From IMG/VR virus record IMGVR_UViG_3300030419_008158, positions 186,001 through 250,000 of that record: a stretch of 64,000 bases of DNA; one strand, given 5' to 3'. Source of the stretch: a virus. Positions 1 to 64,000 of this stretch are shown here, piece after piece (within the stretch, counting starts at the first letter, position 1; every line of letters starts with the position of its first letter). The notes under the pieces were generated by a model. It saw only the letters and a program-made list of their open reading frames with translations, ran no database searches and was not told where the DNA came from. A program made the translations under genes and the position numbers.

Positions 1-140
1 TGCGCCTTGCCCAGCCAGTCGGTGGCCGCTTGTTTTGACCCCTTTGCCGGCCAGAATGGTGCGTGCTTATCTCGCCTCTCGAGAAGACGGGCCTTCTCTT
101 CTTTGATGATTCTTCTGAGTTGTCGCTTTGAGATTCTCAT
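1..140 (-). CDS. Tagged phage protein, N-terminal fragment (cut by window edge)
   Basis: Only the first 46 residues are visible; the gene runs off the left edge. It opens with MRISKRQLRRIIKEE, followed by KARLLERRDKHAPFWPAKG. This is the same N-terminal tag carried by the next genes to the right, and it ends in the I-x-E pattern seen in T4-type prohead-protease sites. The start is the ATG at 138-140, 3 nt after the stop of the neighbouring gene. Function of the remainder is unknown. Confidence 0.75.
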   Translation of the reverse strand, partial: MRISKRQLRRIIKEEKARLLERRDKHAPFWPAKGSKQAATDWLGKA

Positions 141-143
141 TAT

Positions 144-344
144 CTATGCTTCTGCCTCTATAGTACCTTGTTCATATCCAGCATCATACGCCTGTGGATA
201 TGTTGAGCGATCAGCATCGTTTGGATACCCCTGATAAGCATCATCATACCCGCGATCGTACTCTTGATCTTCATCCCTGTTGGGGCTCATCATTCTAATC
301 TCTTCCTTGATGATCCTTCGCAGTTGTCGCTTGGTGATTCTCAC
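144..344 (-). CDS. Small tagged protein with Tyr/Asp/Gly-rich body
   Basis: 66 aa with a GTG start (342-344) and an AGAGGA ribosome site about 6 nt upstream. Residues 1-15 are the MRITKRQLRRIIKEE tag. The body is acidic and rich in Y, D and G, with a loosely repeated Y-D-x-G-Y pattern (YDRGYDDAYQGY, then YDAGYEQG). No enzymatic motif is visible. It is the shortest tagged protein here, so it could be a structural or DNA-mimic-like internal head protein, but that is a guess. Confidence 0.7.
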   Translation of the reverse strand: MRITKRQLRRIIKEEIRMMSPNRDEDQEYDRGYDDAYQGYPNDADRSTYPQAYDAGYEQGTIEAEA

Positions 345-357
345 GGTTTATCCTCTT

Positions 358-966
358 TTAAGCTCTAAAGGCATCTCGAACATAGTCGGTTGCGTAGTCA
401 ACGGCAGATTCCTTTTCGCCCTCAGACTCGGCGTACTCAATATTAGCAAGGGCATCGAGTGCCTCATCAACCTCAAACCCCGTACCCAAGTTTCGAACCA
501 TGTCTTCCAATTGAGCCAATGTTGCTGAATCGTTAGGGTTTCGTGATAGCTTGCTCAGCAGATCACTAGCTTGATCGTAAGTTGCTCGGCCACCAGATCG
601 ATTGTCGTCTACTACGTCCTGCACAAATGCGATCATTTGGTCAATAGGTTGTGATGGAGTATCAGAGTCTTCTTCGGAAACTGTGTGATAGCCTGCAGCT
701 TTAAGAGTGTTTAGCGACTGCAACTGTGCTTCAACACCGTCACGGGGCACCGGGCCGCCACCAAACTGCCTAGCAACATCATCATCGGTCATTGCGACGT
801 TATTTCCGTCTAGATACCAAAAACCCTGTGCTAAATCAGCATGACCCTTTTTGTCCATCTGCTCCATCAATCTTCTGCGCACAATTCTACGAATCTTCTG
901 CTCAGCCAGAACTTTGGCTTTCTCTTCTTTGATGATTTGTCTTAGTTGTCGCTTGGAGATTTTCAT
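358..966 (-). CDS. Tagged protein of unknown function, 202 aa
   Basis: The N-terminus is MKISKRQLRQIIKEE, then KAKVLAEQKIRRIVRRRLMEQ: three successive basic helical segments, each ending in [LI]-x-E or L-x-E-Q. The same extended leader is found in the next two genes. The remainder is acidic and helical, with no recognisable catalytic motif. ATG start; nearest upstream gene ends 16 nt away. Probable co-transcription with the whole 1-2.4 kb group. Confidence 0.8.
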   Translation of the reverse strand: MKISKRQLRQIIKEEKAKVLAEQKIRRIVRRRLMEQMDKKGHADLAQGFWYLDGNNVAMTDDDVARQFGGGPVPRDGVEAQLQSLNTLKAAGYHTVSEEDSDTPSQPIDQMIAFVQDVVDDNRSGGRATYDQASDLLSKLSRNPNDSATLAQLEDMVRNLGTGFEVDEALDALANIEYAESEGEKESAVDYATDYVRDAFRA

Positions 967-981
967 GTTGTTTTTTCCTTC

Positions 982-1371
982 TTACGTCATCTCGACAAAT
1001 TCGTCAAAGTCACCAGCTGCGTAAGGATCACCCCCTGCATACCAGTTGACAAACCAGTCCTTGAGCATTCCAACATCACCCGCGACGTCGAGCATGCTGT
1101 ACCCGCTTGGGCCGGTCCCCCTGTCTGTAAATCTCAGACCACGATATCGGGGGTTTCTTGTCATCTGCTTGAATGGACCACTCTCATCACGTATTTCCCC
1201 GTGTTCGTCCATCATGTCTAGGCCTCGAATTATTCCCTGTTGACCGGTTGGCTCAGCTGGTCCTCGCATCTTGATAGCTTGTTCAGCGATACGACGGACC
1301 TTCTGTTCAGCCAGGACCTTGGCTTTCTCTTCTTTGATAATTCTTCGAAGCTGTTTCTTTGTGATTCTCAT
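982..1371 (-). CDS. Tagged protein of unknown function, 129 aa
   Basis: I choose the ATG at 1369-1371 because it starts the MRITKKQLRRIIKEE tag and has an AGGAGC site 8-10 nt upstream. The leader continues KAKVLAEQKVRRIAEQ as in its neighbours. The start codon overlaps the stop of the upstream gene (TAATG), so translation is likely coupled. The globular part (about residues 45-129) contains aromatic and glycine residues typical of a small folded domain, but I recognise no family. Confidence 0.8.
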   Translation of the reverse strand: MRITKKQLRRIIKEEKAKVLAEQKVRRIAEQAIKMRGPAEPTGQQGIIRGLDMMDEHGEIRDESGPFKQMTRNPRYRGLRFTDRGTGPSGYSMLDVAGDVGMLKDWFVNWYAGGDPYAAGDFDEFVEMT

Positions 1372-1784
1372 TAGAAAAAAGCTCCTATTATGTTTAGCCA
1401 TGTGTCAAGGGTAAATCTGTCGCCGGCATCTGGGTCCATTTCGTCCGCAAGCTCATCGTCCCTGACATGCGTTACACCGTATGTGGATCTAAGCCAGTTG
1501 GCCAGCGCGACATGATCAGCCTTTGAGTCCAGATCTCCTTCCCACCAGACTGTCTTAATGCCTGGCTTGAGCTCAGGATGTGAGTCTGGGTATTGAATTA
1601 CAATACCGGAATTTTCAAGAGTACCAAGGCCGCTGGGAGGCGATCTGTAGTCTATCACTAGTGTTTCACCACCAGCCTGCTCCAATAGTTTCCTGCGGAC
1701 AATTCGACGGACCTTCTGCTCAGCCAGAACTTTGGTCTTCTCTTCTTTGACTATTCTTCTAAGTTGTCTTTTTGTGATTTTCAT
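1371..1784 (-). CDS. Tagged protein of unknown function, 137 aa
   Basis: Starts at the ATG 1782-1784 with MKITKRQLRRIVKEE, then KTKVLAEQKVRRIVRRKLLEQ. The body has a pattern of short beta-like strands (ETLVIDYR, GIVIQYP, IKTVWWEG) and an acidic C-terminal half. The stop overlaps the next start by 1 nt. No family recognised. The conserved leader against a divergent body argues for a targeting sequence rather than a shared function. Confidence 0.8.
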   Translation of the reverse strand: MKITKRQLRRIVKEEKTKVLAEQKVRRIVRRKLLEQAGGETLVIDYRSPPSGLGTLENSGIVIQYPDSHPELKPGIKTVWWEGDLDSKADHVALANWLRSTYGVTHVRDDELADEMDPDAGDRFTLDTWLNIIGAFF

Positions 1785-1795
1785 TCTGTATCCTT

Positions 1796-1912
1796 TTATG
1801 CTACGTTGCACTTGCCCAGGCAGCTCTCACACGAGCAACAACCGCAGCAGCAGCAGCAGTGTGAAGATTTAAATAAGTTGCGTAGACGATGAAAAAATAG
1901 ATTTGCTGACAT
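1796..1912 (-). CDS. Cysteine-rich microprotein, 38 aa
   Basis: An ATG at 1910-1912 preceded by AGGAG (8 nt spacing) opens a 38-codon frame. Its C-terminal half holds ten cysteines (HCCCCCGCCSCESCLGKC). It stops 12 nt before the next gene's start, which fits the spacing of real genes here. A Cys cluster of this density suggests metal binding or disulfides. However, the poly-Cys run comes from a TGC repeat, so a low-complexity accident remains possible. Confidence 0.5.
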   Translation of the reverse strand: MSANLFFHRLRNLFKSSHCCCCCGCCSCESCLGKCNVA

Positions 1913-1985
1913 GGCGTCATCTCCTGTGGTTTGTATTACGAGATGTAAATATCACAGTGCGGAGAAAATGCCGCTTGCGGCGAGA

Positions 1986-2396
1986 TCATTTTTCTCCGCG
2001 AGCCTCGTCGATGGCCTCAAGTGTCTTGGTCAGAATTTGCAGCGCGAGATTGTCTTTGTCCGCTGCTTTGCTCATTTTGTGAAGAGCTTCGACCAGATCA
2101 CCCATTTGATCGGCGTTCTCTTTAATTCGACCGATCGCATCATCGAGCGCCTGAAATTGATCGTCGTGTGCTTGCGCTTTTAGAACCATCATATCCTGTG
2201 TGCTCATGCTCGGCGCGGAATAGTGATTCTGAACGACGGAGCTTTCCTCACGATCAGATCTTTCGGCGACGGGCGCTGATGAAGGGGACGTCGACGTGTC
2301 CTGGACTCTCTCTGGATGTTGCTGCGTCTTCGACGACTCTTGCGCCGGCTGCACAACGTATGGATTTAGAAGCGGTGATACTGAACTGACTGTCAT
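1986..2396 (-). CDS. Unknown protein with disordered N-half and coiled-coil C-half
   Basis: 136 aa from the ATG at 2394-2396; a TTG-initiated extension to 2450 is possible. Residues 1-55 are rich in S, P, Q and T and look disordered. Residues 60-136 have heptad-like spacing of L/I/M (DDQFQALDDAIGRIKENA and onward) and probably form a coiled coil. It lacks the N-terminal tag. It lies just downstream of a predicted promoter (2494-2522) and probably heads the transcription unit running to position 1. Confidence 0.65.
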   Translation of the reverse strand: MTVSSVSPLLNPYVVQPAQESSKTQQHPERVQDTSTSPSSAPVAERSDREESSVVQNHYSAPSMSTQDMMVLKAQAHDDQFQALDDAIGRIKENADQMGDLVEALHKMSKAADKDNLALQILTKTLEAIDEARGEK

Positions 2397-2779
2397 TTTT
2401 GGCCTGTGTCTTTCCCGGTCGGGATCATAACCTGTCAAGGGCAAATACAACGCTAAGTATCCTTTTTCATGCGCGCAAGCTTGCGCCTATAAAATTATAC
2501 TCGAAATCGACAACCTGTACAACAATATTCTTAAGAGCCGGCTGTGCCGGCTCGAGCGAGCTAGCGCAGAAGAAAAGAGGCCGCGGCCTCGTCATCCCGT
2601 GGCGCGAAACGCCACCAAATCCGAGGCCAAACAGATGTCAACCCGTTTTCGACACCGCGTAGAGGCTCCAGATTGAATCCAGAAAGCTCTAGGTGTGTCT
2701 CTAATGAATCGGGCATGGAAAAATGGGTTTACCTAAGGGGCGTTCGATAAGATTCCTTAGAAGATCACCCAGAGCGAGA
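2397..2779. other. Intergenic region with promoter and palindromes
   Basis: I see no convincing gene in these 383 nt. The stretch holds the predicted minus-strand promoter at 2494-2522, a 14-nt perfect palindrome GCGCAAGCTTGCGC at 2473-2486 just downstream of it, a hairpin GAGCCGG-CTGTG-CCGGCTC near 2535-2553, and the palindrome GAGGCCGCGGCCTC near 2577-2590. None is followed by a convincing T-run, so operators or RNA structures are likelier than terminators. Confidence 0.5.
2494..2522 (-). promoter_or_regulatory. Predicted promoter TTGTAC-N17-TATAAT
   Basis: On the minus strand, TTGTAC (2517-2522) lies exactly 17 nt from TATAAT (2494-2499). This matches the GTGTAA-N17-TATAAT pattern repeated through the window. 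It would drive the gene at 1986-2396 and the tagged cluster beyond it. Confidence 0.6.
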
Positions 2780-3217
2780 TCAAGTCGACCGGTCCCAGGG
2801 ACGATTTCGAGTTCCGCCGCCGTAGGGTTTTTTCGGTCGAGGTTTGGGTGGGTTCGCCGCTCTTTTCTGCTTGAGCGCGTCCCGATAGGCCAGCACCAGA
2901 TCTTTTAGCTCGGCGCCGGTCGGATATTCTATCCCGGGGCGCATTTTTCTCGCGTGAAAGGACGCCGCGTTCGGACTAACGCCCAAAGCGCCAGCCAATT
3001 CGCGCGCCGCTTGCACGTCTCCGGGCGCCGCGACCATGCCGCTCCACAGCCTCGCCAAATCGTCCAACTCGCCGTCGGATCGTCTTGAGAGAAAACCCAA
3101 CCAACTTTTTAGCGCGAGGTCTCCCTCTCGGCGCAGCCGATCGAACTCCTCGATCGCGTCTTGAGTCTCCAGGGTTTCGGCAATGATCCGCCGCAGCTGT
3201 TTTCTTGTGATCTTCAT
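2780..3217 (-). CDS. Tagged protein of unknown function, 145 aa
   Basis: Start chosen at the ATG 3215-3217, which begins MKITRKQLRRIIAET; this tag variant ends I-A-E. The body is helical and charged, with a central segment (ELAGALGVSPNAASFHAR) that resembles a small helix-turn-helix. It ends in a basic, proline-rich tail (NPPKPRPKKPYGG). Its start overlaps the stop of the gene at 3214-3423, suggesting coupling. The HTH resemblance is weak and by eye only. Confidence 0.75.
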   Translation of the reverse strand: MKITRKQLRRIIAETLETQDAIEEFDRLRREGDLALKSWLGFLSRRSDGELDDLARLWSGMVAAPGDVQAARELAGALGVSPNAASFHARKMRPGIEYPTGAELKDLVLAYRDALKQKRAANPPKPRPKKPYGGGTRNRPWDRST

Positions 3218-3423
3218 TCTATGCACCCCGTTTTTCGGCAGTCGCCCGCGTGTTTAGCGCAGGGATCTTTCTTCATGTCTCGATTTAGAATGGTTCGACC
3301 CTTGGGAGCCCGAAGGCCCGCAATGAGCTCCTCGAACAGCTTTGGGTCCAGACCGGGAGGTGTGCCCTCCAGCTTTTCGGCTAGCTCGCGTATTTCGGCG
3401 AGACGACTCTTTCTATCGCTCAT
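3214..3423 (-). CDS. Small unknown protein, 69 aa
   Basis: ATG at 3421-3423 with GGAG 8 nt upstream. The protein is helical at the N-terminus (SRLAEIRELAEKLEG) and ends with three cysteines in CAKHAGDCRKTGC, which could bind metal. Unlike its neighbours it has no N-terminal tag. It is placed between two tag-type genes in one operon. Confidence 0.65.
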   Translation of the reverse strand: MSDRKSRLAEIRELAEKLEGTPPGLDPKLFEELIAGLRAPKGRTILNRDMKKDPCAKHAGDCRKTGCIE

Positions 3424-3425
3424 AT

Positions 3426-3746
3426 TCAGTTCTCCAATTCTTGTCTGTGCAGCTTGTAGCCCAAGTGATCCTCGATCTCGTGCATGTCGTCCAACATGGC
3501 AGCTAGCTTCGACCGCACCCACTCGGGCAAATGGTCGTCGTCCTCCAATCGATCGTGCAGAGACTGCGCTCTGCTGGCGATATTGAAAAGAGCTCCCCGC
3601 GACATTCGCGCGACTCCGCTGTCGATGGGATGGCCGACAGGATCGACTTTGGGCGCAGCACTCGCCGGCGGCAACGCTAACGCGCCCGCCTCCGCGGCCA
3701 CGCACTCCCTAACAATATTTCTCAGTAGACCTCTCGTGGCGCTCAT
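3426..3746 (-). CDS. Protein with degenerate tag, 106 aa
   Basis: The start MSATRGLLRNIVREC retains the pattern of the tag (basic helix, LLRNIVRE) but departs from the consensus. An Ala/Pro-rich linker follows, then an acidic helical domain (SLHDRLEDDDHLPEWVRSK and onward). Two nt separate it from each neighbour gene. No known family. I read it as a diverged member of the tagged set. Confidence 0.65.
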   Translation of the reverse strand: MSATRGLLRNIVRECVAAEAGALALPPASAAPKVDPVGHPIDSGVARMSRGALFNIASRAQSLHDRLEDDDHLPEWVRSKLAAMLDDMHEIEDHLGYKLHRQELEN

Positions 3747-3748
3747 TT

Positions 3749-4453
3749 TCAGCTCTCCTCGGAGCGATCGACGACAGCGTTCGCGCTCTCCAGAGCATCC
3801 AAAACAATGGCGCCCTCCTCACCCAAAGAATCAGCCAATCGCGATAAGCGGCGGTGCGCGATGTCCAGCGCGTTCGGGTTCTGTCTGAGCACTAGGTCCG
3901 CGAACTCCTCGTCCGCCCCGAACTGCACGTACATGTTCACAACGGCTTCCACCTGCTCCTGCACGGCGCCGCCCAGCTTGGCGTACTCCCGAGCAAAGTC
4001 GATAAGCAGGGAGCCCGACTCCTCTTCGCCACCAAAACCGTACTGCTCCGAGACAAGGCTGAGGTTGGTGTTCTTGCGGAAATTTCGACCCTCGCGCACT
4101 ACTGCCAGATACCCACCCGGAAATCCTGTCTTGAATCCTAGTTGTTCCAAGTACGCCTGGAACTCGTACGTGCGATCGCTGCTTCCGAAGCCCTCCTCGC
4201 TGTCCGCCAAGCTGTATGCCAGGTCGTCCGCGAAGTCCACGGCCATGGTGTTGATTCTCTGTCTCCCCACCGACTCGATCTCTTCGGGTGTGAGCAGATC
4301 TTCGGCGGTTCGCACGTATTCGCCCGGGTACACGACGTACTGGGTGTACTCGTCGGGGCCGTTGGCACCGAGGCCTCCGCGCTCGTCGAGCCTCCGCGTG
4401 AAAGCGGACTGCGCGCGCACGATCTCTCTAATCATCTCTTTGGAAATTTTCAT
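3749..4453 (-). CDS. Tagged protein of unknown function, 234 aa
   Basis: MKISKEMIREIVRAQ at the N-terminus is a looser version of the tag (IREIVRA in place of LRRIIKE). The rest is acidic, with aromatic-rich segments around residues 35-120 and a helical C-terminal half. No catalytic motif recognised. It is the first gene after the 410-nt GC-skewed non-coding block, so its promoter should lie there, although none of the GTGTAA class is visible. Confidence 0.75.
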   Translation of the reverse strand: MKISKEMIREIVRAQSAFTRRLDERGGLGANGPDEYTQYVVYPGEYVRTAEDLLTPEEIESVGRQRINTMAVDFADDLAYSLADSEEGFGSSDRTYEFQAYLEQLGFKTGFPGGYLAVVREGRNFRKNTNLSLVSEQYGFGGEEESGSLLIDFAREYAKLGGAVQEQVEAVVNMYVQFGADEEFADLVLRQNPNALDIAHRRLSRLADSLGEEGAIVLDALESANAVVDRSEES

Positions 4454-4789
4454 GAACGGAGTGGCTCCTGTCTTTTAGCATCTTGCAAGTCGATGTCTGA
4501 GGGTAAGTATGGCCTGAACGGGGAATTGTGTCTTTCGGAAAATTTTTTGAGAACTAGGGCCCTTTGCGACGGAAATCTTCCGGAAAAAAATTTTTCGAAG
4601 AGACCCCTTTTGAAACTGTCGGCGCTCCCAAAATTTTTTTTTGACTTGGGACCTAGCCCATTTTGGCCCTAATGTACACTGAGTTTGGGCCCCTTTTTTG
4701 GGCCCCCTGGGAGGGGCTCTAGAAGGCCCCCCGAAAGACCCCCCTTTGCCGGGCCCCCTGTATGCCTTTTGCCAGCTCGAGCCAGCCAT
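4454..4789. other. Low-complexity non-coding block
   Basis: The block is made of alternating G/C runs and A/T runs (GGGGCCC boxes, AAATTTTTTTTT). A 104-codon frame on the minus strand is compositionally driven and I do not call it a gene. It contains AGTGTACATTAGGG on the minus strand (4667-4680), which recurs on the plus strand at 10533-10546 in the other large non-coding block. Confidence 0.45.
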
Positions 4790-4822
4790 AAAAAAAGGGG
4801 CCCGATCCGAAGACGGGGCCCC
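4790..4822 (-). terminator. Rho-independent terminator after radA-like gene
   Basis: On the minus strand GGGGCCC (4816-4822) pairs with GGGCCCC (4797-4803) and is followed by a run of seven T. A GTC-TTCG-GAT cap extends the stem. It lies 42 nt past the stop of the RecA/RadA-like gene. Confidence 0.85.
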
Positions 4823-4863
4823 TAAAGAGCTAGCCGCGCCGGAGTCGGCGCCGCTCGGAGAGA

Positions 4864-5610
4864 TTAGGCAGAAATCTTGGCCACCACCTTGAAGCCGTTC
4901 TTCTTGAGGTCCAGGTAGAAGCGGTGACCCGCGCCACCGAACCGGTTCTTGGTCATCTCGAGGATTCGGCAGCCGAACAGCTCGGACCGCTGGTCCTCCT
5001 CGACCGTGAGCTCCATCATCGCGTCGACCATGTGCTTGAGCACGTTCCGACCCGCAAACTTTCCGTTTTTACCGACCTGGCCGATGACGATGGCGCAGGT
5101 GTTGTTCTCCTTGCACCAGTTCGTGATGAGCGACAGAGCGCGCTCCGGAGAGCGGCTGTTGGTCGAACCGTCGGCGTACTTGCCGTCGTCCATGGTCTGG
5201 AGGCTGTCCACCACGAGGACGAACTGCTTGTTGGGGTGCTTCGCTCGAAGCTTGTCACAGTTCTCGAGCAGCGTGGGGACGTGAATCTCCTCGCCCACCG
5301 CGAAACCGTTCTTGAGGCGGAGTCGCTCCGCTGTAAGCTTGACCTGGTAGAGACTCTCCTCACCGGTGTTGAAGACCCCGATGGCTCCGTTGCCCACCAG
5401 GCTGTCCACCAGCTTGAGCATCATTGTCGTCTTTCCCGCGCCCGGAGTTCCGGTGAACAAGGTCACCGACGAGGGCGTGATACCTTGACCGCCGAACGAG
5501 CCGTCGATGTAGTCCACGTGGGTCTTGATCCGAGTGCGAAGCGCCTTGGGCACCTCCACGTCCAGGATGTTAGTGCCAAAATCGAATCCGTTCTTAGTGT
5601 TGAGCTTCAT
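4864..5610 (-). CDS. RadA/RecA-superfamily ATPase
   Basis: 248 aa from ATG 5608-5610. Walker A GTPGAGKT is at residues 54-61 and Walker B VLVVDS at 131-136. KNRFG at 221-225 is the signature pentapeptide of RadA/Sms, which processes branched recombination intermediates. The protein is a single ATPase core: the zinc finger and Lon-like C-terminal domain of bacterial RadA (about 450 aa) are missing, as in other short phage recombinases. It is monocistronic, with promoter at 5684-5712 and a strong terminator behind it. The core fold is secure; the exact role (recombination, repair or a DnaB-like helicase) is inferred. Confidence 0.85.
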   Translation of the reverse strand: MKLNTKNGFDFGTNILDVEVPKALRTRIKTHVDYIDGSFGGQGITPSSVTLFTGTPGAGKTTMMLKLVDSLVGNGAIGVFNTGEESLYQVKLTAERLRLKNGFAVGEEIHVPTLLENCDKLRAKHPNKQFVLVVDSLQTMDDGKYADGSTNSRSPERALSLITNWCKENNTCAIVIGQVGKNGKFAGRNVLKHMVDAMMELTVEEDQRSELFGCRILEMTKNRFGGAGHRFYLDLKKNGFKVVAKISA

Positions 5611-5683
5611 TATCTCTCTCTCTCCAGTGTCGTGGTCTCTCGACCGGTTTAGCTCTCCGTCCCCTCTCCCCGGGAACATATCT

Positions 5684-5712
5684 ATTATACACCATGTGTT
5701 TGGCGCTTACAC
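5684..5712 (-). promoter_or_regulatory. Predicted promoter GTGTAA-N17-TATAAT
   Basis: GTGTAA (5707-5712), 17 nt, TATAAT (5684-5689), reading left. The transcript would begin with ATGTTCCC-GGGGAGAGGGG, a leader shared by the promoters near 6272, 7550 and 9398. Drives the RadA-like gene. Confidence 0.8.
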
Positions 5713-5716
5713 GTTT

Positions 5717-6235
5717 TTACTCACTTATTGGACTGACACTGAACTTTTTGTGCCATTCCTCGACACCGTTGACCAGCAGGCGCACGTAGGAGTCTTCCAT
5801 GCCGCGCTTGATCCAAGCAGGGCGGTTCTTCTTGCTGCGCCCGGGCCTAGAATCATCTTCTGCTACCACAATCCCGATATCGCCGTTCTTCGTCTCCATG
5901 AGATTCCCCGGGGAAAAGTCCGCGGACCACTCGACCTTGACCTCTTTGTGGGTTACTTCGGACAGCGCCTCTCGGTCGACAATCTGTATTCGATTGGTGA
6001 TGTTCTTCTTGGACTTACGCTTATGCTTTCTGCGCGCCTTAGCATTCTCGAACGCCACCTCTGAGGGTTGTGGGTTTTCTTCCAGCCACCGGTCATACTC
6101 GAGACCAGATATTTCGCCAGCGTTGAGCTTGTCTGTCATTTCTGCCAAACCCTGCTCCCACTCAGCGTCTCTGTTCTCTCTCGCTTGAGCTAGCACGTCC
6201 TGTTGGTGAAATCCTCTTATGTGTCTAGACATCAT
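5717..6235 (-). CDS. Unknown protein with C-terminal SH3-like domain
   Basis: 172 aa; ATG start with AGGAGA 6 nt upstream. Residues 1-75 are helical, and a strongly basic stretch (ARRKHKRKSKKN) lies near 68-80. The C-terminal 65 residues (NGDIGIVVAEDDSR, then YVRLLVNGVEEWHKK) have the strand pattern of the tiny MKVGDLV proteins that fill 12-25 kb, so this looks like that domain fused to a helical, possibly nucleic-acid-binding part. Family unknown. Confidence 0.7.
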   Translation of the reverse strand: MMSRHIRGFHQQDVLAQARENRDAEWEQGLAEMTDKLNAGEISGLEYDRWLEENPQPSEVAFENAKARRKHKRKSKKNITNRIQIVDREALSEVTHKEVKVEWSADFSPGNLMETKNGDIGIVVAEDDSRPGRSKKNRPAWIKRGMEDSYVRLLVNGVEEWHKKFSVSPISE

Positions 6236-6271
6236 ATTCTCCTGTTATCCCCTCTCCCTGGGTACATTTTT

Positions 6272-6300
6272 ATTATATCCTACCCCGGGCCGGATTACAC
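6272..6300 (-). promoter_or_regulatory. Predicted promoter GTGTAA-N17-TATAAT
   Basis: GTGTAA (6295-6300) and TATAAT (6272-6277), spacing 17. The -35 hexamer directly touches the T-run of the upstream terminator (6301-6352). The leader ATGTACCCAGGGAGAGGGGA precedes the AGGAGA site of the gene at 5717-6235. Confidence 0.8.
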
Positions 6301-6352
6301 AAAAAAAAAGACCGGCTGGAATCCCGGAGAGAGAGTGGGAAACCAGCCGGTC
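6301..6352 (-). terminator. Rho-independent terminator after MoxR-like gene
   Basis: GACCGGCTGG (minus strand, from 6352) pairs with CCAGCCGGTC and is followed by nine T. It closes the AAA+ gene at 6402-7487 and abuts the next promoter. Confidence 0.9.
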
Positions 6353-6401
6353 GCGAAGGGCGATACGGTATATTGGGAGAGCCGAACCGCCCGGGAGAAC
6401 C

Positions 6402-7487
6402 TTAGCTATTGCTCAGCTCGCGAGCCTTTCGAATCAGCTCAACAATCTCGTTACCGACCCGAGCATGGAGTGCCTTGATGGGACCCATGTTCTTGGTAGC
6501 CATGATTGCGTTCCACATGTGAACCATCTGCTCGGAGGGAAGACACCGAGCGAAATCAACCACGTTGTCCGCCTGGTTGTCGTCCCAGTCGTTCTTCGAA
6601 GCGTGGTCCACGATCTTGTCCAGAACGGTGAGGCTCTCACTGGCCTTCATCTTCTTGGCAACCTTAGCTGACACGTTTCCGGACAGCACATCATCCGCAC
6701 TGATTTGCTTCTCGTACTTGGCAACGAACTCAGAAAAAGCGATCGCAGCCTCGGTACCGACGAACCCTTGTGCCAGGGCGTAGAATCCCTCGGGACGTGA
6801 GCCGGCAACAGAGCTGGGCGACCAGCCCATGTGCTGGAGGCTGGTGTCCAACCGGTGCCAAGAAGCAGGGTTGGGAGCGATCGTACCGGGCTCAACAGCT
6901 CCGACATCGACTCGGAGGTGCGCAGGGTTCTGCTTGACGAAGTCGATCGTCACAGGGTCGACTCCCGCATTGGAAGCCCAGCTAGTCCAGTCGCTCGTGG
7001 TGGGCTCGAGGTCCACCGTCCAGAAGCGACGAAGAAGTGCCGGGTCCATGTCGTTGACATCGTACTCGGCGCCGTGGTTGACCGCAGCGAAAATACGAGT
7101 CTCGGGATGGAGCTCCATGGGATTACCGTCGGCATCGTTACCGAGGGACCGGTCCAAGACGACCTGGAAAAAGGCCTGCTGAACCTGAGGCATCGAGCGA
7201 TTGAGCTCATCGAGCATCACGACCACAGGCTCCCGGCAGCCTCGAACGAACCAGGAGGGGAGCACGAAGGTAGCCACACCGGACTCCTTGCTCACCTCAA
7301 AATCGGGAATACCCGTCACCTTGGACTCGTCCATGGTCGACCCACGAACATCGATGAAGGGGAGGCCGAGCTCTTTGGCTGCGGCCGCGGCCAGATGGCT
7401 CTTACCGACACCGGTCGGTCCCCGCATAAGAACAGCGATCTCTGGGGGAAGCTTCGTGGCCAGGCTTTTGAAAGTTTTGATGTCCAA
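6402..7487 (-). CDS. MoxR-family AAA+ ATPase
   Basis: 361 aa with a TTG start (7485-7487) preceded by AGGAGAGAG. Walker A GPTGVGKS is at residues 23-30, Walker B VVVMLDELNR at 88-97, and a sensor-1-like Asn in AAVNHG. MoxR/RavA-type ATPases work as chaperone-like remodelers with a von Willebrand A partner. That partner appears to be the metallopeptidase/VWA protein two genes upstream (8122-9360). The C-terminal third is helical and unassigned. It has its own promoter (7550-7578) and terminator. Substrate in the infected cell is unknown. Confidence 0.85.
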   Translation of the reverse strand: MDIKTFKSLATKLPPEIAVLMRGPTGVGKSHLAAAAAKELGLPFIDVRGSTMDESKVTGIPDFEVSKESGVATFVLPSWFVRGCREPVVVMLDELNRSMPQVQQAFFQVVLDRSLGNDADGNPMELHPETRIFAAVNHGAEYDVNDMDPALLRRFWTVDLEPTTSDWTSWASNAGVDPVTIDFVKQNPAHLRVDVGAVEPGTIAPNPASWHRLDTSLQHMGWSPSSVAGSRPEGFYALAQGFVGTEAAIAFSEFVAKYEKQISADDVLSGNVSAKVAKKMKASESLTVLDKIVDHASKNDWDDNQADNVVDFARCLPSEQMVHMWNAIMATKNMGPIKALHARVGNEIVELIRKARELSNS

Positions 7488-7549
7488 TTCTCTCTCCTAT
7501 CTTTTGATCTTGAACGTTTCTCTTCGTTCCCCTCCCTGGGAACATATCT

Positions 7550-7578
7550 ATTATACACCAGGTGCGGTGTCTTTACAC
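7550..7578 (-). promoter_or_regulatory. Predicted promoter GTGTAA-N17-TATAAT
   Basis: GTGTAA (7573-7578), 17 nt, TATAAT (7550-7555). The leader ATGTTCCCAGGGAGGGGAA follows. Drives the MoxR-like ATPase. Confidence 0.8.
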
Positions 7579-7613
7579 AAAACTAAATAACTTTTTAGTA
7601 GCAGCGAGCAAAA

Positions 7614-7826
7614 TTACACCTTTCTTAGTTCATTTTCATGAACTGTTCGAACGCGACCGGTCGAGAAGCTCATGGATATCTCTACCCATTTGCCTTTAAC
7701 GTTTAGCACCTCACCAAGCTGATCAGCGGGAATACCGTTAATCTTTGGCTGTCTCTTGGACTTCCCACGTGGGGGTGGTTGTGGCTTTACAAAAGTCACG
7801 AGGTCGCCTTCACTAAAAGATTTCAC
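7614..7826 (-). CDS. Small SH3-like protein, MKVGDLV family
   Basis: 70 aa, GTG start (7824-7826) with AGGAGAAAG upstream. The opening SEGDLVTFVK and the later strands LGEVLNVKG and VEISMSF match the KVGDLV-type pattern: a short barrel-like run of strands ending in a charged tail. A proline-rich basic insertion (PQPPPRGKSKRQPK) separates strands 1 and 2. Role unknown. Confidence 0.65.
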   Translation of the reverse strand: MKSFSEGDLVTFVKPQPPPRGKSKRQPKINGIPADQLGEVLNVKGKWVEISMSFSTGRVRTVHENELRKV

Positions 7827-7906
7827 TTACTTTCTCCTATCAAGTACTTCCAAATGTAAATAGCTGCCGCAAAACCTACAATTAATTCAAACACTTATGT
7901 AACCTC

Positions 7907-8125
7907 TTATGTTATCTTTTTACACACACCCTGACGGGCCAACTCACTCAACATCGTGCACGAAACATCTGTTATCTGCCCACTTTTTCTGAGTATCGTA
8001 TAGTTGTACAGCGCGTAAAGTGTGTCTCCTTTTTGAACTCTTGTCACGTCAACTATTGTGACAATTTCTGCATCCTTCGCCGAGCCTAGGAGAAGCAAGT
8101 CCCCAGGATCGTATTCGGGATTCAC
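7907..8125 (-). CDS. Small SH3-like protein, MKVGDLV family
   Basis: 72 aa. The GTG start at 8123-8125 overlaps the stop of the metallopeptidase/VWA gene by 4 nt (GTGA), so the two are probably coupled. DPGDLLLLGSAK, IVTIVDVTRVQ and YALYNYTILR give the family's strand pattern. No catalytic residues seen. Confidence 0.65.
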   Translation of the reverse strand: MNPEYDPGDLLLLGSAKDAEIVTIVDVTRVQKGDTLYALYNYTILRKSGQITDVSCTMLSELARQGVCKKIT

Positions 8126-9360
8126 GTCTTTTTGTTAGCGCGACTCATTTTCGCAACTGAATCCAGCCGGTCCGGTGCAAACAAAAGCTTTGTGCCGGGA
8201 ACCAACAGCCAGCAGCGCTTGAGCTTCGAGGGCTTTGGTTTTGCTGCCTCACCGTCTGTGATGATGATGTAGCCATCAAACCGATGACGGTTCTTGTTTG
8301 CATGAGAAGTGACACAGTCAAAATCCGTTCCACCGCAGCGGGTTCGTCCCGCCTGAGGTGTGCGATTCTTCTTCCACAGTGTCTCAGACTTCTCATCGAC
8401 TTCAGTGTCGAAATGGAACGTGGTAAACTCGGTTCTCTTTGCGAGAGAACGAAGCTCTCCGAACGCCTGCTCGAGCTCAGCATTTCCAACTGAACCGCTC
8501 TGGTCGATGTAGACCGCAATAGATGATGTGTAACCACGCTTAGCGCCGGTCGCCATGGGTCCGTGCTTCGGGTGAAGATGAACGACATTGACGTTAGACC
8601 ACGTCGTGGACCGTGTCCCTCGCTTGGACATTCCACAGAACTGCTTGAGAATGGCGCGCCAATCGACTTCATTTGAGACCATTTCTCGAAGCTTGCTGCG
8701 CATGCTGCCGCCAACAGATCCCCACTTACCCGTGCGATCTGCCTCTTTGACAGCCTCCTTGAGGACTTCTTTCATCTTGCCTTTAACAAGAGCTTTTTCC
8801 TCATCGGTCATTTCTCCCCAGCCACCGTGGTCATCGAAGCCGTTGCCCTCGCCCTCAGCTTGTTCCTTGGCTTCCTCGTCCTGCATAATCTGGGTGAAGT
8901 ACCACTCCTGAGACTTGTGCTTCGGAAGCGTGGAAATAAGCTTTGCGAGAGGGGAGTCCGCACCCGGTGACTCGGGATCGATCTCTTTGCCCGGGACGAG
9001 GCCACCATCTGGAAGCTCAGACGCTGGAATATCGGAGTTGATAGCCAGGTCAGCCGCGATGTTGGCGACGTTGTGGGGCTCGAGCTTTCGCGACGTGCAG
9101 TGCTCGAACGCCAAGTGAAAGCACTCGTGTTTGAGCAACCCCTTGACATGATTATCATTTAAGTCCGAGATGAAGTCCGGGTTGACCAGCATGTGGACGT
9201 CCGCATCCTTCACCATCACACCCGCAGTGGGAATGTCGTCGCCGAACTCGATGTTCACGCCGCGCAAAATGCGAGCGAAGAACGGCTCGTCGAACATCAT
9301 ACGCAGCAAGTGCGGTGTGAGGTCTTTGTTGTTTTCGATTCTTCGAGCTGCTTGGGTCAT
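8122..9360 (-). CDS. Putative metallopeptidase with VWA-like domain (DUF2201 type)
   Basis: 412 aa from ATG 9358-9360, with AGGAGA upstream. An HExxH zinc motif is at residues 78-82 (HECFH) in an N-terminal peptidase-like domain. A charged linker spans about 160-215, then a C-terminal von Willebrand A-like domain carries the MIDAS motif DQSGS at 286-290. This matches the arrangement of the bacterial DUF2201 metallopeptidase/VWA proteins that travel with MoxR ATPases, and a MoxR ATPase is encoded 0.6 kb downstream. Whether the peptidase is active is inferred only. Confidence 0.8.
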   Translation of the reverse strand: MTQAARRIENNKDLTPHLLRMMFDEPFFARILRGVNIEFGDDIPTAGVMVKDADVHMLVNPDFISDLNDNHVKGLLKHECFHLAFEHCTSRKLEPHNVANIAADLAINSDIPASELPDGGLVPGKEIDPESPGADSPLAKLISTLPKHKSQEWYFTQIMQDEEAKEQAEGEGNGFDDHGGWGEMTDEEKALVKGKMKEVLKEAVKEADRTGKWGSVGGSMRSKLREMVSNEVDWRAILKQFCGMSKRGTRSTTWSNVNVVHLHPKHGPMATGAKRGYTSSIAVYIDQSGSVGNAELEQAFGELRSLAKRTEFTTFHFDTEVDEKSETLWKKNRTPQAGRTRCGGTDFDCVTSHANKNRHRFDGYIIITDGEAAKPKPSKLKRCWLLVPGTKLLFAPDRLDSVAKMSRANKKT

Positions 9361-9397
9361 TTCGTCTCCTAAGTCCCCTCTCCCTGGGAACATTAAT

Positions 9398-9426
9398 ATT
9401 ATACCATGGGAGAGGTGATATTACAC
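9398..9426 (-). promoter_or_regulatory. Predicted promoter GTGTAA-N17-TATAAT
   Basis: GTGTAA (9421-9426) and TATAAT (9398-9403), spacing 17. The leader ATGTTCCCAGGGAGAGGGGA follows. Drives the metallopeptidase/VWA gene. Confidence 0.8.
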
Positions 9427-9439
9427 GAAATACTAGTAA

Positions 9440-9679
9440 TTATCGCGCGATCCAACGCTCTTTTTCCTCGCTGTAATCACGATAATCGTTTCCCGGGGCC
9501 GCTGTGCGTCCGGCCTGACCGTTGCGAATCGTGCACGAAGGGGGTGCAGTGCCCACAATTGCCATTCGAGTGAGGCGGCTCAGCACAAACTCGTACGAGT
9601 CTGGGTCAGTCTTGTCGCTGCAGATCATGCCGAGCAGACGAGCGACGTCGTCCCTGACTTGTTCTTCGATCTTTTTCAC
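9440..9679 (-). CDS. Small unknown protein, paralog of 17517-17714
   Basis: 79 aa. The N-terminus (VRDDVARLLGMI) and the C-terminus (YSEEKERWIAR) closely parallel VKDDVTKLLDYL and FSARKERWIAP in the protein at 17517-17714; the middle is diverged. Both sit alone directly behind a promoter. The conserved ends and variable centre suggest a small helical protein with a conserved partner surface. Function unknown. Confidence 0.7.
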   Translation of the reverse strand: MKKIEEQVRDDVARLLGMICSDKTDPDSYEFVLSRLTRMAIVGTAPPSCTIRNGQAGRTAAPGNDYRDYSEEKERWIAR

Positions 9680-9714
9680 GGAGTCTCCTGTGGAGTTTTG
9701 AGTGTTTTTATTTT

Positions 9715-9743
9715 ATTATACACTCTCCGCGGAAATCTTACAC
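9715..9743 (-). promoter_or_regulatory. Predicted promoter GTGTAA-N17-TATAAT
   Basis: GTGTAA (9738-9743), 17 nt, TATAAT (9715-9720). The -35 directly follows the T-run of the upstream terminator. Drives 9440-9679. Confidence 0.8.
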
Positions 9744-9784
9744 AAAAAAAAGGGCGCGCCGAGGATAAAATCTCCGACGCGCCC
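9744..9784 (-). terminator. Rho-independent terminator
   Basis: On the minus strand GGGCGCGTCGGAGA and TCCTCGGCGCGCCC form a long stem with a short A/T loop, followed by TTTTTTTT. It closes the gene at 9800-10030 and abuts the next promoter. Confidence 0.85.
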
Positions 9785-9799
9785 CACCCCCACCCGAGA

Positions 9800-10030
9800 C
9801 TACGAGTTGTTGGAGTCGCTCACATTTCCGAGAGACTCGTTCAAGAACGCCTGCAACGCAGTCGCCTCCTTGACAGTCATCTGCAGCTGGGTCGTACCGA
9901 CCGAGTACTGCTGCCCGCTTGCTGGAAGCGTCGCGATTGTGACGACATTGCTACCGGCCTTCTTGGCGGTGTCATTGCGGGAAATTCCAAATTGAAAACG
10001 ACTCGTAGTCTTAGTGCTGTTGTAACTCAT
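9800..10030 (-). CDS. Small unknown protein, 76 aa
   Basis: ATG at 10028-10030. The protein is Ser/Thr/Gln-rich, with beta-like strands (FQFGISRN, NVVTIATLP, TTQLQMTVKE) and a helical segment (ATALQAFLNESLG). It is expressed from its own promoter (10090-10118) and terminated at once, so it is a free-standing unit. No family recognised. Confidence 0.65.
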   Translation of the reverse strand: MSYNSTKTTSRFQFGISRNDTAKKAGSNVVTIATLPASGQQYSVGTTQLQMTVKEATALQAFLNESLGNVSDSNNS

Positions 10031-10089
10031 GTGCTATATTCTCCTAGTTGTTTTTAGCATCGATCCACTCCACTAGTGGAACGTGATAT

Positions 10090-10118
10090 AGTATAGCGGT
10101 TTGACCCTCGCTTTACAA
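10090..10118 (-). promoter_or_regulatory. Predicted promoter TTGTAA-N17-TATACT
   Basis: TTGTAA (10113-10118) and TATACT (10090-10095) with 17 nt between, a one-base variant of each hexamer. Drives 9800-10030. Confidence 0.65.
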
Positions 10119-10165
10119 AAATAAAATGGGCGCTGCGGGCGATGAGACGCCATTTAGCGCGCCCT
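10119..10165 (-). terminator. Probable terminator
   Basis: A GC-rich interrupted stem (GGGCGCGCT with AGCGCCC, inner GGCG/CGCC) precedes ATTTTATTTTTG on the minus strand. It lies just beyond the stop of 10170-10445 and abuts the next promoter. The stem has a bulge, so confidence is lower. Confidence 0.6.
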
Positions 10166-10169
10166 CGAG

Positions 10170-10445
10170 TCAAAACCCGGGAGCTGCCTTCGAAGTCACT
10201 GACAATTCAGTCTGCCGCCGATGGTGCTCGTGGAACACTGTCATGCTGTTGGCGATGGAAGGGACGAGATCCATGGGAATGTGCACGATCCACGTCGGCT
10301 CGTCCGGCTTGTCCTTGAGAGAGCACCCGAGAGAGAGAACCGTCGGGGATCCGGGCCCGTACGGCTCGTCAAGTCGCTTGAGCGTGATCGACGCTTTCTC
10401 GCGGTCGGTGTACGGGAATACTAGCTTGTCTAAGTGATCTGCCAT
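10170..10445 (-). CDS. Small unknown protein, 91 aa
   Basis: ATG 10443-10445, with AGGAGG 6 nt upstream. The sequence alternates strands (KASITLKRL, TVLSLGCSL, TWIVHIPMD) with a helical end holding FHEHHRR. It looks like a compact alpha/beta protein of unknown family. Free-standing unit with its own promoter (10462-10490). Confidence 0.65.
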   Translation of the reverse strand: MADHLDKLVFPYTDREKASITLKRLDEPYGPGSPTVLSLGCSLKDKPDEPTWIVHIPMDLVPSIANSMTVFHEHHRRQTELSVTSKAAPGF

Positions 10446-10461
10446 GTTACCTCCTGTGTAC

Positions 10462-10490
10462 ATTATAACATGCGGGGGAGAGATTTACAC
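10462..10490 (-). promoter_or_regulatory. Predicted promoter GTGTAA-N17-TATAAT
   Basis: GTGTAA (10485-10490), 17 nt, TATAAT (10462-10467). The short leader leads directly into the AGGAGG of the gene at 10170-10445. Confidence 0.8.
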
Positions 10491-10987
10491 GCGGGGGCGG
10501 GATACAAAAGAGTGAAAAAAAGTGATAAAAAAAGTGTACATTAGGGGGAAAGTGGGCCAAACCCCTAGGGCCACCGAGACCGGGCGAGACAGAGCGAGCT
10601 GAAGAGACAGCGGGCGTGCGGGAGCGTAAGCGCGTGGGCATTTTTCCGATTTTAGAGCCGTGTCGTCCCTCTGCGCAGTCGTCTGTCTCTTTAGAGTCTG
10701 AGGAGGAGTGGTGTTGAGTCTGCGTGGACTGCGAGCTGTTTCTCTCTTGATGCTTCCCTCTCTCTGTTCTAGTCTTTCTCTCCTACATTCTCTTTTTAGT
10801 GGGTGTTGCGCGCAAGATTTTTATGGATATTTTGACACAGACAGAGAAGGATCTACACTACATCAAGGGCTCTTGAAGACACTGCTGCGTTGTATTAGAG
10901 CTGTGTCCGTGTGACCCTTCTGTGGCATTTGATTGGCCCCTTGGAGAGAAAAAACAATGTCACAGAGAGCTTTCTGTTAGCTCGTAT
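10491..10987. other. Large non-coding block
   Basis: About 500 nt without a credible gene. The right half, from about 10630, is T/C-rich on the plus strand. It includes AGTGTACATTAGGG at 10533-10546 (plus), matching 4667-4680 (minus). A weak hairpin (ACAGA/TCTGT) followed by TTTTTT on the minus strand near 10952-10978 may terminate the alarmone-hydrolase operon. It marks the junction between the GC-richer left part and the AT-richer small-gene array. Confidence 0.45.
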
Positions 10988-11482
10988 CTAGACCAGCGAA
11001 AGTGCAATCTTGTAAAGGCTTGCATCGCCCTTGACCATCACTTGAAGAAGCTGACGTTTCTCGTTTAGAAAGACCAACGCGAACTTCTTGTCGTGTTTGA
11101 CAATGTCGCGTGCATTGCTTATCAAGTCTGCTAATTTAATCGTCTGCGCGCGGGGGCACGCTTGGGCAGAATGAGCTCGATCCATTGCTTTTCTATGTGC
11201 TCTATTTCCATCTTCGGGCTTGCTCACATCTGTCAATTCGTCGACGAGAAGTGCAACATCATCACCGAACTCTTTCTGTATTTCGTCTATCGTGACGGAC
11301 GTGTCCTCGACCACATCGTGTAGAAGAGCAGCGGCAAGCATTTCTTCATCATGATCGACAGTTGCAACGATTTCCATCACTTCGATTGGGTGGACAATGT
11401 ACGGCTGCTTTGTGTATTTTCTAATCTGGCCGTCGTGTGCCGTTGTAGCAAATGTAAGAGCTTTTTGAACTAGGTGTGTCAT
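10988..11482 (-). CDS. MESH1-like HD alarmone hydrolase
   Basis: 164 aa, about the size of stand-alone small alarmone hydrolases. RKYTKQPYIVHP (21-32) and ALLHDVVEDT (52-61) are signatures of the SpoT/MESH1 HD domain. The expected metal ligands are present: H31, H55-D56, and D119 in KLADLISN. The SpoT synthetase, TGS and ACT parts are absent. The family removes the 3'-pyrophosphate of (p)ppGpp, and some members act on NADPH. A phage copy could blunt the host stringent response. Its start overlaps the stop of the J-domain gene (ATGA). Confidence 0.85.
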   Translation of the reverse strand: MTHLVQKALTFATTAHDGQIRKYTKQPYIVHPIEVMEIVATVDHDEEMLAAALLHDVVEDTSVTIDEIQKEFGDDVALLVDELTDVSKPEDGNRAHRKAMDRAHSAQACPRAQTIKLADLISNARDIVKHDKKFALVFLNEKRQLLQVMVKGDASLYKIALSLV

Positions 11483-12030
11483 GAGCTTTTTCCTTTCTTG
11501 TGGTTAATCCACACCGCATCAGTAATACCTATTGATCTTCTTATTTGTGCTCTGAGCGAATCAGATTTGTCCGACGTACACCATACCCATCGAACTCTAT
11601 TTTTGAGCCGGCTTAGCCTCTGTTCTTTTTCTGTCAACTGATCGGCCATGGAGATCATCTCTTTTTCTGTCAATTTTACCTCAATCGACATATCATTTGC
11701 CATGGCAAAAAGTTTTCCGGCGTCGCCCAATTCGTACGCTGCTTGCATTTCCAAAAATGGCCCACTGTCTTTTGATACATCCGGATGTGTATTCATTGCC
11801 AGCTTTCTGTGCAATTTCTTCAAAACTCTCGTCGGGATTTTAAAGGCTCTGTCTTCTTCTTTTTCTGCCGGCGGTTCCTGTCCTGCTAACAGACTTCTCT
11901 CCTCATGAAAATCTCGTGCGAACTCCTCGAGATATTTTTGATCAAGCTCTCTAAACTCTTGCTCTTCAATTGAGAGAAGTTGCGACTTCAAAAGAAGTTT
12001 TTTGAACTTTCTATCCACACATCCCCCCAT
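11479..12030 (-). CDS. J-domain (DnaJ-like) protein
   Basis: 183 aa from ATG 12028-12030, overlapping the upstream stop (TGATG). The HPD tripeptide is at residues 82-84, within LHRKLAMNTHPDVSKD, followed by a helix (FLEMQAAYELGD) as in J-domain helices II-IV. A helical N-terminal region and a C-terminal coiled segment flank it. J-domains stimulate Hsp70 (DnaK) ATPase, so this could redirect the host chaperone to phage clients. The client is unknown. Co-translated with the alarmone hydrolase. Confidence 0.75.
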   Translation of the reverse strand: MGGCVDRKFKKLLLKSQLLSIEEQEFRELDQKYLEEFARDFHEERSLLAGQEPPAEKEEDRAFKIPTRVLKKLHRKLAMNTHPDVSKDSGPFLEMQAAYELGDAGKLFAMANDMSIEVKLTEKEMISMADQLTEKEQRLSRLKNRVRWVWCTSDKSDSLRAQIRRSIGITDAVWINHKKGKSS

Positions 12031-12239
12031 CAACTAGTAGAAGTGGTTTTAGAAGTGGGTATCGAAAGCTCAACAGGCCCTAGATCGTTATCAGTTACCC
12101 AGTATGTAGCACCAGCTGCATGGACGCAGTAGAATGTTCGTTTTTCATCTTGACGAGTGCTCACAATAAGACCGGGAATCAGAAGACGGGTGTTTCCTGT
12201 TTCATTTAGTCTTATCGTAACTAGTTCGCCTGTTTCCAC
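12030..12239 (-). CDS. Small SH3-like protein, MKVGDLV family
   Basis: 69 aa, beginning METGELVTIRLN, then LLIPGLIVSTRQ, TFYCVHAAGATYWV and DLGPVEL. These are the family strands with GEL in place of GDL. The stop is 1 nt into the J-domain gene start. Rightmost gene of the 11-12 kb operon. Confidence 0.65.
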   Translation of the reverse strand: METGELVTIRLNETGNTRLLIPGLIVSTRQDEKRTFYCVHAAGATYWVTDNDLGPVELSIPTSKTTSTS

Positions 12240-12269
12240 ATATCTAATTAACGCTTACTCATAAGATTG

Positions 12270-12746
12270 TTATCTTTTAGGGATTCTCCACAAGTTCAGC
12301 CACTCTTGTGACCATTGTGGTATTCCCATCGACGTGTAGGATCCGTGGATCCCCCAGCACCATTCGCTAGTAACCCACTTTTCTTTCTCTTCACAAAATT
12401 CAACAAACTCATCGTGTGGGTAAATGAACCAATCAGTGTCATCATTGCCAGCTTTTTCCGGAAATGCAATGTAAAGATCTTTTCCGGAATAACGTTTATC
12501 AATAGTAAGGCGACTTTTGAGCTGAATCCACAGTGCTGTTTTCGAAGGATTTTCAGGCTTGAAGGCAACTAGATCCGCAGCATGTTTATCAGTCGGGGTA
12601 TCAACACCCACATATCCTCGCACTGCGAGCTCTGACTTTAGCAAAGCTGAATGATACGCTTCCTGTTCTTTATTTGACATTTTGAGATAATTTTCTCTTT
12701 TGACTCTGTCGCCTAGCCAACATTGATCTGGTTTAGAATTTTTCAT
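12270..12746 (-). CDS. PD-(D/E)XK-like nuclease (tentative)
   Basis: 158 aa from ATG 12744-12746, with GAGGAG upstream. Residues KSELAVRGYVGVD (37-49), AADLVAF (56-62) and ALWIQLKSR (71-79) match the order E...D...Q-x-K of small PD-(D/E)XK endonuclease-fold proteins, with E39, D58, Q75 and K77 as candidate active-site residues. A KDLYIAFPE strand follows. Such proteins include restriction-like and repair nucleases. The C-terminal Trp-rich 40 residues are unassigned. The fold assignment is by pattern only. Confidence 0.5.
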   Translation of the reverse strand: MKNSKPDQCWLGDRVKRENYLKMSNKEQEAYHSALLKSELAVRGYVGVDTPTDKHAADLVAFKPENPSKTALWIQLKSRLTIDKRYSGKDLYIAFPEKAGNDDTDWFIYPHDEFVEFCEEKEKWVTSEWCWGIHGSYTSMGIPQWSQEWLNLWRIPKR

Positions 12747-12939
12747 CTTTCTCCTCTTCAGGTACAACTTCAGTTGCTGCCAAGTATCTTTTTCCTCTTA
12801 CAATTTTTGTACCCTGCGGGACTATACGCCACGCAAATACATCTTTATCCCACACGAGCAGACGATCAAAAGTTGGTGCCCCGCCTGTCACAAGACGACA
12901 AATCACCCACCCAAACGCAATTCCAAAAATAAATTCCAT
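12733..12939 (-). CDS. Small membrane-anchored protein
   Basis: 68 aa. Residues 1-20 (MEFIFGIAFGWVICRLVTGG) form a short transmembrane helix or uncleaved anchor. A soluble part with strands (RLLVWDKDVFAWRIV) and an acidic-basic tail (EEEKDEKF) follow. It overlaps the next gene's start by 14 nt. Role unknown. Confidence 0.6.
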   Translation of the reverse strand: MEFIFGIAFGWVICRLVTGGAPTFDRLLVWDKDVFAWRIVPQGTKIVRGKRYLAATEVVPEEEKDEKF

Positions 12940-12940
12940 C

Positions 12941-13102
12941 TTATTTGAATACCTTCTTTAGAGCCCATGGAATATGATATCGACATTCGTTTATATTGTT
13001 CCACTTTACAAGAACAGTTCCGTGAAATGCCTTGAATGAAACAATTCTTCCCCTTCCCAAATATTTGTCTTCTTTGTGCTCTACAAAATCACCGACTTTC
13101 AT
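12941..13102 (-). CDS. Small SH3-like protein, MKVGDFV
   Basis: 53 aa, ATG 13100-13102. MKVGDFVEHK, GRGRIVSFKAF, TVLVKWNN and CRYHIPWALKKV follow the family pattern. Its start overlaps the stop of the 25-aa membrane peptide gene (TGATG). One of the shortest members. Confidence 0.7.
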   Translation of the reverse strand: MKVGDFVEHKEDKYLGRGRIVSFKAFHGTVLVKWNNINECRYHIPWALKKVFK

Positions 13103-13179
13103 CACCTCAAACCTCTTTCTTCGTTCCAGATAAACAAAACAATTCCAATGACAGGAATTATCAAACCAAGCAGCTCCAT
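13102..13179 (-). CDS. Tiny membrane peptide, 25 aa
   Basis: ATG 13177-13179 opens MELLGLIIPVIGIVLFIWNE, a nearly pure transmembrane helix with a short charged tail. It is framed by a DUF2061-like membrane gene on one side and a 1-nt overlap with the MKVGDFV gene on the other. This packing supports it being real despite its size. Confidence 0.5.
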   Translation of the reverse strand: MELLGLIIPVIGIVLFIWNEERGLR

Positions 13180-13182
13180 TTT

Positions 13183-13416
13183 CTACTCTTTCTCTTCGTC
13201 AAAGAGTTTCCAAAACTTCGGCCAAAAAGTTTTTTCAAAGAAATAGTGAATAAATGTGTATAAAACATTTAGAAATACCATCAAACTCAAACTTTTCCAT
13301 GGATTACCCATCCATAACCAGGTAATTAGAGCACCAGGGGGAATTGAAAATACAAGCCTCCACACCAGTGCCTTAGTCATGGCTTCTCTGTGAGATATTT
13401 TATTCTCTACTGCCAT
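13183..13416 (-). CDS. DUF2061-like two-helix membrane protein
   Basis: 77 aa. TKALVWRLVFSIPPGALITW and SLSLMVFLNVLYTFIHYFFE are two membrane helices. The K-A-L-x-W-R motif at the start of helix 1 and the H-Y-x-x-E-x-x-W ending match the DUF2061 (predicted membrane protein) family. The molecular role of that family is unknown. Its start lies inside the end of the next SH3-like gene (17 nt overlap). Confidence 0.7.
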   Translation of the reverse strand: MAVENKISHREAMTKALVWRLVFSIPPGALITWLWMGNPWKSLSLMVFLNVLYTFIHYFFEKTFWPKFWKLFDEEKE

Positions 13417-13603
13417 TTATAACCTCCAGTTCACACTCATGAAACCACTCTGGGTCATTATTCAATTCTGGCAAAGCTGCTAAAACTGCGATGCCGTATG
13501 GATTTATTTCGCCGCCACACTCTTTAGACGGTTTGATTTCTAGTACAATTCCGGGAATGTCGCAGTACCCTTGTGACCAGTTTACTAGATCACCTATTTT
13601 CAC
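13400..13603 (-). CDS. Small SH3-like protein, MKIGDLV
   Basis: 67 aa with GTG start (13601-13603); GAGGTG upstream lies inside the previous gene. Its first 14 nt are shared with the last codons of 13590-13772 (ends SENR). Strands: GDLVNW, IPGIVLEIKP, GIAVLAALP. Ends ELEVING, the family's typical last strand. Confidence 0.75.
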   Translation of the reverse strand: MKIGDLVNWSQGYCDIPGIVLEIKPSKECGGEINPYGIAVLAALPELNNDPEWFHECELEVINGSRE

Positions 13604-13772
13604 TTATCACCTCTAGATCTTCTCCATGATACCACAAGCTTTCATTTTGCCACTGTACGTGTATGCTCAATTGATTCGGATCATATTTTTCTACTTGAAT
13701 TACAATTCCAACTCCGCCGTCAACTGACGTGCATGCACCTTCGACACACCTTACAAGATCACCAACTTTCAC
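13590..13772 (-). CDS. Small SH3-like protein, MKVGDLV
   Basis: 60 aa, GTG start (13770-13772). A compact textbook member: MKVGDLVRC, GGVGIVIQVEKY, LSIHVQWQ, and final LEVISENR overlapping the next start by 14 nt. Confidence 0.8.
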   Translation of the reverse strand: MKVGDLVRCVEGACTSVDGGVGIVIQVEKYDPNQLSIHVQWQNESLWYHGEDLEVISENR

Positions 13773-13775
13773 CGT

Positions 13776-13955
13776 TCAGCTTTCTTCTGCTATTGAAGCC
13801 AAGAATCCGATCTTTCGCTTTGGTTTGTCTTCAACTTCTTGTACTTCAAAACCCATTTTTTCTAGTTGCGATTCAAAATCTGCTGCTTCTTTTGATGCTC
13901 GAAGATATGGTTTGAGCGATACATTTGCATCAACTACGATAATATTTGGTTTCAT
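13776..13955 (-). CDS. Small unknown protein, 59 aa
   Basis: ATG 13953-13955 with GAGGT upstream. It starts MKPNIIVVDANVSLKPYL and continues with a charged helix (SKEAADFESQLEKMGFEV). Not an SH3-like member, though embedded in the array. The N-terminal IIVVDAN resembles the first strand of a PIN or Rossmann-like fold, but the protein is too short to say more. Confidence 0.6.
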   Translation of the reverse strand: MKPNIIVVDANVSLKPYLRASKEAADFESQLEKMGFEVQEVEDKPKRKIGFLASIAEES

Positions 13956-13958
13956 TAT

Positions 13959-14144
13959 TTATACCTCGTCTAATGTAATAACTTTCGCACTTCTGCTTAA
14001 AGATTCTAGGTTCATATGTGTAGGGTTTCTAAACGTTACTTCTCCAAAGACCCACACCAAAGCATAACCCCCAAAATCTGGCTGCACATCGATAATAGCA
14101 CCCATTTTTCCTGTTCTAAATGTCAACAAATCACCGACCTTCAT
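13959..14144 (-). CDS. Small SH3-like protein, MKVGDLL
   Basis: 61 aa, ATG 14142-14144, chosen over a longer frame because it restores the family N-terminus and the 14-nt overlap with 14131-14346. GAIIDVQPDFGG and YALVWVFGEVTF are the core strands. The C-terminus (SAKVITLDEV) departs from the usual xESR ending. Confidence 0.75.
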   Translation of the reverse strand: MKVGDLLTFRTGKMGAIIDVQPDFGGYALVWVFGEVTFRNPTHMNLESLSRSAKVITLDEV

Positions 14145-14346
14145 TGACAACCTCCACTCTAGACGCAGCAATCCATCCTATGTGAGACGTGCTCCAGAGC
14201 ACCTCGACTATCTGCTGTCCCTGGTCGGGGAACGGAAGTATTCGTTGATTGCCTCTGTACCTGTCAAGTCGTAAAATGGTGCCCATGTAACGTTCATCGT
14301 CGGCCGACGCTGGCCCCGCATGCATGATCAAGTCACCGACTTTCAT
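14131..14346 (-). CDS. Small SH3-like protein, MKVGDLI
   Basis: 71 aa, ATG start. MGTILRLDRYRG, QQIVEVLWSTSHIGW and the ending VEVVNEGR. Both ends share 14 nt with neighbours (14131-14144 and 14333-14346). Confidence 0.8.
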   Translation of the reverse strand: MKVGDLIMHAGPASADDERYMGTILRLDRYRGNQRILPFPDQGQQIVEVLWSTSHIGWIAASRVEVVNEGR

Positions 14347-14518
14347 TGACTAGCTCCAATGCACTCTTTCCCAGTGTTCGTGTCGTCATCATCTTGGGCC
14401 AAAACACTTCGTATGTGTTGTCATCATACTTTTCTTTAACCAGACCAAGCCCCCAATCTTTGACTAGGCCGGACCAGCGATCATCATAGACAAACTCGAC
14501 CAAGTCACCGACTTTCAC
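14333..14518 (-). CDS. Small SH3-like protein, MKVGDLV
   Basis: 61 aa, GTG start (14516-14518). WGLGLVKEKYDD and TYEVFWPK strands; ends LELVNESR. 14-nt dual-coding overlaps at both ends. Confidence 0.8.
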   Translation of the reverse strand: MKVGDLVEFVYDDRWSGLVKDWGLGLVKEKYDDNTYEVFWPKMMTTRTLGKSALELVNESR

Positions 14519-14729
14519 TGATTGCCTCCATCAAGCTTTCAGCAATATCATAGATCTTGCCGACCTTTGGATACATCACCGTAATACATGGATGAGCCGG
14601 ATTGCTTCCGCCCATTTGCTTTGAGAGAATGATGCCATGGCCAAGCAATTCTCGCTGATCAGATGCAGCCTTTAGTTTCCAGCTTGGTAGATTTCTAGTT
14701 TTTCTAATCACTAAATCACCAACTTTCAT
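14505..14729 (-). CDS. Small SH3-like protein, MKVGDLV
   Basis: 74 aa, ATG start. The loop after strand 1 is basic (RKTRNLPSWKLKAASDQR), followed by GHGIILSKQMG and CITVMYPK. Ends MEAISESR, overlapping the next gene by 14 nt. Its own start overlaps the upstream stop by 4 nt. Confidence 0.8.
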   Translation of the reverse strand: MKVGDLVIRKTRNLPSWKLKAASDQRELLGHGIILSKQMGGSNPAHPCITVMYPKVGKIYDIAESLMEAISESR

Positions 14730-14929
14730 TGAACAATCTCCAAATTATGATCAGACCAGCTCAACTCTTCACCCGTGTCTGGGTAAAGCACAGTTACCAA
14801 AAGTTCTTCTTCGTAAGGATCGATCCATCGTGGTCTTGTTGACACGACAATGCCTAGTGCACCGTGATGTTTAGTGCCAGAGTTAGTCCGAACTAGAGAT
14901 CCAATAGATAGAATGGGGTCAAAATTCAT
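14726..14929 (-). CDS. Small SH3-like protein, variant start
   Basis: 67 aa from ATG 14927-14929, chosen because it overlaps the upstream stop (TAATG). The N-terminus is MNFDPILSIGSLVRTNSG: an 8-residue extension before I-G-S-L-V, the family core. LGIVVSTRPRW and LLVTVLYPDTG follow. Confidence 0.75.
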   Translation of the reverse strand: MNFDPILSIGSLVRTNSGTKHHGALGIVVSTRPRWIDPYEEELLVTVLYPDTGEELSWSDHNLEIVQ

Positions 14930-15138
14930 TAGCTTGTCACCTTCGTCAAATCGCGTGACATAATCCAGACAACATTGTAAGTCGGAGCACTCCAGCAAAC
15001 TTGATGAACGTAGGTGTCACGTCCTCGATCTGCTCTTCGTGTTGCAGCAACCTTTTTAGAATCAACAATGATCCCGAGTGCTTTGTCGTTGCAGTAATCT
15101 TTATCAGAGACAACCTTGACAATATCACCGACTTTCAA
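14929..15138 (-). CDS. Small SH3-like protein, MKVGDIV
   Basis: 69 aa with a TTG start (15136-15138). TTG is forced by the overlap, because the preceding gene ends I-E-S-R (ATT GAA AGT CGG TGA). ALGIIVDSKKV and TYNVVWIMS are core strands. Confidence 0.75.
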   Translation of the reverse strand: MKVGDIVKVVSDKDYCNDKALGIIVDSKKVAATRRADRGRDTYVHQVCWSAPTYNVVWIMSRDLTKVTS

Positions 15139-15349
15139 TGATGACCTCTAGTTCCGAAAATGCCATGGCATGAAGGCCATTCTTCGTTTGGCCCAAACCA
15201 TTCTGGTCACGGCCCTGACCCTCTGCACCGGGAAAATAAACGTATGCTGATTGGCTGGCTGCGTCACCCCAAGTCTTCACAATGGTGCCGATGCGGCCCT
15301 TGTAAAACCTCGCGTCGCCCACGAAATTGACCAAATCACCGACTTTCAT
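15125..15349 (-). CDS. Small SH3-like protein, MKVGDLV
   Basis: 74 aa, ATG start overlapping the upstream TAA. RIGTIVKTWGD and SAYVYFPG strands, a Gly/Gln-rich loop (GQGRDQNGLGQT), and end ELEVIIESR with the 14-nt overlap. Confidence 0.8.
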   Translation of the reverse strand: MKVGDLVNFVGDARFYKGRIGTIVKTWGDAASQSAYVYFPGAEGQGRDQNGLGQTKNGLHAMAFSELEVIIESR

Positions 15350-15522
15350 TAGACATCCGCCCTAAGTCCGGAGTCAACAGGGAACTGGTGCTGACCTAGC
15401 TCATCGAATTCGACCACATATTGACACACATCCCAGTACCATTCGGGACATACATTGACAACCACACCGGCATAATAGCCGTCGGGGGTAAGTGCCTTGA
15501 CTCGATCTCCAACCCTAAACAA
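15349..15522 (-). CDS. Small SH3-like protein, TTG start (FRVGDRV)
   Basis: 57 aa. TTG at 15520-15522, with GGAGC 6 nt upstream, gives (M)FRVGDRVKAL, then YYAGVVVNVCP and CQYVVEFDEL. First gene after the promoter at 15565-15593. Easily missed because of its length and TTG start. Confidence 0.65.
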   Translation of the reverse strand: MFRVGDRVKALTPDGYYAGVVVNVCPEWYWDVCQYVVEFDELGQHQFPVDSGLRADV

Positions 15523-15564
15523 TGTCAGCTCCTATTTCGGGGACCATCCCCAACCAACATTTAT

Positions 15565-15593
15565 ATTATACCATGCACTCTGCTACCTTACAC
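15565..15593 (-). promoter_or_regulatory. Predicted promoter GTGTAA-N17-TATAAT inside the array
   Basis: GTGTAA (15588-15593), 17 nt, TATAAT (15565-15570). The leader contains GGGGATGGTCCCC, a small hairpin also found after the promoter at 24200. The -35 lies on the stop of the gene at 15588-15788. Confidence 0.8.
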
Positions 15594-15788
15594 AGACTCG
15601 TTACAAAAACTTTCAACAACTTCAATGTTACGAACCGGCGACCAAATTACATCGCCCTCATAAAAAAGCATACAAGAAGCAGGTTCGTACACATTGCTAT
15701 TGTAATATTCAAGTACTAATGCAGAACGATACACACTTTCAGTACCTCCTTCTCTGTAGTAGACATCAACCAAATCACCGGCTTTCAA
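15588..15788 (-). CDS. Small SH3-like protein, MKAGDLV
   Basis: 66 aa, TTG start (15786-15788), 14-nt overlap with the upstream gene's IESR end. YRSALVLEYYNSN and SCMLFYEGD strands. Its last codons carry the -35 element of the internal promoter. Confidence 0.7.
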   Translation of the reverse strand: MKAGDLVDVYYREGGTESVYRSALVLEYYNSNVYEPASCMLFYEGDVIWSPVRNIEVVESFCNESV

Positions 15789-16149
15789 TTATCACCTTTA
15801 CGTCTGTTTGCCAAACGGATGAAACTGTTCCATCTTCCCACGCCACTGTGCAAGTGTCAGGTACACCATAACTTCTCTGAACTTCTATAACTGTCCCTTT
15901 CTTTTCAGTAAAGGGGTGTCTAAGACTTATTACGATATCATTTGTATTCACATCGGAGTACATTTTTCCCTCTATTTCGATTTCTAATAATCCCTCTTCA
16001 GTCCACCTAGGGCCAACAGTCGGCCAGTGAACATTGTGCTGTGTCAGCTTTGGGTGCATAGGATCATCTTTAGTCTCAATAATAATCCCACCGCTCCAAG
16101 GATTGTCGAAGCACAGCGGACTATGCTTTACTAAATCACCGACTTTCAC
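15775..16149 (-). CDS. Tandem double SH3-like protein
   Basis: 124 aa, GTG start (16147-16149). Two family domains in one chain: residues 1-60 (MKVGDLVKH, GGIIIETKDD, QHNVHWPT, LLEIEIEGK) and 61-124 (NTNDIVISLRHPF, KGTVIEVQRSYG, TCTVAWEDG, VKVIIESR). This shows that neighbouring genes can fuse by loss of the overlap stop. 14-nt overlaps at both ends. Confidence 0.8.
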   Translation of the reverse strand: MKVGDLVKHSPLCFDNPWSGGIIIETKDDPMHPKLTQHNVHWPTVGPRWTEEGLLEIEIEGKMYSDVNTNDIVISLRHPFTEKKGTVIEVQRSYGVPDTCTVAWEDGTVSSVWQTDVKVIIESR

Positions 16150-16336
16150 TAATGACCTCTAGCTCATCTGAGTAAAATTTTTCAAAGTCATCATCTCCTG
16201 ATGACCAGTGAACTTCGACTAGTTGGGGATTTGTTTTTGGGGGTGCTGCCTCTATAATAATTCCGGGCACTTTGCCGTGAACATCAACAAACTCATCGAT
16301 GTCCTGCCTTACCCATACTAAATCCCCGACTTTCAT
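16136..16336 (-). CDS. Small SH3-like protein, MKVGDLV
   Basis: 66 aa, ATG start with a 4-nt overlap upstream. VPGIIIEAAPP and QLVEVHWSSG strands; ends LEVISESR with the 14-nt overlap. Confidence 0.8.
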   Translation of the reverse strand: MKVGDLVWVRQDIDEFVDVHGKVPGIIIEAAPPKTNPQLVEVHWSSGDDDFEKFYSDELEVISESR

Positions 16337-16575
16337 AAAGCCTCCACAAACAATTTGATATCTTTTTCAAAGTCAGCATCGTCATACCAACCCGCATGAT
16401 TCATGATAGTTTCGTTCCAACCGTACTCTTCAACAACATCAAACCATGCTATTTGAAATGCCAAGATAGTCTCGCCGGAACGCAGAAACGCCTCTTTTTG
16501 ATCTGTGATTATGCCTAGACCGGAGTGCTCCCATGAAGAATGGTGCACGTATTGTACCATGTCGCCAATTTTCAC
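16333..16575 (-). CDS. Small SH3-like protein, MKIGDMV
   Basis: 80 aa, GTG start (16573-16575). LGIITDQKEA and ILAFQIAWFDVVEEYGW strands; a longer acidic C-terminal part (DDADFEKDIKLFVEAL) suggests an extra helix. Confidence 0.75.
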   Translation of the reverse strand: MKIGDMVQYVHHSSWEHSGLGIITDQKEAFLRSGETILAFQIAWFDVVEEYGWNETIMNHAGWYDDADFEKDIKLFVEAL

Positions 16576-16898
16576 TAGATGTCTGCCAATCCTTTTCCAA
16601 ACTCGTCAAGGTCCGGATCAGATTCATGATTTTTTTGTCTACACTCACTAATCACTTTAAGCTCAGTAGACTCAAGATATTCCGGGTGACTATCACTCCA
16701 GCACACCAAAACTCTGTCCCTCTTTCCATCTTTTGTTGGGCCCATTCCATCAACTAGATCACCTCTCACAACTTTACCTCTGCCTATTTCTTGATAAATC
16801 TTAAAAGCCTGTGTCGCGCCGTAATAATCAATGTCAATTTTCTCAACAATCCCGTATCGCCCTGTTCTTTTTTCACAAACTAGGTCACCGACTTTCAC
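16575..16898 (-). CDS. Small SH3-like protein with long insertion
   Basis: 107 aa, GTG start (16896-16898). MKVGDLVCEKRTG, YGIVEKIDIDY and RVLVCWSDSHPEY are the core. A charged C-terminal tail (QKNHESDPDLDEFGKGLADI) follows an internal VISECR, as if the original stop had been lost and the frame had run on. Confidence 0.75.
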   Translation of the reverse strand: MKVGDLVCEKRTGRYGIVEKIDIDYYGATQAFKIYQEIGRGKVVRGDLVDGMGPTKDGKRDRVLVCWSDSHPEYLESTELKVISECRQKNHESDPDLDEFGKGLADI

Positions 16899-17046
16899 TT
16901 ATAAGCTCCAGTTCATGATAAAATGCAAACTCACAAACACCGTTTTCATAGAGGACAGACCACCCGTCGTTCATTGCTGAACATTCACTTACTATGATGC
17001 CGCACATTTTATTTGCTAGGTCAAACACCAGGTCACCAGTTCTCAT
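16885..17046 (-). CDS. Small SH3-like protein, MRTGDLV
   Basis: 53 aa, ATG 17044-17046. MRTGDLVFD, CGIIVSECSA, WSVLYENGV and LELISESR, whose final codons are the first 14 nt of the next gene. Short but a complete family pattern. Confidence 0.75.
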   Translation of the reverse strand: MRTGDLVFDLANKMCGIIVSECSAMNDGWSVLYENGVCEFAFYHELELISESR

Positions 17047-17444
17047 GAAACTACCTCTAGTAAGTGACGCTTAATGTAGGTTTCTTCACCGGTTTCGGTG
17101 CATAGAATCTTAGCCAAGCCAGGTGTTGGATTACCGTATCCCAGACGAACTCGACAGCGTGCCCGAAGAACAGTGTAAATGCGATCTTTGTGAAGTGTGA
17201 CTCGCCTTGATTGAGGCGGGAGTTTTGTCTCGCCGGCTGAGTTCATTCCCTTTGACGCGTCACTGTCATACCAAGCAGCTGTCTCAGCGGCTGTAACAGG
17301 ACGTGAGGACTCGACAATCCCTGCTTTATCATTAGAATAGTTCGTAAGTGGAAAACGAAGGCCGCCGCCTTCTTTGGTGGTAAAGCAGACGTTCTTGTTG
17401 AGTCGAACGAGTGCTCCCTTTCTAATCTTTTTTTCAGCATTCAT
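17043..17444 (-). CDS. Larger SH3-like relative, 133 aa
   Basis: ATG 17442-17444. KKIRKGALVRLNKNVCF opens the domain, KAGIVESSRPVT follows, and a second half (DRIYTVLRARCRVRLGY, AKILCTETGEETYIK) adds more strands. Possibly the ancestral, longer phage protein from which the small paralogs derive, or a separate KOW-like protein. It follows the promoter at 17482-17511. Confidence 0.65.
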   Translation of the reverse strand: MNAEKKIRKGALVRLNKNVCFTTKEGGGLRFPLTNYSNDKAGIVESSRPVTAAETAAWYDSDASKGMNSAGETKLPPQSRRVTLHKDRIYTVLRARCRVRLGYGNPTPGLAKILCTETGEETYIKRHLLEVVS

Positions 17445-17481
17445 GATCTGCTAGACTCCTGCTGCGGTTTTATATGTGACT

Positions 17482-17511
17482 ATTGTAACACTTTTGAACC
17501 CTTTCTTACAC
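17482..17511 (-). promoter_or_regulatory. Predicted promoter GTGTAA-N18-TACAAT
   Basis: GTGTAA (17506-17511) and TACAAT (17482-17487), spacing 18 instead of 17. A weaker variant of the class, driving 17043-17444 and the array to its left. Confidence 0.6.
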
Positions 17512-17516
17512 AAACC

Positions 17517-17714
17517 CTAGGGTGCTATCCAGCGCTCTTTTCTTGCACTAAAGTCATCATCAAATGCTGTAGTTCGAACAGGTCTGTCCAAAATCATACT
17601 AACTAGTTTGTCTCGAACCTCAGAGTAAACTCCTCCGTCTTCTGCAGCATTATTTAGCAAATAGTCCAACAATTTTGTTACATCATCTTTTACTAAACTT
17701 CTCATTTTTTCCAT
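17517..17714 (-). CDS. Small unknown protein, paralog of 9440-9679
   Basis: 65 aa from ATG 17712-17714 (AAGGAG 6 nt upstream). MEKMRSLVKDDVTKLLDYL and FSARKERWIAP match both ends of the protein at 9440-9679. Mostly helical. Confidence 0.65.
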   Translation of the reverse strand: MEKMRSLVKDDVTKLLDYLLNNAAEDGGVYSEVRDKLVSMILDRPVRTTAFDDDFSARKERWIAP

Positions 17715-17730
17715 GTGTTTCTCCTTATCC

Positions 17731-17829
17731 TTACAGGCCAATAATCCTTAGCGGAAGTGTAATAATAGTAAATAGTGTCTTAGCACAAGCAGCTATCAAT
17801 GTAGTTACTATAGATATAAAGATTTTCAT
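17731..17829 (-). CDS. Tiny membrane peptide, 32 aa
   Basis: ATG 17827-17829 with GGAG 6 nt upstream. MKIFISIVTTLIAACAKTLF then TIITLPLRIIGL, a single hydrophobic helix. Overlaps the preceding SH3-like gene by 4 nt (ATGA), which supports its being translated. Confidence 0.5.
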   Translation of the reverse strand: MKIFISIVTTLIAACAKTLFTIITLPLRIIGL

Positions 17830-18017
17830 TTTTTCTCCGAAAGAACCTGTAAGTCACCTTTTCGAAACCACCCGCGATCAAACGGATCTGTGCAAATTAC
17901 CTCATACATTCTGTCAATTTCACAACCATCAGACAAATCAAAAGTATCTGTAATAAGCCCAGCTTTACAGCCCCCCGTCATTGGGCAAACATATTGAACT
18001 AGATCACCCGGTTTCAA
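17826..18017 (-). CDS. Small SH3-like protein, MKPGDLV
   Basis: 63 aa, TTG start (18015-18017). CKAGLITDTFDLSDG, MYEVICTDPFD and LQVLSEKK. CPMTGGC could hold a metal but has only two cysteines. Confidence 0.7.
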   Translation of the reverse strand: MKPGDLVQYVCPMTGGCKAGLITDTFDLSDGCEIDRMYEVICTDPFDRGWFRKGDLQVLSEKK

Positions 18018-18139
18018 AGTCTATCCTCGTAAATTTTATGCTGCTGCGAGCACCTGTATAATTTTTTGTGATCAAAAAAAGAAGCAACCTGATCTTTAGA
18101 AGACGGCGATTCAAGGGCTATAAGATAACCCAAAGCCAT
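18014..18139 (-). CDS. Possible small gene, 41 aa
   Basis: ATG 18137-18139 opens MALGYLIALESPSSKDQVAS and ends in a basic segment (FFDHKKLYRCSQQHKIYEDRL). It overlaps the next gene's start by 4 nt. The ribosome site is poor, and the frame lies opposite the leader of the plus-strand gene at 18198, so it may be spurious. Confidence 0.4.
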   Translation of the reverse strand: MALGYLIALESPSSKDQVASFFDHKKLYRCSQQHKIYEDRL

Positions 18140-18197
18140 ATTTAGATGTGCCTCGCTCGTGCGAACGAGGCTTAACCCATTAAAAGGAGAAAGCACA

Positions 18198-18437
18198 ATG
18201 AGAGAGAAGTTAGAAGCCGCTTTAGGGTGGCTAAGACTGAGTGTTGACCTTGGACTTGCACTTCTATGTTTGGCGATTATCGTCGGGCTGATGTTTGGTC
18301 CTAGTGCACCATTCTTCCCAGTAGACGTCATTGGGAATGTGGTCGCTGTGACTAAAGGTCTTGGAAGTGAGGGTCTTGTGGGTCTCGTTGCTGTCTGGGT
18401 GCTAGCTAGCATCTTTAACAGGCAGTTAGGGGAGTGA
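18198..18437 (+). CDS. Plus-strand two-helix membrane protein (cargo cassette)
   Basis: 79 aa with AAAAGGAG 8 nt before the ATG. Two hydrophobic helices (LSVDLGLALLCLAIIVGLMF and EGLVGLVAVWVLASIF) are joined by a short loop. It is one of only four plus-strand genes. It is enclosed by an upstream inverted repeat (GCCTCG...CGAGGC, about 18151-18172) and a strong terminator (18470-18508), so it looks like a self-contained inserted unit. A holin-like role is possible by topology, but unsupported. Confidence 0.7.
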   Translation: MREKLEAALGWLRLSVDLGLALLCLAIIVGLMFGPSAPFFPVDVIGNVVAVTKGLGSEGLVGLVAVWVLASIFNRQLGE

Positions 18438-18469
18438 GGCGCCTCTGATGCCTTTCGGGGTATCGCCCG

Positions 18470-18508
18470 GGGTGGGGATGATTTATCATCCCCACCCTTT
18501 TTATTTTT
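18470..18508 (+). terminator. Strong plus-strand terminator
   Basis: GGGTGGGGATGAT (18470-18482), loop TT, ATCATCCCCACCC (18485-18497), then TTTTTATTTTT. Closes the plus-strand membrane gene. Confidence 0.9.
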
Positions 18509-18522
18509 CGTTATCTGCTTTG

Positions 18523-18711
18523 TCATTGCTCTTGCTTTGTGACCAGCTTCAAATATGTGTTGTATTCTGTTGTGATTTTTCCATCTGACCAATATACTGT
18601 TGCAGAGCTCTTATTTTTCTTGATAATCAAACCAGGGTTGGAATATCTTTCTTCAGCATGCTTAAATACCCATGCTCTGGAATGAAAATCGACTAGATCA
18701 CCCAGTTTCAT
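18523..18711 (-). CDS. Small SH3-like protein, MKLGDLV
   Basis: 62 aa, ATG start overlapping the upstream stop by 4 nt. NPGLIIKKNKSS and ATVYWSDGKITTEY strands; ends LKLVTKQEQ. Confidence 0.75.
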   Translation of the reverse strand: MKLGDLVDFHSRAWVFKHAEERYSNPGLIIKKNKSSATVYWSDGKITTEYNTYLKLVTKQEQ

Positions 18712-18917
18712 TCACTCTCCACACATGTTACGATTTTATAATCTTCATAGAAGTAGACTTGTTGTCCCTCTTTAGGCATGCAAGGAGATAAGTCCAAAGA
18801 GACGTAAGAGTGCATAATCCTGCCATTTTTTTCGTATTCAATGAGTGCATTATTGTTTTCAATTTGATCAACAATGCCCAGCATCAAGAGTGCTGCTATG
18901 ACAATGTCAGTCCTCAT
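18708..18917 (-). CDS. Small protein with N-terminal hydrophobic segment
   Basis: 69 aa. MRTDIVIAALLMLGIVDQIE then IEYEKNGRIMHSYVSLDLS and QQVYFYEDYKIVTCVESE. The second half resembles the SH3-like strand order; the first 18 residues could be a membrane anchor. It overlaps the next gene by 11 nt. Confidence 0.55.
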   Translation of the reverse strand: MRTDIVIAALLMLGIVDQIENNNALIEYEKNGRIMHSYVSLDLSPCMPKEGQQVYFYEDYKIVTCVESE

Positions 18918-19185
18918 CAGGAACCTCTACTTTAGTTGTACATTCTTCAAGTGCGTGAAAGTCAACATCAAGCCAAATTTCTTGAGGCTCGTCGGTGTCT
19001 TTCATCTTGCAAAGCCAGAGAGTTCTCATTTCAATATCATTGTGTGGAAAGCACATTGCAAGCAAATGTGTTCCTGATGGGTCAAGTGTAGTTGCAAACT
19101 CAACCAGATGAACAGACCGATTTCTGCCCTCTGAATTTTTTGCAAGATAAAGAATACCCTGTGTATTTGTTAGCGTCATTTTCAT
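18907..19185 (-). CDS. Unknown protein, 92 aa
   Basis: ATG start. Alternating strands (GILYLAKNS, VHLVEFATT, HLLAMCFP, TLWLCKMK) and an acidic C-terminus (EECTTKVEVPDED). Not obviously a KVGDLV member. Unknown family. Confidence 0.6.
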   Translation of the reverse strand: MKMTLTNTQGILYLAKNSEGRNRSVHLVEFATTLDPSGTHLLAMCFPHNDIEMRTLWLCKMKDTDEPQEIWLDVDFHALEECTTKVEVPDED

Positions 19186-19194
19186 GATGTTGTC

Positions 19195-19350
19195 TTATCT
19201 GTCCTTGTTTTTTCTATTTTCAAAAAAAGAGGGTGCAAGAATAATTGTTGCAGTCACAACCCCCATTATAAAGAAAATTAGACCATCGCTTATGACATGA
19301 GATGCTGCAACTCCGGAAGCTTTCGTCACTTCATGATAAAAAACCCACAT
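19195..19350 (-). CDS. Small single-pass membrane protein, 51 aa
   Basis: I take ATG 19348-19350, one base after the upstream stop (TAATATG), because a longer frame would overlap the neighbouring gene by 120 nt. MWVFYHEVTKASG is followed by a membrane helix (GLIFFIMGVVTATIILAPSF) and a basic tail (RKNKDR). Confidence 0.55.
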   Translation of the reverse strand: MWVFYHEVTKASGVAASHVISDGLIFFIMGVVTATIILAPSFFENRKNKDR

Positions 19351-19351
19351 A

Positions 19352-19624
19352 TTACCACATCCATCCCATAAGAGCACAGACTTCTTGAAAGAATGCATCG
19401 GGATAACTAGGGTAGTTATATTCTCGACAGCTGGGTCCATATTCACTATATCTATTTGGGCCTGTGTAGTCAACAGGTGTAAACCCTAGCTCGCCTCCGT
19501 TACCACCGTTCGCCATATCAATATACTGCAGTCTGACTTCGCGATACATGCTGCTTTGTGGCGTGATTTTTTCCATCTCCTTGTAAAACATTGCTGTTTC
19601 GAGTGCGCTCTTTGTTTTAGTCAT
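19352..19624 (-). CDS. Unknown protein, 90 aa
   Basis: ATG 19622-19624 with GGAG 7 nt upstream. Helical N-terminus (TKSALETAMFYKEMEKIT), then a Gly/Tyr/Pro-rich region (GGNGGELGF, PNRYSEYGP) and a hydrophobic C-terminal end. Unrecognised. Confidence 0.6.
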   Translation of the reverse strand: MTKTKSALETAMFYKEMEKITPQSSMYREVRLQYIDMANGGNGGELGFTPVDYTGPNRYSEYGPSCREYNYPSYPDAFFQEVCALMGWMW

Positions 19625-19651
19625 TATTTTCTCCAAATAAAGAAAGTGATT

Positions 19652-19849
19652 TTATCTAACAACATGCAGGTGATCAGACTTGCAGAGCCTAGTTTCGCCA
19701 TCTTGCCAGAGTACACGAGAAAAGTTGGCGTCTGGATAGCCGCTACGATTTGTCATCATGTTAGTTTCTAGCAACAAGCCCAGCTCTCCTTCACGATCGT
19801 AAGAAGACCATATACTACCCTGCAACAATACTAAATCACCTTTTTTCAC
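19652..19849 (-). CDS. Small SH3-like protein, MKKGDLV
   Basis: 65 aa, GTG start (19847-19849). ELGLLLETNMMT and FSRVLWQDGE strands; ends HLHVVR. Shares 14 nt with the gene upstream (ends SEKR). Confidence 0.75.
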   Translation of the reverse strand: MKKGDLVLLQGSIWSSYDREGELGLLLETNMMTNRSGYPDANFSRVLWQDGETRLCKSDHLHVVR

Positions 19850-20009
19850 TTATCACCTTTAGTCGACTCATAGAAACATTATCAAAATCTCGGTAGTGTA
19901 TCCTAGGAGGTGTCCATACAACATCAGCAGACTTGTTCTTGTTCCTGATTTCAAGAACCACTCCCAGGCACCCTCTTCTCTTGTGTTGAACCAAATCACC
20001 GACTTTCAT
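19836..20009 (-). CDS. Small SH3-like protein, MKVGDLV
   Basis: 57 aa from ATG 20007-20009, preferred over a 5-residue-longer frame because it gives the family start and a 4-nt overlap. CLGVVLEIRNKN and SADVVWTPP; ends LKVISEKR. Confidence 0.75.
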   Translation of the reverse strand: MKVGDLVQHKRRGCLGVVLEIRNKNKSADVVWTPPRIHYRDFDNVSMSRLKVISEKR

Positions 20010-20206
20010 TTGACAACCTTGCAATCTTTATAGAAATGCCTGTGGACAGCTCCATCAAGACGGCTCCAGCTTACGTGGATCCACTGCCCAGCGTGGTCAC
20101 TTGGGCTGGTGTACCCATCATCGATCACGACTCCATACCCGTTATGGCCACCACCGGGCGTGTTTGGCCCAGGGCGATCCAATACAACCAAATCACCGAC
20201 TTTCAT
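20006..20206 (-). CDS. Small SH3-like protein, MKVGDLV
   Basis: 66 aa from ATG 20204-20206; the longer frame to 20281 would run through the next gene. A Gly/Pro-rich loop (RPGPNTPGGGHNG), then YGVVIDDGYTS and IHVSWSRLDG. 14-nt overlap with the upstream gene. Confidence 0.75.
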   Translation of the reverse strand: MKVGDLVVLDRPGPNTPGGGHNGYGVVIDDGYTSPSDHAGQWIHVSWSRLDGAVHRHFYKDCKVVK

Positions 20207-20408
20207 TGATAGCCTCCAATGCACTATGCGCCAGAGGGTGCTCGTACCCGAATCGCGGAAACAAAACCAGCGGGGTACCAAAACTGCTGACTCCTACGAT
20301 AATGCCCAACTCATTTTTGATCGCATGTTTCATCGGGACACACACTCCGCCCTGAACCTTGCTGGTTGTAGGCTGAAATAAACACCTAACTAGGTCACCT
20401 ACTTTCAT
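20193..20408 (-). CDS. Small SH3-like protein, MKVGDLV
   Basis: 71 aa, ATG start. LGIIVGVSSFG and PLVLFPRFG strands; ends LEAINESR with the 14-nt overlap. A Lys/Gly insertion follows strand 1. Confidence 0.75.
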   Translation of the reverse strand: MKVGDLVRCLFQPTTSKVQGGVCVPMKHAIKNELGIIVGVSSFGTPLVLFPRFGYEHPLAHSALEAINESR

Positions 20409-20621
20409 TTATGCACCTTGAATTTGAATCATATGTAGGATGTGCGGGTGTTTAGTAGCCTTCCAGCCCTTGAGCATACTGATTAACTTGATGACGCTTT
20501 CGGTGTCTTCTCGATTCTGAAAGGTGACAAGCCAACCGTCGGAACCCCCGATCTCATCCAGGCCGTCAAATGCCTTGACGATATGTTCAACTGCGGAAAG
20601 TGGTGCGTTAGGAATAGTCAT
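20409..20621 (-). CDS. Small unknown protein, 70 aa
   Basis: ATG with AGGAGA upstream. Pattern helix (SAVEHIVKAFDGLDEI), strand (DGWLVTFQN), helix (DTESVIKLISMLKGW), strand (HILHMIQIQG): a small alpha/beta protein, not SH3-like. First gene after the promoter at 20667. Confidence 0.65.
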   Translation of the reverse strand: MTIPNAPLSAVEHIVKAFDGLDEIGGSDGWLVTFQNREDTESVIKLISMLKGWKATKHPHILHMIQIQGA

Positions 20622-20666
20622 TTTTTATTCTCCTTGCAAGTAGAGTCTGCCTCCACCGTCATTTAC

Positions 20667-20695
20667 ATTATACAATACGGTGACAATTCTTACAC
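20667..20695 (-). promoter_or_regulatory. Predicted promoter GTGTAA-N17-TATAAT
   Basis: GTGTAA (20690-20695), 17 nt, TATAAT (20667-20672). It overlaps the stop of the gene at 20668-20892 and drives 20409-20621 onward. Confidence 0.8.
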
Positions 20696-20892
20696 GTGCT
20701 ATCGGGCAAAGATGAGACAATTTCCCACTGATCGACCAGACCCACTTTGATTTTTCCGTCTGGCATTAATACTTTTATTCCTCTTGCATGTATGCTATAC
20801 ACGAGACCCATTTGATTTGTATAATCCTCTGATCGATTTCGAACTTTCCACCAGGAATCATATTTCATCTTTACAAGATCACCGGGTTTCAT
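20668..20892 (-). CDS. Small SH3-like protein, MKPGDLV
   Basis: 74 aa, ATG start overlapping the mgtC-like stop by 4 nt. GLVYSIHARG and IKVLMPDGK strands, then a C-terminal extension with CKNCHR, a possible half zinc site. The end of the gene is overprinted by a promoter. Confidence 0.7.
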   Translation of the reverse strand: MKPGDLVKMKYDSWWKVRNRSEDYTNQMGLVYSIHARGIKVLMPDGKIKVGLVDQWEIVSSLPDSTCKNCHRIV

Positions 20893-21563
20893 TGCACACT
20901 CACAGATTCCATATCTTCCAGAGTATTGACTATGTTGATCAACGAATCCATTCCGACGTCATTTGGCACTCTGACTATCATATCGAGATTTAGTGTTTCG
21001 TTAGCGCCTATTTTTGCAGAAAGTGATATTATAGAAATGTTTTGCTTTGTTAAGTTTTCCCTAAGATCATTGACAAGACCTTTTCTATCTCGAACTGTTA
21101 GACTTATTTCTCTTGTGCTATGGCCTGGAATAAAAAATTTCTGGAACTTATCAATGACAGTCAGCGCTGAGAGAACCAAAATTGTGGTGATCAAAGCCAA
21201 GTAATAGTACCCAGCTCCGCAAGCAATACCAATAATCGCGCAGGTCCATAGCGAACTAGCAGTTGTAAGACCCTTGACTGTCACACCAAATCTCAAAATG
21301 GCACCAGCTCCGAGAAATCCCACGCCTGATACTACTTGTGCCACTATTCTTGCGGGGTCGCTTGGAATATTTGGCGGCGAAAATTCTTTTGAAAATGCTA
21401 TACTTAAAATTGCTGCTAGGGCTGCCCCGAGACCTAAAATCATGTGTGTTCTTGTGCCTGCTGGTTGGCCATGGAATTCACGCTCGAGACCAATCAGAGC
21501 ACATAACCCGGCTGCGGCGCCTAAGTTTATCATGGATTCGATGTCGAAATTAAAAAGTTCCAT
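20889..21563 (-). CDS. MgtC/SapB-family membrane protein
   Basis: 224 aa, full length for the family. The N-terminal membrane domain has the hallmark GLEREFHGQPAGTRTHM and the segment ARIVAQVVSGVGFLGAGAI. A soluble ACT-like C-terminal domain starts near residue 150. MgtC in pathogens lowers F1Fo ATPase activity and helps survival at low Mg2+; a phage copy could retune host energy or ion balance. The ATG (21561-21563) lies about 7 nt after the predicted -10 (21570-21575), so the transcript would be almost leaderless. Confidence 0.9.
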   Translation of the reverse strand: MELFNFDIESMINLGAAAGLCALIGLEREFHGQPAGTRTHMILGLGAALAAILSIAFSKEFSPPNIPSDPARIVAQVVSGVGFLGAGAILRFGVTVKGLTTASSLWTCAIIGIACGAGYYYLALITTILVLSALTVIDKFQKFFIPGHSTREISLTVRDRKGLVNDLRENLTKQNISIISLSAKIGANETLNLDMIVRVPNDVGMDSLINIVNTLEDMESVSVQ

Positions 21564-21569
21564 CTAGAT

Positions 21570-21598
21570 ATTATATCAACAAGAACAAAGTTATACAA
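21570..21598 (-). promoter_or_regulatory. Predicted promoter TTGTAT-N17-TATAAT
   Basis: TTGTAT (21593-21598), 17 nt, TATAAT (21570-21575). The -10 is so close to the mgtC-like ATG that transcription should start at or near the A of the start codon. Confidence 0.65.
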
Positions 21599-21604
21599 GG
21601 CAGA

Positions 21605-21784
21605 CTATAGGACTCTTATCCATTTTTCGTGCATTTTTGACACACCCATATCCTCGTTGTAGAGTTGCCAAAGGGAACCTAAATATTGCTGCGCTTCATC
21701 AGTGTCAGCTTCACGAAGAAAATCAACTATGAGATAGACATCTTTTCCGTATGGGAGAACTGTGACTAAATCACCAATCTTCAT
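21605..21784 (-). CDS. Small SH3-like protein, MKIGDLV
   Basis: 59 aa from ATG 21782-21784, chosen for the family start over a 12-residue-longer frame. VYLIVDFLREAD and LGSLWQLYNED strands; ends KWIRVL. Confidence 0.7.
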   Translation of the reverse strand: MKIGDLVTVLPYGKDVYLIVDFLREADTDEAQQYLGSLWQLYNEDMGVSKMHEKWIRVL

Positions 21785-21789
21785 GAAAA

Positions 21790-21993
21790 TTAATTGTCGA
21801 TACTTCCTTCTCGAATACATCCGAGAGGAAGCTCATTCCAGCAGTATACCAAATCTTTTTCAAGAATAGTAACGCTCTCCTTTAAAGTATCAATTTTAGC
21901 TTTCCCGGGCGCTGAGTGTCTCCCTAGGGAAAACCCTACCATGAAAAATAAAATTGCGATTAAAAATAGGAGATTTCTTACTTTTGTGAACAT
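21790..21993 (-). CDS. Membrane-anchored small protein, spanin-like topology
   Basis: 67 aa. MFTKVRNLLFLIAILFFMVG is a membrane helix, followed by a charged coiled segment (KIDTLKESVTILEKDL) and two cysteines. Together with the overlapping next gene it resembles the short anchored coiled-coil pairs of Rz-type spanins, but nothing beyond topology supports that. Confidence 0.55.
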   Translation of the reverse strand: MFTKVRNLLFLIAILFFMVGFSLGRHSAPGKAKIDTLKESVTILEKDLVYCWNELPLGCIREGSIDN

Positions 21994-22208
21994 GTTTTGG
22001 CAACGCTATTTAGACGAGAATTTTCTGCCTCTAGTGAAGCTGCGTATTCAAAGAGGCCTTTGCAGCTGGTAGAAACTTCTTCAATGCAAGAATCTAGGGC
22101 TTCTCTGATTTCATTATTTCTAGGGAGTGATAGTAAAATCACAGTCAGCATTATACAGACAAATGATAGAATGACTACCAACATAGAAAGTTTCTTGTTT
22201 GTGTTCAT
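21978..22208 (-). CDS. Membrane-anchored coiled-coil small protein
   Basis: 76 aa. Basic start (MNTNKKL), membrane helix (SMLVVILSFVCIMLTVILLS), then a periplasmic-type coiled region (EALDSCIEEVSTSCKGLFEY, ASLEAENSRL) with three cysteines. Overlaps 21790-21993 by 16 nt. Confidence 0.6.
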   Translation of the reverse strand: MNTNKKLSMLVVILSFVCIMLTVILLSLPRNNEIREALDSCIEEVSTSCKGLFEYAASLEAENSRLNSVAKTCSQK

Positions 22209-22459
22209 GATACAGATTTTCCTTCACGTATGATATCAAATTCACGCCTGCAGTTGTGAATATTGATACCTGCGTATCCGTGTTTTTTATTATACTCCGG
22301 AGGTGTATCATCGTTTACCCATTCAATAAACACATTTCTTTGGTGTCCGTAATTGCATCTTACGATCTTTGTAACCAATCCAAAATAACGTTCGTCCTTG
22401 TTCTTTTGAATGATAAGGTCTCCAATCGCAGGCATTCTATGATGTAGCGACCTAGACAT
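22205..22459 (-). CDS. SH3-like protein with N-terminal extension
   Basis: 84 aa, ATG with GGAGAAG upstream. MSRSLHHRMPAIGDLIIQK: the family GDL core begins at residue 12. YFGLVTKIVRCN and NVFIEWVNDDTP follow. Overlaps the next start by 8 nt. Confidence 0.65.
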   Translation of the reverse strand: MSRSLHHRMPAIGDLIIQKNKDERYFGLVTKIVRCNYGHQRNVFIEWVNDDTPPEYNKKHGYAGINIHNCRREFDIIREGKSVS

Positions 22460-22643
22460 CTAGCTTCTCCAGCTGCCAGGGATACCATTCTAAAATCTTA
22501 CCACTATCGTGCATCACTTCGACGACACCAACCTCTGAAGAGTTGGGCCCAAACACACATGTGTTTACGATAATACCCCTTTTCGACTCGGGTCCGGTCC
22601 CAAAGCCTGGTGTCTTTGTTTTTACCAAATCACCGATTTTCAA
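22452..22643 (-). CDS. Small SH3-like protein, MKIGDLV
   Basis: 63 aa, TTG start (22641-22643), 14-nt overlap with the preceding gene (ends VENR). RGIIVNTCVFGP and VGVVEVMHDSGK strands. Confidence 0.75.
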   Translation of the reverse strand: MKIGDLVKTKTPGFGTGPESKRGIIVNTCVFGPNSSEVGVVEVMHDSGKILEWYPWQLEKLDV

Positions 22644-22854
22644 CTGTATACCATCCCGGCGCGTCAGAAGAAGTCTTGCTCAAATGAACAATTTTACTTC
22701 CCATGGGCCCTAAAAAATTCTGGTGAGATTCATCATACCCAGACGACTTTTTTGATCGTAAGATCACATCGGCAGGCAAAGAAATCTTACCGTCTTCGTA
22801 GTAAGAAATACCAAAATCGTAGCATTGTTCTCTATCTAGATAAATTTGTTTCAC
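22630..22854 (-). CDS. Diverged small protein in the SH3-like array
   Basis: 74 aa, GTG start (22852-22854). The N-terminus MKQIYLDREQCYDFGISYYE lacks GDLV, but the gene keeps the array spacing and ends WYTVENR with the 14-nt overlap. Core strands GKISLPADVILRS and GSKIVHLSKT. Probably a strongly drifted paralog. Confidence 0.6.
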   Translation of the reverse strand: MKQIYLDREQCYDFGISYYEDGKISLPADVILRSKKSSGYDESHQNFLGPMGSKIVHLSKTSSDAPGWYTVENR

Positions 22855-23066
22855 TTGACGACCTCAATATCATTGTCATTCATTATTTTTGAAATATTTT
22901 TGGCGGGCCACCAGATCTCAACTCCTGCTGTAACTTTAGAGAAATCATCTTCCAAGAAACCTACAATCACTCCTACACCCCATGGTTTAGAAACGAACTC
23001 TTCAAAATGATCAGGAGGAGATGTTCTACAATCCCTCTTTAGCTTTACTAAGTCTCCAACTTCCAC
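22851..23066 (-). CDS. Small SH3-like protein, MEVGDLV
   Basis: 71 aa, GTG start (23064-23066). WGVGVIVGFLEDD and AGVEIWWPAK strands; ends NDIEVVK. Overlaps both neighbours by 1-4 nt. Confidence 0.75.
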   Translation of the reverse strand: MEVGDLVKLKRDCRTSPPDHFEEFVSKPWGVGVIVGFLEDDFSKVTAGVEIWWPAKNISKIMNDNDIEVVK

Positions 23067-23380
23067 TAGTGATAATCAGCTTCATCGAAGCTAGGTGAAA
23101 GAACCATAAGGTGGACGATAGGAGCGTCTACATCCTCAGTAGACTCCGACTCCCAATAAGACCAGCCGATAAACTGGCGAGTACCAGCCTCAGAGTCTGC
23201 GTAAAAGGAGGGTCCGCTATGTTCATATACAACTGAACGTCCGGATAAATCACGTACCAGCAACTCGTCAGGAGGAACAGCACGATGCCGACCTGGCAAT
23301 GAAGCTAGCGGGACGAGAACCGTACCTCCCCCTGTAGGGGAGTCAGCTGATCGAAATGTAAAGTCTGAAAAATTAAGCAC
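23066..23380 (-). CDS. Unknown protein, 104 aa
   Basis: ATG start; beta-rich (GGTVLVPLASLPG, ELLVRDLSGRSVVYE, RQFIGWSYWESES, APIVHLMVLS). It may be a long relative of the SH3-like set because VLVPLASLP recalls their core, but the GDL start is missing. Confidence 0.6.
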   Translation of the reverse strand: MLNFSDFTFRSADSPTGGGTVLVPLASLPGRHRAVPPDELLVRDLSGRSVVYEHSGPSFYADSEAGTRQFIGWSYWESESTEDVDAPIVHLMVLSPSFDEADYH

Positions 23381-23395
23381 TAGGAATCTCCTTGT

Positions 23396-23533
23396 TTAGA
23401 AACTGCACTCTACACATTCTCCGGTACACACATCATGCTCGGTGCGCTGATCGCATGCTGGGCAGTGCTGCGCAGTATACTCATCGTTACCGCCGCGGTC
23501 ATCGTTCTCATCATCATCATACCAGTGCTTCAC
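23396..23533 (-). CDS. Small zinc-ribbon-like protein, 45 aa
   Basis: GTG start (23531-23533) with AGGAG 7 nt upstream. The N-terminal half is acidic (HWYDDDENDD). The C-terminal half holds CPAC, then DVCTGECVECSF: five cysteines that could form a Zn site (C-x2-C...C-x3-C-x2-C). It ends 15 nt before the next start, so the spacing is gene-like. Confidence 0.55.
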   Translation of the reverse strand: MKHWYDDDENDDRGGNDEYTAQHCPACDQRTEHDVCTGECVECSF

Positions 23534-23542
23534 TTCTTTCTC

Positions 23543-23809
23543 CTATATCAGCTCGACGTTATCGCAAATGCCACCAAAGAGCTTCGGGGTACCATTCACT
23601 GGCGGATAAACCTTAGCGGGCCAAGCATCCTTCTCCACACCACCGAAAATACATCGTTCGACTTGGATAACGTAACGTTCACACCCTTGGTAATGTTCAA
23701 ACCCGACGACTTCCCCCTCGACATAACAGGCTCGTTTACCCGAAAGGGACCGGCCGTCGGGGCCATCAGAAAAATCAAACGAGCGAACTCGATCACCAAC
23801 TTTAATCAT
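23543..23809 (-). CDS. SH3-like protein, MIKVGDRV
   Basis: 88 aa, ATG overlapping the upstream stop (TAATG). MIKVGDRVRSF, GEVVGFEHYQG, YVIQVERCIFGG and a long last part. A larger member of the KVGD family with a Gly-rich loop (DGPDGRSLSGK). Confidence 0.7.
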   Translation of the reverse strand: MIKVGDRVRSFDFSDGPDGRSLSGKRACYVEGEVVGFEHYQGCERYVIQVERCIFGGVEKDAWPAKVYPPVNGTPKLFGGICDNVELI

Positions 23810-24153
23810 TACGCATTCCTCACATCATCAAACATTGGCATGTACGTCTCTTTGAACCAGGCATCGTAACCGGCCTTGGTGGTGGGATACCCATCCCTCT
23901 TGAGCCACTTCTTGATGTGGGGGAGGAGGTATCCAGTCGACTTAGCAATATCGAGAGGAGCCTTGCCGGCATCCCTCTCAGCGAAGTAATCCTCGACAGT
24001 CCAGTTCTTCCGGAGGTGAGTCATGAAGCTACCAACCCCAGCAACCTTGAATCGAGCAACGAACTTGGCATCGGCAGCGTAGGGGTTACCGGTAGCACTG
24101 TAGTAGACGTACGGTCCGTCTTTGACGAGGTTTTCTTTAGTGAAAGCAGTCAT
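23809..24153 (-). CDS. Unknown protein, 114 aa
   Basis: ATG 24151-24153 with AGGAGA upstream. Two similar aromatic segments (YVYYSATGNPYAADAKFVAR and YPTTKAGYDAWFKETYM). The central helical part (VEDYFAERDAGKAPLDIAKS, then HIKKWLKRDGY) recalls small phage DNA-binding or regulatory proteins with an ANK- or HTH-like helix pair. Not assigned. First gene of its unit. Confidence 0.65.
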   Translation of the reverse strand: MTAFTKENLVKDGPYVYYSATGNPYAADAKFVARFKVAGVGSFMTHLRKNWTVEDYFAERDAGKAPLDIAKSTGYLLPHIKKWLKRDGYPTTKAGYDAWFKETYMPMFDDVRNA

Positions 24154-24199
24154 GATTTTCTCCTTTGTCTTCTAGGGACCATCCCCTCTAGACATTTAT

Positions 24200-24228
24200 A
24201 TTATACCATGACTCAGGCCAGCTTACAC
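24200..24228 (-). promoter_or_regulatory. Predicted promoter GTGTAA-N17-TATAAT
   Basis: GTGTAA (24223-24228), 17 nt, TATAAT (24200-24205). The leader contains GGGGATGGTCCC, as after the 15565 promoter. Drives 23809-24153 and the genes to its left. Confidence 0.8.
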
Positions 24229-24238
24229 AAAACGATAT

Positions 24239-24270
24239 AAAAAAAAGGCCTGGCGTGTGCCAGGCCTTTT
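24239..24270 (-). terminator. Bidirectional-looking terminator
   Basis: AAAAGGCCTGGC (24243-24254) and GCCAGGCCTTTT (24259-24270) pair perfectly over 12 bp around GTGT. On the minus strand it is followed by TTTTTTTT. It closes the gene at 24289-24672 just before the next promoter. Confidence 0.9.
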
Positions 24271-24288
24271 GTTAAAGGGCCGCGGCCT

Positions 24289-24672
24289 TTAAGCAGCCAT
24301 ATCGTAGATTGCACCGCGAATATTGGCATCTGGAACATACTTACGAAGCTTAGCTTGAACCTTGTTCCGTTCATAGTTTTGCTTTTTAGCAGCTTTGGTG
24401 TGGCCGTGACTATAAGGAACAGCCCGAAGAGCTTCTAGGATTTCACTGACCTCTGGATCTTGTAGGGTTTCCATTGCCAAGCTGTGAAAATGTTCCTTAG
24501 TACGCGCCCTGTTTTCTGCAACCTGCTTCGACCACTCCCTCGTAGCCTTTTTCTCTCTGTTGAGCGACCAAATAGCGATTGCCACCTTAGTAACGTTGTA
24601 CGCTACTTGTACAAGAACGATGGCGCAGAAGGCACCGAGTGTAATGAGAAGAGCATTCGTGAATAGTTCCAT
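24289..24672 (-). CDS. Membrane-anchored helical protein, 127 aa
   Basis: ATG 24670-24672 with AAAGGAG upstream. One N-terminal membrane helix (LLITLGAFCAIVLVQVAYNV), then a long charged helical cytoplasmic part (NREKKATREWSKQVAENR and onward) and a basic C-terminal region. Own promoter and terminator. Function unknown. Confidence 0.65.
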   Translation of the reverse strand: MELFTNALLITLGAFCAIVLVQVAYNVTKVAIAIWSLNREKKATREWSKQVAENRARTKEHFHSLAMETLQDPEVSEILEALRAVPYSHGHTKAAKKQNYERNKVQAKLRKYVPDANIRGAIYDMAA

Positions 24673-24718
24673 GAGATTCTCCTTTTTAAAATCGTTGGCC
24701 AGTTGTGCCAACATCGTT

Positions 24719-24747
24719 ATTATAACACAGTCAGATCTAGCTTACAC
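24719..24747 (-). promoter_or_regulatory. Predicted promoter GTGTAA-N17-TATAAT
   Basis: GTGTAA (24742-24747), 17 nt, TATAAT (24719-24724). Drives 24289-24672. Confidence 0.8.
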
Positions 24748-24756
24748 AAACGAAGC

Positions 24757-24936
24757 CTAAGAATTAACTGTCAGCGCATATTTGCTAAATGCACCGGGAA
24801 TCAAAGCGAGAACAATACATTTCTTGTTTGCAGCTTTTGCTTGAGAAATTGCATCTTTGGAATTGTAAGATAAGTTCAATTCTTTTGTAGCGATCTTGCC
24901 GTCAACACTGTAGATACATGTATATACTCTTGTCAT
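24757..24936 (-). CDS. Small unknown protein, 59 aa
   Basis: ATG 24934-24936, AGGA upstream. MTRVYTCIYSVDGKIATKEL, a helix (KDAISQAKAANKK), then CIVLALIPGAFSKYALTVNS. A plausible small alpha/beta protein between a promoter and an SH3-like gene. Confidence 0.6.
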   Translation of the reverse strand: MTRVYTCIYSVDGKIATKELNLSYNSKDAISQAKAANKKCIVLALIPGAFSKYALTVNS

Positions 24937-24957
24937 TTTTTCCTGCCATTTGAAAAT

Positions 24958-25161
24958 TTAAGCACAATTGCGCTTTGCTAATAAGCGCAAGCAATGTGAA
25001 CTGTACCAGTTGCCTGGGCCGACTGGAATTATTTTACCTTTTTCGTTGTAAAGCCTGACTAGCTGTTCGTAATCTTTGTTTCTGACAACAGACGCTACTA
25101 TGCATATTCCTTCTCTGTCGTTGCTAGTCATGACTAAGTCACCCACTGAATACTCATCCAT
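24958..25161 (-). CDS. Small SH3-like protein (YSVGDLV)
   Basis: 67 aa, ATG 25159-25161. MDEYSVGDLVMTS, CIVASVVRNKD, EQLVRLYNEKGK and a C-terminal basic end with cysteine. Last member of the dense part of the array. Confidence 0.7.
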   Translation of the reverse strand: MDEYSVGDLVMTSNDREGICIVASVVRNKDYEQLVRLYNEKGKIIPVGPGNWYSSHCLRLLAKRNCA

Positions 25162-25182
25162 AAAAGAATTGTATAGGTTTTC

Positions 25183-25644
25183 TTAGAGATGTTCAGATTT
25201 TACTCTCGTTCCGAAAAGATAATCAAAGATGGAGTTTGTGACACCCCAGTTTGAATTTTGATCCTTTCCCATGTGATGATCGTAGTGCCATGGAATCCAC
25301 TTTTTTCCCCACTCCACATCAATATGACTTTTTCTATGAACAAAGTAATAAACATGTGCGTGAAAGACAAGGCCGAACCAAAGCCAAATAGAGAACAAAG
25401 CGAGAGGAGAAGATAGTGCGACGGCTGACAATAACAGAACTATCTCGGTCAAGCCAGAGTTCATCGAGTCCGGAGGAAACTTTTCATAGTCAGCATCATA
25501 AAAATCGTTCTGTCTACAGTTTTTATGATGTGTTGAGAAGTGAGAATGAGAAAAGAGACGATATGAAAAATTATGAAGCAAGTACTTGTGAGCCACCCAT
25601 TCGAGCAGCCCGCCAGCAAAGATGCCAAGAAGAAAATAAAGCAA
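25183..25644 (-). CDS. Fatty-acid hydroxylase/sterol-desaturase family membrane protein
   Basis: 153 aa with a TTG start (25642-25644) and GGGAGG upstream. The histidine boxes of this di-iron family are in order: HKYLLH (19-24), HSHFSTHH (33-40), HRKSH, and WHYDHHMGKDQ near the C-terminus. Two hydrophobic regions flank the middle boxes. NWGVTNSIFDYLFGT is the typical family ending. Members hydroxylate lipids such as fatty acids, carotenoids or hopanoid/sterol precursors; the substrate is not predictable. It could modify host membrane lipids during infection. Confidence 0.8.
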   Translation of the reverse strand: MLYFLLGIFAGGLLEWVAHKYLLHNFSYRLFSHSHFSTHHKNCRQNDFYDADYEKFPPDSMNSGLTEIVLLLSAVALSSPLALFSIWLWFGLVFHAHVYYFVHRKSHIDVEWGKKWIPWHYDHHMGKDQNSNWGVTNSIFDYLFGTRVKSEHL

Positions 25645-25735
25645 CTGGAGGCCCTCCCATTAAATAAGGTATGGAAAACCTTCAAGACATGATCATACTT
25701 TTTGAAAATTTTTCAATTTTGTCACATTGCAAGAC

Positions 25736-25843
25736 TCATTTAAAGACGGTTTCTATATAGTCGCCTGTGTGTCTTAGAAAGAACTTGTGAGGCTTAGGGC
25801 TTACATTTGAGTCAATAAAGTAATACGGTGTGTTTTTTGACAA
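25736..25843 (-). pseudogene. Possible gene remnant or TTG-started small ORF
   Basis: A 35-codon open frame (SKNTPYYFIDSNVSPKPHKF, then HTGDYIETVFK) has protein-like composition and is open upstream for a few more codons. It has only a TTG and no ribosome site. It lies in an otherwise empty 240-nt AT-rich gap, so it could be the tail of a decayed gene. Confidence 0.35.
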
Positions 25844-25888
25844 AAGTTCAAAAAATTGTGTTCATTGATAAAATGTATCATGATAAAC

Positions 25889-26227
25889 TCATCCGCTCAG
25901 ATTTTTTGTAAGCCAATCTGACGCCGACACTGCTAATCCTGGAGTCCCTATTTCGGGAACCTTTCTATCATCAAACAGACCGGCATGTCTGGATTTTTCT
26001 AAGATGTCTGCAATCTCTTGAGCTTTATTCGCAACAGTTTTTAGAATGAGTTCCGCTTCTGGATTAATGCCGGTACAGGACATTACAGCTGCCCAATTAG
26101 CAACATCGTATGCTTCTTCTTTGATTTCCTCCACCAGTGCATCAGAACCTTTATAAAAAGATCGATCGCCATACTCTCGAGCACCTGCTTCAAGCCTTTT
26201 GTAACATTTGTCTAAAAAATTTTCCAT
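25889..26227 (-). CDS. MazG-like nucleotide pyrophosphohydrolase (tentative)
   Basis: 112 aa from ATG 26225-26227 (AAAGGGA upstream). EYGDRSFYKGSDALVEEIKE, followed by EAYDVANWAAVMS, has the E-E-x-x-E-E...D-V-A pattern of MazG-like/all-alpha NTP pyrophosphatases, whose acidic residues bind Mg2+. The family hydrolyses (d)NTPs to monophosphates. It sits next to a plus-strand gene and 0.5 kb from the PurA/PurZ-like synthetase, a pairing also found in phages that make 2-aminoadenine DNA. The specificity here is unknown. Confidence 0.6.
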   Translation of the reverse strand: MENFLDKCYKRLEAGAREYGDRSFYKGSDALVEEIKEEAYDVANWAAVMSCTGINPEAELILKTVANKAQEIADILEKSRHAGLFDDRKVPEIGTPGLAVSASDWLTKNLSG

Positions 26228-26297
26228 TTTTTGTATCCCTTTCACTATCTGTAAGTCATTTAAATTGTAGTAAAGACCAGCAAACAGTGCAAACTTT

Positions 26298-26320
26298 GAG
26301 TTGGCAAAATATGAAATATT
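26298..26320 (+). promoter_or_regulatory. Hairpin upstream of plus-strand gene
   Basis: GGCAAAATAT-GAA-ATATTTTGCC is a perfect 10-bp inverted repeat, 47 nt before the ATG at 26367. It may be an operator or leader structure of the plus-strand gene; no clear -35/-10 pair is visible. Confidence 0.5.
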
Positions 26321-26366
26321 TTGCCAGATACCATTGAAGCATACTTATAGACAGGAGACTGTAACA

Positions 26367-26729
26367 ATGCTATTTGATAGCCTCATATTTTTAATGATAG
26401 GTGCTTCAATTTTTGGGCTAGGTGTGGGTTTAGGAGCGATTATAGAATTCAGAAGGTCAAAAGAGTGTTTTAGTGAAATTCTTATAGAAAGAGACGAAAC
26501 ATACATTCAAAACACAGAAGCTTTTTTGGAGTCAGCTAACAGAATAGAGGGAAAAATAAGAATTCTTCATCAAAGAATATCATATACAACTGAAGAACTT
26601 CGGCAGCTAAATCATTTTGTTACTACAAATATACCCGAAGAAACTCAGATTATTCCGATCCCGACAAAAATCGAAGATGAAAATCACACTCCTCCCATGC
26701 CTTACAAAGTCGATTCATGGTGGAGATAG
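26367..26729 (+). CDS. Plus-strand membrane/coiled-coil protein, 120 aa
   Basis: ATG with AGGAGA 10 nt upstream. An N-terminal membrane helix (LIFLMIGASIFGLGVGLGAI), then a coiled-coil (CFSEILIERDETYIQN, ANRIEGKIRILHQRI) and a Pro-rich end. It converges on the purA-like gene with 1 nt between the stops. Function unknown; topology like phage inner-membrane accessory proteins. Confidence 0.65.
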   Translation: MLFDSLIFLMIGASIFGLGVGLGAIIEFRRSKECFSEILIERDETYIQNTEAFLESANRIEGKIRILHQRISYTTEELRQLNHFVTTNIPEETQIIPIPTKIEDENHTPPMPYKVDSWWR

Positions 26730-26730
26730 G

Positions 26731-27771
26731 CTAAATAGTTTCGGGCGACTCTGACCAAGAAATTGTCCAAATGTGTGGGCATGACTTTTTGAGAAAGTTT
26801 TCTATGAAGTCTTTGAATTCATTTTCGCTCTTAAAATCAATGATTTTGTCATCAACTATCAGCTTGTACACACCGACTTCACGGATGACATCCATCTTGT
26901 TAAAGATAAGCCTAGTCACACCATTTACATTTGCTGCCCTCACCAAGCTATCTAAATCCATCCAGTTACATTGACGAGGTCTTCCAGTAGTTGCACCGAA
27001 CTCCATCCCTACCTTTTGAATCTGGAGCAGCGCTGGGTGTTCACCACCAAACTTTTTTGACCCAACATATGTTTCATAAGGTTTGGCGACTCCGATAATC
27101 TGGTGAATACTTTGAGGAGGTATACCTACATTGACAGCAGCAGATACTGTACAAGTGCTCGAACTGACGTATGGGTAATCTCCCCAGTCGATGTCTAAAC
27201 CAAAGCCCTGGGCGCCTTCCATCAGAACAGCTTTTCGACGCCCACGCTGGCTCCATATCGCATCGTAGGGATCAATTAGAAACTTTGAAATTCTCTTTTC
27301 ATCGATTGCGCGCTTTCCAATTCTTGCGTGCTTGTCCCTGTAAGCAGGACCATTACCTGTCCTGGTGGTGCCGATTCTCTCTTCTTGAAGCTCTTCTTCT
27401 ACGTGTGCACTCTGCACAATATGAGCATTGCTGGCAATCTTAACAAGCCTTCTTGCTTCAATGCCTGATTCTTCGAGTTCATCTATTTCTGATAAAAATT
27501 TATCAACATCAACAACACACCCACCTCCGATGAGTGATGGTATTTCATGAAAGACACCTGCAGGGACCAAGTGTGTTACAAACTTTTTACCATTGTGAAA
27601 AATTGTATGGCCTGCATTTGACCCGCCGTTATACCTTGCTACAAGATCATAATTTCCTGTCTTTGCAAGTGTGTGTACAACTTTTCCCTTTCCACAGTCT
27701 CCGTACTGTAAATCAACAACAACATCAGCAATCGGCGGCATTATCTTCTCCAGTTTTTTATTGATTGCCAT
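26731..27771 (-). CDS. purA-like: Adenylosuccinate synthetase-like enzyme (PurA/PurZ type)
   Basis: 346 aa, shorter than bacterial PurA (about 430) and like archaeal/phage forms. Family motifs are all present: GDCGKGK P-loop (23-29), RYNGGSNAGHT, HLVPAG, IGTTRTGNGPAY, EGAQGFGLDIDWGDYPYVSS and TTGRPRQ. PurA joins IMP and aspartate with GTP. The phage homolog PurZ instead uses dGMP to start diaminopurine (Z) synthesis. The Asp of the first motif, the catalytic base in PurA, is retained, which argues for a PurA-like activity. The nearby MazG-like gene argues the other way. Family secure, substrate open. Confidence 0.85.
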   Translation of the reverse strand: MAINKKLEKIMPPIADVVVDLQYGDCGKGKVVHTLAKTGNYDLVARYNGGSNAGHTIFHNGKKFVTHLVPAGVFHEIPSLIGGGCVVDVDKFLSEIDELEESGIEARRLVKIASNAHIVQSAHVEEELQEERIGTTRTGNGPAYRDKHARIGKRAIDEKRISKFLIDPYDAIWSQRGRRKAVLMEGAQGFGLDIDWGDYPYVSSSTCTVSAAVNVGIPPQSIHQIIGVAKPYETYVGSKKFGGEHPALLQIQKVGMEFGATTGRPRQCNWMDLDSLVRAANVNGVTRLIFNKMDVIREVGVYKLIVDDKIIDFKSENEFKDFIENFLKKSCPHIWTISWSESPETI

Positions 27772-27809
27772 CTAAAGATATGAAACCGGGTTTAGATTTT
27801 CAACTAAAG

Positions 27810-28709
27810 TTAATAAATGTTTTCGTATTTACCTGAAGAGAATCTTCCGTAAAAGAAGGGAATAGCATTGTTTCCAATTCTACCATGTGTCCAGGGAAAG
27901 GGAAGCCTATAAGCTTCCACAAATCTGGAACCCTGTTTGTGCCTTTTCTTCCACCGAATATAGTTTTTCCACGGTTTACCGAATGATTGACCAAGCACCA
28001 ATATTCTAAACTTTCGATCCCGAATGCTCTTTCCTAGGCATCCGCTCCAAGATCGATCAAACCACCTGCCATAAGTTGAGTCTGAGAACACCACCGCGAC
28101 AGGCTTAGTTTCGCAGAGTCCACCATATTTTGCAGCAGATGCGATTGCGGATCCGCCTGCAGAGTGTCCTACAATAATCCTTTTGAATACAAAATTCTTA
28201 TTTTTTCTCAAAATTTGGACGACTTTTTCTTCAACTTCACTTGTATAGCTCAAGAACTCGTTCTTTTTTCTAAACACGCGTCCTTGTCTTTTCCACTGTG
28301 TAGATGTGAATTTACTCCATGGCATTTCGGCAACAACAAGAATAGCGGGCCAGCTTTGTTTTCTTACCAGCCACGAATATTGCGGTGCAAGTCGCTTCTC
28401 AAAAGTTTTCTTACTAAAGCCTGTAAGACCGTGAAACCAATAAATGATCTCAGCAGATGATGCACTTTCTAAACCATCTGGGATTATTACAATGGTGTCC
28501 CTATGACCCCTCTTGTGGCGGCGATCATTTTGCCCAGATGACTTTGTAGGCATCGATATTAAAGTAAAACAGACACGATGTTTTACTAACGCGTCTTTCA
28601 TCCATTTGATAGGTTTTGGGTTTGAATCTGGGTGAGCTATCAAATCCACTTCACACGCCACAGCCGGAGGTGTTAGAAGGATCAACAGCACTGTCAGAAT
28701 GAACCTCAT
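27810..28709 (-). CDS. Secreted alpha/beta hydrolase
   Basis: 299 aa. Signal peptide MRFILTVLLILLTPPAVA with a likely cut before C19-E20. The nucleophile elbow is GHSAGG with S183. YWFHG (90-94) fits an oxyanion loop; a downstream acid and His (PWTHG near the C-terminus) could complete the triad. Positively charged surface. Such exported phage esterases could act on outer envelope lipids or polysaccharide esters, for lysis or superinfection control. The substrate is not inferable from sequence. Confidence 0.75.
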   Translation of the reverse strand: MRFILTVLLILLTPPAVACEVDLIAHPDSNPKPIKWMKDALVKHRVCFTLISMPTKSSGQNDRRHKRGHRDTIVIIPDGLESASSAEIIYWFHGLTGFSKKTFEKRLAPQYSWLVRKQSWPAILVVAEMPWSKFTSTQWKRQGRVFRKKNEFLSYTSEVEEKVVQILRKNKNFVFKRIIVGHSAGGSAIASAAKYGGLCETKPVAVVFSDSTYGRWFDRSWSGCLGKSIRDRKFRILVLGQSFGKPWKNYIRWKKRHKQGSRFVEAYRLPFPWTHGRIGNNAIPFFYGRFSSGKYENIY

Positions 28710-28969
28710 GACTTCTTTTTCTTTTTCTCTCTTTTCTGTTTCTTGCTCTGACGTTCTTTCTTCTCCTTCTTCGGAGAGTCTTTCTTCTCTAGAACTTCTC
28801 GATAGTGAACAGTAAAGTTATTGGCTGCATGTCGACGGCGAACTTTCGTCTGCGTGTTTTCATTTGATGCGATCTTGTTTCGCTTAGCATCAGCTTCAGC
28901 AAAAGTATCAAATGTGCCTGCTTTTGTCCATGGCCCCATGATTTTTTGATTCTTAGGATTTTTTGTCAT
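28706..28969 (-). CDS. Basic protein with poly-Lys tail, 87 aa
   Basis: ATG start. The N-terminal part (PWTKAGTFDTFAEADAKRNK, then TVHYREVLEK) looks like a small folded domain. The last 25 residues are almost all K/R/E (KKEKKERQSKKQKREKKKKK), suggesting nucleic-acid binding. Overlaps the secreted-hydrolase start by 4 nt. Confidence 0.65.
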   Translation of the reverse strand: MTKNPKNQKIMGPWTKAGTFDTFAEADAKRNKIASNENTQTKVRRRHAANNFTVHYREVLEKKDSPKKEKKERQSKKQKREKKKKKS

Positions 28970-28974
28970 ATGTT

Positions 28975-29175
28975 TTACTCCAAACTTCCGGTCAACTCTT
29001 TTAGATTGTTTGTCAAATGATCTATCTTGTCAAGCAATTCTTTTATTGCAAACTGTTGATTTACTTCTGATCGTACGGATTCTGCTAGCTCGCGCTGGGC
29101 ATGTTCAAGCTTTTCTCTCAGAAGCTTATTTTCGCTTCGCAGCTCTTCGATCGTTTTCTCTCTCTCATGAGACAT
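28975..29175 (-). CDS. Small coiled-coil protein, 66 aa
   Basis: ATG with GAGGT upstream inside the preceding gene. Clear heptads throughout (TIEELRSENKLLREKLEHAQ, then IKELLDKIDHLTNNLKEL). Probably oligomeric. It begins inside the tail of 29118-29426, sharing 58 nt in another frame. Confidence 0.6.
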   Translation of the reverse strand: MSHEREKTIEELRSENKLLREKLEHAQRELAESVRSEVNQQFAIKELLDKIDHLTNNLKELTGSLE

Positions 29176-29426
29176 TTTTTCTTTACCTCTTTTCTATCCG
29201 TATTATTAGTATCGTATCTTTTAGAACAACAGTTTACAATCTCAAATTTCCAAAATTTGTTATCGAACTCTCTTAGTACACCGTCAACAAGAAGGCTCAG
29301 AGCATACTCATTTTCTGTAGCACTCATGAACTTATCAATGTAGATACCTAAGATTTCTTTTTCGCCCGTATAGGGAAAAAATGACGTCATATTTGATTTT
29401 GCAAATATTAGGTCACCCGGTTTCAT
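29118..29426 (-). CDS. SH3-like protein with read-on tail, MKPGDLI
   Basis: 102 aa from ATG 29424-29426. Residues 1-65 follow the family (MKPGDLIFAKS, LGIYIDKFMSA, YALSLLVDGV, KFEIVNCC). The remaining 37 residues are very basic and overlap the coiled-coil gene in another frame, as though the original stop had been lost. Confidence 0.6.
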   Translation of the reverse strand: MKPGDLIFAKSNMTSFFPYTGEKEILGIYIDKFMSATENEYALSLLVDGVLREFDNKFWKFEIVNCCSKRYDTNNTDRKEVKKKCLMRERKRSKSCEAKISF

Positions 29427-29439
29427 TTTGTTTGAGATG

Positions 29440-29649
29440 TCATTTTTTCTCAAAGTCTTTTTTACCAGCCTTTTCTACAAGTTGAACTCTTGCTTCGTGC
29501 ATCTCACCTTGACATAAAATGTGATAAGTCATCATCAGCCTATCAAATTCAATAACCATGCCGATGTAGGGCTTTTTTACTGTCGACCAGTCTTTCATGT
29601 GATCAAACTCTCCCCACTTGGCAAATCTGACTAAATCACCCGGTTTCAT
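29440..29649 (-). CDS. Small SH3-like protein, MKPGDLV
   Basis: 69 aa, ATG start with a 4-nt overlap upstream. YIGMVIEFDRLMM and YHILCQGEMHEARV strands; lysine-rich end. Confidence 0.7.
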   Translation of the reverse strand: MKPGDLVRFAKWGEFDHMKDWSTVKKPYIGMVIEFDRLMMTYHILCQGEMHEARVQLVEKAGKKDFEKK

Positions 29650-29831
29650 TTCTTGTGCTTGAGAAGATTAATTGAACGCATCTCTGCAATTACCTGACGG
29701 CCTTCGTCAGTATCTTTTACAGGGCACAGAAGTCCATTTCCAACCACATACCACCCATCATTTCGGCGAGTTAGATGATAATCACATGCTGTATCAAACT
29801 CAATACCATCGTCAAACTTTATTTTTGACAT
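29646..29831 (-). CDS. Small unknown protein, 61 aa
   Basis: ATG overlapping the upstream stop (TAATG). MSKIKFDDGIEFDTACDYHL, NDGWYVVGNGLLCPVKD and a terminal helix. It may be a distant SH3-like relative; no GDLV start. Confidence 0.6.
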   Translation of the reverse strand: MSKIKFDDGIEFDTACDYHLTRRNDGWYVVGNGLLCPVKDTDEGRQVIAEMRSINLLKHKK

Positions 29832-30610
29832 TACTTGCCCCTCTTTTTTCTTCGATCTTTCTTGAGATCATCAATCATTACATTTACCTGTGAACCTTCA
29901 AGAAGAAGAGAAAAACAAGGCTTTCCTTTAGGGCTTACGAAGACCTCACTAGTCACCAAACCCAATTGACCTTTCTTGGTCTGAGCAAGAGACCCTACAG
30001 GCCAACGAGATGCAGCGTCTGCCATCTTTTCACGATCAGTTTTGCACAGACTCATCATTTTTTGTGCTGACCACTCGTCCAAAAAGTCAATATTACCTGC
30101 GAGCCATTCTGTGCACTCTCTGAGTGCTTTTGCCTTGCCCGGCTGGCCCGAAAGATAATATTGATCATACCTTCGACAAAAAGCTACACCGATTTCAATG
30201 TCTCTCTTTTCAGATTCGCTGGGAACCCATTGGCCGTAGTTGCGAATGTCATCTGCTTTCGCTTGAAGCTTTTTCCTAAAGCTTTCTTGTTTTTCGCTTA
30301 GACTCCAGCCACGAGAAAGCTTGTAAGCAAAGTCACGAAGTACCTGTGCTGATTTCTCCATTCCGGGAAGCTCAGAATCTGATAACAACTTATCGACTGC
30401 TTCTTTGTTTTGTGGTTCTGGAGGGCTAGAGACAACAGCAGAATCGTACCAGGCACGTTGTTTTGTGGTGAGAGATCGACCACCGTCAAGTCGAACAAGC
30501 ATATCTCTTACAAATCGAACATTTTTCGAATTGCCGCAATTTGCTGCTTCCCATCGACTGACCATTTCGTTGCCAAGTTCAATTCTCTTCGCTACACTCA
30601 TTCTTGCCAT
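29831..30610 (-). CDS. Helical repeat protein with C-terminal SH3-like domain
   Basis: 259 aa, first gene after the promoter at 30644. Two related helical segments near residues 15-60 and 85-125 share the motif G-R/W-S-L-T/S-x-K-Q (DGGRSLTTKQ, SRGWSLSEKQ). A third helical region follows. The last 55 residues (WPVGSLAQTKKGQLGLVTSE, then FSLLLEGSQVNVMIDDL) form an MKVGDLV-type domain. Basic C-terminal end. Could link the small-domain family to a nucleic-acid or ribosome target, but the target is unknown. Confidence 0.7.
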   Translation of the reverse strand: MARMSVAKRIELGNEMVSRWEAANCGNSKNVRFVRDMLVRLDGGRSLTTKQRAWYDSAVVSSPPEPQNKEAVDKLLSDSELPGMEKSAQVLRDFAYKLSRGWSLSEKQESFRKKLQAKADDIRNYGQWVPSESEKRDIEIGVAFCRRYDQYYLSGQPGKAKALRECTEWLAGNIDFLDEWSAQKMMSLCKTDREKMADAASRWPVGSLAQTKKGQLGLVTSEVFVSPKGKPCFSLLLEGSQVNVMIDDLKKDRRKKRGK

Positions 30611-30643
30611 TCTTGCCTCCTAGCCGATTGGCCTTACATGTAT

Positions 30644-30672
30644 ATTATACCATGGGCAAGAACTACTTACAC
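30644..30672 (-). promoter_or_regulatory. Predicted promoter GTGTAA-N17-TATAAT
   Basis: GTGTAA (30667-30672), 17 nt, TATAAT (30644-30649). Drives 29831-30610 and the genes to its left. Confidence 0.8.
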
Positions 30673-30677
30673 ATTTT

Positions 30678-30866
30678 CTATAAGCTCTTTTTCATGGGTA
30701 GAACATGAGATGGTCTGGGAGGCCTACGATCGCACTGTCTGCACTGCGTATCAGTGCACTTCTTTGAAACCCACTCGTCACACGGATCACAAAAATAAGC
30801 ATCAAAATTCGTATCGTAATGAAACCAATTTCCACAGATGTTACACGATGCTGTATAGTCAATCAA
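30678..30866 (-). CDS. Small zinc-finger-like protein, 62 aa
   Basis: I take TTG 30864-30866, which overlaps the end of the acidic gene; an ATG further out (30995) would overprint that gene. Cysteine pairs CNIC, CDPC and CRQC, plus a further Cys, give a likely one- or two-zinc ribbon. The C-terminus is basic and proline-rich (RRPPRPSH). Possibly a nucleic-acid-binding adaptor. Confidence 0.6.
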   Translation of the reverse strand: MIDYTASCNICGNWFHYDTNFDAYFCDPCDEWVSKKCTDTQCRQCDRRPPRPSHVLPMKKSL

Positions 30867-31014
30867 TCCATTTTCCCCACGTATGTTGGGCGCTGTCTTG
30901 TGCTTCATACCACTCATCTTCATCGTGCCAAAAATCTCTCCATGAAAAATCATGGAATTCTCTAGAGTATTCATTCTCTTGACAATAAAACTCATCTTCG
31001 TCTGTGTATAACAT
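30859..31014 (-). CDS. Acidic, aromatic-rich small protein, 51 aa
   Basis: ATG 31012-31014. Very acidic and rich in W, Y, F (MLYTDEDEFYCQENEYSREF, then FSWRDFWHDEDEWYEAQ). Its tail overlaps the zinc-finger gene by 8 nt. A protein this acidic could mimic DNA or bind a basic partner. Easily overlooked because the frame is under 60 codons. Confidence 0.55.
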   Translation of the reverse strand: MLYTDEDEFYCQENEYSREFHDFSWRDFWHDEDEWYEAQDSAQHTWGKWID

Positions 31015-31016
31015 TT

Positions 31017-31160
31017 TTATCGGCGCCGTGCTCGACTAAGTGTCTTAGAGTGCCTATCATAGCTACTGCAAACTGACATCTTCTTATCATCTTCTTCTGC
31101 AGTCTTTTTAATGAGATAAAAAGTATAGGCAGCTGTTGTGGCGAAAAATAACCAGATCAT
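31017..31160 (-). CDS. Small single-pass membrane protein, 47 aa
   Basis: ATG 31158-31160 with AGAGGAA upstream. MIWLFFATTAAYTFYLIKK is a membrane segment, followed by an acidic then basic tail (SRARRR). Ends 2 nt before the next start. Confidence 0.55.
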   Translation of the reverse strand: MIWLFFATTAAYTFYLIKKTAEEDDKKMSVCSSYDRHSKTLSRARRR

Positions 31161-31220
31161 AATAATTCCTCTCAGGGTTAAAAGCGTATTGCCCTTTATA
31201 ATAAAAAAGAGAGCGTATGT

Positions 31221-31382
31221 TTACAATTCGCTATCAACATCATCCAAAGGTTCAGAACAAACTACACCCGGTGTTGGTGAAGAAAGCGACTCCAGAACCC
31301 AATATCCAAACTTCCTAAGATTTTCTTTGATGCTTTCTATCAAAAGTATCATTTCCTCGACATCTTCCCTGGTCTTGTACAT
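31221..31382 (-). CDS. Small helical protein, 53 aa
   Basis: ATG 31380-31382 overlaps the upstream stop (TAATG). MYKTREDVEEMILLIESIKE, then FGYWVLESLSS and an acidic end. Likely a coiled or helical adaptor; unknown. Confidence 0.55.
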   Translation of the reverse strand: MYKTREDVEEMILLIESIKENLRKFGYWVLESLSSPTPGVVCSEPLDDVDSEL

Positions 31383-31732
31383 TAAAGCTCTTCAATTCTC
31401 TTTGCTTTATCATCAATCAATAAATCAAAGTGAGGCTTTGGATTTGGGCTGGTTCCAGTTACAAGTTCGTGGTATTTGCAACCCCATTCTGCAAGCTGCT
31501 TGGATGTGTGATGGGCATAATCTTTGCCTGACACAGAACCTCTCGCAGTCCAATATACTATTTTCCAACCCTCGTCATAAAGATTGTTGATTTTTTCAAT
31601 ATTCTTTTGGTTGGGTTCAGAAAGATCGTACCTTCTCTCACCGGAATAAAAGCAAATTGTCTCATCAATGTCGACCAGGGCTACCTTTTGTTTTCCTTCG
31701 TCGGAAAACCTTTTTGACTCATGAAACTTCAT
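31382..31732 (-). CDS. HAD-superfamily phosphatase
   Basis: 116 aa. Motif I VDIDET (20-25), a Thr-containing motif II (YWTARG) and motif IV LLIDDKAK fit a small HAD phosphatase lacking a large cap. The similar proteins at 50760-51332 and 60457-60816 are not close copies. Substrate probably a sugar- or nucleotide-phosphate. Confidence 0.75.
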   Translation of the reverse strand: MKFHESKRFSDEGKQKVALVDIDETICFYSGERRYDLSEPNQKNIEKINNLYDEGWKIVYWTARGSVSGKDYAHHTSKQLAEWGCKYHELVTGTSPNPKPHFDLLIDDKAKRIEEL

Positions 31733-31805
31733 AAAACACCTCTGTATGTTTTTCCTCTGTATGATTGCATTTTATGACACAGAAGTAAAAAATTCACCCA
31801 ATTGT

Positions 31806-32105
31806 CTAGTCATCCATCATTTTTTCCAGCCCTAAAACTGATCTTGCCATGCTAAAAGAGTAGTATAACTGTGTAAACATATCCCAAGCATACTCAACTT
31901 TCACTGGTCGTATAGATTTTGTGCGCCAATATTCAGGATCGACTTCAGAAATTGCATCCTCAGCTTCACACAAGTTATTTGCCTTGATGAACTGTACATG
32001 GCTTTTGAACTCCCTATTTGAAGTTTTCTCATAAAGTTCGAAAATTTTTCCTTCAAGCTCTTCATCCTTTTCAAAAAGATCAATTTGAATTCCCAAACTA
32101 TTCAT
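31806..32105 (-). CDS. Unknown protein, 99 aa
   Basis: ATG start. Acidic, helical, with aromatic patches (VEYAWDMFTQLYYSFSMARS). No family recognised. Three nt from the next gene, same unit. Confidence 0.55.
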   Translation of the reverse strand: MNSLGIQIDLFEKDEELEGKIFELYEKTSNREFKSHVQFIKANNLCEAEDAISEVDPEYWRTKSIRPVKVEYAWDMFTQLYYSFSMARSVLGLEKMMDD

Positions 32106-32108
32106 ATC

Positions 32109-32339
32109 TTACCTCCTGTCGCTCAGATTTTTCTTTTTTCGGCTTGCAAACTTTTTTCCATCTGCTGACATGCACACGTCTGCATGATTTTTACGCTTGA
32201 CGCAGACGTTATAGATATCATCATCATCTTTAATCTTCTGGCACAGTATTTTTGGGTACCACGTTGCCCAAAATGCTATCCCTAAAACAGAAAAACCCAT
32301 AAGTAAAAATGTTACTATTATTATTTCTATAATACTCAT
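32109..32339 (-). CDS. Single-pass membrane protein, 76 aa
   Basis: ATG 32337-32339 (GAGAGG upstream), preferred to a TTG two codons earlier. Membrane helix MSIIEIIIVTFLLMGFSVLG, then a soluble basic domain with three cysteines (ILCQKI, NVCVKRKNHADVC). Unknown. Confidence 0.6.
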   Translation of the reverse strand: MSIIEIIIVTFLLMGFSVLGIAFWATWYPKILCQKIKDDDDIYNVCVKRKNHADVCMSADGKKFASRKKKNLSDRR

Positions 32340-32386
32340 TCCCAACCTCTCAAGGTGAATTATTTGTGTGTCGTAAGCAGAGGAAC

Positions 32387-32653
32387 CTAAACATAATATG
32401 GATTAACTCCGGCACTGTGTTGGGTTGCGTCTTGAATCTCTTTAATTTCTGAGAACTCTTCTTTTAACATACTGTCGACTGCGTACATCATAGTTTGCTT
32501 TGCGCCGGCGCATCCTTGGCATCCTCCGCCTAATATCACATAAAGAATGCCTGTCTCAGCGTCAAACTCTCGGGCAGTCAAAGATCCTCCATGCATTGCT
32601 AAGCCTGGATTTACATTTTCATTTATGAATTCTTGTATCGTCTCTTTATTCAT
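32387..32653 (-). CDS. NifU/NfuA-type Fe-S carrier domain protein
   Basis: 88 aa, equal to the NfuA C-terminal domain alone. C45-x2-C48 in GGGCQGCAGA is the cluster-binding motif. NPGLAMHGGSL matches the family's N-x-G-x-x-x-x-H-G-G start. It would carry or deliver a 4Fe-4S cluster. It is encoded 1 nt from an A-type carrier, so the phage carries a two-step Fe-S delivery pair. Confidence 0.88.
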   Translation of the reverse strand: MNKETIQEFINENVNPGLAMHGGSLTAREFDAETGILYVILGGGCQGCAGAKQTMMYAVDSMLKEEFSEIKEIQDATQHSAGVNPYYV

Positions 32654-32654
32654 A

Positions 32655-32990
32655 CTAAAACCCTACTGACTCTCCGCAACCACATGATCTTGTTGCCTTA
32701 GGAGAGTTGAAGGTAAACCCAGAAGACATTATCGTCTCTTCGTAGTCAACCTCTGTACCCATTAAGAATAGATATGATTTTTTGTCACACAAGACACGAA
32801 GACCAGGTTTTTCAATTATGTGATATAGACTTTCGTCTTCAGGGGGTTCAATGAAATCTATTTGATACTTGAAGCCGGAACAACCTCCTCCTTGAAGGCC
32901 TATGTGCAACGGCCAATCGTTAGGTTTATCCATTCGTGATCTTATTTCTTTCGCCTTCTGGATTGCTTTATCTGTTATCGTCAATTTCAT
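32655..32990 (-). CDS. A-type Fe-S carrier (IscA/ErpA/SufA-like)
   Basis: 111 aa. The three invariant cysteines are C37 (GGGCSGF), C103 and C105 (SCGCGES). GLQGGGCSGFKYQ is diagnostic. A-type proteins receive clusters from a scaffold and pass them to 4Fe-4S targets; two radical-SAM enzymes encoded in this window (41732 and 58818) would be natural clients. Overlaps the upstream tagged gene by 4 nt. Confidence 0.9.
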   Translation of the reverse strand: MKLTITDKAIQKAKEIRSRMDKPNDWPLHIGLQGGGCSGFKYQIDFIEPPEDESLYHIIEKPGLRVLCDKKSYLFLMGTEVDYEETIMSSGFTFNSPKATRSCGCGESVGF

Positions 32991-35023
32991 TTAGGGCTCC
33001 ATAGTTTGTTACGGTCAGTGTCGTAGATCGGAACACCAAGGTCTAGTGAAGCCAACATAATCTTCTTCACTACACCTGCCGAGAAATAATCAATGTCTTT
33101 AGCTGTGTTGCCACTAGGCGGGCTCTGACCGCCAGAAATTAGTTTTTCTGCTGTTTTGAGAATAGCGTCTGTAACATCATCCTTTGCAACGATAACCCCT
33201 CTAGGTCTCCAGTTATCCACCAGGGCCTCATTATTCGACCACTCTGCACCTACCGGGTTCCACGTTGACTGGTCTAAAACGTATGGGATACCATCTCTTG
33301 CCATCTTCTCCATATATTCGTTTCCGCGCTGGAGCTGGCCGTATCGGCTGTAATCTTTTGACACAGAGGGTCGTTTGTTTCTGCCAGAAGACCGATCTCT
33401 CTGTGCAATAGCCTCCTCGTCACCTTCTGGCCCTACACCATAATCCCCGTAAAACCCTGAATACATTTTGTCTTGATCGTTTGTTGCCAGCGTTATTCGA
33501 CCTTTGATCCACAGCCCGTATGGGAGACCGGCTGCTGGCTCAAAGCTATCACCAGGGAGAGTCATTGTGGTAGAAAGCTCGTCCTTGCCTCTTCCTTTCA
33601 TGTTCTCAATGCCATAGAAATCATCAGTCCAGTGGACAGTGTCTAGGGTGCTAAGAAATTGGTGGTCTGCATTCTTGTTGAATGCGCGCTTGATATCTCT
33701 GCCAGCCTCTTTGCCGATTTGCCCACCGAAGAACTGATCGCCGAACTTATCCGATGCGGCAAGGTCATGCACGAAGCCCATGGGGTCTTCCTTGAGAAGC
33801 TGTCTCACGTATTTTCTTAAAACGTTTTCTTTCATAGCATCCTTCTTTAGCCTAATCTCTACGTCGCTCCTCCCGAAGATCCCGTCTCCGCCAAGCGCGC
33901 TTGTTATTTTGTAACCTAGAGACTCAATGCTGGCGACATCTTCTGGAAATTGTTGGGCGAACTCTTCGACTCCCATGACCGTCTTTTCAGGCATGAGACC
34001 GGTGCCGAATATTAGTTCCTCAACGCCCTCTTCCCTGTAGCTTTCGTCGAAGTTCCTAAACTCTCCACCCATAGCCTTGATGAGATCGATGAGAGGCCCA
34101 TGATCAGCATACATTTCCTTTTCGGCTTGTTTTCTTGCGCGGTCGAGGCCTCGGTGTTCGACCTCGAAGATATTGAACATTGCCACCTTTCCCTTGAGTG
34201 GGTCAAGCACTGTGTCAAACATGTCTTTGAACTTCTTTTCGTATTGCTGTGCCCTTTGGTCGTGCTTAGACCCGGGATTTAATTCGATGATATCACCGTT
34301 TTTCATGTTAAGTTGTTCTGGAACGCCGAGAACCAAGCTTCCATCGTTCTTTAGGTAGTCAGCAAAGATGTCGCCAAATAGATCAAAGTCACCACTGGGT
34401 AGTTCGATACCCGGAAACAGCTCACTCAGCAAGACGTCTGGGTTTGAGACACCAAGTCTGCGACCAGTTTTCTTCATTGAATCTCTAACATGTTCGGCTT
34501 CCATGGTTCCACCACCATGAGACAGCCAGACCAGTTCCATCATATACTCTTTTATAAGAGTTGTGAATGGGTCTTTAGCGCTGAATGATTTCGCATCACT
34601 ATTCTCAAGCATGTGGTGTAGATCATGCGCCAGATAGTGAGGGTTAACGTCAGCTATGAATGTATCTCCACCGGCAGGAACTTCAAAAGACTTAGGGTAG
34701 ACGTAAAGAAGATTGATTCCGTCTGGATCCATCTCCTTCTGTATTTTCGGGTATAGCTTTCCGATGTTTGAAATGTCAGTAAGGGCAACTTGTCCTCTAC
34801 TCTTGAACCCTGATACTTTACCCTGTATTTCATTTGGCAGTCTATGCGCCCAGCTGAGGTCGTCTGTGTGTGCGACATAGATGTTGACGCTCTGTGGGAT
34901 TGCTTTGAAGTAGTCAGCAACCTCTTCGCGGACCATTACATCGTCGTCATCCTGCTTGAGATATTCAAAGTCGTCTAGAGGGACTTCCATGAGAAGGTCT
35001 CTTATGTATTCGTGTAGTAACAT
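32987..35023 (-). CDS. Large tagged protein with internal second tag and ART-like C-terminal domain
   Basis: 678 aa. The N-terminal tag is MLLHEYIRDLLMEV. The first domain (20-390) includes AHDLHHMLE and a helical region. A second tag, MKENVLRKYVRQLLKED, sits at 397-413. After it, residues 415-678 are homologous to the protein at 40915-41730: TVHW, ELSTTMTLPGD, YGLWIKGRITLATND and NNEALVDNW align. The H/R, S-T/S and E spots resemble those of ADP-ribosyltransferase folds, but this is tentative. Probably a fusion of two tagged proteins, or a polyprotein to be cut at the inner tag. Confidence 0.7.
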   Translation of the reverse strand: MLLHEYIRDLLMEVPLDDFEYLKQDDDDVMVREEVADYFKAIPQSVNIYVAHTDDLSWAHRLPNEIQGKVSGFKSRGQVALTDISNIGKLYPKIQKEMDPDGINLLYVYPKSFEVPAGGDTFIADVNPHYLAHDLHHMLENSDAKSFSAKDPFTTLIKEYMMELVWLSHGGGTMEAEHVRDSMKKTGRRLGVSNPDVLLSELFPGIELPSGDFDLFGDIFADYLKNDGSLVLGVPEQLNMKNGDIIELNPGSKHDQRAQQYEKKFKDMFDTVLDPLKGKVAMFNIFEVEHRGLDRARKQAEKEMYADHGPLIDLIKAMGGEFRNFDESYREEGVEELIFGTGLMPEKTVMGVEEFAQQFPEDVASIESLGYKITSALGGDGIFGRSDVEIRLKKDAMKENVLRKYVRQLLKEDPMGFVHDLAASDKFGDQFFGGQIGKEAGRDIKRAFNKNADHQFLSTLDTVHWTDDFYGIENMKGRGKDELSTTMTLPGDSFEPAAGLPYGLWIKGRITLATNDQDKMYSGFYGDYGVGPEGDEEAIAQRDRSSGRNKRPSVSKDYSRYGQLQRGNEYMEKMARDGIPYVLDQSTWNPVGAEWSNNEALVDNWRPRGVIVAKDDVTDAILKTAEKLISGGQSPPSGNTAKDIDYFSAGVVKKIMLASLDLGVPIYDTDRNKLWSPK

Positions 35024-35024
35024 C

Positions 35025-36182
35025 TTATAATCCTATAAAGATAACGTCGCCTGACGAGTTGTACTCTCTTGCCAAGGACGCCCAGACTCGCTTAGCTTCT
35101 GGTGAAGTTCCTGACCCTATTGTGCAGTGATGTGCTCCAATAAACACACCACCCGATGATCTAGAGTATTCTACTGCCTTGTCAATAAAGGCTTTGTAGA
35201 TTTGCTTACCGTATCCCTTGCCTCTGTTTTCAGGGTTGTTGATCCAGGCATTGTCAACATCATAGAATTTTGGTCGGAATACCGCTTGTCCTATCTCTAC
35301 TTCTTCGTACTGACCAGTTTCTTCGTTTTTAACAATGTCGGTTCTTGGTTTTGCGTTCGCTACATACTTCTTTTCTGCATCGAGATATTCAGGTGTCTTC
35401 ATTAGAGCGTCAACATCTGATTGGCACTCTTTGAATCCAAGGTTTGACCCTCCTTGAGCATATCCGATGTTAGGTAGATCAACACGAAAGTAGTAGCTGT
35501 CACCTCTGTGCTTGAACGTAGCAGCCTCTGTCAAGGTTGCTGTGTATCTACTGTCACCTTCATATATGAACTGATCTACGTGATTAAAGCTTAAACCTTG
35601 AGCTGCGCCAAGAATTTCAACTTCAGCCATGCATTCGTTTCTGGCACCACCTGCAAGATCTGAACCACTCCAGCTGGGTAATTCATCTTCTAAATCAGGA
35701 ATCCAAAACCCGTAATCCTCAAGATCGTCAATCAAAAGCTCACTTACACCAATTGATTCAATGTCTTCTTCTTCTAGATCTCGAATGTCTCTAATGTCGT
35801 TGTCGATCATGTGCTTGACAATCTTTACGATTGACGCGCGGTCAAAACAAACACTCGAGTCCATAACGTCTCTGAAAAATCCGTATCCTTTGTCGAAGAA
35901 GGTCGACTTGGAAAGCAAATCATCGAACAGCTCTTCATCGTAGTCCAGCTTTTCGAAGTAGAAGTTCTTCAGTGCAGATTCTGAAACCATGCCGAGAGTA
36001 TCTTCACCGTTGAACAAGAATAGTACCCTGGAATAATCTTCTGCTGCAGTTCTTAACATATCACCGATATCGAACGATGTGCCGCTTTCGTATTCTGGCT
36101 GGATGTCAACTACGACAAGACTACCCTTTGATCCTTGCTCTTGCTCGAGTAAAACCCTTATATATTCACGCAGCAGCTTCAT
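35025..36182 (-). CDS. Tagged protein with C-terminal GNAT acetyltransferase domain
   Basis: 385 aa. The tag MKLLREYIRVLLEQ is followed by a domain starting LVVVDIQPEYESG, which recalls the first strand of isochorismatase-like hydrolases. A helical acidic middle part follows. The C-terminal GNAT-like domain (from about 210) contains the acetyl-CoA loop RGKGYGKQIYKAF. TSPEAKRVWASL, a pattern shared with the GNAT gene downstream, lies near the end. If injected, it could acetylate a host protein. The N-domain identity is uncertain. Confidence 0.7.
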   Translation of the reverse strand: MKLLREYIRVLLEQEQGSKGSLVVVDIQPEYESGTSFDIGDMLRTAAEDYSRVLFLFNGEDTLGMVSESALKNFYFEKLDYDEELFDDLLSKSTFFDKGYGFFRDVMDSSVCFDRASIVKIVKHMIDNDIRDIRDLEEEDIESIGVSELLIDDLEDYGFWIPDLEDELPSWSGSDLAGGARNECMAEVEILGAAQGLSFNHVDQFIYEGDSRYTATLTEAATFKHRGDSYYFRVDLPNIGYAQGGSNLGFKECQSDVDALMKTPEYLDAEKKYVANAKPRTDIVKNEETGQYEEVEIGQAVFRPKFYDVDNAWINNPENRGKGYGKQIYKAFIDKAVEYSRSSGGVFIGAHHCTIGSGTSPEAKRVWASLAREYNSSGDVIFIGL

Positions 36183-36775
36183 GATATCACCAGCTTTCCT
36201 GCAGCCTCAAGCGCACTCATTGTTGTGGGTGGCTTTGTGTATCTCTTGCTAAGGGGTGATCCCTGAAAGTCAACGACCTTTGGCATACCTGCGCTGCTTC
36301 GTCCGACTGTGGATGCATGTTGCTCGCAGTTATCTTCTTCTTCCGGTGTAATGGTGTTTTGCAAGTCATCAAGCTGGACGCTTTGTACGTCACTACGGTT
36401 TGACAGATAATAATCCCAGACTTCTCTTGCGGACGGTGAGACGTGATCACGATCGGAGACTAAGCCCCCACCGTTTTGAGTCGCCCATTCCATCATTACA
36501 TCATATAGCATAGGGCCCCAGCCCTGGGAGGCATGTGATATTACAACTTCCCAGGCACCGCCGCACGGATGAGCAGGCTTCCTGACAGCTATTTTTCCAC
36601 CGATTGGAGCTGTCGAATGAATATAGGTTCCGTAGTCAGGGTTTTTCACAACATAGCGAACTACAGCATGATCACCCTTGTTTAGGACCTCTACAAACAC
36701 GTCTTCTGGTAAATCAGCAGGCCCTTTAGCAGCCTCGGTCAGCAGTTCTCTTATGTACTCGCGGAGTAGGTTCAT
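36179..36775 (-). CDS. Tagged GNAT-like acetyltransferase
   Basis: 198 aa. Tag MNLLREYIRELLTEA. A GNAT-like core follows: WEVVISHASQGWGPMLYDVM, with a Q-G-W-G-P acetyl-CoA loop, and LVSDRDHVSPSAREVWDYYL. The last 60 residues look disordered. Overlaps both neighbours by 4 nt. Known GNATs acetylate proteins, antibiotics or small amines; the target is unknown. Confidence 0.7.
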   Translation of the reverse strand: MNLLREYIRELLTEAAKGPADLPEDVFVEVLNKGDHAVVRYVVKNPDYGTYIHSTAPIGGKIAVRKPAHPCGGAWEVVISHASQGWGPMLYDVMMEWATQNGGGLVSDRDHVSPSAREVWDYYLSNRSDVQSVQLDDLQNTITPEEEDNCEQHASTVGRSSAGMPKVVDFQGSPLSKRYTKPPTTMSALEAAGKLVIS

Positions 36776-37557
36776 CGCCCTGTTATCTCCTTCGCCTGCT
36801 CAAGCGTTTTAATGTTCCAGCCTTCGGGATTTAGATCATACTTTGGGTGCAGACCTTGCATCACTAAGTCCAGCCAATACTCCCACAGCTCACCAGATTT
36901 TTCCTGAAGCTGGTTGCGTGATATACGGATTGGTATCATCTCATCCAGCAAAGTGGCAGCTTTAGCTCTGTGGTGACCGTCTGAAAACATGAGAGATCCA
37001 TCAGCATAAACTCGGACATCCAGGGGTTCCCTTATCCCACCAGCAAAATGTTTTTCAGCCCAGGCGAGTTGCTCTTCCTTGGGCAGCTTGCGAAAGTTTT
37101 GCCAATACCACTCGGTCCGGTACTCACCTGTATCTGTGTCTAAAATCTTGGCGGGTACCATCAACTGTTGGCCGGCTGTTTCAAGAAGCACAGACTCTTG
37201 CATCGTCCATGGGCCAGCCTGACCGCTTTTCAAACAGTTGACCATTGTCTCTTCGGCTGTGTATTCGTTATGAATTTCTGGTTGGAATATGTCGTAATAC
37301 GTTTCTCTGTCAATCCCACCTGGTTTTGTGTCGTGGGTCTGCCAGTCAAATATCATATCACCTTTTTCAACCCAGGCATGAAGATAACTCTCGCCGCTAA
37401 ACTTATCAGTCACCCTACCATGAACAACCTTGAACCTGGTTAGGTCTGAGAATTCTTCTTGAGAAGAACCCTGAGCCATCTTGACAGCATGCGGATAGCA
37501 CTGGCCTATCGCAGTCTCAATCAGCAGACCTCTTATGTACTCGCGGAGCAGGTTCAT
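36772..37557 (-). CDS. Tagged protein: possible papain-like domain plus ParB-like domain
   Basis: 261 aa. Tag MNLLREYIRGLLIET. Residues 18-75 hold QCYPHAVKMAQ, YLHAWVEKGD and MIFDWQ: C20, H60 and D71 are in the order of a papain/transglutaminase-type triad. Residues 175-210 (PLDVRVYADGSLMFSDGHHR) carry the G-H-H-R motif of ParB/Srx-like nucleotide-binding domains. Overlaps the next gene by 4 nt. Both assignments are by motif only. Confidence 0.6.
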   Translation of the reverse strand: MNLLREYIRGLLIETAIGQCYPHAVKMAQGSSQEEFSDLTRFKVVHGRVTDKFSGESYLHAWVEKGDMIFDWQTHDTKPGGIDRETYYDIFQPEIHNEYTAEETMVNCLKSGQAGPWTMQESVLLETAGQQLMVPAKILDTDTGEYRTEWYWQNFRKLPKEEQLAWAEKHFAGGIREPLDVRVYADGSLMFSDGHHRAKAATLLDEMIPIRISRNQLQEKSGELWEYWLDLVMQGLHPKYDLNPEGWNIKTLEQAKEITGR

Positions 37558-38801
37558 TAGTCTTCGCCCTTTGATACTGTCGTGTCATTATATTTCTTTT
37601 TCATCCAATTTGACAACGCTTTTGTCACGTCTATCTGAGACAGTCTTGTGTCGTCCGGAAACGATTTTAGGTTGTTGAGATAATCTTTAAAAAATAAATT
37701 CTCAACAGCATCATCGAGAACTCTAGACACATCATCATCAACGTCTAATGCTGCAAGAGCTCCTGTCTCAGCCTCGTCCGGAAGCTTGTACGCATTTTTC
37801 GCAGCCATGGCAAGATTTTTTGCTGTTGCGAAACCTGGAATCATACCCTGGATTTCATCAACGACGATATCGGTTACTGTAGCAGCCAGTCCCTTGGCAC
37901 CCTCCTTACCCTGCTTCTTAAGCTGAGCGTATTTGATCACCGCTCTTAGGTCGCCAACTGTCTTAACATCGTTAATTGACGTCATCTTTTTCTTTTGTTT
38001 TTTCTCTACAAGAATTTTCTGTAACAGCGCTTCCCTTATGTAACTTCTTATGATTGATTCATTCATGTACTTCTTGAGAAGGTCAATAAGCTCCTTGTCT
38101 TTACCCCTTGGTTGTTTACCAAGGTAGGGGACGACTAGTCCTTTTCTATCCCGCGGACCCTTGACCACCTCTGCAGGGCCCTCCTGTGCGTACTCATCTT
38201 CAAATTTTGTTAGGGCTTTCTTGATCTCTTCTTGGGACATCATCTTGATCGCAGCTTCGGGATGATTGGTCGATCTAAGTCCTGAAATGCTAGATGCGCC
38301 GTCCTCATGTTTGTGCGCGCCACGAATACCTTTTTTTTGTTTCGCGCTGTAATAAGAAGAGTCAACCGAGTCCCACAGCTCGTCTTTATCCATGGTCTTG
38401 CCCAAGAATTCTATCTCATCCCCAGCCTCTTCCCACACCTCTTGTGATATGAGAACTTCTGACCCTGTATCAAACCGGTTCACTCCTCCCGATTTTTCGA
38501 TGACCCAGTGCGGAACTTTGTAGGCATACACGTTACCGCTAACACCATGATTCCAGGCGATATCTGTTGGGTTGGGTGTTAGAAACACACCGGATTTAAC
38601 GGGACCCTCTATCCAGTCTCTGGACCAGCCTTCCTCTCCTTTTGCACCCCAGCGCTCGGCCGGTTTTGGTGAAGCGGGGCGTTTGCCGATATGATAAAGT
38701 GTACGCTTGTCCTTCTGGCCTCGAATCGATTTTTCAGATAGAATATCTCTTATATGTTTTCGAATCAAATCCACTTTAAAGTTCCTAAAAGCATATTTCA
38801 C
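37557..38801 (-). CDS. Tagged protein with ART-like N-domain and internal second tag
   Basis: 414 aa. The tag lies slightly inside (VDLIRKHIRDILSEK, 10-24). TLYHIGKRP (34-42), GVFLTPNPTDIAW (71-83) and SEVLISQEVW (114-123) are in the order Y-H...F-L-T...E expected of an ADP-ribosyltransferase-like fold. A second tag is at about 246-265 (MNESIIRSYIREALLQKILV). It is followed by a helical domain that ends with an acidic segment (ALDVDDDVSRVLDDAVENLF) and a basic C-terminus. Probably two tagged proteins fused. Confidence 0.6.
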   Translation of the reverse strand: MKYAFRNFKVDLIRKHIRDILSEKSIRGQKDKRTLYHIGKRPASPKPAERWGAKGEEGWSRDWIEGPVKSGVFLTPNPTDIAWNHGVSGNVYAYKVPHWVIEKSGGVNRFDTGSEVLISQEVWEEAGDEIEFLGKTMDKDELWDSVDSSYYSAKQKKGIRGAHKHEDGASSISGLRSTNHPEAAIKMMSQEEIKKALTKFEDEYAQEGPAEVVKGPRDRKGLVVPYLGKQPRGKDKELIDLLKKYMNESIIRSYIREALLQKILVEKKQKKKMTSINDVKTVGDLRAVIKYAQLKKQGKEGAKGLAATVTDIVVDEIQGMIPGFATAKNLAMAAKNAYKLPDEAETGALAALDVDDDVSRVLDDAVENLFFKDYLNNLKSFPDDTRLSQIDVTKALSNWMKKKYNDTTVSKGED

Positions 38802-40041
38802 TACTCATAACATCTTCTAAATAACCAAATGTATTTTCTGGTTTACCGTTCAAATCAAAAGTCATTCCGGAGGTCGCATCAGCAAGAGGCTCCCATCCGC
38901 CGGTTATGTCTTTGCTCATGTTGTCTATGAAAGCGTACAGCTTTATATCATCAATTGATTCGAGCATCATCAATAGCTTTTCCTGTGTTATCGTACTGTT
39001 AGTATTGTATGACTTACCGACTTTTGATGCAGGAATTAGAAAACTTTGTCCAGGCTCATCAGTAAAAACTATGACAATTTTTTTGCTATTCGCTCGCCAG
39101 TCCACATAAAACTCATCAAGAGGCGGATCGGACTCATCTATTACATTGCCCACCCATACAGGCCATAAAAGCTCTTCCCACTGGTATGGCAAAAAAGCAG
39201 ATATATTTCTTAGAGATAAATAAAGTGCGTCATATAACATCTCATACTGCCCTATCATGTCATATGTTGTTACGTCACCTAGCACATCCTGAAATTCCCC
39301 TATTGCTTGCAGGTTACTAGCCAAGTACAGAAAATTATGTTTTCCTGGCGTGTCGCCGGCGTTTTTAGGGCCCACAATAAGTGCCCACTTTACATGACTT
39401 GATTCTTTATACTTTTCAGAGAAAGCACTTGCAAGTGCATAGACAGATTCAATTTCTGGTAACATAGATGCAGACAAATCAAGTATGATCAGTACGTCGA
39501 CGTCTTCTTTTTCACACTCATCGTAAACGCTAATACTTGAGTCTTCTTCAGGGTCAGAAAGTGCGTCTTCAGGTTGCTCTGCTGCGATGTCTTTGACGTC
39601 TTTTTCTTCTCTTTCACCTTGTGTAAAGCTTCCCTTGCAGAGACCCTCTTCTAAGTACCCTTTAACGCAGTATGTTGTATAAAAACCTTCGTTTCCGTCT
39701 TCTGTGACGCAAGGCTTTTCGCCCAAATTATAGTGGTGAGGATCACACTCTAGAAACTCTTTGCACTCACTCATACTCAACACTATCGGCGGGTCCACAC
39801 AGACATCTTTTGTAATCTCAATTCTCATTAGAGGTCCACTAACACCAGGGCAAAAATAATATTCTGTTCTTATACATAGTTTCTCGTATTCTTCTTGAGA
39901 ATCAACTATTATAATTTCGCTGGTGTCGTTGTCATAATTCACATGTGTATGGTAGACAGGGTTTTCCATAAACCATTCCGAACAACTTACGTTGGTAAAA
40001 GACAGCAATATCATCGCAAGAAGTATTAGTGTGTGTTTCAT
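38785..40041 (-). CDS. Exported VWA-domain (lipo)protein
   Basis: 418 aa. Signal peptide MKHTLILLAMILLSFTNVSC; C20 could be a lipid anchor, though the -3 residue is unusual. A cysteine-rich region spans 55-135 and an acidic linker 140-175. The VWA domain starts at DVLIILDLSASM (about 182-193), with MIDAS D-x-S-x-S, and includes IVIVFTDEPG. Cell-surface VWA lipoproteins of this style are frequent in Deltaproteobacteria-type genomes, so the gene is probably host-derived. It sits inside the tagged operon but has no tag. Confidence 0.75.
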   Translation of the reverse strand: MKHTLILLAMILLSFTNVSCSEWFMENPVYHTHVNYDNDTSEIIIVDSQEEYEKLCIRTEYYFCPGVSGPLMRIEITKDVCVDPPIVLSMSECKEFLECDPHHYNLGEKPCVTEDGNEGFYTTYCVKGYLEEGLCKGSFTQGEREEKDVKDIAAEQPEDALSDPEEDSSISVYDECEKEDVDVLIILDLSASMLPEIESVYALASAFSEKYKESSHVKWALIVGPKNAGDTPGKHNFLYLASNLQAIGEFQDVLGDVTTYDMIGQYEMLYDALYLSLRNISAFLPYQWEELLWPVWVGNVIDESDPPLDEFYVDWRANSKKIVIVFTDEPGQSFLIPASKVGKSYNTNSTITQEKLLMMLESIDDIKLYAFIDNMSKDITGGWEPLADATSGMTFDLNGKPENTFGYLEDVMSSEICF

Positions 40042-40571
40042 GCTTTCACCATCATGGGGCTTTCTTCGTCTTTCAAGAGGATGAGATCGAATTGTGATTC
40101 CTGAGATGCGAATTTATCTTTTCTCTTAATGAAGAGGTATATCGCCGTGATTGGCATAGCGGCACCAGGTTCCATTCTTATTTCGTTTTCGTCCCAGAAC
40201 AGCCGCGGTTCTTGGCCCGCAGTAATTGGATCGTAGCCTTGTCCATCGTCGATAGTAGCCTGAAGGATTACATGAATTGTCTTGCCTCTATTCGAAGCAT
40301 CCCACACATCAGCAAATCTAACAGCAGTATGAAAAGTCTCAGACCACGAAACACCGGTGGATTCATTTTGTAGCTGACCGAGGATTAATCTTGCTCGCTC
40401 GTCGCCGCTGATTTTACCCCTACGGATTGCTGACGCTAATGATGCACTGGGCATTGTAAGCTTCATCCCTCTGTATACGTTTTTCTTGCCCTTTGTGAAG
40501 GATGGTTGTCCGTAAGCTGATGCAATCCTTTCGTTCAATAGAGACCTTATGTATTCGCGGAGAAGTTTCAT
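40038..40571 (-). CDS. Tagged ADP-ribosyltransferase (T4 Alt/ModA-like motifs)
   Basis: 177 aa. Tag MKLLREYIRSLLNER. The R-S-E signature is clear: R34 in VYRGMKL, S75-W-S77 in GVSWSETF, and E128-N-E130 in WDENEIRMEPGA. This is the arginine-specific ART pattern of T4 Alt and ModA, which modify host RNA polymerase. T4 Alt is packed in the head and injected. If the tag is a head-targeting signal, this protein would be an injected effector of the same kind. Overlaps both neighbours by 1-4 nt. Confidence 0.8.
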   Translation of the reverse strand: MKLLREYIRSLLNERIASAYGQPSFTKGKKNVYRGMKLTMPSASLASAIRRGKISGDERARLILGQLQNESTGVSWSETFHTAVRFADVWDASNRGKTIHVILQATIDDGQGYDPITAGQEPRLFWDENEIRMEPGAAMPITAIYLFIKRKDKFASQESQFDLILLKDEESPMMVKA

Positions 40572-40918
40572 TATATCTTACTCAAACTATCCGGCCATTT
40601 TTTCCATGTTCGACTGTCACCGTCAGGCTGAACCATGACGAATTTTCCGCCGCGGCGCACAACAGTCCCCACCTTTAGAGAACCGTTCTTGAGCGTCCAT
40701 TGGACCCGGTCGCCTTTTTTGAATCCGGCCTTTAATTCATTTCGCTTTCGCTTGACTGTGTCAGCCACAGCTGTCCATATGACTCGAAGATCAGCTATTG
40801 GCATCTCTTCCATTTGATCCAAGATAACTTGAACGTTTGGGTTCTGGGCAGGTGGTTCTACGGGAGCATCTGCCGTTTCCTGAATCAATTTTCTTAGTTG
40901 TCTCTTAGTAATTTTCAT
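40571..40918 (-). CDS. Tagged protein with SH3-like domain
   Basis: 115 aa from ATG 40916-40918, which begins MKITKRQLRKLIQET (tag type A, here within the type B operon). A proline-rich linker follows, then a helix (QVILDQMEEMPIADLRVIWT). The last 50 residues (FKKGDRVQWTLKNG, VGTVVRRGGKFVMVQPDG, WPDSLSKI) are a KVGDLV-type domain. It unites the two hallmark sequence families of this genome in one chain. Confidence 0.75.
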   Translation of the reverse strand: MKITKRQLRKLIQETADAPVEPPAQNPNVQVILDQMEEMPIADLRVIWTAVADTVKRKRNELKAGFKKGDRVQWTLKNGSLKVGTVVRRGGKFVMVQPDGDSRTWKKWPDSLSKI

Positions 40919-41730
40919 ACCCAACCCCTCGATGTGAACTCTTTGTGAGTCATGACTTGAATGTCCAGGCCGGCTTCTTCCGCCAGATCCTCCCATTCTT
41001 CTGCTTCTGTTGTATCGGGAACTTTCGGTTCGGTTCGTTCGGAACCCGGGTGCCACTCCGGAGGCAATCTGGTAAGTGGACCATCAGGTACGATCAACGC
41101 CATAGGTGTCCAGTTATCAACCAGCGCCTCATTGTTCTGTGTGCTTCGAAATCCGCCAAAGCTTGGATCCCAGTCTTCTTCATCCAGGACTAGAATCTTG
41201 TACTCTTCATAAGCTTCTGGGTCGTATGTCGATTGAACGCCCTTGTTGATACCAGACTGCTTCTTCATATCCGGGAATACTTCTTCGTATGCCAGTGTTC
41301 CCCCTGTGTAAAGCTGGTCCATATCATTTGCCAAAAGCGTGATATGGCCTTTGATAAGAATGCCATAGTCTCCGAATTTACCTGCACCCTTGATCTCACC
41401 TGGTAGATAAGCTGAAGCTGATAATTCATCCTTGGAGCTAAATGATCCGTCAAGAAAAGCTTTCATCGTCTGAGGGCTTCGAAACCAGTGAACAGTTACC
41501 AAGCTGTCAAGAAACCCGCGATCAGCACTTTTGGCAAACGCCTTCTTGAGATCTCGCCCCTGTGAACGTGCTTGCTTAACTAGTTCAACATGTTCTTCAT
41601 CGGTAGCGTATACACTGGGGGTTGGATTGTTCTCTTTAGTACCTGCTGCGGCGAGATCTTTAGCTAACTGTTTGCGTTTAGCTGCGTCTTCAATCAGCAG
41701 ACCTCTTATGTATTCTCGGAGGATGTTCAT
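40915..41730 (-). CDS. Tagged protein, paralog of the C-terminal half of 32987-35023
   Basis: 271 aa. Tag MNILREYIRGLLIED. The body aligns with residues 425-655 of the 678-aa protein: KKAFAKSADRGFLDSLVTVH, DELSASAYLPGE, YGILIKGHITLLANDMDQLY and NNEALVDNW. H (VHW), S-x-S (LSAS) and E (NEALVDNW) occupy positions reminiscent of ART catalytic motifs. This supports an ADP-ribosyltransferase-like fold but is not proof. Confidence 0.65.
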   Translation of the reverse strand: MNILREYIRGLLIEDAAKRKQLAKDLAAAGTKENNPTPSVYATDEEHVELVKQARSQGRDLKKAFAKSADRGFLDSLVTVHWFRSPQTMKAFLDGSFSSKDELSASAYLPGEIKGAGKFGDYGILIKGHITLLANDMDQLYTGGTLAYEEVFPDMKKQSGINKGVQSTYDPEAYEEYKILVLDEEDWDPSFGGFRSTQNNEALVDNWTPMALIVPDGPLTRLPPEWHPGSERTEPKVPDTTEAEEWEDLAEEAGLDIQVMTHKEFTSRGWV

Positions 41731-41731
41731 T

Positions 41732-43045
41732 TTATGTCTTATCTCCGACTATAGTATCTATCAGCGCTTTTCTTCTGTCCTTATCAGCCCACGCTTTTTG
41801 CGCGTACGGGTCTAGCGAGTGAAGAGGGTCGAAATACAAAAACTTTTTTCCTGGCTTTACGCTGGGTGCTGTGTATACGCTTATCCCAAAATTCCTGTCG
41901 TATCTCTCAAAAGAATGTACGCAACGCTTTCCACCGCCGCCGGGAGCATCGACAACAAACGTGGGTGTGTTAAATCCAGCAGTAACTCCTCGCACACTCT
42001 TCTCAACATCTATCGCAGTCTGAACTGACGTTCTCATATCCTCAGTACCAGCTGTTAGGTCATGAATGTAGACATAGTAAGGCTGGATGTTAATGTAGCT
42101 TAGCTTTTTCACCAATGATATCATGCTGTCGGCAGAGTCGTTCACGTGATTCTGAAATACAGACTGATTTCTGACTTTTACTCCCCTCGAAAATAAAACG
42201 TTCATGGCGTCTTGTGTGATACCCGTAATTTCATTTGAGTGATTGAAATGCGTATGAATACATACCTCTTTGTACTGTTTTCTTGCCTTGCTAGTTATCC
42301 TACACACAGCATCTGTCCACGCTGCGTCTGTCAAGATCTTCATCGGCATAATCGCAAGACCCTTCGTAGCAAATCGGAACCGCCTAATGTGATCAATCTT
42401 TAGAAGCTCTTCACCTAAGTCTTTTACCTGAGAGGCTTTTAAGCGATAAGAATCTCCTCCGGATATCACTACATCCTGAATTTGCTTGTTTTCGCGGAGG
42501 TACTTGAACATATCATTCCACCGATCTCGAGAGGCTTTAATAGATACTTTCTCCGCTGTGTCTGTGTCTCCCCCGACGGCGTATGCCCGAGTGCAGTATC
42601 GACAGTATACAGGGCACGTGTCTAGCGCAAGAAATAGCACCTTATCTTCGTATCGATGAGTCAGACCTTTTACAGGAGAGTCTGCCTGTTCACCCAAGCT
42701 ATCGAAACGTAACATAGGATGATCAGGTTGAAGATGTGAAGCAAGCGTCAGGAATTGTCTTCTGATGGGACAATTGTCAGGATTGTTCCAATTCATCAAC
42801 GAAAGAAGATAAGGCGTAATACGTGTCGTCATCGGTGCTCTTCTAAAACCTTCTTTAGCGTCTTCTAGAAACTTTTTATCCACAAGATCCTGAATTGTAT
42901 TTAGAAGCTTCCTGTGATTTGTAATTGCATTCTTTTCTTGCCACTTATGATCAACAAAAGTGTCATAGTCGATATCCCGCCATGCAGGAATAGCTCTCCA
43001 AAACTCATCGCCTCTGAATTCTGTGCTGTCTGAAAAGACGTTCAT
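41732..43045 (-). CDS. kamA-like: Lysine 2,3-aminomutase-family radical SAM enzyme
   Basis: 437 aa, close to the bacterial enzyme (about 420-440). Radical-SAM cysteines C144, C148 and C151 lie in CPVYCRYCTR. PLP lysine K373 is in DAPGGGGK. D303 (NDSAD context) and D366 (VVDAPG) match the two aspartates that hold the lysine substrate. The enzyme interconverts alpha- and beta-lysine; beta-lysine serves as an osmolyte, and lysylation of EF-P uses a related enzyme lacking the C-terminal part present here. Fe-S carriers encoded 9 kb away could mature it. Very unusual phage cargo. Confidence 0.88.
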   Translation of the reverse strand: MNVFSDSTEFRGDEFWRAIPAWRDIDYDTFVDHKWQEKNAITNHRKLLNTIQDLVDKKFLEDAKEGFRRAPMTTRITPYLLSLMNWNNPDNCPIRRQFLTLASHLQPDHPMLRFDSLGEQADSPVKGLTHRYEDKVLFLALDTCPVYCRYCTRAYAVGGDTDTAEKVSIKASRDRWNDMFKYLRENKQIQDVVISGGDSYRLKASQVKDLGEELLKIDHIRRFRFATKGLAIMPMKILTDAAWTDAVCRITSKARKQYKEVCIHTHFNHSNEITGITQDAMNVLFSRGVKVRNQSVFQNHVNDSADSMISLVKKLSYINIQPYYVYIHDLTAGTEDMRTSVQTAIDVEKSVRGVTAGFNTPTFVVDAPGGGGKRCVHSFERYDRNFGISVYTAPSVKPGKKFLYFDPLHSLDPYAQKAWADKDRRKALIDTIVGDKT

Positions 43046-43770
43046 GCAAAACCTCCAGCGTTAGGATATCTTATCTTTGCATATTTTCTATACTCACTTC
43101 TTATTTTAAGCATAAAGGGATGTAGACTCTCTTCAGAATAACCGTTCGCTTTTCCCGTTTCAAAAATTCTGTACAGCTCATAATCTATCACATCACTCAA
43201 AGGCACCTTGTTGGATTTTGCTCTCTTCATAAACCCAGCAATGTGTGCCTTTACTTCGGCGGGACAAAGATAGTATTCAGCAGCATTTGAAAGTGACTTC
43301 CAAATCACATCAGCTGTGGGTGTCTTTTCTTGACAATCCATAAGTTCCCACGTCTCTTGCCCTGAGTGCTCTAGTTCATGTCTAATAACATCAACTAGCT
43401 CGTCATTAATGTTACTAAGAACTTGATCCGGATAATCTCGAGGCAAAACAAGATTCACACGTAAATCTGACGTCGATCTTTGGGACTGTGATGCTCCTAA
43501 ATCATACTCATAAGCAGCATCTGCGTTGACAGATTGTCCCTCTGTTACATGGATAATCACATCCCTAAGATAATCTATTTCTGTAATTTCCGGTACATTC
43601 TGCAGCCTAAAATAGGCTTCTCCAGTTTGTCTAAAATGCTCTCGAACATCTTCATCTTTTAGAGCACTTAGAACATGGCGCTTTATTATTGTCGTATATC
43701 TATCAAGCTTGCGACCGGTAATCACAGCCTCAAACAGCAAAGAGCTTATATAGTCACGGAGAAGCTTCAT
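43042..43770 (-). CDS. Tagged putative zinc metallopeptidase
   Basis: 242 aa from ATG 43768-43770, beginning with the tag MKLLRDYISSLLFEA. HExxH at 131-135 (HELEH) followed by SGQETWE gives a candidate zinc site. The preceding NDELVDVIR is typical of the helix leading into it. The rest is helical. If delivered into the host with the DNA, it could cleave a host protein; no family assigned. Its end overlaps the KamA start by 4 nt. Confidence 0.7.
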   Translation of the reverse strand: MKLLRDYISSLLFEAVITGRKLDRYTTIIKRHVLSALKDEDVREHFRQTGEAYFRLQNVPEITEIDYLRDVIIHVTEGQSVNADAAYEYDLGASQSQRSTSDLRVNLVLPRDYPDQVLSNINDELVDVIRHELEHSGQETWELMDCQEKTPTADVIWKSLSNAAEYYLCPAEVKAHIAGFMKRAKSNKVPLSDVIDYELYRIFETGKANGYSEESLHPFMLKIRSEYRKYAKIRYPNAGGFA

Positions 43771-44105
43771 GCACTGCCCCACTTTTTTGCAAGTCCTTCT
43801 GATATCAGGAATGCTCTTATATCAACATCGTCCATAACATATACAGTCGCCAACCAACGTCCGTACTTGCCCTTTCCGTGTGTCTCAATTGTTACTTCTT
43901 TACCTAGGCAGAGCTCTCTAACTCTGTCACGGGCTTTTATCGCCAAAGCTTTTTCTTCGAGGTCTTTCGTTCGAATCTCAGGTGTATCAATTCCTATGAG
44001 CCTAAGTTTTATTTTTTTGGCCCACATCTTAAAGCCCAAGTCAACTTCAGCTGTAAGCGTATCACCATCATAAACCTTTGTTATGATTGCTCTATATACA
44101 TACAT
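43767..44105 (-). CDS. Staphylococcal-nuclease-like (SNase) protein
   Basis: 112 aa. VYDGDTL (11-17), RLIGIDTPE (35-43) and GKGKYGRWLATVYV are the SNase-fold catalytic blocks (D-G-D, R, E and R). There is no signal peptide, so it is cytoplasmic and may act on host DNA or RNA. Overlaps the tagged metallopeptidase by 4 nt. Confidence 0.85.
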   Translation of the reverse strand: MYVYRAIITKVYDGDTLTAEVDLGFKMWAKKIKLRLIGIDTPEIRTKDLEEKALAIKARDRVRELCLGKEVTIETHGKGKYGRWLATVYVMDDVDIRAFLISEGLAKKWGSA

Positions 44106-44160
44106 CAGACTTCTCGCATAATGAAATTGATTTCATAGTGCTAAATATCTTGCAAAAGAC

Positions 44161-44196
44161 AAAAAAAAGGGCAGGTTGAAAGTTTTCAACCTGCCC
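44161..44196 (-). terminator. Strong minus-strand terminator
   Basis: GGGCAGGTTGAAA and TTTCAACCTGCCC pair over 13 bp (44169-44181 with 44184-44196) and are followed by TTTTTTTT on the minus strand. Closes the lipoprotein gene at 44217. Confidence 0.92.
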
Positions 44197-44216
44197 AAAA
44201 CAAGAAATTTGTCTTG

Positions 44217-44462
44217 CTACTGCTCAGTTGCTTCTTCTGCTGTTTCAACAGCATCGCCAGCTTGAGCACCCCCGTCAGAAGAAGGGGAGGCATCGTCTTC
44301 TACAGTCTGTGTTGTATCTTCTGTAGATTGTGTATCCACAACATCTTCTACAACTTCAACAGCTGTGCTTGAAGACGCATCAGCATCAACCTTATCATCA
44401 CAACCTGTGTTTACAAACAGAAATAAAAGCGCTACCAAGGAAACGGTAAGAATGTTCTTCAT
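44217..44462 (-). CDS. Small acidic lipoprotein
   Basis: 81 aa. Signal MKNILTVSLVALLFLFVNTG with lipobox cysteine C21 (NTGCDDK). The mature part is a low-complexity run of D, E, T, V, S and A without aromatic residues. AGGAGA upstream and a strong terminator behind. This composition recalls lipoproteins of Myxococcota/Bradymonadota. Possible role in surface exclusion; unproven. Confidence 0.75.
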   Translation of the reverse strand: MKNILTVSLVALLFLFVNTGCDDKVDADASSSTAVEVVEDVVDTQSTEDTTQTVEDDASPSSDGGAQAGDAVETAEEATEQ

Positions 44463-44525
44463 GATTTCTCCTTTTTTTACCGAGGCTATAGTTTAGGAAA
44501 ATCATGAAGAATGTTCACTACTTTT

Positions 44526-45614
44526 TTATTTTTTTAATCCACCTAAAACTGTAACTGCAATTAGGCCTGGCAGATTCTTTTGAACGTAGACACCTGAAAA
44601 CAGTGTGTCTGCACGGCCACCCACGTAAGAGAAGGCTGACTCAAGTCTATTGCTTACACCGGGATCTTCTGCCATTTCGCTGGTTACGACGAGTAAAAGA
44701 ACACCTGACTTGGCATTTCCTGACGGTCCTGGACACGGAGAAGATCGCAAACACCCTTGATATACTGTTGAACCCAAGTCTGCTCTAGTAACGTCTCTCA
44801 CAACAGTACTTCCAAGCAAGATTCTCCCGTCTTGGTGAAGACATTTTTCCAAATCTTTTGAGTCAAAACTCTGGATTGGGGAGCTGTCATTTGCCATTTT
44901 TAGTACAACACCTAAAAGCTTGGCAAAATTCTTGTTGGCAGCCGGATACATGTTGAGCATCCCAACTTTTCCTCGAAGAAGTTGCAACTGCTTCTCATTG
45001 TCAATTACAACATGTGGGTGATCAGAAACATCAGACAAAAGAAGCTTGTAGTTGTTACTAATTGTTGGGTTGAGCATTTCTTGAGCTGTCGGTTTGCTTA
45101 TTACATAAATGACCTTTCCGACTGCTTCTATGGAGCTTAGATAACGAGTTGCAGAATTATGAAGAACGTGACACGCTGAGCCGGTTCCACCACCGCCGCC
45201 TGCCAAGACGAAAATCCAGTCAACCTTTCCAATTCTCGTTCTAAGCGCGTCTTCGTAAAGGGCGCTATTTTCACCAAGCACCTTCTTGCCGACAACAACG
45301 TCTTTTCCGACACCATCGGCGCCTGGTATTAAAAGAAAATGTGCAGGATCAACGCCGTCCGGCTGGTCTTTTACCGTGGTGTTGACAAGAAGTGTTTTGC
45401 TGAACCCTACATCTAAAAATGCTTTTGCCAGTTTTCCTCCACCCCCACCAACTCCAATAAATGCGCAGTTAATTGCACTGGGCGCTGTATTGTCAGGTAA
45501 AAGTCTTTCATCACCTTGGGCAGGTGCATCATCATATGCTTCAACAAAACCAAAGTCAAAGTCTGTATTGTTGATGTAGTTTTCGTTAATTTCGTTCTCG
45601 TTTTCTGTACTCAT
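44526..45614 (-). CDS. FtsZ/tubulin-superfamily GTPase
   Basis: 362 aa. An acidic disordered N-terminus (1-45) is followed by the nucleotide fold: IGVGGGGGK (53-61) and the tubulin/FtsZ signature GGGGGTGSA (139-147). The loop expected to activate GTP hydrolysis of the next subunit (T7; here about MLNMYPAANKN) lacks the usual acidic residues, so polymer dynamics may differ from FtsZ. Relatives include PhuZ of nucleus-forming phages and TubZ of plasmids. A spindle-like or decoy-FtsZ role is inferred. Confidence 0.8.
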   Translation of the reverse strand: MSTENENEINENYINNTDFDFGFVEAYDDAPAQGDERLLPDNTAPSAINCAFIGVGGGGGKLAKAFLDVGFSKTLLVNTTVKDQPDGVDPAHFLLIPGADGVGKDVVVGKKVLGENSALYEDALRTRIGKVDWIFVLAGGGGGTGSACHVLHNSATRYLSSIEAVGKVIYVISKPTAQEMLNPTISNNYKLLLSDVSDHPHVVIDNEKQLQLLRGKVGMLNMYPAANKNFAKLLGVVLKMANDSSPIQSFDSKDLEKCLHQDGRILLGSTVVRDVTRADLGSTVYQGCLRSSPCPGPSGNAKSGVLLLVVTSEMAEDPGVSNRLESAFSYVGGRADTLFSGVYVQKNLPGLIAVTVLGGLKK

Positions 45615-45678
45615 GTCAACCTCTCTTTGTAGGACAAGTTAATTGTAAATATCTAAGAGTTGAAGTTTTGCTTCGATA

Positions 45679-45882
45679 TCACTCTGTGCTTCTAACTCTG
45701 CTTGGGAAAAGTGTCACATTAATGGACACATCCAGCATATGTTTGTCTGCCTTCACACGAACTATTTTATGAGTGTGTGTCCCAATTGTACTGGTCATAA
45801 TTTCAAGAACAGTGCCTGTATGCTCTCTTCCCATATAGTCAAAATTCACTCTATCACCGACTTTTACTGTTTTTTCAATCAT
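45679..45882 (-). CDS. Small SH3-like protein, KVGDRV
   Basis: 67 aa from ATG 45880-45882. MIEKTVKVGDRVNFDYMG, GTVLEIMTSTIG and HKIVRVKADKH. A stand-alone family member 16 kb away from the array. Its start lies 13 nt behind the tmRNA 3' end. Confidence 0.65.
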   Translation of the reverse strand: MIEKTVKVGDRVNFDYMGREHTGTVLEIMTSTIGTHTHKIVRVKADKHMLDVSINVTLFPSRVRSTE

Positions 45883-45894
45883 GCTCAAAAAATA

Positions 45895-46258
45895 TGGTGG
45901 AGGTGCCGGGAGTCGAACCCGGGTCCAGCATGTCTCCTTCAGCAGGTCATTCACAAGTTTGTCTGATTTATTTCCAAACCAGCAAGGTATCTCGAAAACA
46001 CCGCGTCCCTATCGAGAATCAGGATCTCACCTGCTTGCGCCGGGAACCATTGTGGATCTTTTTTTACTCCGTGAGATCAACCACTTATCCGATCTTTGTT
46101 AACAAGGTTACCGGAAACCCCGCGACTAAGCAGCTAGTGCGTAATCGTACTCAACATTATCGTTGGCAATTAAAGTTCGTAACACTGTCACGCCATGTGT
46201 TACAGTTGGCTACTTGCACCTGAAAAATTCAACACCCTGTCGAAACCATTTCACCCCC
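45895..46258 (-). ncRNA. ssrA: tmRNA (transfer-messenger RNA)
   Basis: 364 nt. The 5' end GGGGGTG (46252-46258) pairs with 3' CACCTCC, followed by A-CCA at 45895-45898; this includes one G-U. GGTTTCGACAGGG after the 5' strand and GGGTTCGACTCCC near the 3' end are tmRNA hallmarks. An internal tag frame ends with ALAA. tmRNA rescues stalled ribosomes and marks the nascent chain for proteolysis. Encoded CCA indicates a complete gene. Confidence 0.93.
46126..46167 (-). other. tmRNA tag-peptide frame
   Basis: Starting from GCC at 46165-46167 the frame reads A-N-D-N-V-E-Y-D-Y-A-L-A-A, then TAG. The opening AND and the hydrophobic ALAA end match the bacterial tag family; the A-L-A-A end is what ClpXP recognises. 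The central NVEYDY differs from the E. coli tag, as expected for a different lineage. Confidence 0.85.
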
Positions 46259-46271
46259 ATAACTTTTTTCT

Positions 46272-46739
46272 CTACTCAATTGTTAGTGTCCCTACACCCG
46301 TATAGACAACGACTCCTAGACCGGCGACTGTATGGGGCTCAGCTTCAACTGCCTTTTTTAGGAGCCCAAGCGTTGTAGGAAATCCAAACTTTACGCGATA
46401 AAATCCACGCTTGTAATCATACTGTTCAAGTGTTCCATCCACAAAATCAAAGTCCCACATATTGTCGCGAACTACTCCGGCGACATAATTCTCAAAATCA
46501 TAATCTCCTCGATTATAATCATCAAGTAAGCCAGATTCTCGCAAAACCTGAATTATCAAATTATCCTTGAACACAGGGGACGTGACGAGCTGTGCAAAGC
46601 TTTGAAATATTCCTGTGTCTTCAAATACACTCTCGTGATAGTTATCGTGACAGTGTATTACGTCACACCCACCATCAAATTTTAGTTCGACGGGTGTCAC
46701 ATCATCAAACTCAAGTGTTAAAACTCTATAATCAGCCAT
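46272..46739 (-). CDS. Unknown acidic phage protein, 155 aa
   Basis: ATG with AGGAGAA upstream, 14 nt before the tmRNA 5' end. Strand-rich start (YRVLTLEFDDVTPVELKF), CDVIHCHDNYHE (two Cys, three His), a helical acidic middle and a C-terminal strand (LGVVVYTGVGTLTIE). Unknown family. The C-x5-C-H context may bind metal. Confidence 0.65.
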   Translation of the reverse strand: MADYRVLTLEFDDVTPVELKFDGGCDVIHCHDNYHESVFEDTGIFQSFAQLVTSPVFKDNLIIQVLRESGLLDDYNRGDYDFENYVAGVVRDNMWDFDFVDGTLEQYDYKRGFYRVKFGFPTTLGLLKKAVEAEPHTVAGLGVVVYTGVGTLTIE

Positions 46740-46761
46740 CTTATTCTCCTAGTGTAATTAT

Positions 46762-46849
46762 TGGCGGAAGGAGAGGGATTCGAACCCCCGGTAGCTCTCA
46801 CTACGGCGGTTTTCAAGACCGCTGCCTTCAACCACTCGGCCATCCTTCC
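46762..46849 (-). tRNA. tRNA-Ser (UGA)
   Basis: 88 nt with 3' CCA encoded. The acceptor GGAAGGA pairs with TCCTTCC; the loop CTTGAAA holds anticodon TGA. The long variable arm (CCGTAGTGAGAGCTACCGGG region) and the G-discriminator are serine-type. Confidence 0.95.
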
Positions 46850-46850
46850 T

Positions 46851-47207
46851 CTATTCTTCTTTTCCACCCTTTATAAGGGTGAATTTAGATCTCTTTTCAT
46901 TGACTTTTCTTTCATTGTATTTTGATTTTTGTGTCTCTAGAGATAGACAAAATTCTTTCATCCAGTCCTCTCTTTCAAATGCGTAATGAACAAATTCCAT
47001 CGCAATCATTGATGATATTGTATCATCCATGTGTTCATTTTTCAATGGGGGAATCATAGAAGATAAAGTGCCATCTTTTTCAAAGAAAAGTATAGCTACA
47101 GGCAAATTTTCATGATCGCTGGGATCAATTTCTAAAATTGCACTATGAAGAGCCTTATATAACGGACGGTCTGCTTCTCCATTACTTCCTGTGATGTTAG
47201 ATTTCAT
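46851..47207 (-). CDS. Unknown protein, 118 aa
   Basis: ATG 47205-47207 with GAAGAAAAG upstream, inside the end of the pckA-like gene (11-nt overlap). Strand-helix pattern with [16 protein letters not shown], a helical section ([20 protein letters not shown]) and a basic C-terminus. Unknown family. Confidence 0.6.
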
Positions 47208-48651
47208 TTTTCTTTTCTTCAAAAAGTGTCATTAAGCGGGTACATGCATCTTCATACTGATCAAAAGTCTTCCATCGACGCTCAGGACACAAATACTGAT
47301 CTACCTCGGAGTCAAAGCTGTTCGGTATGGAAAGCCCTGTCAACAAGTGTGTTATAAACCATTTTTTTGTAAGGCGTCCGGACACTATCTCTCTGATTAT
47401 CTTTCGAGAGACGCTTATTGGCATTCTTGTACCCACTCCGTACCCACCTCCTGACCACCCTGTATTGACAAGCCAACAGTCTACGTTGTGATCAAGTATT
47501 TTCTTCTCTAAAAGGTTTGCATATGCATCTACATGCATAGGCATAAAAGGTGCACCAAAGCAGTGCGAAAATGTTGCCTGGGGTTCAACAATTCCGGATT
47601 CAGTTCCTGCAACTTTAGCTGTGTATCCCATCTTAAAGTGCTGAACTGCTTGTTCTCTTGTTAACCTAGAAACCGGAGGAAGCACACCAAATGCATCACA
47701 CGTTAGGAATATCACATTTTCAGGATGAGCACAGACACCTGTTTTAGATGCACCAGTAATTAGAGAAATATCGTATGAAGACCTTGTGTTTTCTGTAATT
47801 TGAGAATCTGAAAAATCTGGAACGCCATCTTTGACAATAACATTTTCTAAAATCGATCCTTCTTGCTGGCACGCATTCCAAATTTGTGGCTCAGCTTCTT
47901 TAGAAAGATTAATCACCTTAGCATAACAACCGCCCTCAAAATTAAAAAGACCATCAGGAGACCAGCCATGCTCGTCGTCGCCGATTAGAAGTCTCTCCTC
48001 ATCAGACGAAAGTGTCGTTTTTCCTGTGCCAGACAAGCCAAAAAATACTGCGGGTCGACTTCCATCTTTTGCTGTGTTGACAGAGCAGTGCATTGGAAGA
48101 ACATTTTTTTGCGGCAACAAATAGTTCAAGACAGTAAACACAGACTTCTTAATTTCACCTGCGTAGTATGTTCCTGTGATGAGTATTTCTTGGCTATCCA
48201 AGTTGATAAGAACCCTAGGATCTTCCTGTGCACCGGGAGCACAGTAAAGAGTCCAGTCACAAGATTCATCTTTGTTTTCTTTGCATACAAACATGTTATT
48301 CGCAAAAAGTGCCTGCCATGAAAGCTCTGTGGTCACCTCTAGTGAAAGAGCATAGTTCGAATCCCACCCAGCTTGCAAAAATTGTGTGGTGACATTTTTA
48401 TCGCTCAAATAACGAAGAATTCTTTCCTTAGTGTCAAGAAAATAAGCCTGTGTCACTCTTTGATTGTTTTCCCAATCAATTAGGGACGCCTTCTCATCGA
48501 GTGGATCGCATACAAAGAACTTAGCAGTTGGGCATCTGCCTGTATACTTTCCCGTAGTTACTACAAGCGCTCCAGTTTTTAATTGAGATGCGCCTTCGTG
48601 GGAAAGTGCCCTCTCAAGAAAAGATTTTTTAGCTCGGATCGAACTTTTCAT
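47197..48651 (-). CDS. pckA: Phosphoenolpyruvate carboxykinase (ATP)
   Basis: 484 aa (bacterial enzyme about 525-540; mainly the N-terminus is trimmed). The kinase-1a P-loop GLSGTGKT is at 205-212 and the kinase-2 acidic loop GDDEHGW at 224-230. The PEPCK signature LFNFEGGCYAKVINL and the C-terminal NTGWSGGGYGVGTRMPI are intact. It converts oxaloacetate and ATP to PEP and CO2, the entry to gluconeogenesis. No frameshift or missing catalytic segment. A rare phage metabolic gene. Confidence 0.93.
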   Translation of the reverse strand: MKSSIRAKKSFLERALSHEGASQLKTGALVVTTGKYTGRCPTAKFFVCDPLDEKASLIDWENNQRVTQAYFLDTKERILRYLSDKNVTTQFLQAGWDSNYALSLEVTTELSWQALFANNMFVCKENKDESCDWTLYCAPGAQEDPRVLINLDSQEILITGTYYAGEIKKSVFTVLNYLLPQKNVLPMHCSVNTAKDGSRPAVFFGLSGTGKTTLSSDEERLLIGDDEHGWSPDGLFNFEGGCYAKVINLSKEAEPQIWNACQQEGSILENVIVKDGVPDFSDSQITENTRSSYDISLITGASKTGVCAHPENVIFLTCDAFGVLPPVSRLTREQAVQHFKMGYTAKVAGTESGIVEPQATFSHCFGAPFMPMHVDAYANLLEKKILDHNVDCWLVNTGWSGGGYGVGTRMPISVSRKIIREIVSGRLTKKWFITHLLTGLSIPNSFDSEVDQYLCPERRWKTFDQYEDACTRLMTLFEEKKNEI

Positions 48652-48737
48652 AAAGAATCATGTCTCCTCTTACATTTCCTACATTGTAATACTCAAAAAT
48701 TTTTCGTAATAAAGGAAATCTTAAGAGGCACACACTT

Positions 48738-49577
48738 TTAGATGCGCAAAGAATCCAGTGTACCGCCTGCCATCCAATTTTTATCGCAGCGACCTTTAAT
48801 GCCAGGGACTTCGCCGTGACTCGTCCACTGCCAGACATCCCAGGAGTTCCATATTTTTGTAGGCTTTCTTTTTGGGTCAACACCCTCGTTGTAACTAGCC
48901 CACCATACAGGATACTCAGCCAGCTCTTTTAGAGATGACTTTGATGCTTTCGCCAAATAAAGATTGACCGCCCATCTTGCTGTATAGATCATGGGCTTTG
49001 ATCCAATTTCAGACTCAACATATTCAAGCCACGCTAAACTCCAGTCAACGTTATGCTGATCGTCTGTTTTCATTCCTGCTTCGACATCTAAGACAGGAAT
49101 TAGATCTCCTGGCTGCAAAAGAGGTTCAAGCTTAGATAAAAAATGTTGTGCTTCTGCAATTGCATCTTTTCGAATACCGCTATCAATGCCCGTGTCAGGC
49201 CGTCCAAAATGATAGCCACCGACTGCGATATCATTGCTATGACACCCATCAATATTTCTTTTATGTGGCTTGTTTGTGTGGGTTCTTCCTTCAGTCACTT
49301 TAACCCATGCATACTCAACGCCTGCAGCCTTTACTCCTGCCCAGTCAATTTTTCCATTCCACGCTGATACATCAATTCCCATCAGAACAGGAATTCCCAT
49401 TTTTCCTAATGTTTTTGGGCCTGCTATACCATCGACGGCCAAAGAATTGTATGTTTGATACAGCTTTACAGCTGCTTCTGTTTTAGGGCCAAAATCACCA
49501 TCAGGTGTGATTGATAATGAACGCTGAAGACGTTGGATCTCTTGACCTTTGTCTCCCTTACGCATTACATAAGACAT
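48738..49577 (-). CDS. Endolysin: peptidoglycan-binding domain + GH25 muramidase
   Basis: 279 aa from ATG 49575-49577 with GGAGGT upstream; a Cys-rich in-frame extension (CPGCFGCSVPC) before it is ignored. Residues 5-62 are PG_binding_1 (KGDKGQEIQRLQRSLSITPD, then DGIAGPKTLGKMG). Residues 66-279 are GH25: GIDVSAWNGKIDW and the catalytic pair D164-x-E166 in VLDVEAG. It cleaves the glycan strand between MurNAc and GlcNAc. No signal peptide, so it needs a holin. Confidence 0.93.
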   Translation of the reverse strand: MSYVMRKGDKGQEIQRLQRSLSITPDGDFGPKTEAAVKLYQTYNSLAVDGIAGPKTLGKMGIPVLMGIDVSAWNGKIDWAGVKAAGVEYAWVKVTEGRTHTNKPHKRNIDGCHSNDIAVGGYHFGRPDTGIDSGIRKDAIAEAQHFLSKLEPLLQPGDLIPVLDVEAGMKTDDQHNVDWSLAWLEYVESEIGSKPMIYTARWAVNLYLAKASKSSLKELAEYPVWWASYNEGVDPKRKPTKIWNSWDVWQWTSHGEVPGIKGRCDKNWMAGGTLDSLRI

Positions 49578-49699
49578 TATTACCTCCGTGTCTAATCTGC
49601 ACGGAACAGAGCATCCAAAGCATCCCGGGCAAAATCCCCGCTTTTCTCTCTGTTCACTTACAACAGAAATATCATGCACAAAAATAAGTATCTTATGCC

Positions 49700-50431
49700 C
49701 TAGGTCAGCTTCTTTATCCTGTCTAGAGATTTTCTATGATAATTCTTGTCAAATTCACACCCTACAAATTTCCTTCCATTTCTAAGAGCAGCAACTGCTG
49801 TGCTACCTGATCCTGAAAAGAAATCTAGAACTGTGTCACCGGGTGAAGTATTGGCTAAAACAATTCTCTCGAGAAGCTCAATAGGCTTTTGTGTGGAGTG
49901 CCAACCAGCATACTCCTTTGATGTGGTGTGATTATTTTTATACCAAACATCAGTAGGAATTTTTCCTAAAGGATTGTTTTGTGCGCCCTTTCGAACATTT
50001 GATTTCATCTTGTAGGGTATGCGCACTTCGTCTGCATTGAAGGGAAATTCCTTACCCTTAGAGTACATCAATAAATCTTCATGCTTTCTTGGAAATGTCT
50101 TTTTTGTTCGACCACCCCAGTCATAAGACCATATAATCCAATTCTGGTAAAAGAGATCATCTTGATTGTTAAGGACGTCTAGTTTGAGACGTAAAAATGT
50201 ATCAGATTTAGTTGTGCCCCACACGTAAAGACATCGCCCTGGTGCGAGAACACGAGCCGCTTCTTTGACCCATTTCTCGCACCAAGACAAATAATGCTTT
50301 TCAGACATCCACTGGTTGTCCCAGTAGTCTTTTATCGTACGATAATACGGTGGATCTGCGATAATAAGATCGACAGAATCATCTGGTAACGATGATAAAA
50401 AATTAAGACAGTCAGTGCAGTCTAATCGCAT
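49700..50431 (-). CDS. DNA methyltransferase (N6-adenine or N4-cytosine, beta class)
   Basis: 243 aa. DPPY at 26-29 and, near the C-terminus, the AdoMet site FFSGSGSTAVAAL, in the beta-class order (catalytic motif first). TQKPIELLERIV is the usual segment X neighbour. No restriction enzyme is encoded nearby, so it is an orphan methylase, probably for self-protection from host restriction or for regulation. Confidence 0.92.
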   Translation of the reverse strand: MRLDCTDCLNFLSSLPDDSVDLIIADPPYYRTIKDYWDNQWMSEKHYLSWCEKWVKEAARVLAPGRCLYVWGTTKSDTFLRLKLDVLNNQDDLFYQNWIIWSYDWGGRTKKTFPRKHEDLLMYSKGKEFPFNADEVRIPYKMKSNVRKGAQNNPLGKIPTDVWYKNNHTTSKEYAGWHSTQKPIELLERIVLANTSPGDTVLDFFSGSGSTAVAALRNGRKFVGCEFDKNYHRKSLDRIKKLT

Positions 50432-50434
50432 ATG

Positions 50435-50641
50435 CTACGCCCTTTTTTGAACAAAATCGTAGAGCTTTTCCGCAACAATCAAAACGTCTTCAGTTGCGTA
50501 TGGATTGACAGGCATTCGCTGTCCTTCTGGCTTTAGACATTCATTGTCAAATTGGCGCGCGTTTCGAGATTCAAGAATCCCAATTGCCATTCCTAGCAAG
50601 TCACTTCTAAGCTCATATCCGCTCTTATTTGAATCACCCAT
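50435..50641 (-). CDS. Conserved-looking small phage protein, 68 aa
   Basis: ATG 50639-50641 with GGAGG 7 nt upstream. SGYELRSDLLGMAIGILESR, then NPYATEDVLIVAEKLYDFVQ. This pattern is reminiscent of small proteins common in T4-like marine phages, but I cannot name its function. It is expressed from the promoter at 50704-50732. Confidence 0.7.
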   Translation of the reverse strand: MGDSNKSGYELRSDLLGMAIGILESRNARQFDNECLKPEGQRMPVNPYATEDVLIVAEKLYDFVQKRA

Positions 50642-50703
50642 TTTTTCCTCCTTGTGTGTGTGTGTTGTAATGGGTTTCACAAAGCACTTTGCTTTGTAAT
50701 TTT

Positions 50704-50732
50704 ACTATAGTAAATCATGCATCGATGTTCAC
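50704..50732 (-). promoter_or_regulatory. Divergent promoter with palindromic -10
   Basis: Minus strand: GTGAAC (50727-50732), 17 nt, TATAGT (50704-50709). The -10 lies in TTTACTATAGTAAA (50701-50714), a perfect 14-nt palindrome that gives TATAGT on both strands. An inverted repeat ACAAAGC...GCTTTGT lies at about 50679-50697. Serves the minus gene at 50435 and may serve the plus gene at 50760. Confidence 0.55.
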
Positions 50733-50759
50733 TAAGATATTTATGAACAAGGCTTGCTA

Positions 50760-51332
50760 ATGAAGACACTTGTAATATTTGATTTCGATGACACGCTATT
50801 TCGAAGCGGAGCGATGATAGGGGTTCATCGCCCAGGTAAACCAAAGCGTTATTTGAGCTCTCATGAATACGCGACATATGTGCCTAAAGAGGATGAAGAA
50901 TTTGACTATGAGCAGTTTCATGTATATCCACCAGATCCAGTACCTATTGAAAAATCCACTGAAAAGCTTCAAAGATCTGTGGGTAGTCAGGGCATTAGAA
51001 ACGTAGTGATACTCACAGCTCGAACACACCCAGAACCTGTCGAAGAAGTATTACAAAACTTTGGAATGCCGCCTGTCGAAGTCCTCGCCATAGGATCAGC
51101 TGACCCTGAAAGAAAAGCAGATGAAGTTGAAAGGCTGATCAGTGAAAGAGGATATGAAAGAGTCATTGTGTATGAAGATAGTAGTCCCAATATTGCAGCA
51201 ATAAAAGCTCGTGTAAAGCCCATCCTAGGTGGAAATTTTACTGGTTTTAAAGTAAAAGCAACACCTCGAGGAGATGTCCTGCAAAAAGAATCAAAGGGTT
51301 ACCGTTTCAGGCACATCCGAAACTTCACCTAG
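50760..51332 (+). CDS. HAD-like phosphatase, SAK-repair type
   Basis: 190 aa from ATG 50760-50762 on the plus strand. Motif I FDFDDTLF (8-15), motif II VVILTAR and motif IV VYEDSSPN. The layout, with the large insertion between motifs I and II, resembles the HAD domain of the Swiss-Army-knife RNA-repair-like proteins. Divergent from 50435-50641; the intergenic palindromes may control both. Confidence 0.75.
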   Translation: MKTLVIFDFDDTLFRSGAMIGVHRPGKPKRYLSSHEYATYVPKEDEEFDYEQFHVYPPDPVPIEKSTEKLQRSVGSQGIRNVVILTARTHPEPVEEVLQNFGMPPVEVLAIGSADPERKADEVERLISERGYERVIVYEDSSPNIAAIKARVKPILGGNFTGFKVKATPRGDVLQKESKGYRFRHIRNFT

Positions 51333-51474
51333 GTCTCATTGACCTTTACCTAATACACTCATGTGCTAGCGGGCTGACAAAATCCAAGTTGTCTTCGCCA
51401 TTACCGTCGTGCTCGGACACGTCTTTAGTGCGTTGCGGCACACTAAAGATTCACATAATACTCCGCAAAGCAAA

Positions 51475-51499
51475 CACTGAAAATGATAGACTTTCAGTG
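51475..51499 (+). terminator. Possible terminator between converging genes
   Basis: CACTGAAA (51475-51482) pairs with TTTCAGTG (51492-51499), followed by AATTTAATT rather than a clean T-run. A second 8-bp hairpin, CTTTAGTG...CACTAAAG, lies at 51423-51448. Confidence 0.45.
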
Positions 51500-51502
51500 A
51501 AT

Positions 51503-51901
51503 TTAATTATCATCCTTGACTCCTGAGCCGTACCATCTTGCATTCCACCCTCGTGTGTCATAGTGTGTAAAAGTTCTATAAAGCCCTATGCCACCCTTGG
51601 CCATTTTGCCCTCCTTTATTAGGCTGACAATGACTTCCTTGACTTCTTTAGGTGTCATTCCCTTTATCTTAATGTCGGCAGCTTTTGCACGCATGTGCTG
51701 ACTTTTTCTTGCGCCGCCTATTCTTCTGTTGTATTTTGGAGAGCGATACCCAGAAATAATTCGAATTGGCTTGCCAATATAATCTCTAAGAACCTGTAGA
51801 TTTTTTGCCAAAAAACATACATTGTCCATTAGCTCTTCTGGTACATTAGTCCCGTCTTTACACTTAAACTCAGATAATAAAAAATTTTTTTCTAATTTCA
51901 T
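51503..51901 (-). CDS. M15-family peptidase (D-Ala-D-Ala / L-Ala-D-Glu type)
   Basis: 132 aa from ATG 51899-51901. The zinc ligands are in place: SGYRSPKYNRRIGG, S-x-H69-M-R-A-K-A-A-D76-I, and THYDTRGW near the C-terminus. This is the compact Peptidase_M15 fold used by phages to cut cell-wall peptides. Together with the GH25 endolysin the phage attacks both glycan and peptide bonds. Promoter at 51909-51937. Confidence 0.85.
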   Translation of the reverse strand: MKLEKNFLLSEFKCKDGTNVPEELMDNVCFLAKNLQVLRDYIGKPIRIISGYRSPKYNRRIGGARKSQHMRAKAADIKIKGMTPKEVKEVIVSLIKEGKMAKGGIGLYRTFTHYDTRGWNARWYGSGVKDDN

Positions 51902-51908
51902 GTGATTA

Positions 51909-51937
51909 ATCATATACAAAAAACAAGAACTTTACAA
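51909..51937 (-). promoter_or_regulatory. Predicted promoter TTGTAA-N17-TATGAT
   Basis: TTGTAA (51932-51937), 17 nt, TATGAT (51909-51914). A weaker member of the class, directly ahead of the M15 peptidase start. The spacing again implies a very short leader. Confidence 0.55.
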
Positions 51938-51938
51938 T

Positions 51939-52709
51939 TTAGACGCCAGAAACTCTTTTACGTAGCACAGCAATGTGTGTGCCGTTCCACCACTGGAGTG
52001 AAGGAGTTTCGAACGGAGTGGGCCGCTTTCCTGGAATAATTGCTCGTGATGAAACAATGTCAAACCCAAGATCTTCCCATGCACTTCGTGTCCCTCTTCG
52101 AACAGGCTCTTGCTCCCAATCATCAATAACAGCAATAAATGTATCTGCAAACGCAGGATAAAAATGTACGAAAGCATTTCTTTGAGATTCTTCTGAGTGT
52201 TCTCCGTCATAAAAAAATACATCTATTTTTGGAAGCTTTCTGACATCAAACTGAAAACAGTCTTCTTCGTAAAATTGAATATCTGCATTTGGTAAAAATC
52301 TTTCTATGTTCTGCAAAAAACTGGCCCTAGGGTTGGTCGACTCCGAAAACTCGCTAAAATTATCAATTGCGTGAACAGAAGAAAGTGTGCCTTCGTTTCC
52401 TAAGACAGCTGACACCAAAGTAGACCCCATATAAGTACCCACTTCCAAGTAATTTGCACTTGGAAGACTGCAAATATTATTCATCATATGACGAAATTGG
52501 TAGCCTGAAAATCCTATCAGCTTATTGGGTGTGTCGATATGTGCCTCCACTACTGAATCGTATGCAAGACTCTTGGGCAACTTAGAGTCATTGGCACACG
52601 CTTGCTGAATACTCTTATCAACATGAGCTGTTAAAGTAACGTCTCTATTGTTATAATCTGCCATCGAGGCGAATTCATTTTCAAAAAGATTTGGGCTGTC
52701 TAGTATCAT
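51939..52709 (-). CDS. Class I SAM-dependent methyltransferase
   Basis: 256 aa. The AdoMet loop YLEVGTYMGSTLVSAVLG (motif I), HAIDNFSE (acidic residue after strand 2) and DVFFYDGEHSEESQRNAFVH resemble the Methyltransf_24/TylF-like group of small-molecule or sugar methyltransferases. It is placed just left of the surface-sugar cluster and could methylate a glycan. Confidence 0.8.
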   Translation of the reverse strand: MILDSPNLFENEFASMADYNNRDVTLTAHVDKSIQQACANDSKLPKSLAYDSVVEAHIDTPNKLIGFSGYQFRHMMNNICSLPSANYLEVGTYMGSTLVSAVLGNEGTLSSVHAIDNFSEFSESTNPRASFLQNIERFLPNADIQFYEEDCFQFDVRKLPKIDVFFYDGEHSEESQRNAFVHFYPAFADTFIAVIDDWEQEPVRRGTRSAWEDLGFDIVSSRAIIPGKRPTPFETPSLQWWNGTHIAVLRKRVSGV

Positions 52710-52741
52710 TTTGTCTATTTTCCTGTCATTAAAACTTAGTT

Positions 52742-52817
52742 TGGAGCCACTGAGAGGACTCGAACCTCCGACCTGCTGATTACAAATCAGCTGCTCTACC
52801 AGCTGAGCTACAGTGGC
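52742..52817 (-). tRNA. tRNA-Thr (UGU)
   Basis: 76 nt, CCA encoded. Acceptor GCCACTG with CAGTGGC, D-arm GCTC/GAGC, anticodon loop TTTGTAA (TGT), T-arm GGAGG/CCTCT with one mismatch. Confidence 0.95.
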
Positions 52818-52821
52818 ACTT

Positions 52822-52923
52822 TCACATTACATCGTCTCCCAAAAAATGTGTCATAGTAAAATATGAGGTCACTACACACACGGCAAAAAATGCTGCTGTA
52901 AACTTTAAAGTTGTCTTTAGCAT
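52822..52923 (-). CDS. Tiny membrane peptide, 33 aa
   Basis: ATG 52921-52923 overlapping the phosphomannomutase stop. MLKTTLKFTAAFFAVCVVTS then YFTMTHFLGDDVM: one hydrophobic helix. It ends just before tRNA-Thr. Spacing supports it; no more can be said. Confidence 0.45.
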   Translation of the reverse strand: MLKTTLKFTAAFFAVCVVTSYFTMTHFLGDDVM

Positions 52924-53729
52924 ATGTCCCTTTTTATTTTTGGAATTATTTCGTGATGAATTATGTCAATTGTCGCTTCAGGGCATGAAGTTTGATATGC
53001 TCTGTCAAATTTTTTCAAAGCATCATAAATTTTTTTGTCATTTCCGGAACCTGTACACTTATCCCCTACAAACCAACACTTTTTCCCTTCAAAGTATTTT
53101 AAAGCATAGGTTTTATCCCAGCCGCTAGGGTAGATATCAATTGATGTTTGCCCGCCCAGAGCACATGTTACATCTATTTTTTCTTTCTCACAAAATTCTC
53201 TAACCAGTTCTATGAATTGGTCTCTTATGTTTGCTGACTTGTCCAGATCTAAAAAAATACTTCGCTCTTTGTCGCCTGAATTTCTTCCGATGGGACACCA
53301 GTTTAGCAAAGATTTTCTATAGCTTATAAACTCCCCCGTTAGAGGAACATCATGCTTTGCTAAAAGAGCGAGCTGAAGGTATAGCAGCTGTCTAATAAGA
53401 AGACGATACTTTTTCTTTCCAACTTTTTGAATCATAGACGCTGTCTGTACCTCTATGAAGTCACGCTCGTCGTCACACCACTTGTAAATTTGTGTACCGT
53501 TACAGGGCATTAGAACGATATCATCTAGGCTGTGAATGATCCCTGATTGCCACAAGAAGCTGCATTGCTTGGTTACGTAATCGATACCTGAGCCTGTAAC
53601 TATCGCCACGCTAACATTGCGCAGATCAGTTAAATCTTTTAGCGCGTGTATCATCTCATCTGTGATGGCTTTTCTCACTGGCGTGAGAGTTCCGTCCATA
53701 TCAAACAAAACTGTCTGGCAGCTTTTCAT
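52917..53729 (-). CDS. Eukaryotic-type phosphomannomutase (HAD family)
   Basis: 270 aa from ATG 53727-53729 (overlaps the upstream stop TAATG). LFDMDGTLTPVR carries the catalytic Asp pair D10 and D12. NGTQIYKW, CPIGRNSGDKER and GGQTSIDIYPSGWDKTYALK match human PMM1/PMM2 block by block, whereas ordinary bacterial phosphomannomutase is a different alpha-D-phosphohexomutase. It converts mannose-6-P to mannose-1-P, the precursor of GDP-sugars. The closeness to the eukaryotic type is unusual in a phage. Confidence 0.88.
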   Translation of the reverse strand: MKSCQTVLFDMDGTLTPVRKAITDEMIHALKDLTDLRNVSVAIVTGSGIDYVTKQCSFLWQSGIIHSLDDIVLMPCNGTQIYKWCDDERDFIEVQTASMIQKVGKKKYRLLIRQLLYLQLALLAKHDVPLTGEFISYRKSLLNWCPIGRNSGDKERSIFLDLDKSANIRDQFIELVREFCEKEKIDVTCALGGQTSIDIYPSGWDKTYALKYFEGKKCWFVGDKCTGSGNDKKIYDALKKFDRAYQTSCPEATIDIIHHEIIPKIKRDIC

Positions 53730-53935
53730 TACCACTCTTCTTCAGACTTGATGGGTGCATTACACATATCAAAAGGATCTATTCGAACAGTTCCAGTGCT
53801 TTGATTGCGCGACAATAATTTTGAAGCACGTTTGACAATATCTTCAAAGACACAAATTCCGGGATCTTTTTCGGTTCCCATAGTATTATAATAATCAATC
53901 AAATCCAAAAGTATGGACCTTGTTTCATCGTTCAT
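53729..53935 (-). CDS. Small unknown protein, 68 aa
   Basis: ATG 53933-53935 with GAGG upstream. Helical N-half (ETRSILLDLIDYYNTMG), then CVFEDIVKRASKLLSR and an acidic end. Coupled to the phosphomannomutase gene by a 1-nt overlap. Confidence 0.6.
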   Translation of the reverse strand: MNDETRSILLDLIDYYNTMGTEKDPGICVFEDIVKRASKLLSRNQSTGTVRIDPFDMCNAPIKSEEEW

Positions 53936-53946
53936 TTTTATCCGCC

Positions 53947-54063
53947 TCAAGGATGAATTGGTGGGGATAATGATAGGTCAGCTATCGCCGAAAATGTCCA
54001 CCATACCGCTAGACCAATTGCAACTCCTAATACTGCGCGAAGAAATAGTCGCACTGCAATCAT
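53947..54063 (-). CDS. Tiny membrane peptide, 38 aa
   Basis: ATG 54061-54063 with GGAG upstream. MIAVRLFLRAVLGVAIGLAV then WWTFSAIADLSLSPPIHP, one membrane helix. It lies 11 nt before the next gene's start. Confidence 0.45.
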   Translation of the reverse strand: MIAVRLFLRAVLGVAIGLAVWWTFSAIADLSLSPPIHP

Positions 54064-54118
54064 ATGTTTCTCCATCGTATTTGTTAGTATAGCACTTTAA
54101 ACACAAAAATTCATTTGT

Positions 54119-54194
54119 TGGTGAGCCACCTGGGACTTGAACCCAGAACCCACGGATTAAAAGACCGATACTCTTCCTGTTGAGCTAGAGGCCC
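54119..54194 (-). tRNA. tRNA-Lys (UUU), slightly degenerate
   Basis: 76 nt, CCA encoded. Acceptor GGGCCTC with GTGGCTC has a G-U and one T-T mismatch. Anticodon loop CTTTTAA (TTT). The anticodon stem TCGGT/TCCGT has mismatches at both ends. A second tRNA-Lys(UUU) with a better stem lies at 61738-61810, so this copy may be drifting. Confidence 0.8.
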
Positions 54195-54222
54195 CAACAA
54201 ACTTTATCTAATACTTAGACAT

Positions 54223-54846
54223 GTGAAAGCATATGTTAAATCACGCTTCTTCATTGTATTCTCTATCTTTATTTTTACAATTGCGGTATCATGTATTGGC
54301 AGTACTTGGTCGCCCAAAAAATCTTCTGTAAGACAAAATTCACAGCTAGGCGAATGTGATCCATGGAAATCAGGTCCACAAATGATAAAGCTTCCTGTGT
54401 TTTCAAATGCATGGCAAATAGTCAGTGAATGTGATCGACACGAAAGAGAAGCAGTCACTATTGCAATGATTTTTTTCTACAAAGAATGGCAACACACATT
54501 TGGCGACTCTTCAAATAGCGTGTGGATGGCACTCAACACGCTTCTAATAGAGTGGTCTCAGCTGGACAAAAGAGCAACAGCACACGACATGTCAGGAAAA
54601 CTTAGATATGAGGCAGCACTTGCAGGAGCTGCTCTCACTTCTGGTATGATTTGGGTTAGGCCTGGTCATAATGTTCCTGTATGTGAAACTGCATTTGTCC
54701 ACGAACTAGTGCATATAGCAATTTGGAGTCAAAAAGGAACAGATGGTGACCCAGATCACTTGGGAGACAAGTATACTGGGTGGTCCGTTGATCACGCTGC
54801 GCTCATACAAAGAGTCAACGACCAGCTTTGCTCTTTGAGCATATAG
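54223..54846 (+). CDS. Plus-strand secreted metallopeptidase-like lipoprotein
   Basis: 207 aa, GTG start (54223-54225) with a weak ribosome site. Signal segment with lipobox-like cysteine C24 (TIAVSC). HELVH at 160-164 followed by D177 and H179 (GDPDHLG) gives a candidate zinc site, H-E-x-x-H...H/D. It converges with the polysaccharide cluster and adjoins tRNA-Lys, a classical insertion spot. Possibly an exported protease that alters the envelope; unproven. Confidence 0.7.
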   Translation: MKAYVKSRFFIVFSIFIFTIAVSCIGSTWSPKKSSVRQNSQLGECDPWKSGPQMIKLPVFSNAWQIVSECDRHEREAVTIAMIFFYKEWQHTFGDSSNSVWMALNTLLIEWSQLDKRATAHDMSGKLRYEAALAGAALTSGMIWVRPGHNVPVCETAFVHELVHIAIWSQKGTDGDPDHLGDKYTGWSVDHAALIQRVNDQLCSLSI

Positions 54847-54850
54847 AAGT

Positions 54851-55585
54851 CTATTTTTTGCTTTTGAAGACCTGATCGCAAAGCTGTGTCGTACTGGGTG
54901 TCCCTACATCAAATTCGCAGTACTTCATTCCATATGGCCTACCAACATTTTCGACCAGTCTGTGTACGTGAATTATCCCATGCATAAAATGTTTTTCTAC
55001 ATTGGCAAGGTCATCATAAAATTGTAGCTGACTTGTTGGTGTTATAAAGAACCAATCAGAACAGTGCCTATCTGCACCCGCAACATAACCATTTTGATTC
55101 AAAACTACAGATGTTTGGAGATTATTGAGATCAAGCTTTGACTTAAAAACTAAGTCTGTTCGCATACGAACAAAATACTCATAGTCGCTAGGATTTTCAA
55201 CCATTCTAGCACAATCTGCAATGCCCTGGTATTGTGACTTGACTCGGTAATAGATATCTCTCGACTTCTCTAGAGTTATAGGCATATCTCGCTCTATAGA
55301 AAGCTTGTTATAGTTTGAAACATCAAACACAAGCGGATCATTTACTTCTAGTTTGACCAAGTTACAGGGCTTGTAAAGCTCAACAAAATCTTCTAGCTCA
55401 TTTGTTTCAAATGTATCATTGTACTCATGGTGAACTTGTGTGTTTTTCCAGTCTTTGTCCCACTGTAAGTTAGCATAAATGTCATAACTTCCTAAACCAT
55501 CTAAGAAGTTTTCTTTTATATTGTCAAACACTCTTCTGACAAATCTGGGATAACCCGAAAAACAAACGGCAAATTTTTTCTTCAT
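54851..55585 (-). CDS. Putative glycosyltransferase-like protein
   Basis: 244 aa from ATG 55583-55585. MKKKFAVCFSGYPRFVRR opens like several bacterial capsule/LPS proteins. YEYFVRMRTDLVF contains a D-x-x-F/T-D-L element that could bind sugar-nucleotide metal. DWFFITPTSQLQFY and the C-terminal YCEFDVGTP fit WavE-like or fringe-like enzymes. Placement inside the sugar cluster supports a glycosyltransfer role. Family uncertain. Confidence 0.55.
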   Translation of the reverse strand: MKKKFAVCFSGYPRFVRRVFDNIKENFLDGLGSYDIYANLQWDKDWKNTQVHHEYNDTFETNELEDFVELYKPCNLVKLEVNDPLVFDVSNYNKLSIERDMPITLEKSRDIYYRVKSQYQGIADCARMVENPSDYEYFVRMRTDLVFKSKLDLNNLQTSVVLNQNGYVAGADRHCSDWFFITPTSQLQFYDDLANVEKHFMHGIIHVHRLVENVGRPYGMKYCEFDVGTPSTTQLCDQVFKSKK

Positions 55586-56544
55586 TCCCACGCTCCCCTT
55601 ATCTCGTCAAATCTACTGAAGAGTTTTTTTGCAAGTGCTTCTCTAACAGACCCCAGCAGAGATCTAAAGGGCTCTTCGGTGAAGCAATAATGACCTGATA
55701 CTTCTACAATCATTCTTTCAGGTGGCGAACTTTTGTGCTCTTCAGGAATCCACTTGGAAAATTTATTGACTTTTTTGCATGTTCGAAGAGCATCATCAAA
55801 TCTAATCCCATGCTCCAGAAGAAGTCGGGTTTGTGTGACACCAAACTCAGGCGCTATGTTAATAGAGTCTAAGCCTAGCGAGGCTCTTTTTTGTATTTGT
55901 GCCCTTGACAAGTAATCCCCGTTGTGCTCTTTGGAAAGAATGCCGTGCTTTTTTGTAATCTCCACCATGTCTTCAAGCCTGGCCGGATCAAAATTTCCAA
56001 CGTTGGACGTGCCACTTATTTTTACGCCTGACTGTATTACGCCGAACTTTACACGGTCAAATTCTCTACCCATGCTTTTTTGAAGAGATGACAAAATAAA
56101 ATCTAAGTCTTCAGCTGTATACGGAAAAATTGACTCTTCGGTACCTACTTCAAATAGAATATTATCGTCTAGATTCATGCAGTAAGAAATTAACTCTTCA
56201 GTTTTTCGAACGCCCTCTTCAACAGTGCTGCACGTCTTCCATGGATCGATGTGAAGCATGTCAAATTTGCTTTCAATATCGTTTTTTAGGCTGTCTAGAC
56301 CGTCATCATGCTCTGACCCTTGACCGGGCCCACCATGATCTCTAACTAAGCAAACAGCATCACTTTTCTCTTTAACATATTGAGAAAAATCACCTGTCGT
56401 CCAACTATTGACGTACCCACCGGTATTTTCAATTTGCCGCCTAGACGGAATCAAACCTAGCGAGCTTTTTTCTTTGGAGTATTCTATTACTATGTCAACT
56501 ATCTCTTGAGACATGGGGCCCACAAACAATCTTGGTATTTTCAT
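55582..56544 (-). CDS. KbaZ/GatZ-like TIM-barrel protein (class II aldolase accessory)
   Basis: 320 aa. LGLIPSRRQIENTGGYVNSW, VCLVRDHGGPGQG (metal/phosphate segment), MLHIDPWKTC, ILFEVGTEES and SGVKISG follow the D-tagatose-1,6-bisphosphate aldolase subunit pattern. In bacteria such proteins act in sugar pathways next to nucleotidyltransferases. Here it overlaps the NTase-kinase gene by 4 nt. Exact substrate unknown. Confidence 0.75.
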   Translation of the reverse strand: MKIPRLFVGPMSQEIVDIVIEYSKEKSSLGLIPSRRQIENTGGYVNSWTTGDFSQYVKEKSDAVCLVRDHGGPGQGSEHDDGLDSLKNDIESKFDMLHIDPWKTCSTVEEGVRKTEELISYCMNLDDNILFEVGTEESIFPYTAEDLDFILSSLQKSMGREFDRVKFGVIQSGVKISGTSNVGNFDPARLEDMVEITKKHGILSKEHNGDYLSRAQIQKRASLGLDSINIAPEFGVTQTRLLLEHGIRFDDALRTCKKVNKFSKWIPEEHKSSPPERMIVEVSGHYCFTEEPFRSLLGSVREALAKKLFSRFDEIRGAWE

Positions 56545-58121
56545 AGATCACCTCTTTTCTCCAGGCTTCGAAACAGATTGTACTTGCCGAAATTAAACAA
56601 AAACTTATCAAGTGGGTGCTCATGAAGTGGAGACATATTAATCCATATCAAAGATGTAAGCATCTTAACCTTGTCTAAATCATACCCGTGTGACGTTACG
56701 AAACTGTGTAAAACTTCTTGACAATCAATTAGATTTTTTCTGCATAAAATGTCACACTCATAACCTACTTTTCGAGGTTGCAGTATGTAGTGACTTTGAT
56801 TGACTAGCTCATGATTGAAGACAAGATTGTGATTTAGTTTTGCAAGATCATAGTACACATCACCCACATCTAATCTTCCTGCAAAATCTTGACGCCAGTC
56901 TATTAGAACAAAATCTGTTTCTGTTTCGATGACGTTGTCAAGAATCAGATCGCCATGTATTGTAGTAGCTATGCCATTACAAAGCCATTCCCAATCTATT
57001 GAAGACAACATCTCTTGTACAGGCGGGATTTTCTTTCCGTTGATAATTGATGCTTTATCAGACAGATCCCCTAAATGAAGCTGTATCCTCTTTTTAGTTT
57101 TTTCAAAATAAAACTTATGACAGTCTGCAGATATGTCTTCGTTACTCTTACCCGGGTTCCACATGTTTTGTGAAACCCAGTCTAAAAATAGTGACATTTT
57201 ATCAGGTGTGACAGAATCAGCAAAGAGGTCTCCTGGGACGTATCTATATTTGAAAAAATGTCTAGAAGATGCAGCTATTCTAGGTACCAACCCAGACAAA
57301 GAAGTTGCCCTTTCTACACGTTTACTAATAAGCGTCTCATCATGAAAAAACTTGACGACGTGATTATTTACAATATAAATGTTTTCCTGAATTTTGTCCA
57401 AGACTTCTATCGAAGAGGACATTTTCTCTCTGGTTTTTGACAAAGCGAAAGGCTCGCCGATATCATACCATTCGTCTACTAATACTGTGTCAAATTGAAT
57501 ATTTTCCTGGTCTGACATCATCTGCAAAACATGGCAATCCGAAAGACTTTTAGCACTTGCCTTGTCCGACGTAGCTACTATTCTATCTAGACATCTCCAG
57601 AATATTTCGAAGTCTTTAATTCCAGCCAAGCCCGGATAGGCGTAATCGTAATTAATTTCTCCCTTTTCATTGATCTTGATAAGGTGTTGATCAGGTGAAA
57701 CATTGATAGTTCTATACTGCTCAGAAGTTTCTGATTTTGCAGTACCGATCCAGTTATATGAAGGGTCAGGTATCTTGTCGAGTATGACTGAGTCGCAAAC
57801 ATGAAAAATAAAAGGGCACTGCAATTTCGGCCTGGCGACGTTCATTGAATGAAGAAGGCTAGAGTTTTCACCCTTATAATTTTCGACTTCTACAAATTCA
57901 AAACTAGCACCAGGATAAGTCAACTCCAAAAACTCTTTCACGTGATAACCATAATGTCCTATGGTTATCACAAATTTTGTACCAGAAGGATAATTCTCAA
58001 TTATGTGTGATAGTGCAGGTTTGTCTCCCACTCTTACAAGTGACTTGTTAGTAAAGTCTGTCAAGCTACCTAAGCGACTCCCTAAGCCGCTGGTCGTTAT
58101 TAGTACTTTATGCTCTGCCAT
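56541..58121 (-). CDS. Bifunctional sugar nucleotidyltransferase + APH-like kinase
   Basis: 526 aa. Residues 1-235 form a nucleotidyltransferase: TTSGLGSRLGSLTDFTNKSL is the glycine loop, VGDKPAL follows, and D110 (VCDS) is the metal-binding Asp. Residues 240-526 are a choline/aminoglycoside kinase-like domain: Brenner motif HGDLILDN (389-396) and IDWRQDF with D408. The order recalls LicC plus LicA fused in one chain, so it could phosphorylate and then nucleotidylate a small alcohol or sugar. Confidence 0.85.
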   Translation of the reverse strand: MAEHKVLITTSGLGSRLGSLTDFTNKSLVRVGDKPALSHIIENYPSGTKFVITIGHYGYHVKEFLELTYPGASFEFVEVENYKGENSSLLHSMNVARPKLQCPFIFHVCDSVILDKIPDPSYNWIGTAKSETSEQYRTINVSPDQHLIKINEKGEINYDYAYPGLAGIKDFEIFWRCLDRIVATSDKASAKSLSDCHVLQMMSDQENIQFDTVLVDEWYDIGEPFALSKTREKMSSSIEVLDKIQENIYIVNNHVVKFFHDETLISKRVERATSLSGLVPRIAASSRHFFKYRYVPGDLFADSVTPDKMSLFLDWVSQNMWNPGKSNEDISADCHKFYFEKTKKRIQLHLGDLSDKASIINGKKIPPVQEMLSSIDWEWLCNGIATTIHGDLILDNVIETETDFVLIDWRQDFAGRLDVGDVYYDLAKLNHNLVFNHELVNQSHYILQPRKVGYECDILCRKNLIDCQEVLHSFVTSHGYDLDKVKMLTSLIWINMSPLHEHPLDKFLFNFGKYNLFRSLEKRGDL

Positions 58122-58449
58122 ATTTGTCTTTTAGGCGGACGATATCGTCCTCGCCAAAGTAAGATCCCGTTTGAACTTCAATGAACACCAAATCTTCACT
58201 ACCACAATTTTTGATTGTGTGTTTAGACATAACGGGAACGTGAACTCGATCACCTCCGGAAACTGTCAAAGGCTTGCCGTCTAAAAACACTTCGCCGGCG
58301 CCCGAAACTATTATCCAGTCCTCAGCTCGCTTGTGATGAAATTGATAGCTTGGGCTTTGCCCGGGCTTCACAGTAATTTTTTTTACTTTACAATTTTCAT
58401 CGTCCAAAAGAACTTCATAGATACCCCATGGCCTCTCTGTCTTTTCCAT
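58108..58449 (-). CDS. Mannose-6-phosphate isomerase-type cupin
   Basis: 113 aa. RPWGIYEVL, VKPGQSPSYQFHHKRAEDW, GEVFLDG and QTGSYFGEDDIVRLKDKYGR are the conserved C-terminal cupin of type II PMI/GMP proteins; the metal-binding His pair is HH. It may interconvert Fru-6-P and Man-6-P, feeding the phosphomannomutase. A single-domain isomerase is short but known. Confidence 0.85.
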   Translation of the reverse strand: MEKTERPWGIYEVLLDDENCKVKKITVKPGQSPSYQFHHKRAEDWIIVSGAGEVFLDGKPLTVSGGDRVHVPVMSKHTIKNCGSEDLVFIEVQTGSYFGEDDIVRLKDKYGRA

Positions 58450-58791
58450 CTAGTTTCCCCTATATGCCACAATTGATGCTATCTTTAGATCTTCTTTTTC
58501 TCCAGAGAATGTAATAATGTCAACAACAGGCAAGACCGGGTCGTCATTTGCAAAAATAGAAAGTTCTGCTATTACTGTCATATCATTGACATGTAGATTG
58601 TCTACGTTGACCCGCAGAGAATTGACTGACTTGAAGATTTCGTCGTTTGCTCCCAAAACATCCTGCTTTCCAGACACAGAAATGTTCCAATCTTTGAGAG
58701 AGACATTTTCATGAAACATATCCCCCAGCGTTTCTAGTTGCTTTTGTTCAAATGCAGTAAAATAAGATCTCGCAATATCTTCTAAATTCAT
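58450..58791 (-). CDS. NTF2/SnoaL-like protein
   Basis: 113 aa. IARSYFTAFEQKQLETLGDM, then HENVSLKDW and the C-terminal beta-sheet (VIAELSIFAND, VVDIITFSGEKEDLKIASIV) give the typical NTF2-like cone fold. Members act as isomerases, cyclases or binding subunits. The role in this sugar cluster is unknown. Confidence 0.75.
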   Translation of the reverse strand: MNLEDIARSYFTAFEQKQLETLGDMFHENVSLKDWNISVSGKQDVLGANDEIFKSVNSLRVNVDNLHVNDMTVIAELSIFANDDPVLPVVDIITFSGEKEDLKIASIVAYRGN

Positions 58792-58817
58792 AGTTTTCCT
58801 TTTTATGAACCGAGATG

Positions 58818-60464
58818 CTATCCTGCGTAGGTTAGCATTCTTTCGGCTTCGCTTGTACCGTACTTGTCAATATAGTATTTTTCTGACAATTCTTCAAATA
58901 TCTTATTTCCCACGTCGTCGAACTTTTCTGCTCTTTTAATGTCCTTATGGTATGACTTGGGCAGTGTGACGTAAAGAGGAAAGACCCGTTGAATTCCCAA
59001 CATTTCATCAGGCTGAAGGTATGGTTTTGGCATTCTCAAAATAGACTTTTCTATGAAAGAAGTCGCTTGAAGATTCGGGTCTAACCATCCTTCTTCTATC
59101 GCTTTCTGTCGTAACACTGTTCCTCTATAGGGTGCAAATATATTGACTGCGATAGAATCAAAAGTTTCGATGTCCCTTACAAGATTGATGGTATCAAGAA
59201 CCAACTCTCTTGTCTCGTAGGGCATTCCGATAATTGTGTTAACTGAGTAGGGCAATTTGAAATTTCCTAAAATCTTAGCCTTTTCAATCATAGTTTCGTT
59301 TTTGATTCTACGATAAAGTCTTTTTCTTCGAAACTCTTCATTACCATGCTCCAGCCCAAAAGACATTCGATACAAACCTACTTCACGAAGCCATCCTATC
59401 TTATCTTCATCAATATCTTCAAACCGAGTCTGGCACCAGAAAGGAAGCCGAAAGTCTTTGTACATCTCAGCAAATTCTTTTAGTTCGCTTTTTGGGCGGG
59501 CCATAAAAGCATCATCATTAATATACAGAAAATTAGGATTGTACTTCTCAACCATCGATTCTAGCTCTCGTCGAACTGTATCGATACTTTTTCGTCTTGT
59601 GTATACGCCCTGCTTTTTTTCTTTTGCAAGGACACTCTGGATGGGAGAATTACAAAACGTGCACTGGTATGGGCAGCCTCTGTAAGTTTCAATTGGAATT
59701 GCCTTCCAAATCTTAGCACCGAGAGGCCTAAGAAAACGTCTTTCATCGAACAAAGAAAAATCTGGAATTATGTCATTGACATTTACCAGAGGTCTGGGTC
59801 CGTTGATTATGATTTTTCCATCTTTATCTTTTGCCCGGGTTCCTTTGATATCGAGCAGAGATGTAGAGTTTCGCACAGACTCACAAAATTCAGGTATAAT
59901 GTGCTCTCCTTCACCCGATGCTATGCATTGCACGTTAGGATCAGAAATTACATCATTCGGTGCCATTGTTGGAAAAACCCCACCTATGATCGATTTAATG
60001 TTTGGATATTTTGAAACAACAGACATCAAGTCTTGCACTTGAGGCCATGTATCCTCGACCAGCGTAGAAACAATAACTACATGTGGGTCAAACTCTTCAA
60101 GCTTCTGGGTAAAATCTCCTAACAAGTCTGTCTTTGGATTGCCAAATAGCTTTATTGGATCAAACTTTCTGCTGGCCATGAGCTTGTTTGCACGCGTAGC
60201 ACTAGCTGATTCGTCCATTGCTTCTTTTACATTTTCATCGTCTGCTTTTCCGACAAACTCATAAGTTGGCATATAAGGTGTGCAGTCAAAAAGATCCACA
60301 TTATATTTTTGTTCTTTGAGAATTGCTGTCCACAAGCCTATAGCATAAGAAGGTGTCAACATCATGCTCAAGTTGGGATAGACAATTAAAGTTCGAAAGT
60401 CTTCTCTATCAATGCTTTTTGCTGTTGATGAAACTTCTTTCTTGATTTTTACTTCTCTAGACAT
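58818..60464 (-). CDS. B12-binding-type radical SAM enzyme
   Basis: 548 aa. A cobalamin-binding-like N-terminal domain (LIVYPNLSMMLTPSYAIGLW and the following fold) precedes the radical-SAM cysteines C264, C268 and C271 in YRGCPYQCTFC. IGMPYETRE is a conserved downstream motif. Such enzymes perform methylations or rearrangements on sugars, antibiotics or lipids. In this cluster it may modify the glycan or a phosphonate. Two phage-borne Fe-S carriers could supply its cluster. Confidence 0.85.
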   Translation of the reverse strand: MSREVKIKKEVSSTAKSIDREDFRTLIVYPNLSMMLTPSYAIGLWTAILKEQKYNVDLFDCTPYMPTYEFVGKADDENVKEAMDESASATRANKLMASRKFDPIKLFGNPKTDLLGDFTQKLEEFDPHVVIVSTLVEDTWPQVQDLMSVVSKYPNIKSIIGGVFPTMAPNDVISDPNVQCIASGEGEHIIPEFCESVRNSTSLLDIKGTRAKDKDGKIIINGPRPLVNVNDIIPDFSLFDERRFLRPLGAKIWKAIPIETYRGCPYQCTFCNSPIQSVLAKEKKQGVYTRRKSIDTVRRELESMVEKYNPNFLYINDDAFMARPKSELKEFAEMYKDFRLPFWCQTRFEDIDEDKIGWLREVGLYRMSFGLEHGNEEFRRKRLYRRIKNETMIEKAKILGNFKLPYSVNTIIGMPYETRELVLDTINLVRDIETFDSIAVNIFAPYRGTVLRQKAIEEGWLDPNLQATSFIEKSILRMPKPYLQPDEMLGIQRVFPLYVTLPKSYHKDIKRAEKFDDVGNKIFEELSEKYYIDKYGTSEAERMLTYAG

Positions 60465-60816
60465 CTATTTCTTCTATTCCTTTATTTCTAGTAACACAGT
60501 AGGCATACGCCGTAGGAATATCAGAATCTTTTTTGAAATCATTGATGAGAATTCTGGATCCGCCGCCGATGCCCATGACAAGCTGATCGTATATTATGCC
60601 CGCATCAGACAATTGTTCAACTGTCTGCTTTCGCATACACTCCTTTCGGCCTGTCACCAGGATTATATTATACCCTTTGCGATCCCACTCATTCAGCTTT
60701 TCAATAGTTCCTTTTAGGAGCGTCATTTTGCTATGAGAAGATGCAGCTGTACTTGGTTTCATATGTGTTACAAGCGTGCCATCAATATCACAAAAAATAG
60801 TTTTAGGACGACTCAT
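60457..60816 (-). CDS. HAD-family phosphatase
   Basis: 119 aa from ATG 60814-60816. Motif I FCDIDGTLV (7-15), motif II LVTGRK and motif IV ILINDFKKD. Lacks a large cap, like the small HAD proteins in capsule clusters. Overlaps the radical-SAM gene by 8 nt. Confidence 0.75.
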   Translation of the reverse strand: MSRPKTIFCDIDGTLVTHMKPSTAASSHSKMTLLKGTIEKLNEWDRKGYNIILVTGRKECMRKQTVEQLSDAGIIYDQLVMGIGGGSRILINDFKKDSDIPTAYAYCVTRNKGIEEIDV

Positions 60817-60831
60817 CTCGCTGTCTCCGTG

Positions 60832-60907
60832 TGGAGCGGGTGATGGGTCTCGAACCCACAACATTCAGCTTGGAAGGCTGACACTCTACCAATTGAGTTA
60901 CACCCGC
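60832..60907 (-). tRNA. tRNA-Gly (UCC)
   Basis: 76 nt, CCA encoded. Acceptor GCGGGTG with CACCCGC; anticodon loop CTTCCAA (TCC); T-arm GTGGG/CCCAT with one mismatch. Confidence 0.93.
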
Positions 60908-61014
60908 AAAAAAATGGTTACTAGATAATACTAAGATCATTTTTCACCTAGTCCGGTTATGGACTTATTATTGTTCATCATATAGACACCACTGTCTTAT
61001 TCTACTGTCATAGT

Positions 61015-61632
61015 TTAATCCTTTTTGCCGCCATTGTTAACCCAGCTAAGTTTTTTCCTAAGCATTTTATGAATTCCTGGATTCACGATCAAAGATTTTG
61101 GTAGCAATTCGTGTCTAATAAAATTTCTCATAAATCGAGTATCAGAGTTACTGGGATCTTCAACATAAGATACGTTCTTTCTTGCACACCAATCTTCAAA
61201 AATTGCTTTTCTGGTTTGCAAAAAAGGTCGAATATAACAATCTCTAGTCTCTGGGATCAAATACGAAGTACCGTGCAGTGAAGTAAAAATCCAAGTCTCA
61301 GCAACGTCATCCAAGTGATGACATGTAATTACTGGCAGATTTTCTCGAGAATCTTCAAAAAAATCATATCTCTTCACTCTCCAAAAGTCTTCTAAAGAAA
61401 CACCCTTTGGAGGTTCATCCCAGTTTTTTCCCACAGTAATTGGGATATCTTTTTCTATACAGTACTTTCGAACTAGAACCTCTGCCTTGTCAGAATAATC
61501 TGTCCCGTGATTATAGTGCAGAACACGCACATCGTGTGACTTGCGTAAAAAATCTAAAGCTGCCATTGAATCACAACCACCGGACACAGCAATAGCAATT
61601 TGTCTCGGCAGCTTTCTTGAAAGTCGAATCAC
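61015..61632 (-). CDS. tilS-like: tRNA(Ile)-lysidine synthetase-like PP-loop ATPase
   Basis: 205 aa, lacking the long C-terminal part of bacterial TilS (about 430 aa). SGGCDS PP-loop (17-22), HHLDDVAET, RPFLQTRKAIFEDWC and EDPSNSDTRFMRNFIRHEL are TilS-specific blocks. TilS changes C34 of tRNA-Ile2 (CAU) to lysidine so that it reads AUA. A tRNA with anticodon CAU lies only 19 nt away, so the phage seems to carry both the tRNA and its modifier. Confidence 0.88.
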   Translation of the reverse strand: MIRLSRKLPRQIAIAVSGGCDSMAALDFLRKSHDVRVLHYNHGTDYSDKAEVLVRKYCIEKDIPITVGKNWDEPPKGVSLEDFWRVKRYDFFEDSRENLPVITCHHLDDVAETWIFTSLHGTSYLIPETRDCYIRPFLQTRKAIFEDWCARKNVSYVEDPSNSDTRFMRNFIRHELLPKSLIVNPGIHKMLRKKLSWVNNGGKKD

Positions 61633-61650
61633 GACAATCTCCTTTTTGAA

Positions 61651-61727
61651 TGGTGGGCCTCCGGGGACTTGAACCCCGAACCTGCCGGTTATGAGCCGGA
61701 TGCTCTAACCTATTGAGCTAGAGGCCC
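61651..61727 (-). tRNA. tRNA with anticodon CAU, probably tRNA-Ile2
   Basis: 77 nt, CCA encoded. Acceptor GGGCCTC/GAGGCCC, anticodon loop CTCATAA. CAU may mean elongator Met or Ile2 (C34 to lysidine). The adjacent tilS-like gene makes Ile2 likelier, decoding AUA. Confidence 0.85.
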
Positions 61728-61737
61728 TCAAATAACT

Positions 61738-61810
61738 TACCCCCTGTCCGGTTCGAACGGACGACCTAGCGGTTAAAAGCCGCGTGCTCTACCAACTGAG
61801 CTAAGGAGGT
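61738..61810 (-). tRNA. tRNA-Lys (UUU)
   Basis: 73 nt without encoded CCA (the 3' neighbours are AAG). Acceptor ACCTCCT with AGGGGGT, anticodon loop CTTTTAA, D- and T-arms complete. Second copy of the lysine isoacceptor in the window. Confidence 0.9.
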
Positions 61811-61814
61811 ATAA

Positions 61815-62047
61815 ATGAAGCGGGTCACCCAACATCCCGCTTCTGACACGGCCTATCCCCCTCGGCCTAACTGCGGGTTATCGCAGGTCTGCATTCTGGG
61901 TTACGCTTACGCAATCACGAGCCTGGCTTCAACCGGCATGCCACTCGCTCCATCTCGTTTATAAGATGTTAACGCTCCAAACGCTAAGCTAAGTGCCCGG
62001 TGATCTATCCAGGTCCCTTGACCCGTGTCTCCCACATAACTTTATCA
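61815..62047 (-). ncRNA. Candidate structured non-coding RNA of unknown class
   Basis: 233 nt with no gene, GC-richer than the surroundings and full of inverted repeats. GAAGCGGG...CCCGCTTC is at 61818-61844; GGCC...GGCC near 61851-61866 and CATCT...AGATG near 61951-61968 are others. It lacks the conserved boxes of RNase P RNA or 6S RNA that I know. It lies directly 3' of the tRNA-like element and could be part of the same RNA. Confidence 0.5.
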
Positions 62048-62226
62048 AACCCGGGGCCGGATTTGAACCGGCTACCCCACCTCGTAACGTAGATCCACTT
62101 TGCATAAGTGTTTCCAACGCAGACCCCATCGCCACTAGTTCCGGCAGGGGCGATCTTCCCTGTTTGCTCCGGTGTGTGGATCTTTGGTTTCCTACTGGGT
62201 GCGCTCTCCCAATGAGCTACCCGGGT
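62048..62226 (-). ncRNA. tRNA-like RNA with about 100-nt structured insert in anticodon arm
   Basis: The acceptor ACCCGGG pairs perfectly with CCCGGGT; D-arm GCTC/GAGC and T-arm GCCGG-TTCAAAT-CCGGC are canonical. Between them, where a 17-nt anticodon arm belongs, lies about 120 nt. It contains CACC/GGTG, an 8-bp stem AGATCCAC/GTGGATCT and a hairpin CAGGG/CCCTG whose loop (ATCGC) can pair with a downstream GGCGAT: a pseudoknot. It could be an intron-containing tRNA or a larger RNA with a tRNA-like domain. No CCA encoded. Confidence 0.6.
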
Positions 62227-62232
62227 ACATAA

Positions 62233-62309
62233 TGGCACCCCGAACAGGATTCGAACCTGTGACCCTCGGCTTAGAAGGCCGATGCTCTATCCAGCTGAGC
62301 TATCGGGGC
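62233..62309 (-). tRNA. tRNA-Arg (UCU)
   Basis: 77 nt, CCA encoded. Acceptor GCCCCGA with TCGGGGT, loop CTTCTAA (TCT), complete D- and T-arms. Decodes AGA/AGG. Confidence 0.95.
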
Positions 62310-62347
62310 ATTTTTTATTTAGATTTCAATGAGCAATCTTACAAGAT

Positions 62348-62376
62348 ATTATAACATCTTCATTGATCATTTACAT
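62348..62376 (-). promoter_or_regulatory. Predicted promoter ATGTAA-N17-TATAAT
   Basis: ATGTAA (62371-62376), 17 nt, TATAAT (62348-62353). About 39 nt ahead of the tRNA-Arg 5' end. Likely drives the 61.6-62.3 kb tRNA cluster. Confidence 0.7.
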
Positions 62377-62388
62377 CTATTATATGAT

Positions 62389-62474
62389 TGGTGCGGCTGG
62401 CGGGATTCGAACCCGCATAGCTCAAAGCCGACAGATTTTAAGTCTGTTGTGTATACCAGTTCCACCACAGCCGC
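62389..62474 (-). tRNA. tRNA-Leu (UAA)
   Basis: 86 nt, CCA encoded. Acceptor GCGGCTG with CAGCCGC, loop CTTAAAA (TAA), long variable arm as in leucine tRNAs, T-arm GCGGG/CCCGC. Confidence 0.95.
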
Positions 62475-62522
62475 GAAATCTCTTTATATTTCAATGAGCG
62501 TGTCAACCTCTTGACAGAAAAT

Positions 62523-62551
62523 ATTATAACACGCTGTGACTGTCTTTACAC
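62523..62551 (-). promoter_or_regulatory. Predicted promoter GTGTAA-N17-TATAAT
   Basis: GTGTAA (62546-62551), 17 nt, TATAAT (62523-62528). 49 nt ahead of tRNA-Leu. Confidence 0.8.
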
Positions 62552-62561
62552 GAAATAAGCC

Positions 62562-62960
62562 CTACAGAACAGTAGAGGCTACTATTTTTTTTGCCCACTT
62601 AATACATGGTTTTAGAAAAGCATATGTGTTTTCTTCCAGAACGTCCCAATCAACCCACTGTGAGTCAATGTGCTCAACGACGAGAGTGTGTGGGTGAGGA
62701 GTTATGACTGGATCTTGGGTTGTCTGTGCCACGTAGCATGTCATATCTCCACTGATTACACTCTTGTTGCCCCAGACAAAATTGAGATTTGTAATGCCAG
62801 CTTCTTCTTTGGTTTCACGTAAAGCTGCTTCTAAAGAAGACTCTCCGGGATCAATGATACCCTTGGGAATATCCATCACGCCGTCTCTTGCGATAAGTGC
62901 AAGAACTTTTGTCTTTTCGTGAATCTGTCTGACGATTATAATTCCAGCGCCGGGTTTCAT
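62562..62960 (-). CDS. Nudix hydrolase
   Basis: 132 aa. The Nudix box is complete: GIIDPGESSLEAALRETKEE, then AGI (G-x5-E-x7-R-E-x2-E-E-x-G). Nudix enzymes clean up or regulate nucleoside diphosphate derivatives such as oxidised dNTPs, NAD, or ADP-ribose left by ADP-ribosylation. Immediately follows a small membrane gene. Confidence 0.92.
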   Translation of the reverse strand: MKPGAGIIIVRQIHEKTKVLALIARDGVMDIPKGIIDPGESSLEAALRETKEEAGITNLNFVWGNKSVISGDMTCYVAQTTQDPVITPHPHTLVVEHIDSQWVDWDVLEENTYAFLKPCIKWAKKIVASTVL

Positions 62961-63145
62961 TTCTTTTTCTTTCTACGTGCTGAACGTCTGATGAACTTTT
63001 CCAACAAAAAAAGTCGCCGCTTTAGAAACTTGTTCTCTAGTTCGAGGCGTTTGCGTGCTTCTTCGTCTTCTGGGCTCATGAATAGAAAGGAGACGAAAAT
63101 TCCTGCTAAAAAGCAAAGAAAATGGGTTACAAATGTATAGACCAT
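62957..63145 (-). CDS. Small membrane protein with basic tail, 62 aa
   Basis: MVYTFVTHFLCFLAGIFVSF is a membrane helix, then an acidic patch (MSPEDEEARKR), a charged helix and a poly-Lys/Arg end (RRSARRKKKK). Its stop overlaps the Nudix start by 4 nt. Unknown. Confidence 0.6.
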   Translation of the reverse strand: MVYTFVTHFLCFLAGIFVSFLFMSPEDEEARKRLELENKFLKRRLFLLEKFIRRSARRKKKK

Positions 63146-63169
63146 GAATTTCTCTCCTGTTGTATATTA

Positions 63170-64000
63170 TCATATGCTTATTTCGACAATCCTCATTGGC
63201 GTCGCAATATATTCATTCCATAGACTGGTTCGAACTTCCCCGTCGCATGTATCAAGCTCATAGCAAATATTGTTCTTGTCTCGTCCCGGGTATTCTAGTC
63301 GAAGCAAATTACATGCTCGGCGCCCATTATCAACTGCATACGACTTAATGTCAGATCTAAATCCAGCTCTAACATTACCGACTAGAGTTAGGATTATGTT
63401 TGACTCTTTTCTAAAGAAAGGCCTTTCAGCAGTCGTAAAGCAAGAAATGTCAAAAGTTTGCCCGGATGCTATTGACTTTTGAATTCTTTCCACACCCGAA
63501 AGTGTTGTATAGTGAAAAAGTTTTTTTGGATTGTGTGTGCTTCCGTATAGCTGTGTTGTAAACTCATCATCAAGAAGGACATAAGGCTCCATGTCCCCCC
63601 TGGAATAAAAGTAAGCAAACTTTAAATTCTCGATATCTGGAAAATAGCTTCCAAAATCTCTCTCAAATGACCAGAACCTGTGATTGACAAAGTCTTCAAT
63701 GAAGTCGTAAACATTCTTGACTGTAAGAAGATCGTATCTAGGCACTTCGACATTGAGCTGAAATGAAAAGTATTTTTCAATCAACGCTCTTGCTTCATGA
63801 ATCTCTTGAGTTTCACACGAGTCAGGATGCTTGCAGCTAATCTCTCCACCCCTTGAATCTATTCCTACTTCTTGAAGCTTCAACATTTGCACAACAAAGT
63901 CTTCCCACTGAGCAAGCGTAAAAAAAGATGAAGCTGGCTTAAAATAGCCTAACACTCTTTTTTCTTCTTTTATAGCTTCTTTGATAAATTCATGTAGCAT
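63170..64000 (-). CDS. Tagged protein with possible ART-like C-terminal domain (start at window edge)
   Basis: 276 aa if the ATG at 63998-64000 is the true start. MLHEFIKEAIKEE is a divergent tag, ending I-K-E-E. The N-half is helical with two cysteines. The C-half holds LFHYTTLSGVERI, FDISCFTTAERPFF and, near the end, CDGEVRTSLWNEY: Y/H, S-x-F-T and E in the order of ADP-ribosyltransferase folds. Tentative. It lies 20 kb from the main tagged operon. An upstream continuation beyond the window cannot be excluded. Confidence 0.6.
   Translation of the reverse strand: MLHEFIKEAIKEEKRVLGYFKPASSFFTLAQWEDFVVQMLKLQEVGIDSRGGEISCKHPDSCETQEIHEARALIEKYFSFQLNVEVPRYDLLTVKNVYDFIEDFVNHRFWSFERDFGSYFPDIENLKFAYFYSRGDMEPYVLLDDEFTTQLYGSTHNPKKLFHYTTLSGVERIQKSIASGQTFDISCFTTAERPFFRKESNIILTLVGNVRAGFRSDIKSYAVDNGRRACNLLRLEYPGRDKNNICYELDTCDGEVRTSLWNEYIATPMRIVEISI

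Follow-up and report, generated by a model that had tools for sequence, protein, structure and literature searches.

The question raised by this locus is what a giant phage does with a long run of very small genes whose products share an MKVGDLV-like start, and how such a run is assembled. The window, i.e., the whole stretch of 64,000 nucleotides analyzed here, belongs to a 284-kb record of an uncultured virus (giant phage).

Family members in the window

The MKxGDLV ORFs named in the initial annotation were all found to exist, all on the minus strand and with start codons, and mostly with ribosome sites. A profile search had been proposed as a check on the family. A profile was built from relatives, with E ≤ 0.003 as the limit for firm members. 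It matched 30 window ORFs, 29 of them at 12.9–25.2 kb besides the one at 29440-29649, whereas no match at E ≤ 0.01 arose from 10 shuffles of the complete set of window ORFs. Five ORFs were borderline (15349, 45679, 12030, 29118, and 7614; E 0.01–0.2), and membership was unsupported for those at 7907, 17043, and 23543 (E ≥ 1.4 or without match). The original count of 38 was thus a slight over-count, since the profile gives 30 firm and about 35 possible members. A search of the whole record showed that every family copy sits inside the window, where the array is interrupted by unrelated genes. The features are as follows (E values from the family profile).

12941-13102, minus: family member MKVGDFVEH (E 1e-6)
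13400-13603, minus: family member MKIGDLVNW (E 4e-12)
13590-13603, minus: example of 14-nt coding overlap, GTGAAAATAGGTGA, joining 13590-13772 to 13400-13603
13590-13772, minus: family member MKVGDLVRC, tail SENR, 14-nt overlap, AlphaFold SH3-like barrel (E 1e-17; pLDDT 92.2)
13959-14144, minus: family member MKVGDLLTF (E 9e-5)
14131-14346, minus: family member MKVGDLIMH, tail NEGR, 14-nt overlap (profile, overlap)
14333-14518, minus: family member MKVGDLVEF, tail NESR, 14-nt overlap (profile, overlap)
14505-14729, minus: family member MKVGDLVIR, tail SESR, 14-nt overlap (E 3e-11; ortholog 60% in L015)
14726-14929, minus: family member MNFDPILSIGSLV, 1-nt overlap with upstream gene (E 1.2e-6)
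14929-15138, minus: family member MKVGDIVKV (E 2.5e-7)
15125-15349, minus: family member MKVGDLVNF, tail IESR, 14-nt overlap (profile, overlap)
15565-15594, minus: promoter-like element TGTGTAA-N17-TATAAT, before 15125-15522
15588-15788, minus: family member MKAGDLVDV (E 4e-5)
15775-16149, minus: two-domain family member MKVGDLVKH, tail IESR, 14-nt overlap (E 4e-8 and 4e-7)
16136-16336, minus: family member MKVGDLVWV, tail SESR, 14-nt overlap (E 1.6e-16)
16333-16575, minus: family member MKIGDMVQY (E 2e-5)
16575-16898, minus: family member MKVGDLVCE, long insert (E 1.4e-7; ortholog 48% in L005)
16885-17046, minus: family member MRTGDLVFD, tail SESR, 14-nt overlap (profile, overlap)
17826-18017, minus: family member MKPGDLVQY (E 3e-9)
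18523-18711, minus: family member MKLGDLVDF (E 1.7e-8)
19652-19849, minus: family member MKKGDLVLL (E 7.5e-8; ortholog 58% in L020)
19836-20009, minus: family member MKVGDLVQH, tail SEKR, 14-nt overlap with next start (profile, overlap)
20006-20206, minus: family member MKVGDLVVL (E 2e-9)
20193-20408, minus: family member MKVGDLVRC, tail NESR, 14-nt overlap with next start (profile, overlap)
20668-20892, minus: family member MKPGDLVKM (E 5.5e-10; orthologs 50-54% in L018/L020)
21605-21784, minus: family member MKIGDLVTV, AlphaFold barrel (E 7e-6; pLDDT 88.8)
22205-22435, minus: family member MPAIGDLII, weak (E 7e-4)
22452-22643, minus: family member MKIGDLVKT (E 8e-9)
22851-23066, minus: family member MEVGDLVKL (E 2.5e-9)
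24200-24229, minus: promoter-like element TGTGTAA-N17-TATAAT, upstream of array
24719-24748, minus: promoter-like element TGTGTAA-N17-TATAAT, upstream of 24289-24714
24958-25146, minus: family member MGDLVMTS, weak, longer start at 25161 (E 0.003)
29440-29649, minus: family member MKPGDLVRF, outlying copy (E 6e-7)

The family beyond the window

Relatives were gathered with the DNA junction pattern described below and with single proteins as queries, the family alignment being too divergent for scanning viral contigs directly. In total 556 distinct sequences were collected, which fell into about 447 lineages at 45% identity; 383 of the 447 clusters were singletons, i.e., the repertoire is very open. 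Among 100 members scanned, no Pfam KOW, Tudor, or SH3 model passed its curated cut-off, the best matches being weak (UBE2O SH3-B, E 0.001; Cul7, E 0.002, 18.8 bits with the cut-off at 25), and any one PHROG matched at most 3 of the 100 at E ≤ 0.01, without a consistent family. No significant relative was found in cultured phages by near-DNA and protein searches (consensus query, best E 0.03), and no family member resembled a protein of known function at a significant E-value. In the bacterial and archaeal collection just one array was found, and its contig had been binned to a Halobacteriovorax MAG, so the family looks phage-borne. Neither the string MKVGDLV nor a description of such arrays was found in the literature searched. 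Defined here is a large phage mini-barrel family without a Pfam or PHROG model.

Predicted fold

The initial annotation had proposed a five-strand SH3/KOW-like barrel. This holds, because AlphaFold predicted a confident five-strand SH3/Tudor/KOW-type barrel for each of two divergent members (pLDDT 92 and 89), with the order b1-b2-b3-b4-3/10-b5, i.e., with a 3-10 turn preceding the final strand. All structural neighbors were barrels of this type (eS4 KOW, PetP, 53BP1 Tudor, MutS2 KOW, and UvrD Tudor), with Foldseek probabilities of about 1.00, TM-scores up to 0.77, and E ≥ 0.02; weak E-values are usual for small barrels. The weak sequence matches of the family mostly land on the same fold. Membership of the SH3-like barrel superfold (SH3/Tudor/KOW) is thus supported by the models. 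PetP, NdhO, PsaE, and the UvrD Tudor domain, small modules docking on large complexes, resemble the mini-barrels in fold and size by structure or weak profile comparison, but are single-copy cellular proteins without significant sequence relationship to them.

These neighbors also bear on the earlier proposal, made likewise for T4 MotB, that all members are KOW-like modulators of RNA polymerase, ribosomes, or DNA: they include the eS4 and MutS2 KOW domains and a UvrD Tudor domain bound to an RNA polymerase lobe, and MotB, an accessory early protein with a predicted N-terminal KOW domain, binds DNA (PMC7827196). Like the mini-barrels, MotB is small, phage-encoded, and predicted to contain an SH3/KOW-like barrel; however, it comes from one conserved gene outside any array and has an OB domain in addition, and no sequence link to the mini-barrels was found. 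The charge of the members is mixed (median pI 6.0; below 6 in 49% and above 8.5 in 27%), which argues against a nucleic-acid-binding role common to all. Besides, the failure of the KOW models and the hundreds of lineages, which a single common target would not require, make this proposal improbable.

The start/stop junction

Among about 510 neighboring gene pairs from the window and its relatives, 230 were found to share exactly 14 nt and 49 exactly 4 nt, whereas 182 member-to-member neighbors were separated by gaps above 60 nt, showing that coupling is not universal. Within the window, ten 14-nt joints link family genes, and the first 14 nt of 22452-22643 also form the end (..VENR) of 22630-22854, a non-family ORF. 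With the shared sequence, RTGAAAGTCGGTGA, one gene begins (MKVGD) and the gene before it terminates (E-S-R-stop), while the TGGAGGT preceding this sequence doubles as ribosome site and LEV codons. The whole junction covers about 30 nt with the consensus TGGAGGTNATCA-RTGAAAGTCGGTGATTTGGT; for the downstream gene it provides the ribosome-binding site and the start, and in another frame it encodes the final strand and the tail of the upstream gene together with its stop; both off-frames contain stop codons. The 14-nt form was preferred over the 4-nt form by 229:48 between family genes, but only by 46:39 where the preceding gene was unrelated (p = 2e-29; Fisher p = 4e-7). An SD-like 4-mer was present in 87% of 14-nt joints compared to 54–56% elsewhere, and the Glu codon of the terminal LEV was GAG in 135 of 144 cases against a background of 42%. 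From the overlap and the SD, neighboring genes locked by the junction are probably translationally coupled.

The motif originally described was correct, except that the tail does not stop at LEVI: where genes are coupled, (S/N)-E-S-R-stop follows, which is the start of the next gene read in another frame. Since the 14 nt and TGGAGGT serve both genes, part of the MKVGDLV…LEVI signature is a DNA-level junction. The conserved ends had been taken for a protein signature; they turned out to be largely this nucleotide overlap of start, SD, and stop, which is also carried by unrelated proteins.

Apparent exchange of genes between phages

Matches between arrays of different phages were found in scrambled order. 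They covered exactly one gene in 105 of 128 cases and two genes in none, 73% of match ends lay at most 10 nt from a gene boundary (18% in shifted controls), and neighbor genes were conserved in 1 of 14 cases. Most window members were nearer to a gene of another phage (often 45–62% identity) than to their own paralogs (≤36%). The diversification noted earlier is real, and recent tandem or local amplification inside the phage was rejected on these identities.

One strain-level crossover was caught. L023 and L024, two nearly identical strains, have flanks that are 99% identical, but the gene order is A-B in one and B-A in the other, and the switch lies inside the junction, ATGAAAGTCGGTGATCTGGTAAA; the first codons of gene B in L024 changed from MQVGD to MKVGD by exchange with the start of the neighboring gene. 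Besides, unrelated membrane proteins, one of them DUF2061, have acquired the MKVGD start. The DUF2061 protein (L035:3332-3532) has a perfect junction at its start and EDESR at its end, which homologs in several other contigs are without, and a membrane protein in L029 reads MKVGDRVWSWMNEH compared to MSTLNKIWAWMNEH in L051.

Could recombination anywhere, of which only clean whole-gene events survive selection, have given the same picture, with junction likeness due to common descent and selection for good start sites? Whole-gene mosaicism is general among phages, and filtered random events could produce it alone; shared starts are expected in a homologous family, and GD-L-V is a plausible lead into the first strand of the AlphaFold model. 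The exact run common to two random joints is also short (median 9 nt), so recombination at joints would need mismatch tolerance. However, unrelated proteins bear the five-codon MKVGD leader within their coding region, for which a neutral breakpoint would give no preference, and the swapped start in L024 and the exact 14-nt register kept in 230 joints likewise speak against it. We regard random recombination as rather unlikely. The junction may instead be a dedicated 'snap-in' site, i.e., a coding-sequence recombination signal, shared by a broad range of giant phages, through which barrel and unrelated genes are inserted singly into a running operon. This would be the phage equivalent of an integron cassette array, but would need no site-specific integrase; this we propose tentatively, at slightly less than even chances.

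Recombination at the junction could bring in, remove, or replace a complete gene without disrupting the operon, because the junction recurs joint after joint and has stops in both off-frames. Mosaicism and one crossover were observed; the enzyme would probably be part of the phage's own RecA-type machinery. RecA is encoded in the record (E 3.5e-65), and no ERF-type recombinase was found there.

Selection on the shuffled genes

For 59 ortholog pairs, the median dN/dS was 0.19 and all values were below 1, which indicates that the shuffled orthologs are under purifying selection; a pseudogene or neutral array was rejected on this basis. Selfish amplification, in which junction-promoted recombination grows the array and the proteins have little function, might be suspected since the junction alone suffices for growth and shuffling and the repertoire is so open, but these dN/dS values make it highly improbable. 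The proteins persist under purifying selection while their order gets scrambled, from which we infer that every cassette most likely has a conserved target of its own. Docking on proteins of larger complexes is usual for small SH3 barrels of this type.

Comparison with known arrays and implications

T4-type phages carry PeSL 'mobile regulatory cassettes', reportedly intergenic promoter and stem-loop elements proposed to mediate modular shuffling. The mini-barrel array is similar in that small accessory phage genes are bracketed by a repeated element and shuffled, but its repeat falls within the coding sequences of two overlapping genes, supplies SD, start, and stop instead of a promoter, and is tied to one protein family. 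The overlap of coupled genes leaves no intergenic space for a PeSL-type promoter and stem-loop, and the whole record contains only 7 copies of the promoter-like TGTGTAA-N17-TATAAT, all in the window (0.03 expected). The lambda ninR 'chain of interlinked genes' is said to comprise about ten unrelated, mostly dispensable genes with short ATGA-type overlaps. By this description both are runs of small genes with overlapping stop and start codons (14-nt and 4-nt overlaps in the mini-barrel array), whereas here the genes overlap by 14 nt, most of them encode homologous barrels, and up to about 30 stand in one array. The 'ORFanage' of S-PM2, 33 small orphan ORFs dispensable in the laboratory (PMC4503421), is also a run of tiny overlapping phage genes, but none of its ORFs matched the family profile (best E 0.2), and it was rejected as a cultured example of the array.

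Taken together, this region of a giant phage is quite probably an array of exchangeable cassettes for small SH3-like barrel proteins, in which each gene would make a stand-alone barrel of about 60 aa. We lean slightly toward an accessory, probably early, host-takeover or counter-defense kit as its role. For these phages it is probably a fast-changing kit of small, putatively binding, proteins. How accessory genes turn over without broken expression is a long-standing question of phage evolution, and the array offers a sequence-level account of such gene-by-gene turnover in giant phages. Because purifying selection indicates that their parts are functional, the arrays also represent a ready library of small phage proteins for host-takeover or counter-defense screens.

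Family Members and Predicted Fold

The window (bases 186001–250000) belongs to an IMG/VR virus record of 284,429 bp, and a search of cultured phages with it gave no near match. The initial annotation had proposed about 38 stand-alone paralogs with an SH3/KOW-like fold; its ORFs were found to exist, all on the minus strand. With a family profile trained iteratively on relatives, 30 ORFs in the window matched at E ≤ 0.003 and five more were borderline, while ten shuffled controls gave none; suggested or neighbouring candidates at 7907, 17043 and 23543 were not supported as members by this profile. The ORF at 23543–23809 (minus strand), also found in contig L051 (MIKVGDRVRSFDF...PPVNGT), encodes a distinct small conserved protein whose start resembles that of the family. 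Every family copy in the 284-kb record falls inside the window. The full set comprised 621 members (556 distinct proteins) from 54 loci; copy numbers are lower bounds because members were found with one profile, and counts do not equal independent events because the loci are contigs, several of which share a record or come from records that are almost identical.

The AlphaFold model of member 13590–13772 (100 relatives, pLDDT 92) showed strands at residues 6–9, 21–31, 34–40, 45–49 and 53–57, with a 3-10 turn preceding the last strand. The divergent member 21605–21784 showed an identical strand order plus a helical insert (pLDDT 89). Structural neighbours of both models were KOW, Tudor and other SH3-like barrels, and PDB and Pfam sequence matches, weak and none significant, mostly pointed to the same fold, all of which supports the fold proposed initially. 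The barrel proteins belonged to none of the sequence families tested.

The Junction Between Neighbouring Genes

Inspection of the nucleotide sequence surrounding every start revealed that the members' conserved N-terminus and conserved C-terminus come from a single stretch of DNA. The last codons of the upstream gene, L-E-V-I-(S/N)-E-S-R-stop, are encoded by TTGGAGGTNATCARTGAAAGTCGGTGA, which in another frame provides the ribosome site and M-K-V-G-D of the next gene. Among about 510 neighbouring pairs (621 members, 54 loci), an overlap of exactly 14 nt was found in 230 and one of exactly 4 nt in 49; TGA is present in both off-frames of the start region, so that both overlaps stop an incoming gene. 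The 14-nt register was preferred between family genes (229:48), and no preference was seen after unrelated genes (46:39), although some of these "non-family" upstream frames may not be genes. This restriction fits the finding that the Shine–Dalgarno (SD) sequence coincides with the LEV strand codons in the 14-nt register only. SD-like 4-mers occurred in 87% of 14-nt joints compared to 54–56% elsewhere, and the Glu codon of LEV was GAG in 135 of 144 cases (background 42%). Residues 1–5 and 58–60 are coil in the model of 13590–13772; in both proteins, the shared 14 nt are thus predicted to encode nothing more than loose ends.

The same leader was found on proteins of other folds, which shows that the DNA element is separable from the barrel fold. 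A DUF2061 membrane protein (L035:3332–3532; Pfam E 9.5e-8, above cut-off) has a perfect junction at its start (MKVGDTLKKVIAWR) and EDESR at its end; relatives in other contigs start MKNIGK, MQNTLKK or MNDKMKK. In contig L116, a more closely related protein starts VEPHD in the same register and also has NESR at its end. The start of an L029 membrane protein reads MKVGDRVWSWMNEH, and the corresponding stretch in its L051 homolog (63% identity) is MSTLNKIWAWMNEH.

Shuffling Between Arrays

Many other uncultured viral contigs carry arrays, with 10–29 detected copies each. At the nucleotide level, arrays from different records gave 128 matches (counted in both directions; median identity 76%), of which 105 spanned exactly one gene and none spanned two. 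Of the match ends, 73% lay no more than 10 nt from a gene boundary, compared to 18% in shifted controls, and backbone matches between the same records were longer than array matches (95th percentile 892 vs. 260 nt). Gene order was scrambled: members 3, 6, 7, 9, 11, 12, 17 and 18 of L030 correspond to members 19, 10, 8, 7, 12, 9, 5 and 21 of L039, and adjacency was retained in only 1 of 14 neighbouring matched genes. Contigs L023 and L024 are 99% identical across 3.4 kb upstream; L023 then carries gene A (MKVGDLVKHTKRG) before gene B (MQVGDLVKITGRC), and L024 carries gene B first, now starting MKVGDLVKITGRC, followed by gene A. The switch point of this crossover lies inside ATGAAAGTCGGTGATCTGGTAAA, the start common to both genes.

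The window array takes part in the shuffling: orthologs of its members (up to 62% identity) were found in L018, L020, L015, L030 and others in differing order, and paralogs within the window reached 36% identity at most. A 15-member array was also detected in L109; this contig, binned to a Halobacteriovorax MAG, may belong to a phage and hint at a host.

The 284-kb record encodes RecA. RecA- and Red-dependent recombination has a published minimum of about 30 bp, with much rarer RecET events on 5–13 bp (PMC2327257). Two random 14-nt joints shared an exact run of median 9 nt (maximum 31), so recombination would often need mismatch tolerance.

Other Features of the Window

A promoter-like element, TGTGTAA-N17-TATAAT, occurs in seven copies at 6272–30673 (minus strand) and nowhere else in the 284-kb record, and serves the array region. 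Four genes in or around the array are cargo unusual for a phage. At least six otherwise unrelated proteins (32987–43782, minus strand) have M-x-L-L-R-E-Y-I-R-x-L-L-x-E in common at the N-terminus, a leader that may serve in targeting, comparable to the capsid targeting of T4. A second leader, MKI(T/S)KRQLRRIIKEEKAKVLAEQ, is found on different small proteins at 1–3253 (minus strand), accompanied by DNA repeats of 62–113 nt. A tmRNA gene (45895–46258) adjoins the Tubulin/FtsZ-like gene, and at least 57 uncultured viral contigs contain relatives of the phosphoenolpyruvate carboxykinase-like gene.

Selected features of the window
358–966, minus strand, MKI(T/S) leader example
1371–1811, minus strand, MKI(T/S) leader example
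10988–11482, minus strand, cargo: HD_4 hydrolase (ppGpp-hydrolase-like)
20889–21563, minus strand, cargo: MgtC family with ACT domain
25183–25644, minus strand, cargo: fatty-acid-hydroxylase-like protein
27810–28709, minus strand, cargo: putative esterase
35025–36182, minus strand, M-x-L-L-R-E-Y leader example
36772–37557, minus strand, M-x-L-L-R-E-Y leader example
40915–41730, minus strand, M-x-L-L-R-E-Y leader example
43042–43782, minus strand, M-x-L-L-R-E-Y leader example
44526–45614, minus strand, Tubulin/FtsZ-like protein (Pfam Tubulin E 8e-5, below cut-off)
47197–48651, minus strand, phosphoenolpyruvate carboxykinase-like gene (named from its sequence)

Selection and Function

With junction codons removed, dN/dS had a median of 0.19 and was below 1 in all 59 ortholog pairs, which makes it very probable that the array genes are translated and maintained. 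The members were shown to be real coding genes, very probably encoding barrels, and each lineage to be conserved while its neighbours change. The best structural match of the 21605–21784 model was the Tudor domain of UvrD, bound to the RNA polymerase lobe, which keeps the earlier suggestion of polymerase binding as a lead only. One nucleic-acid role shared by all members is argued against by their mixed charge and by the many lineages. Each barrel protein would bind its own target, and our preferred reading of the array, a somewhat probable one, is early host takeover or counter-defence.
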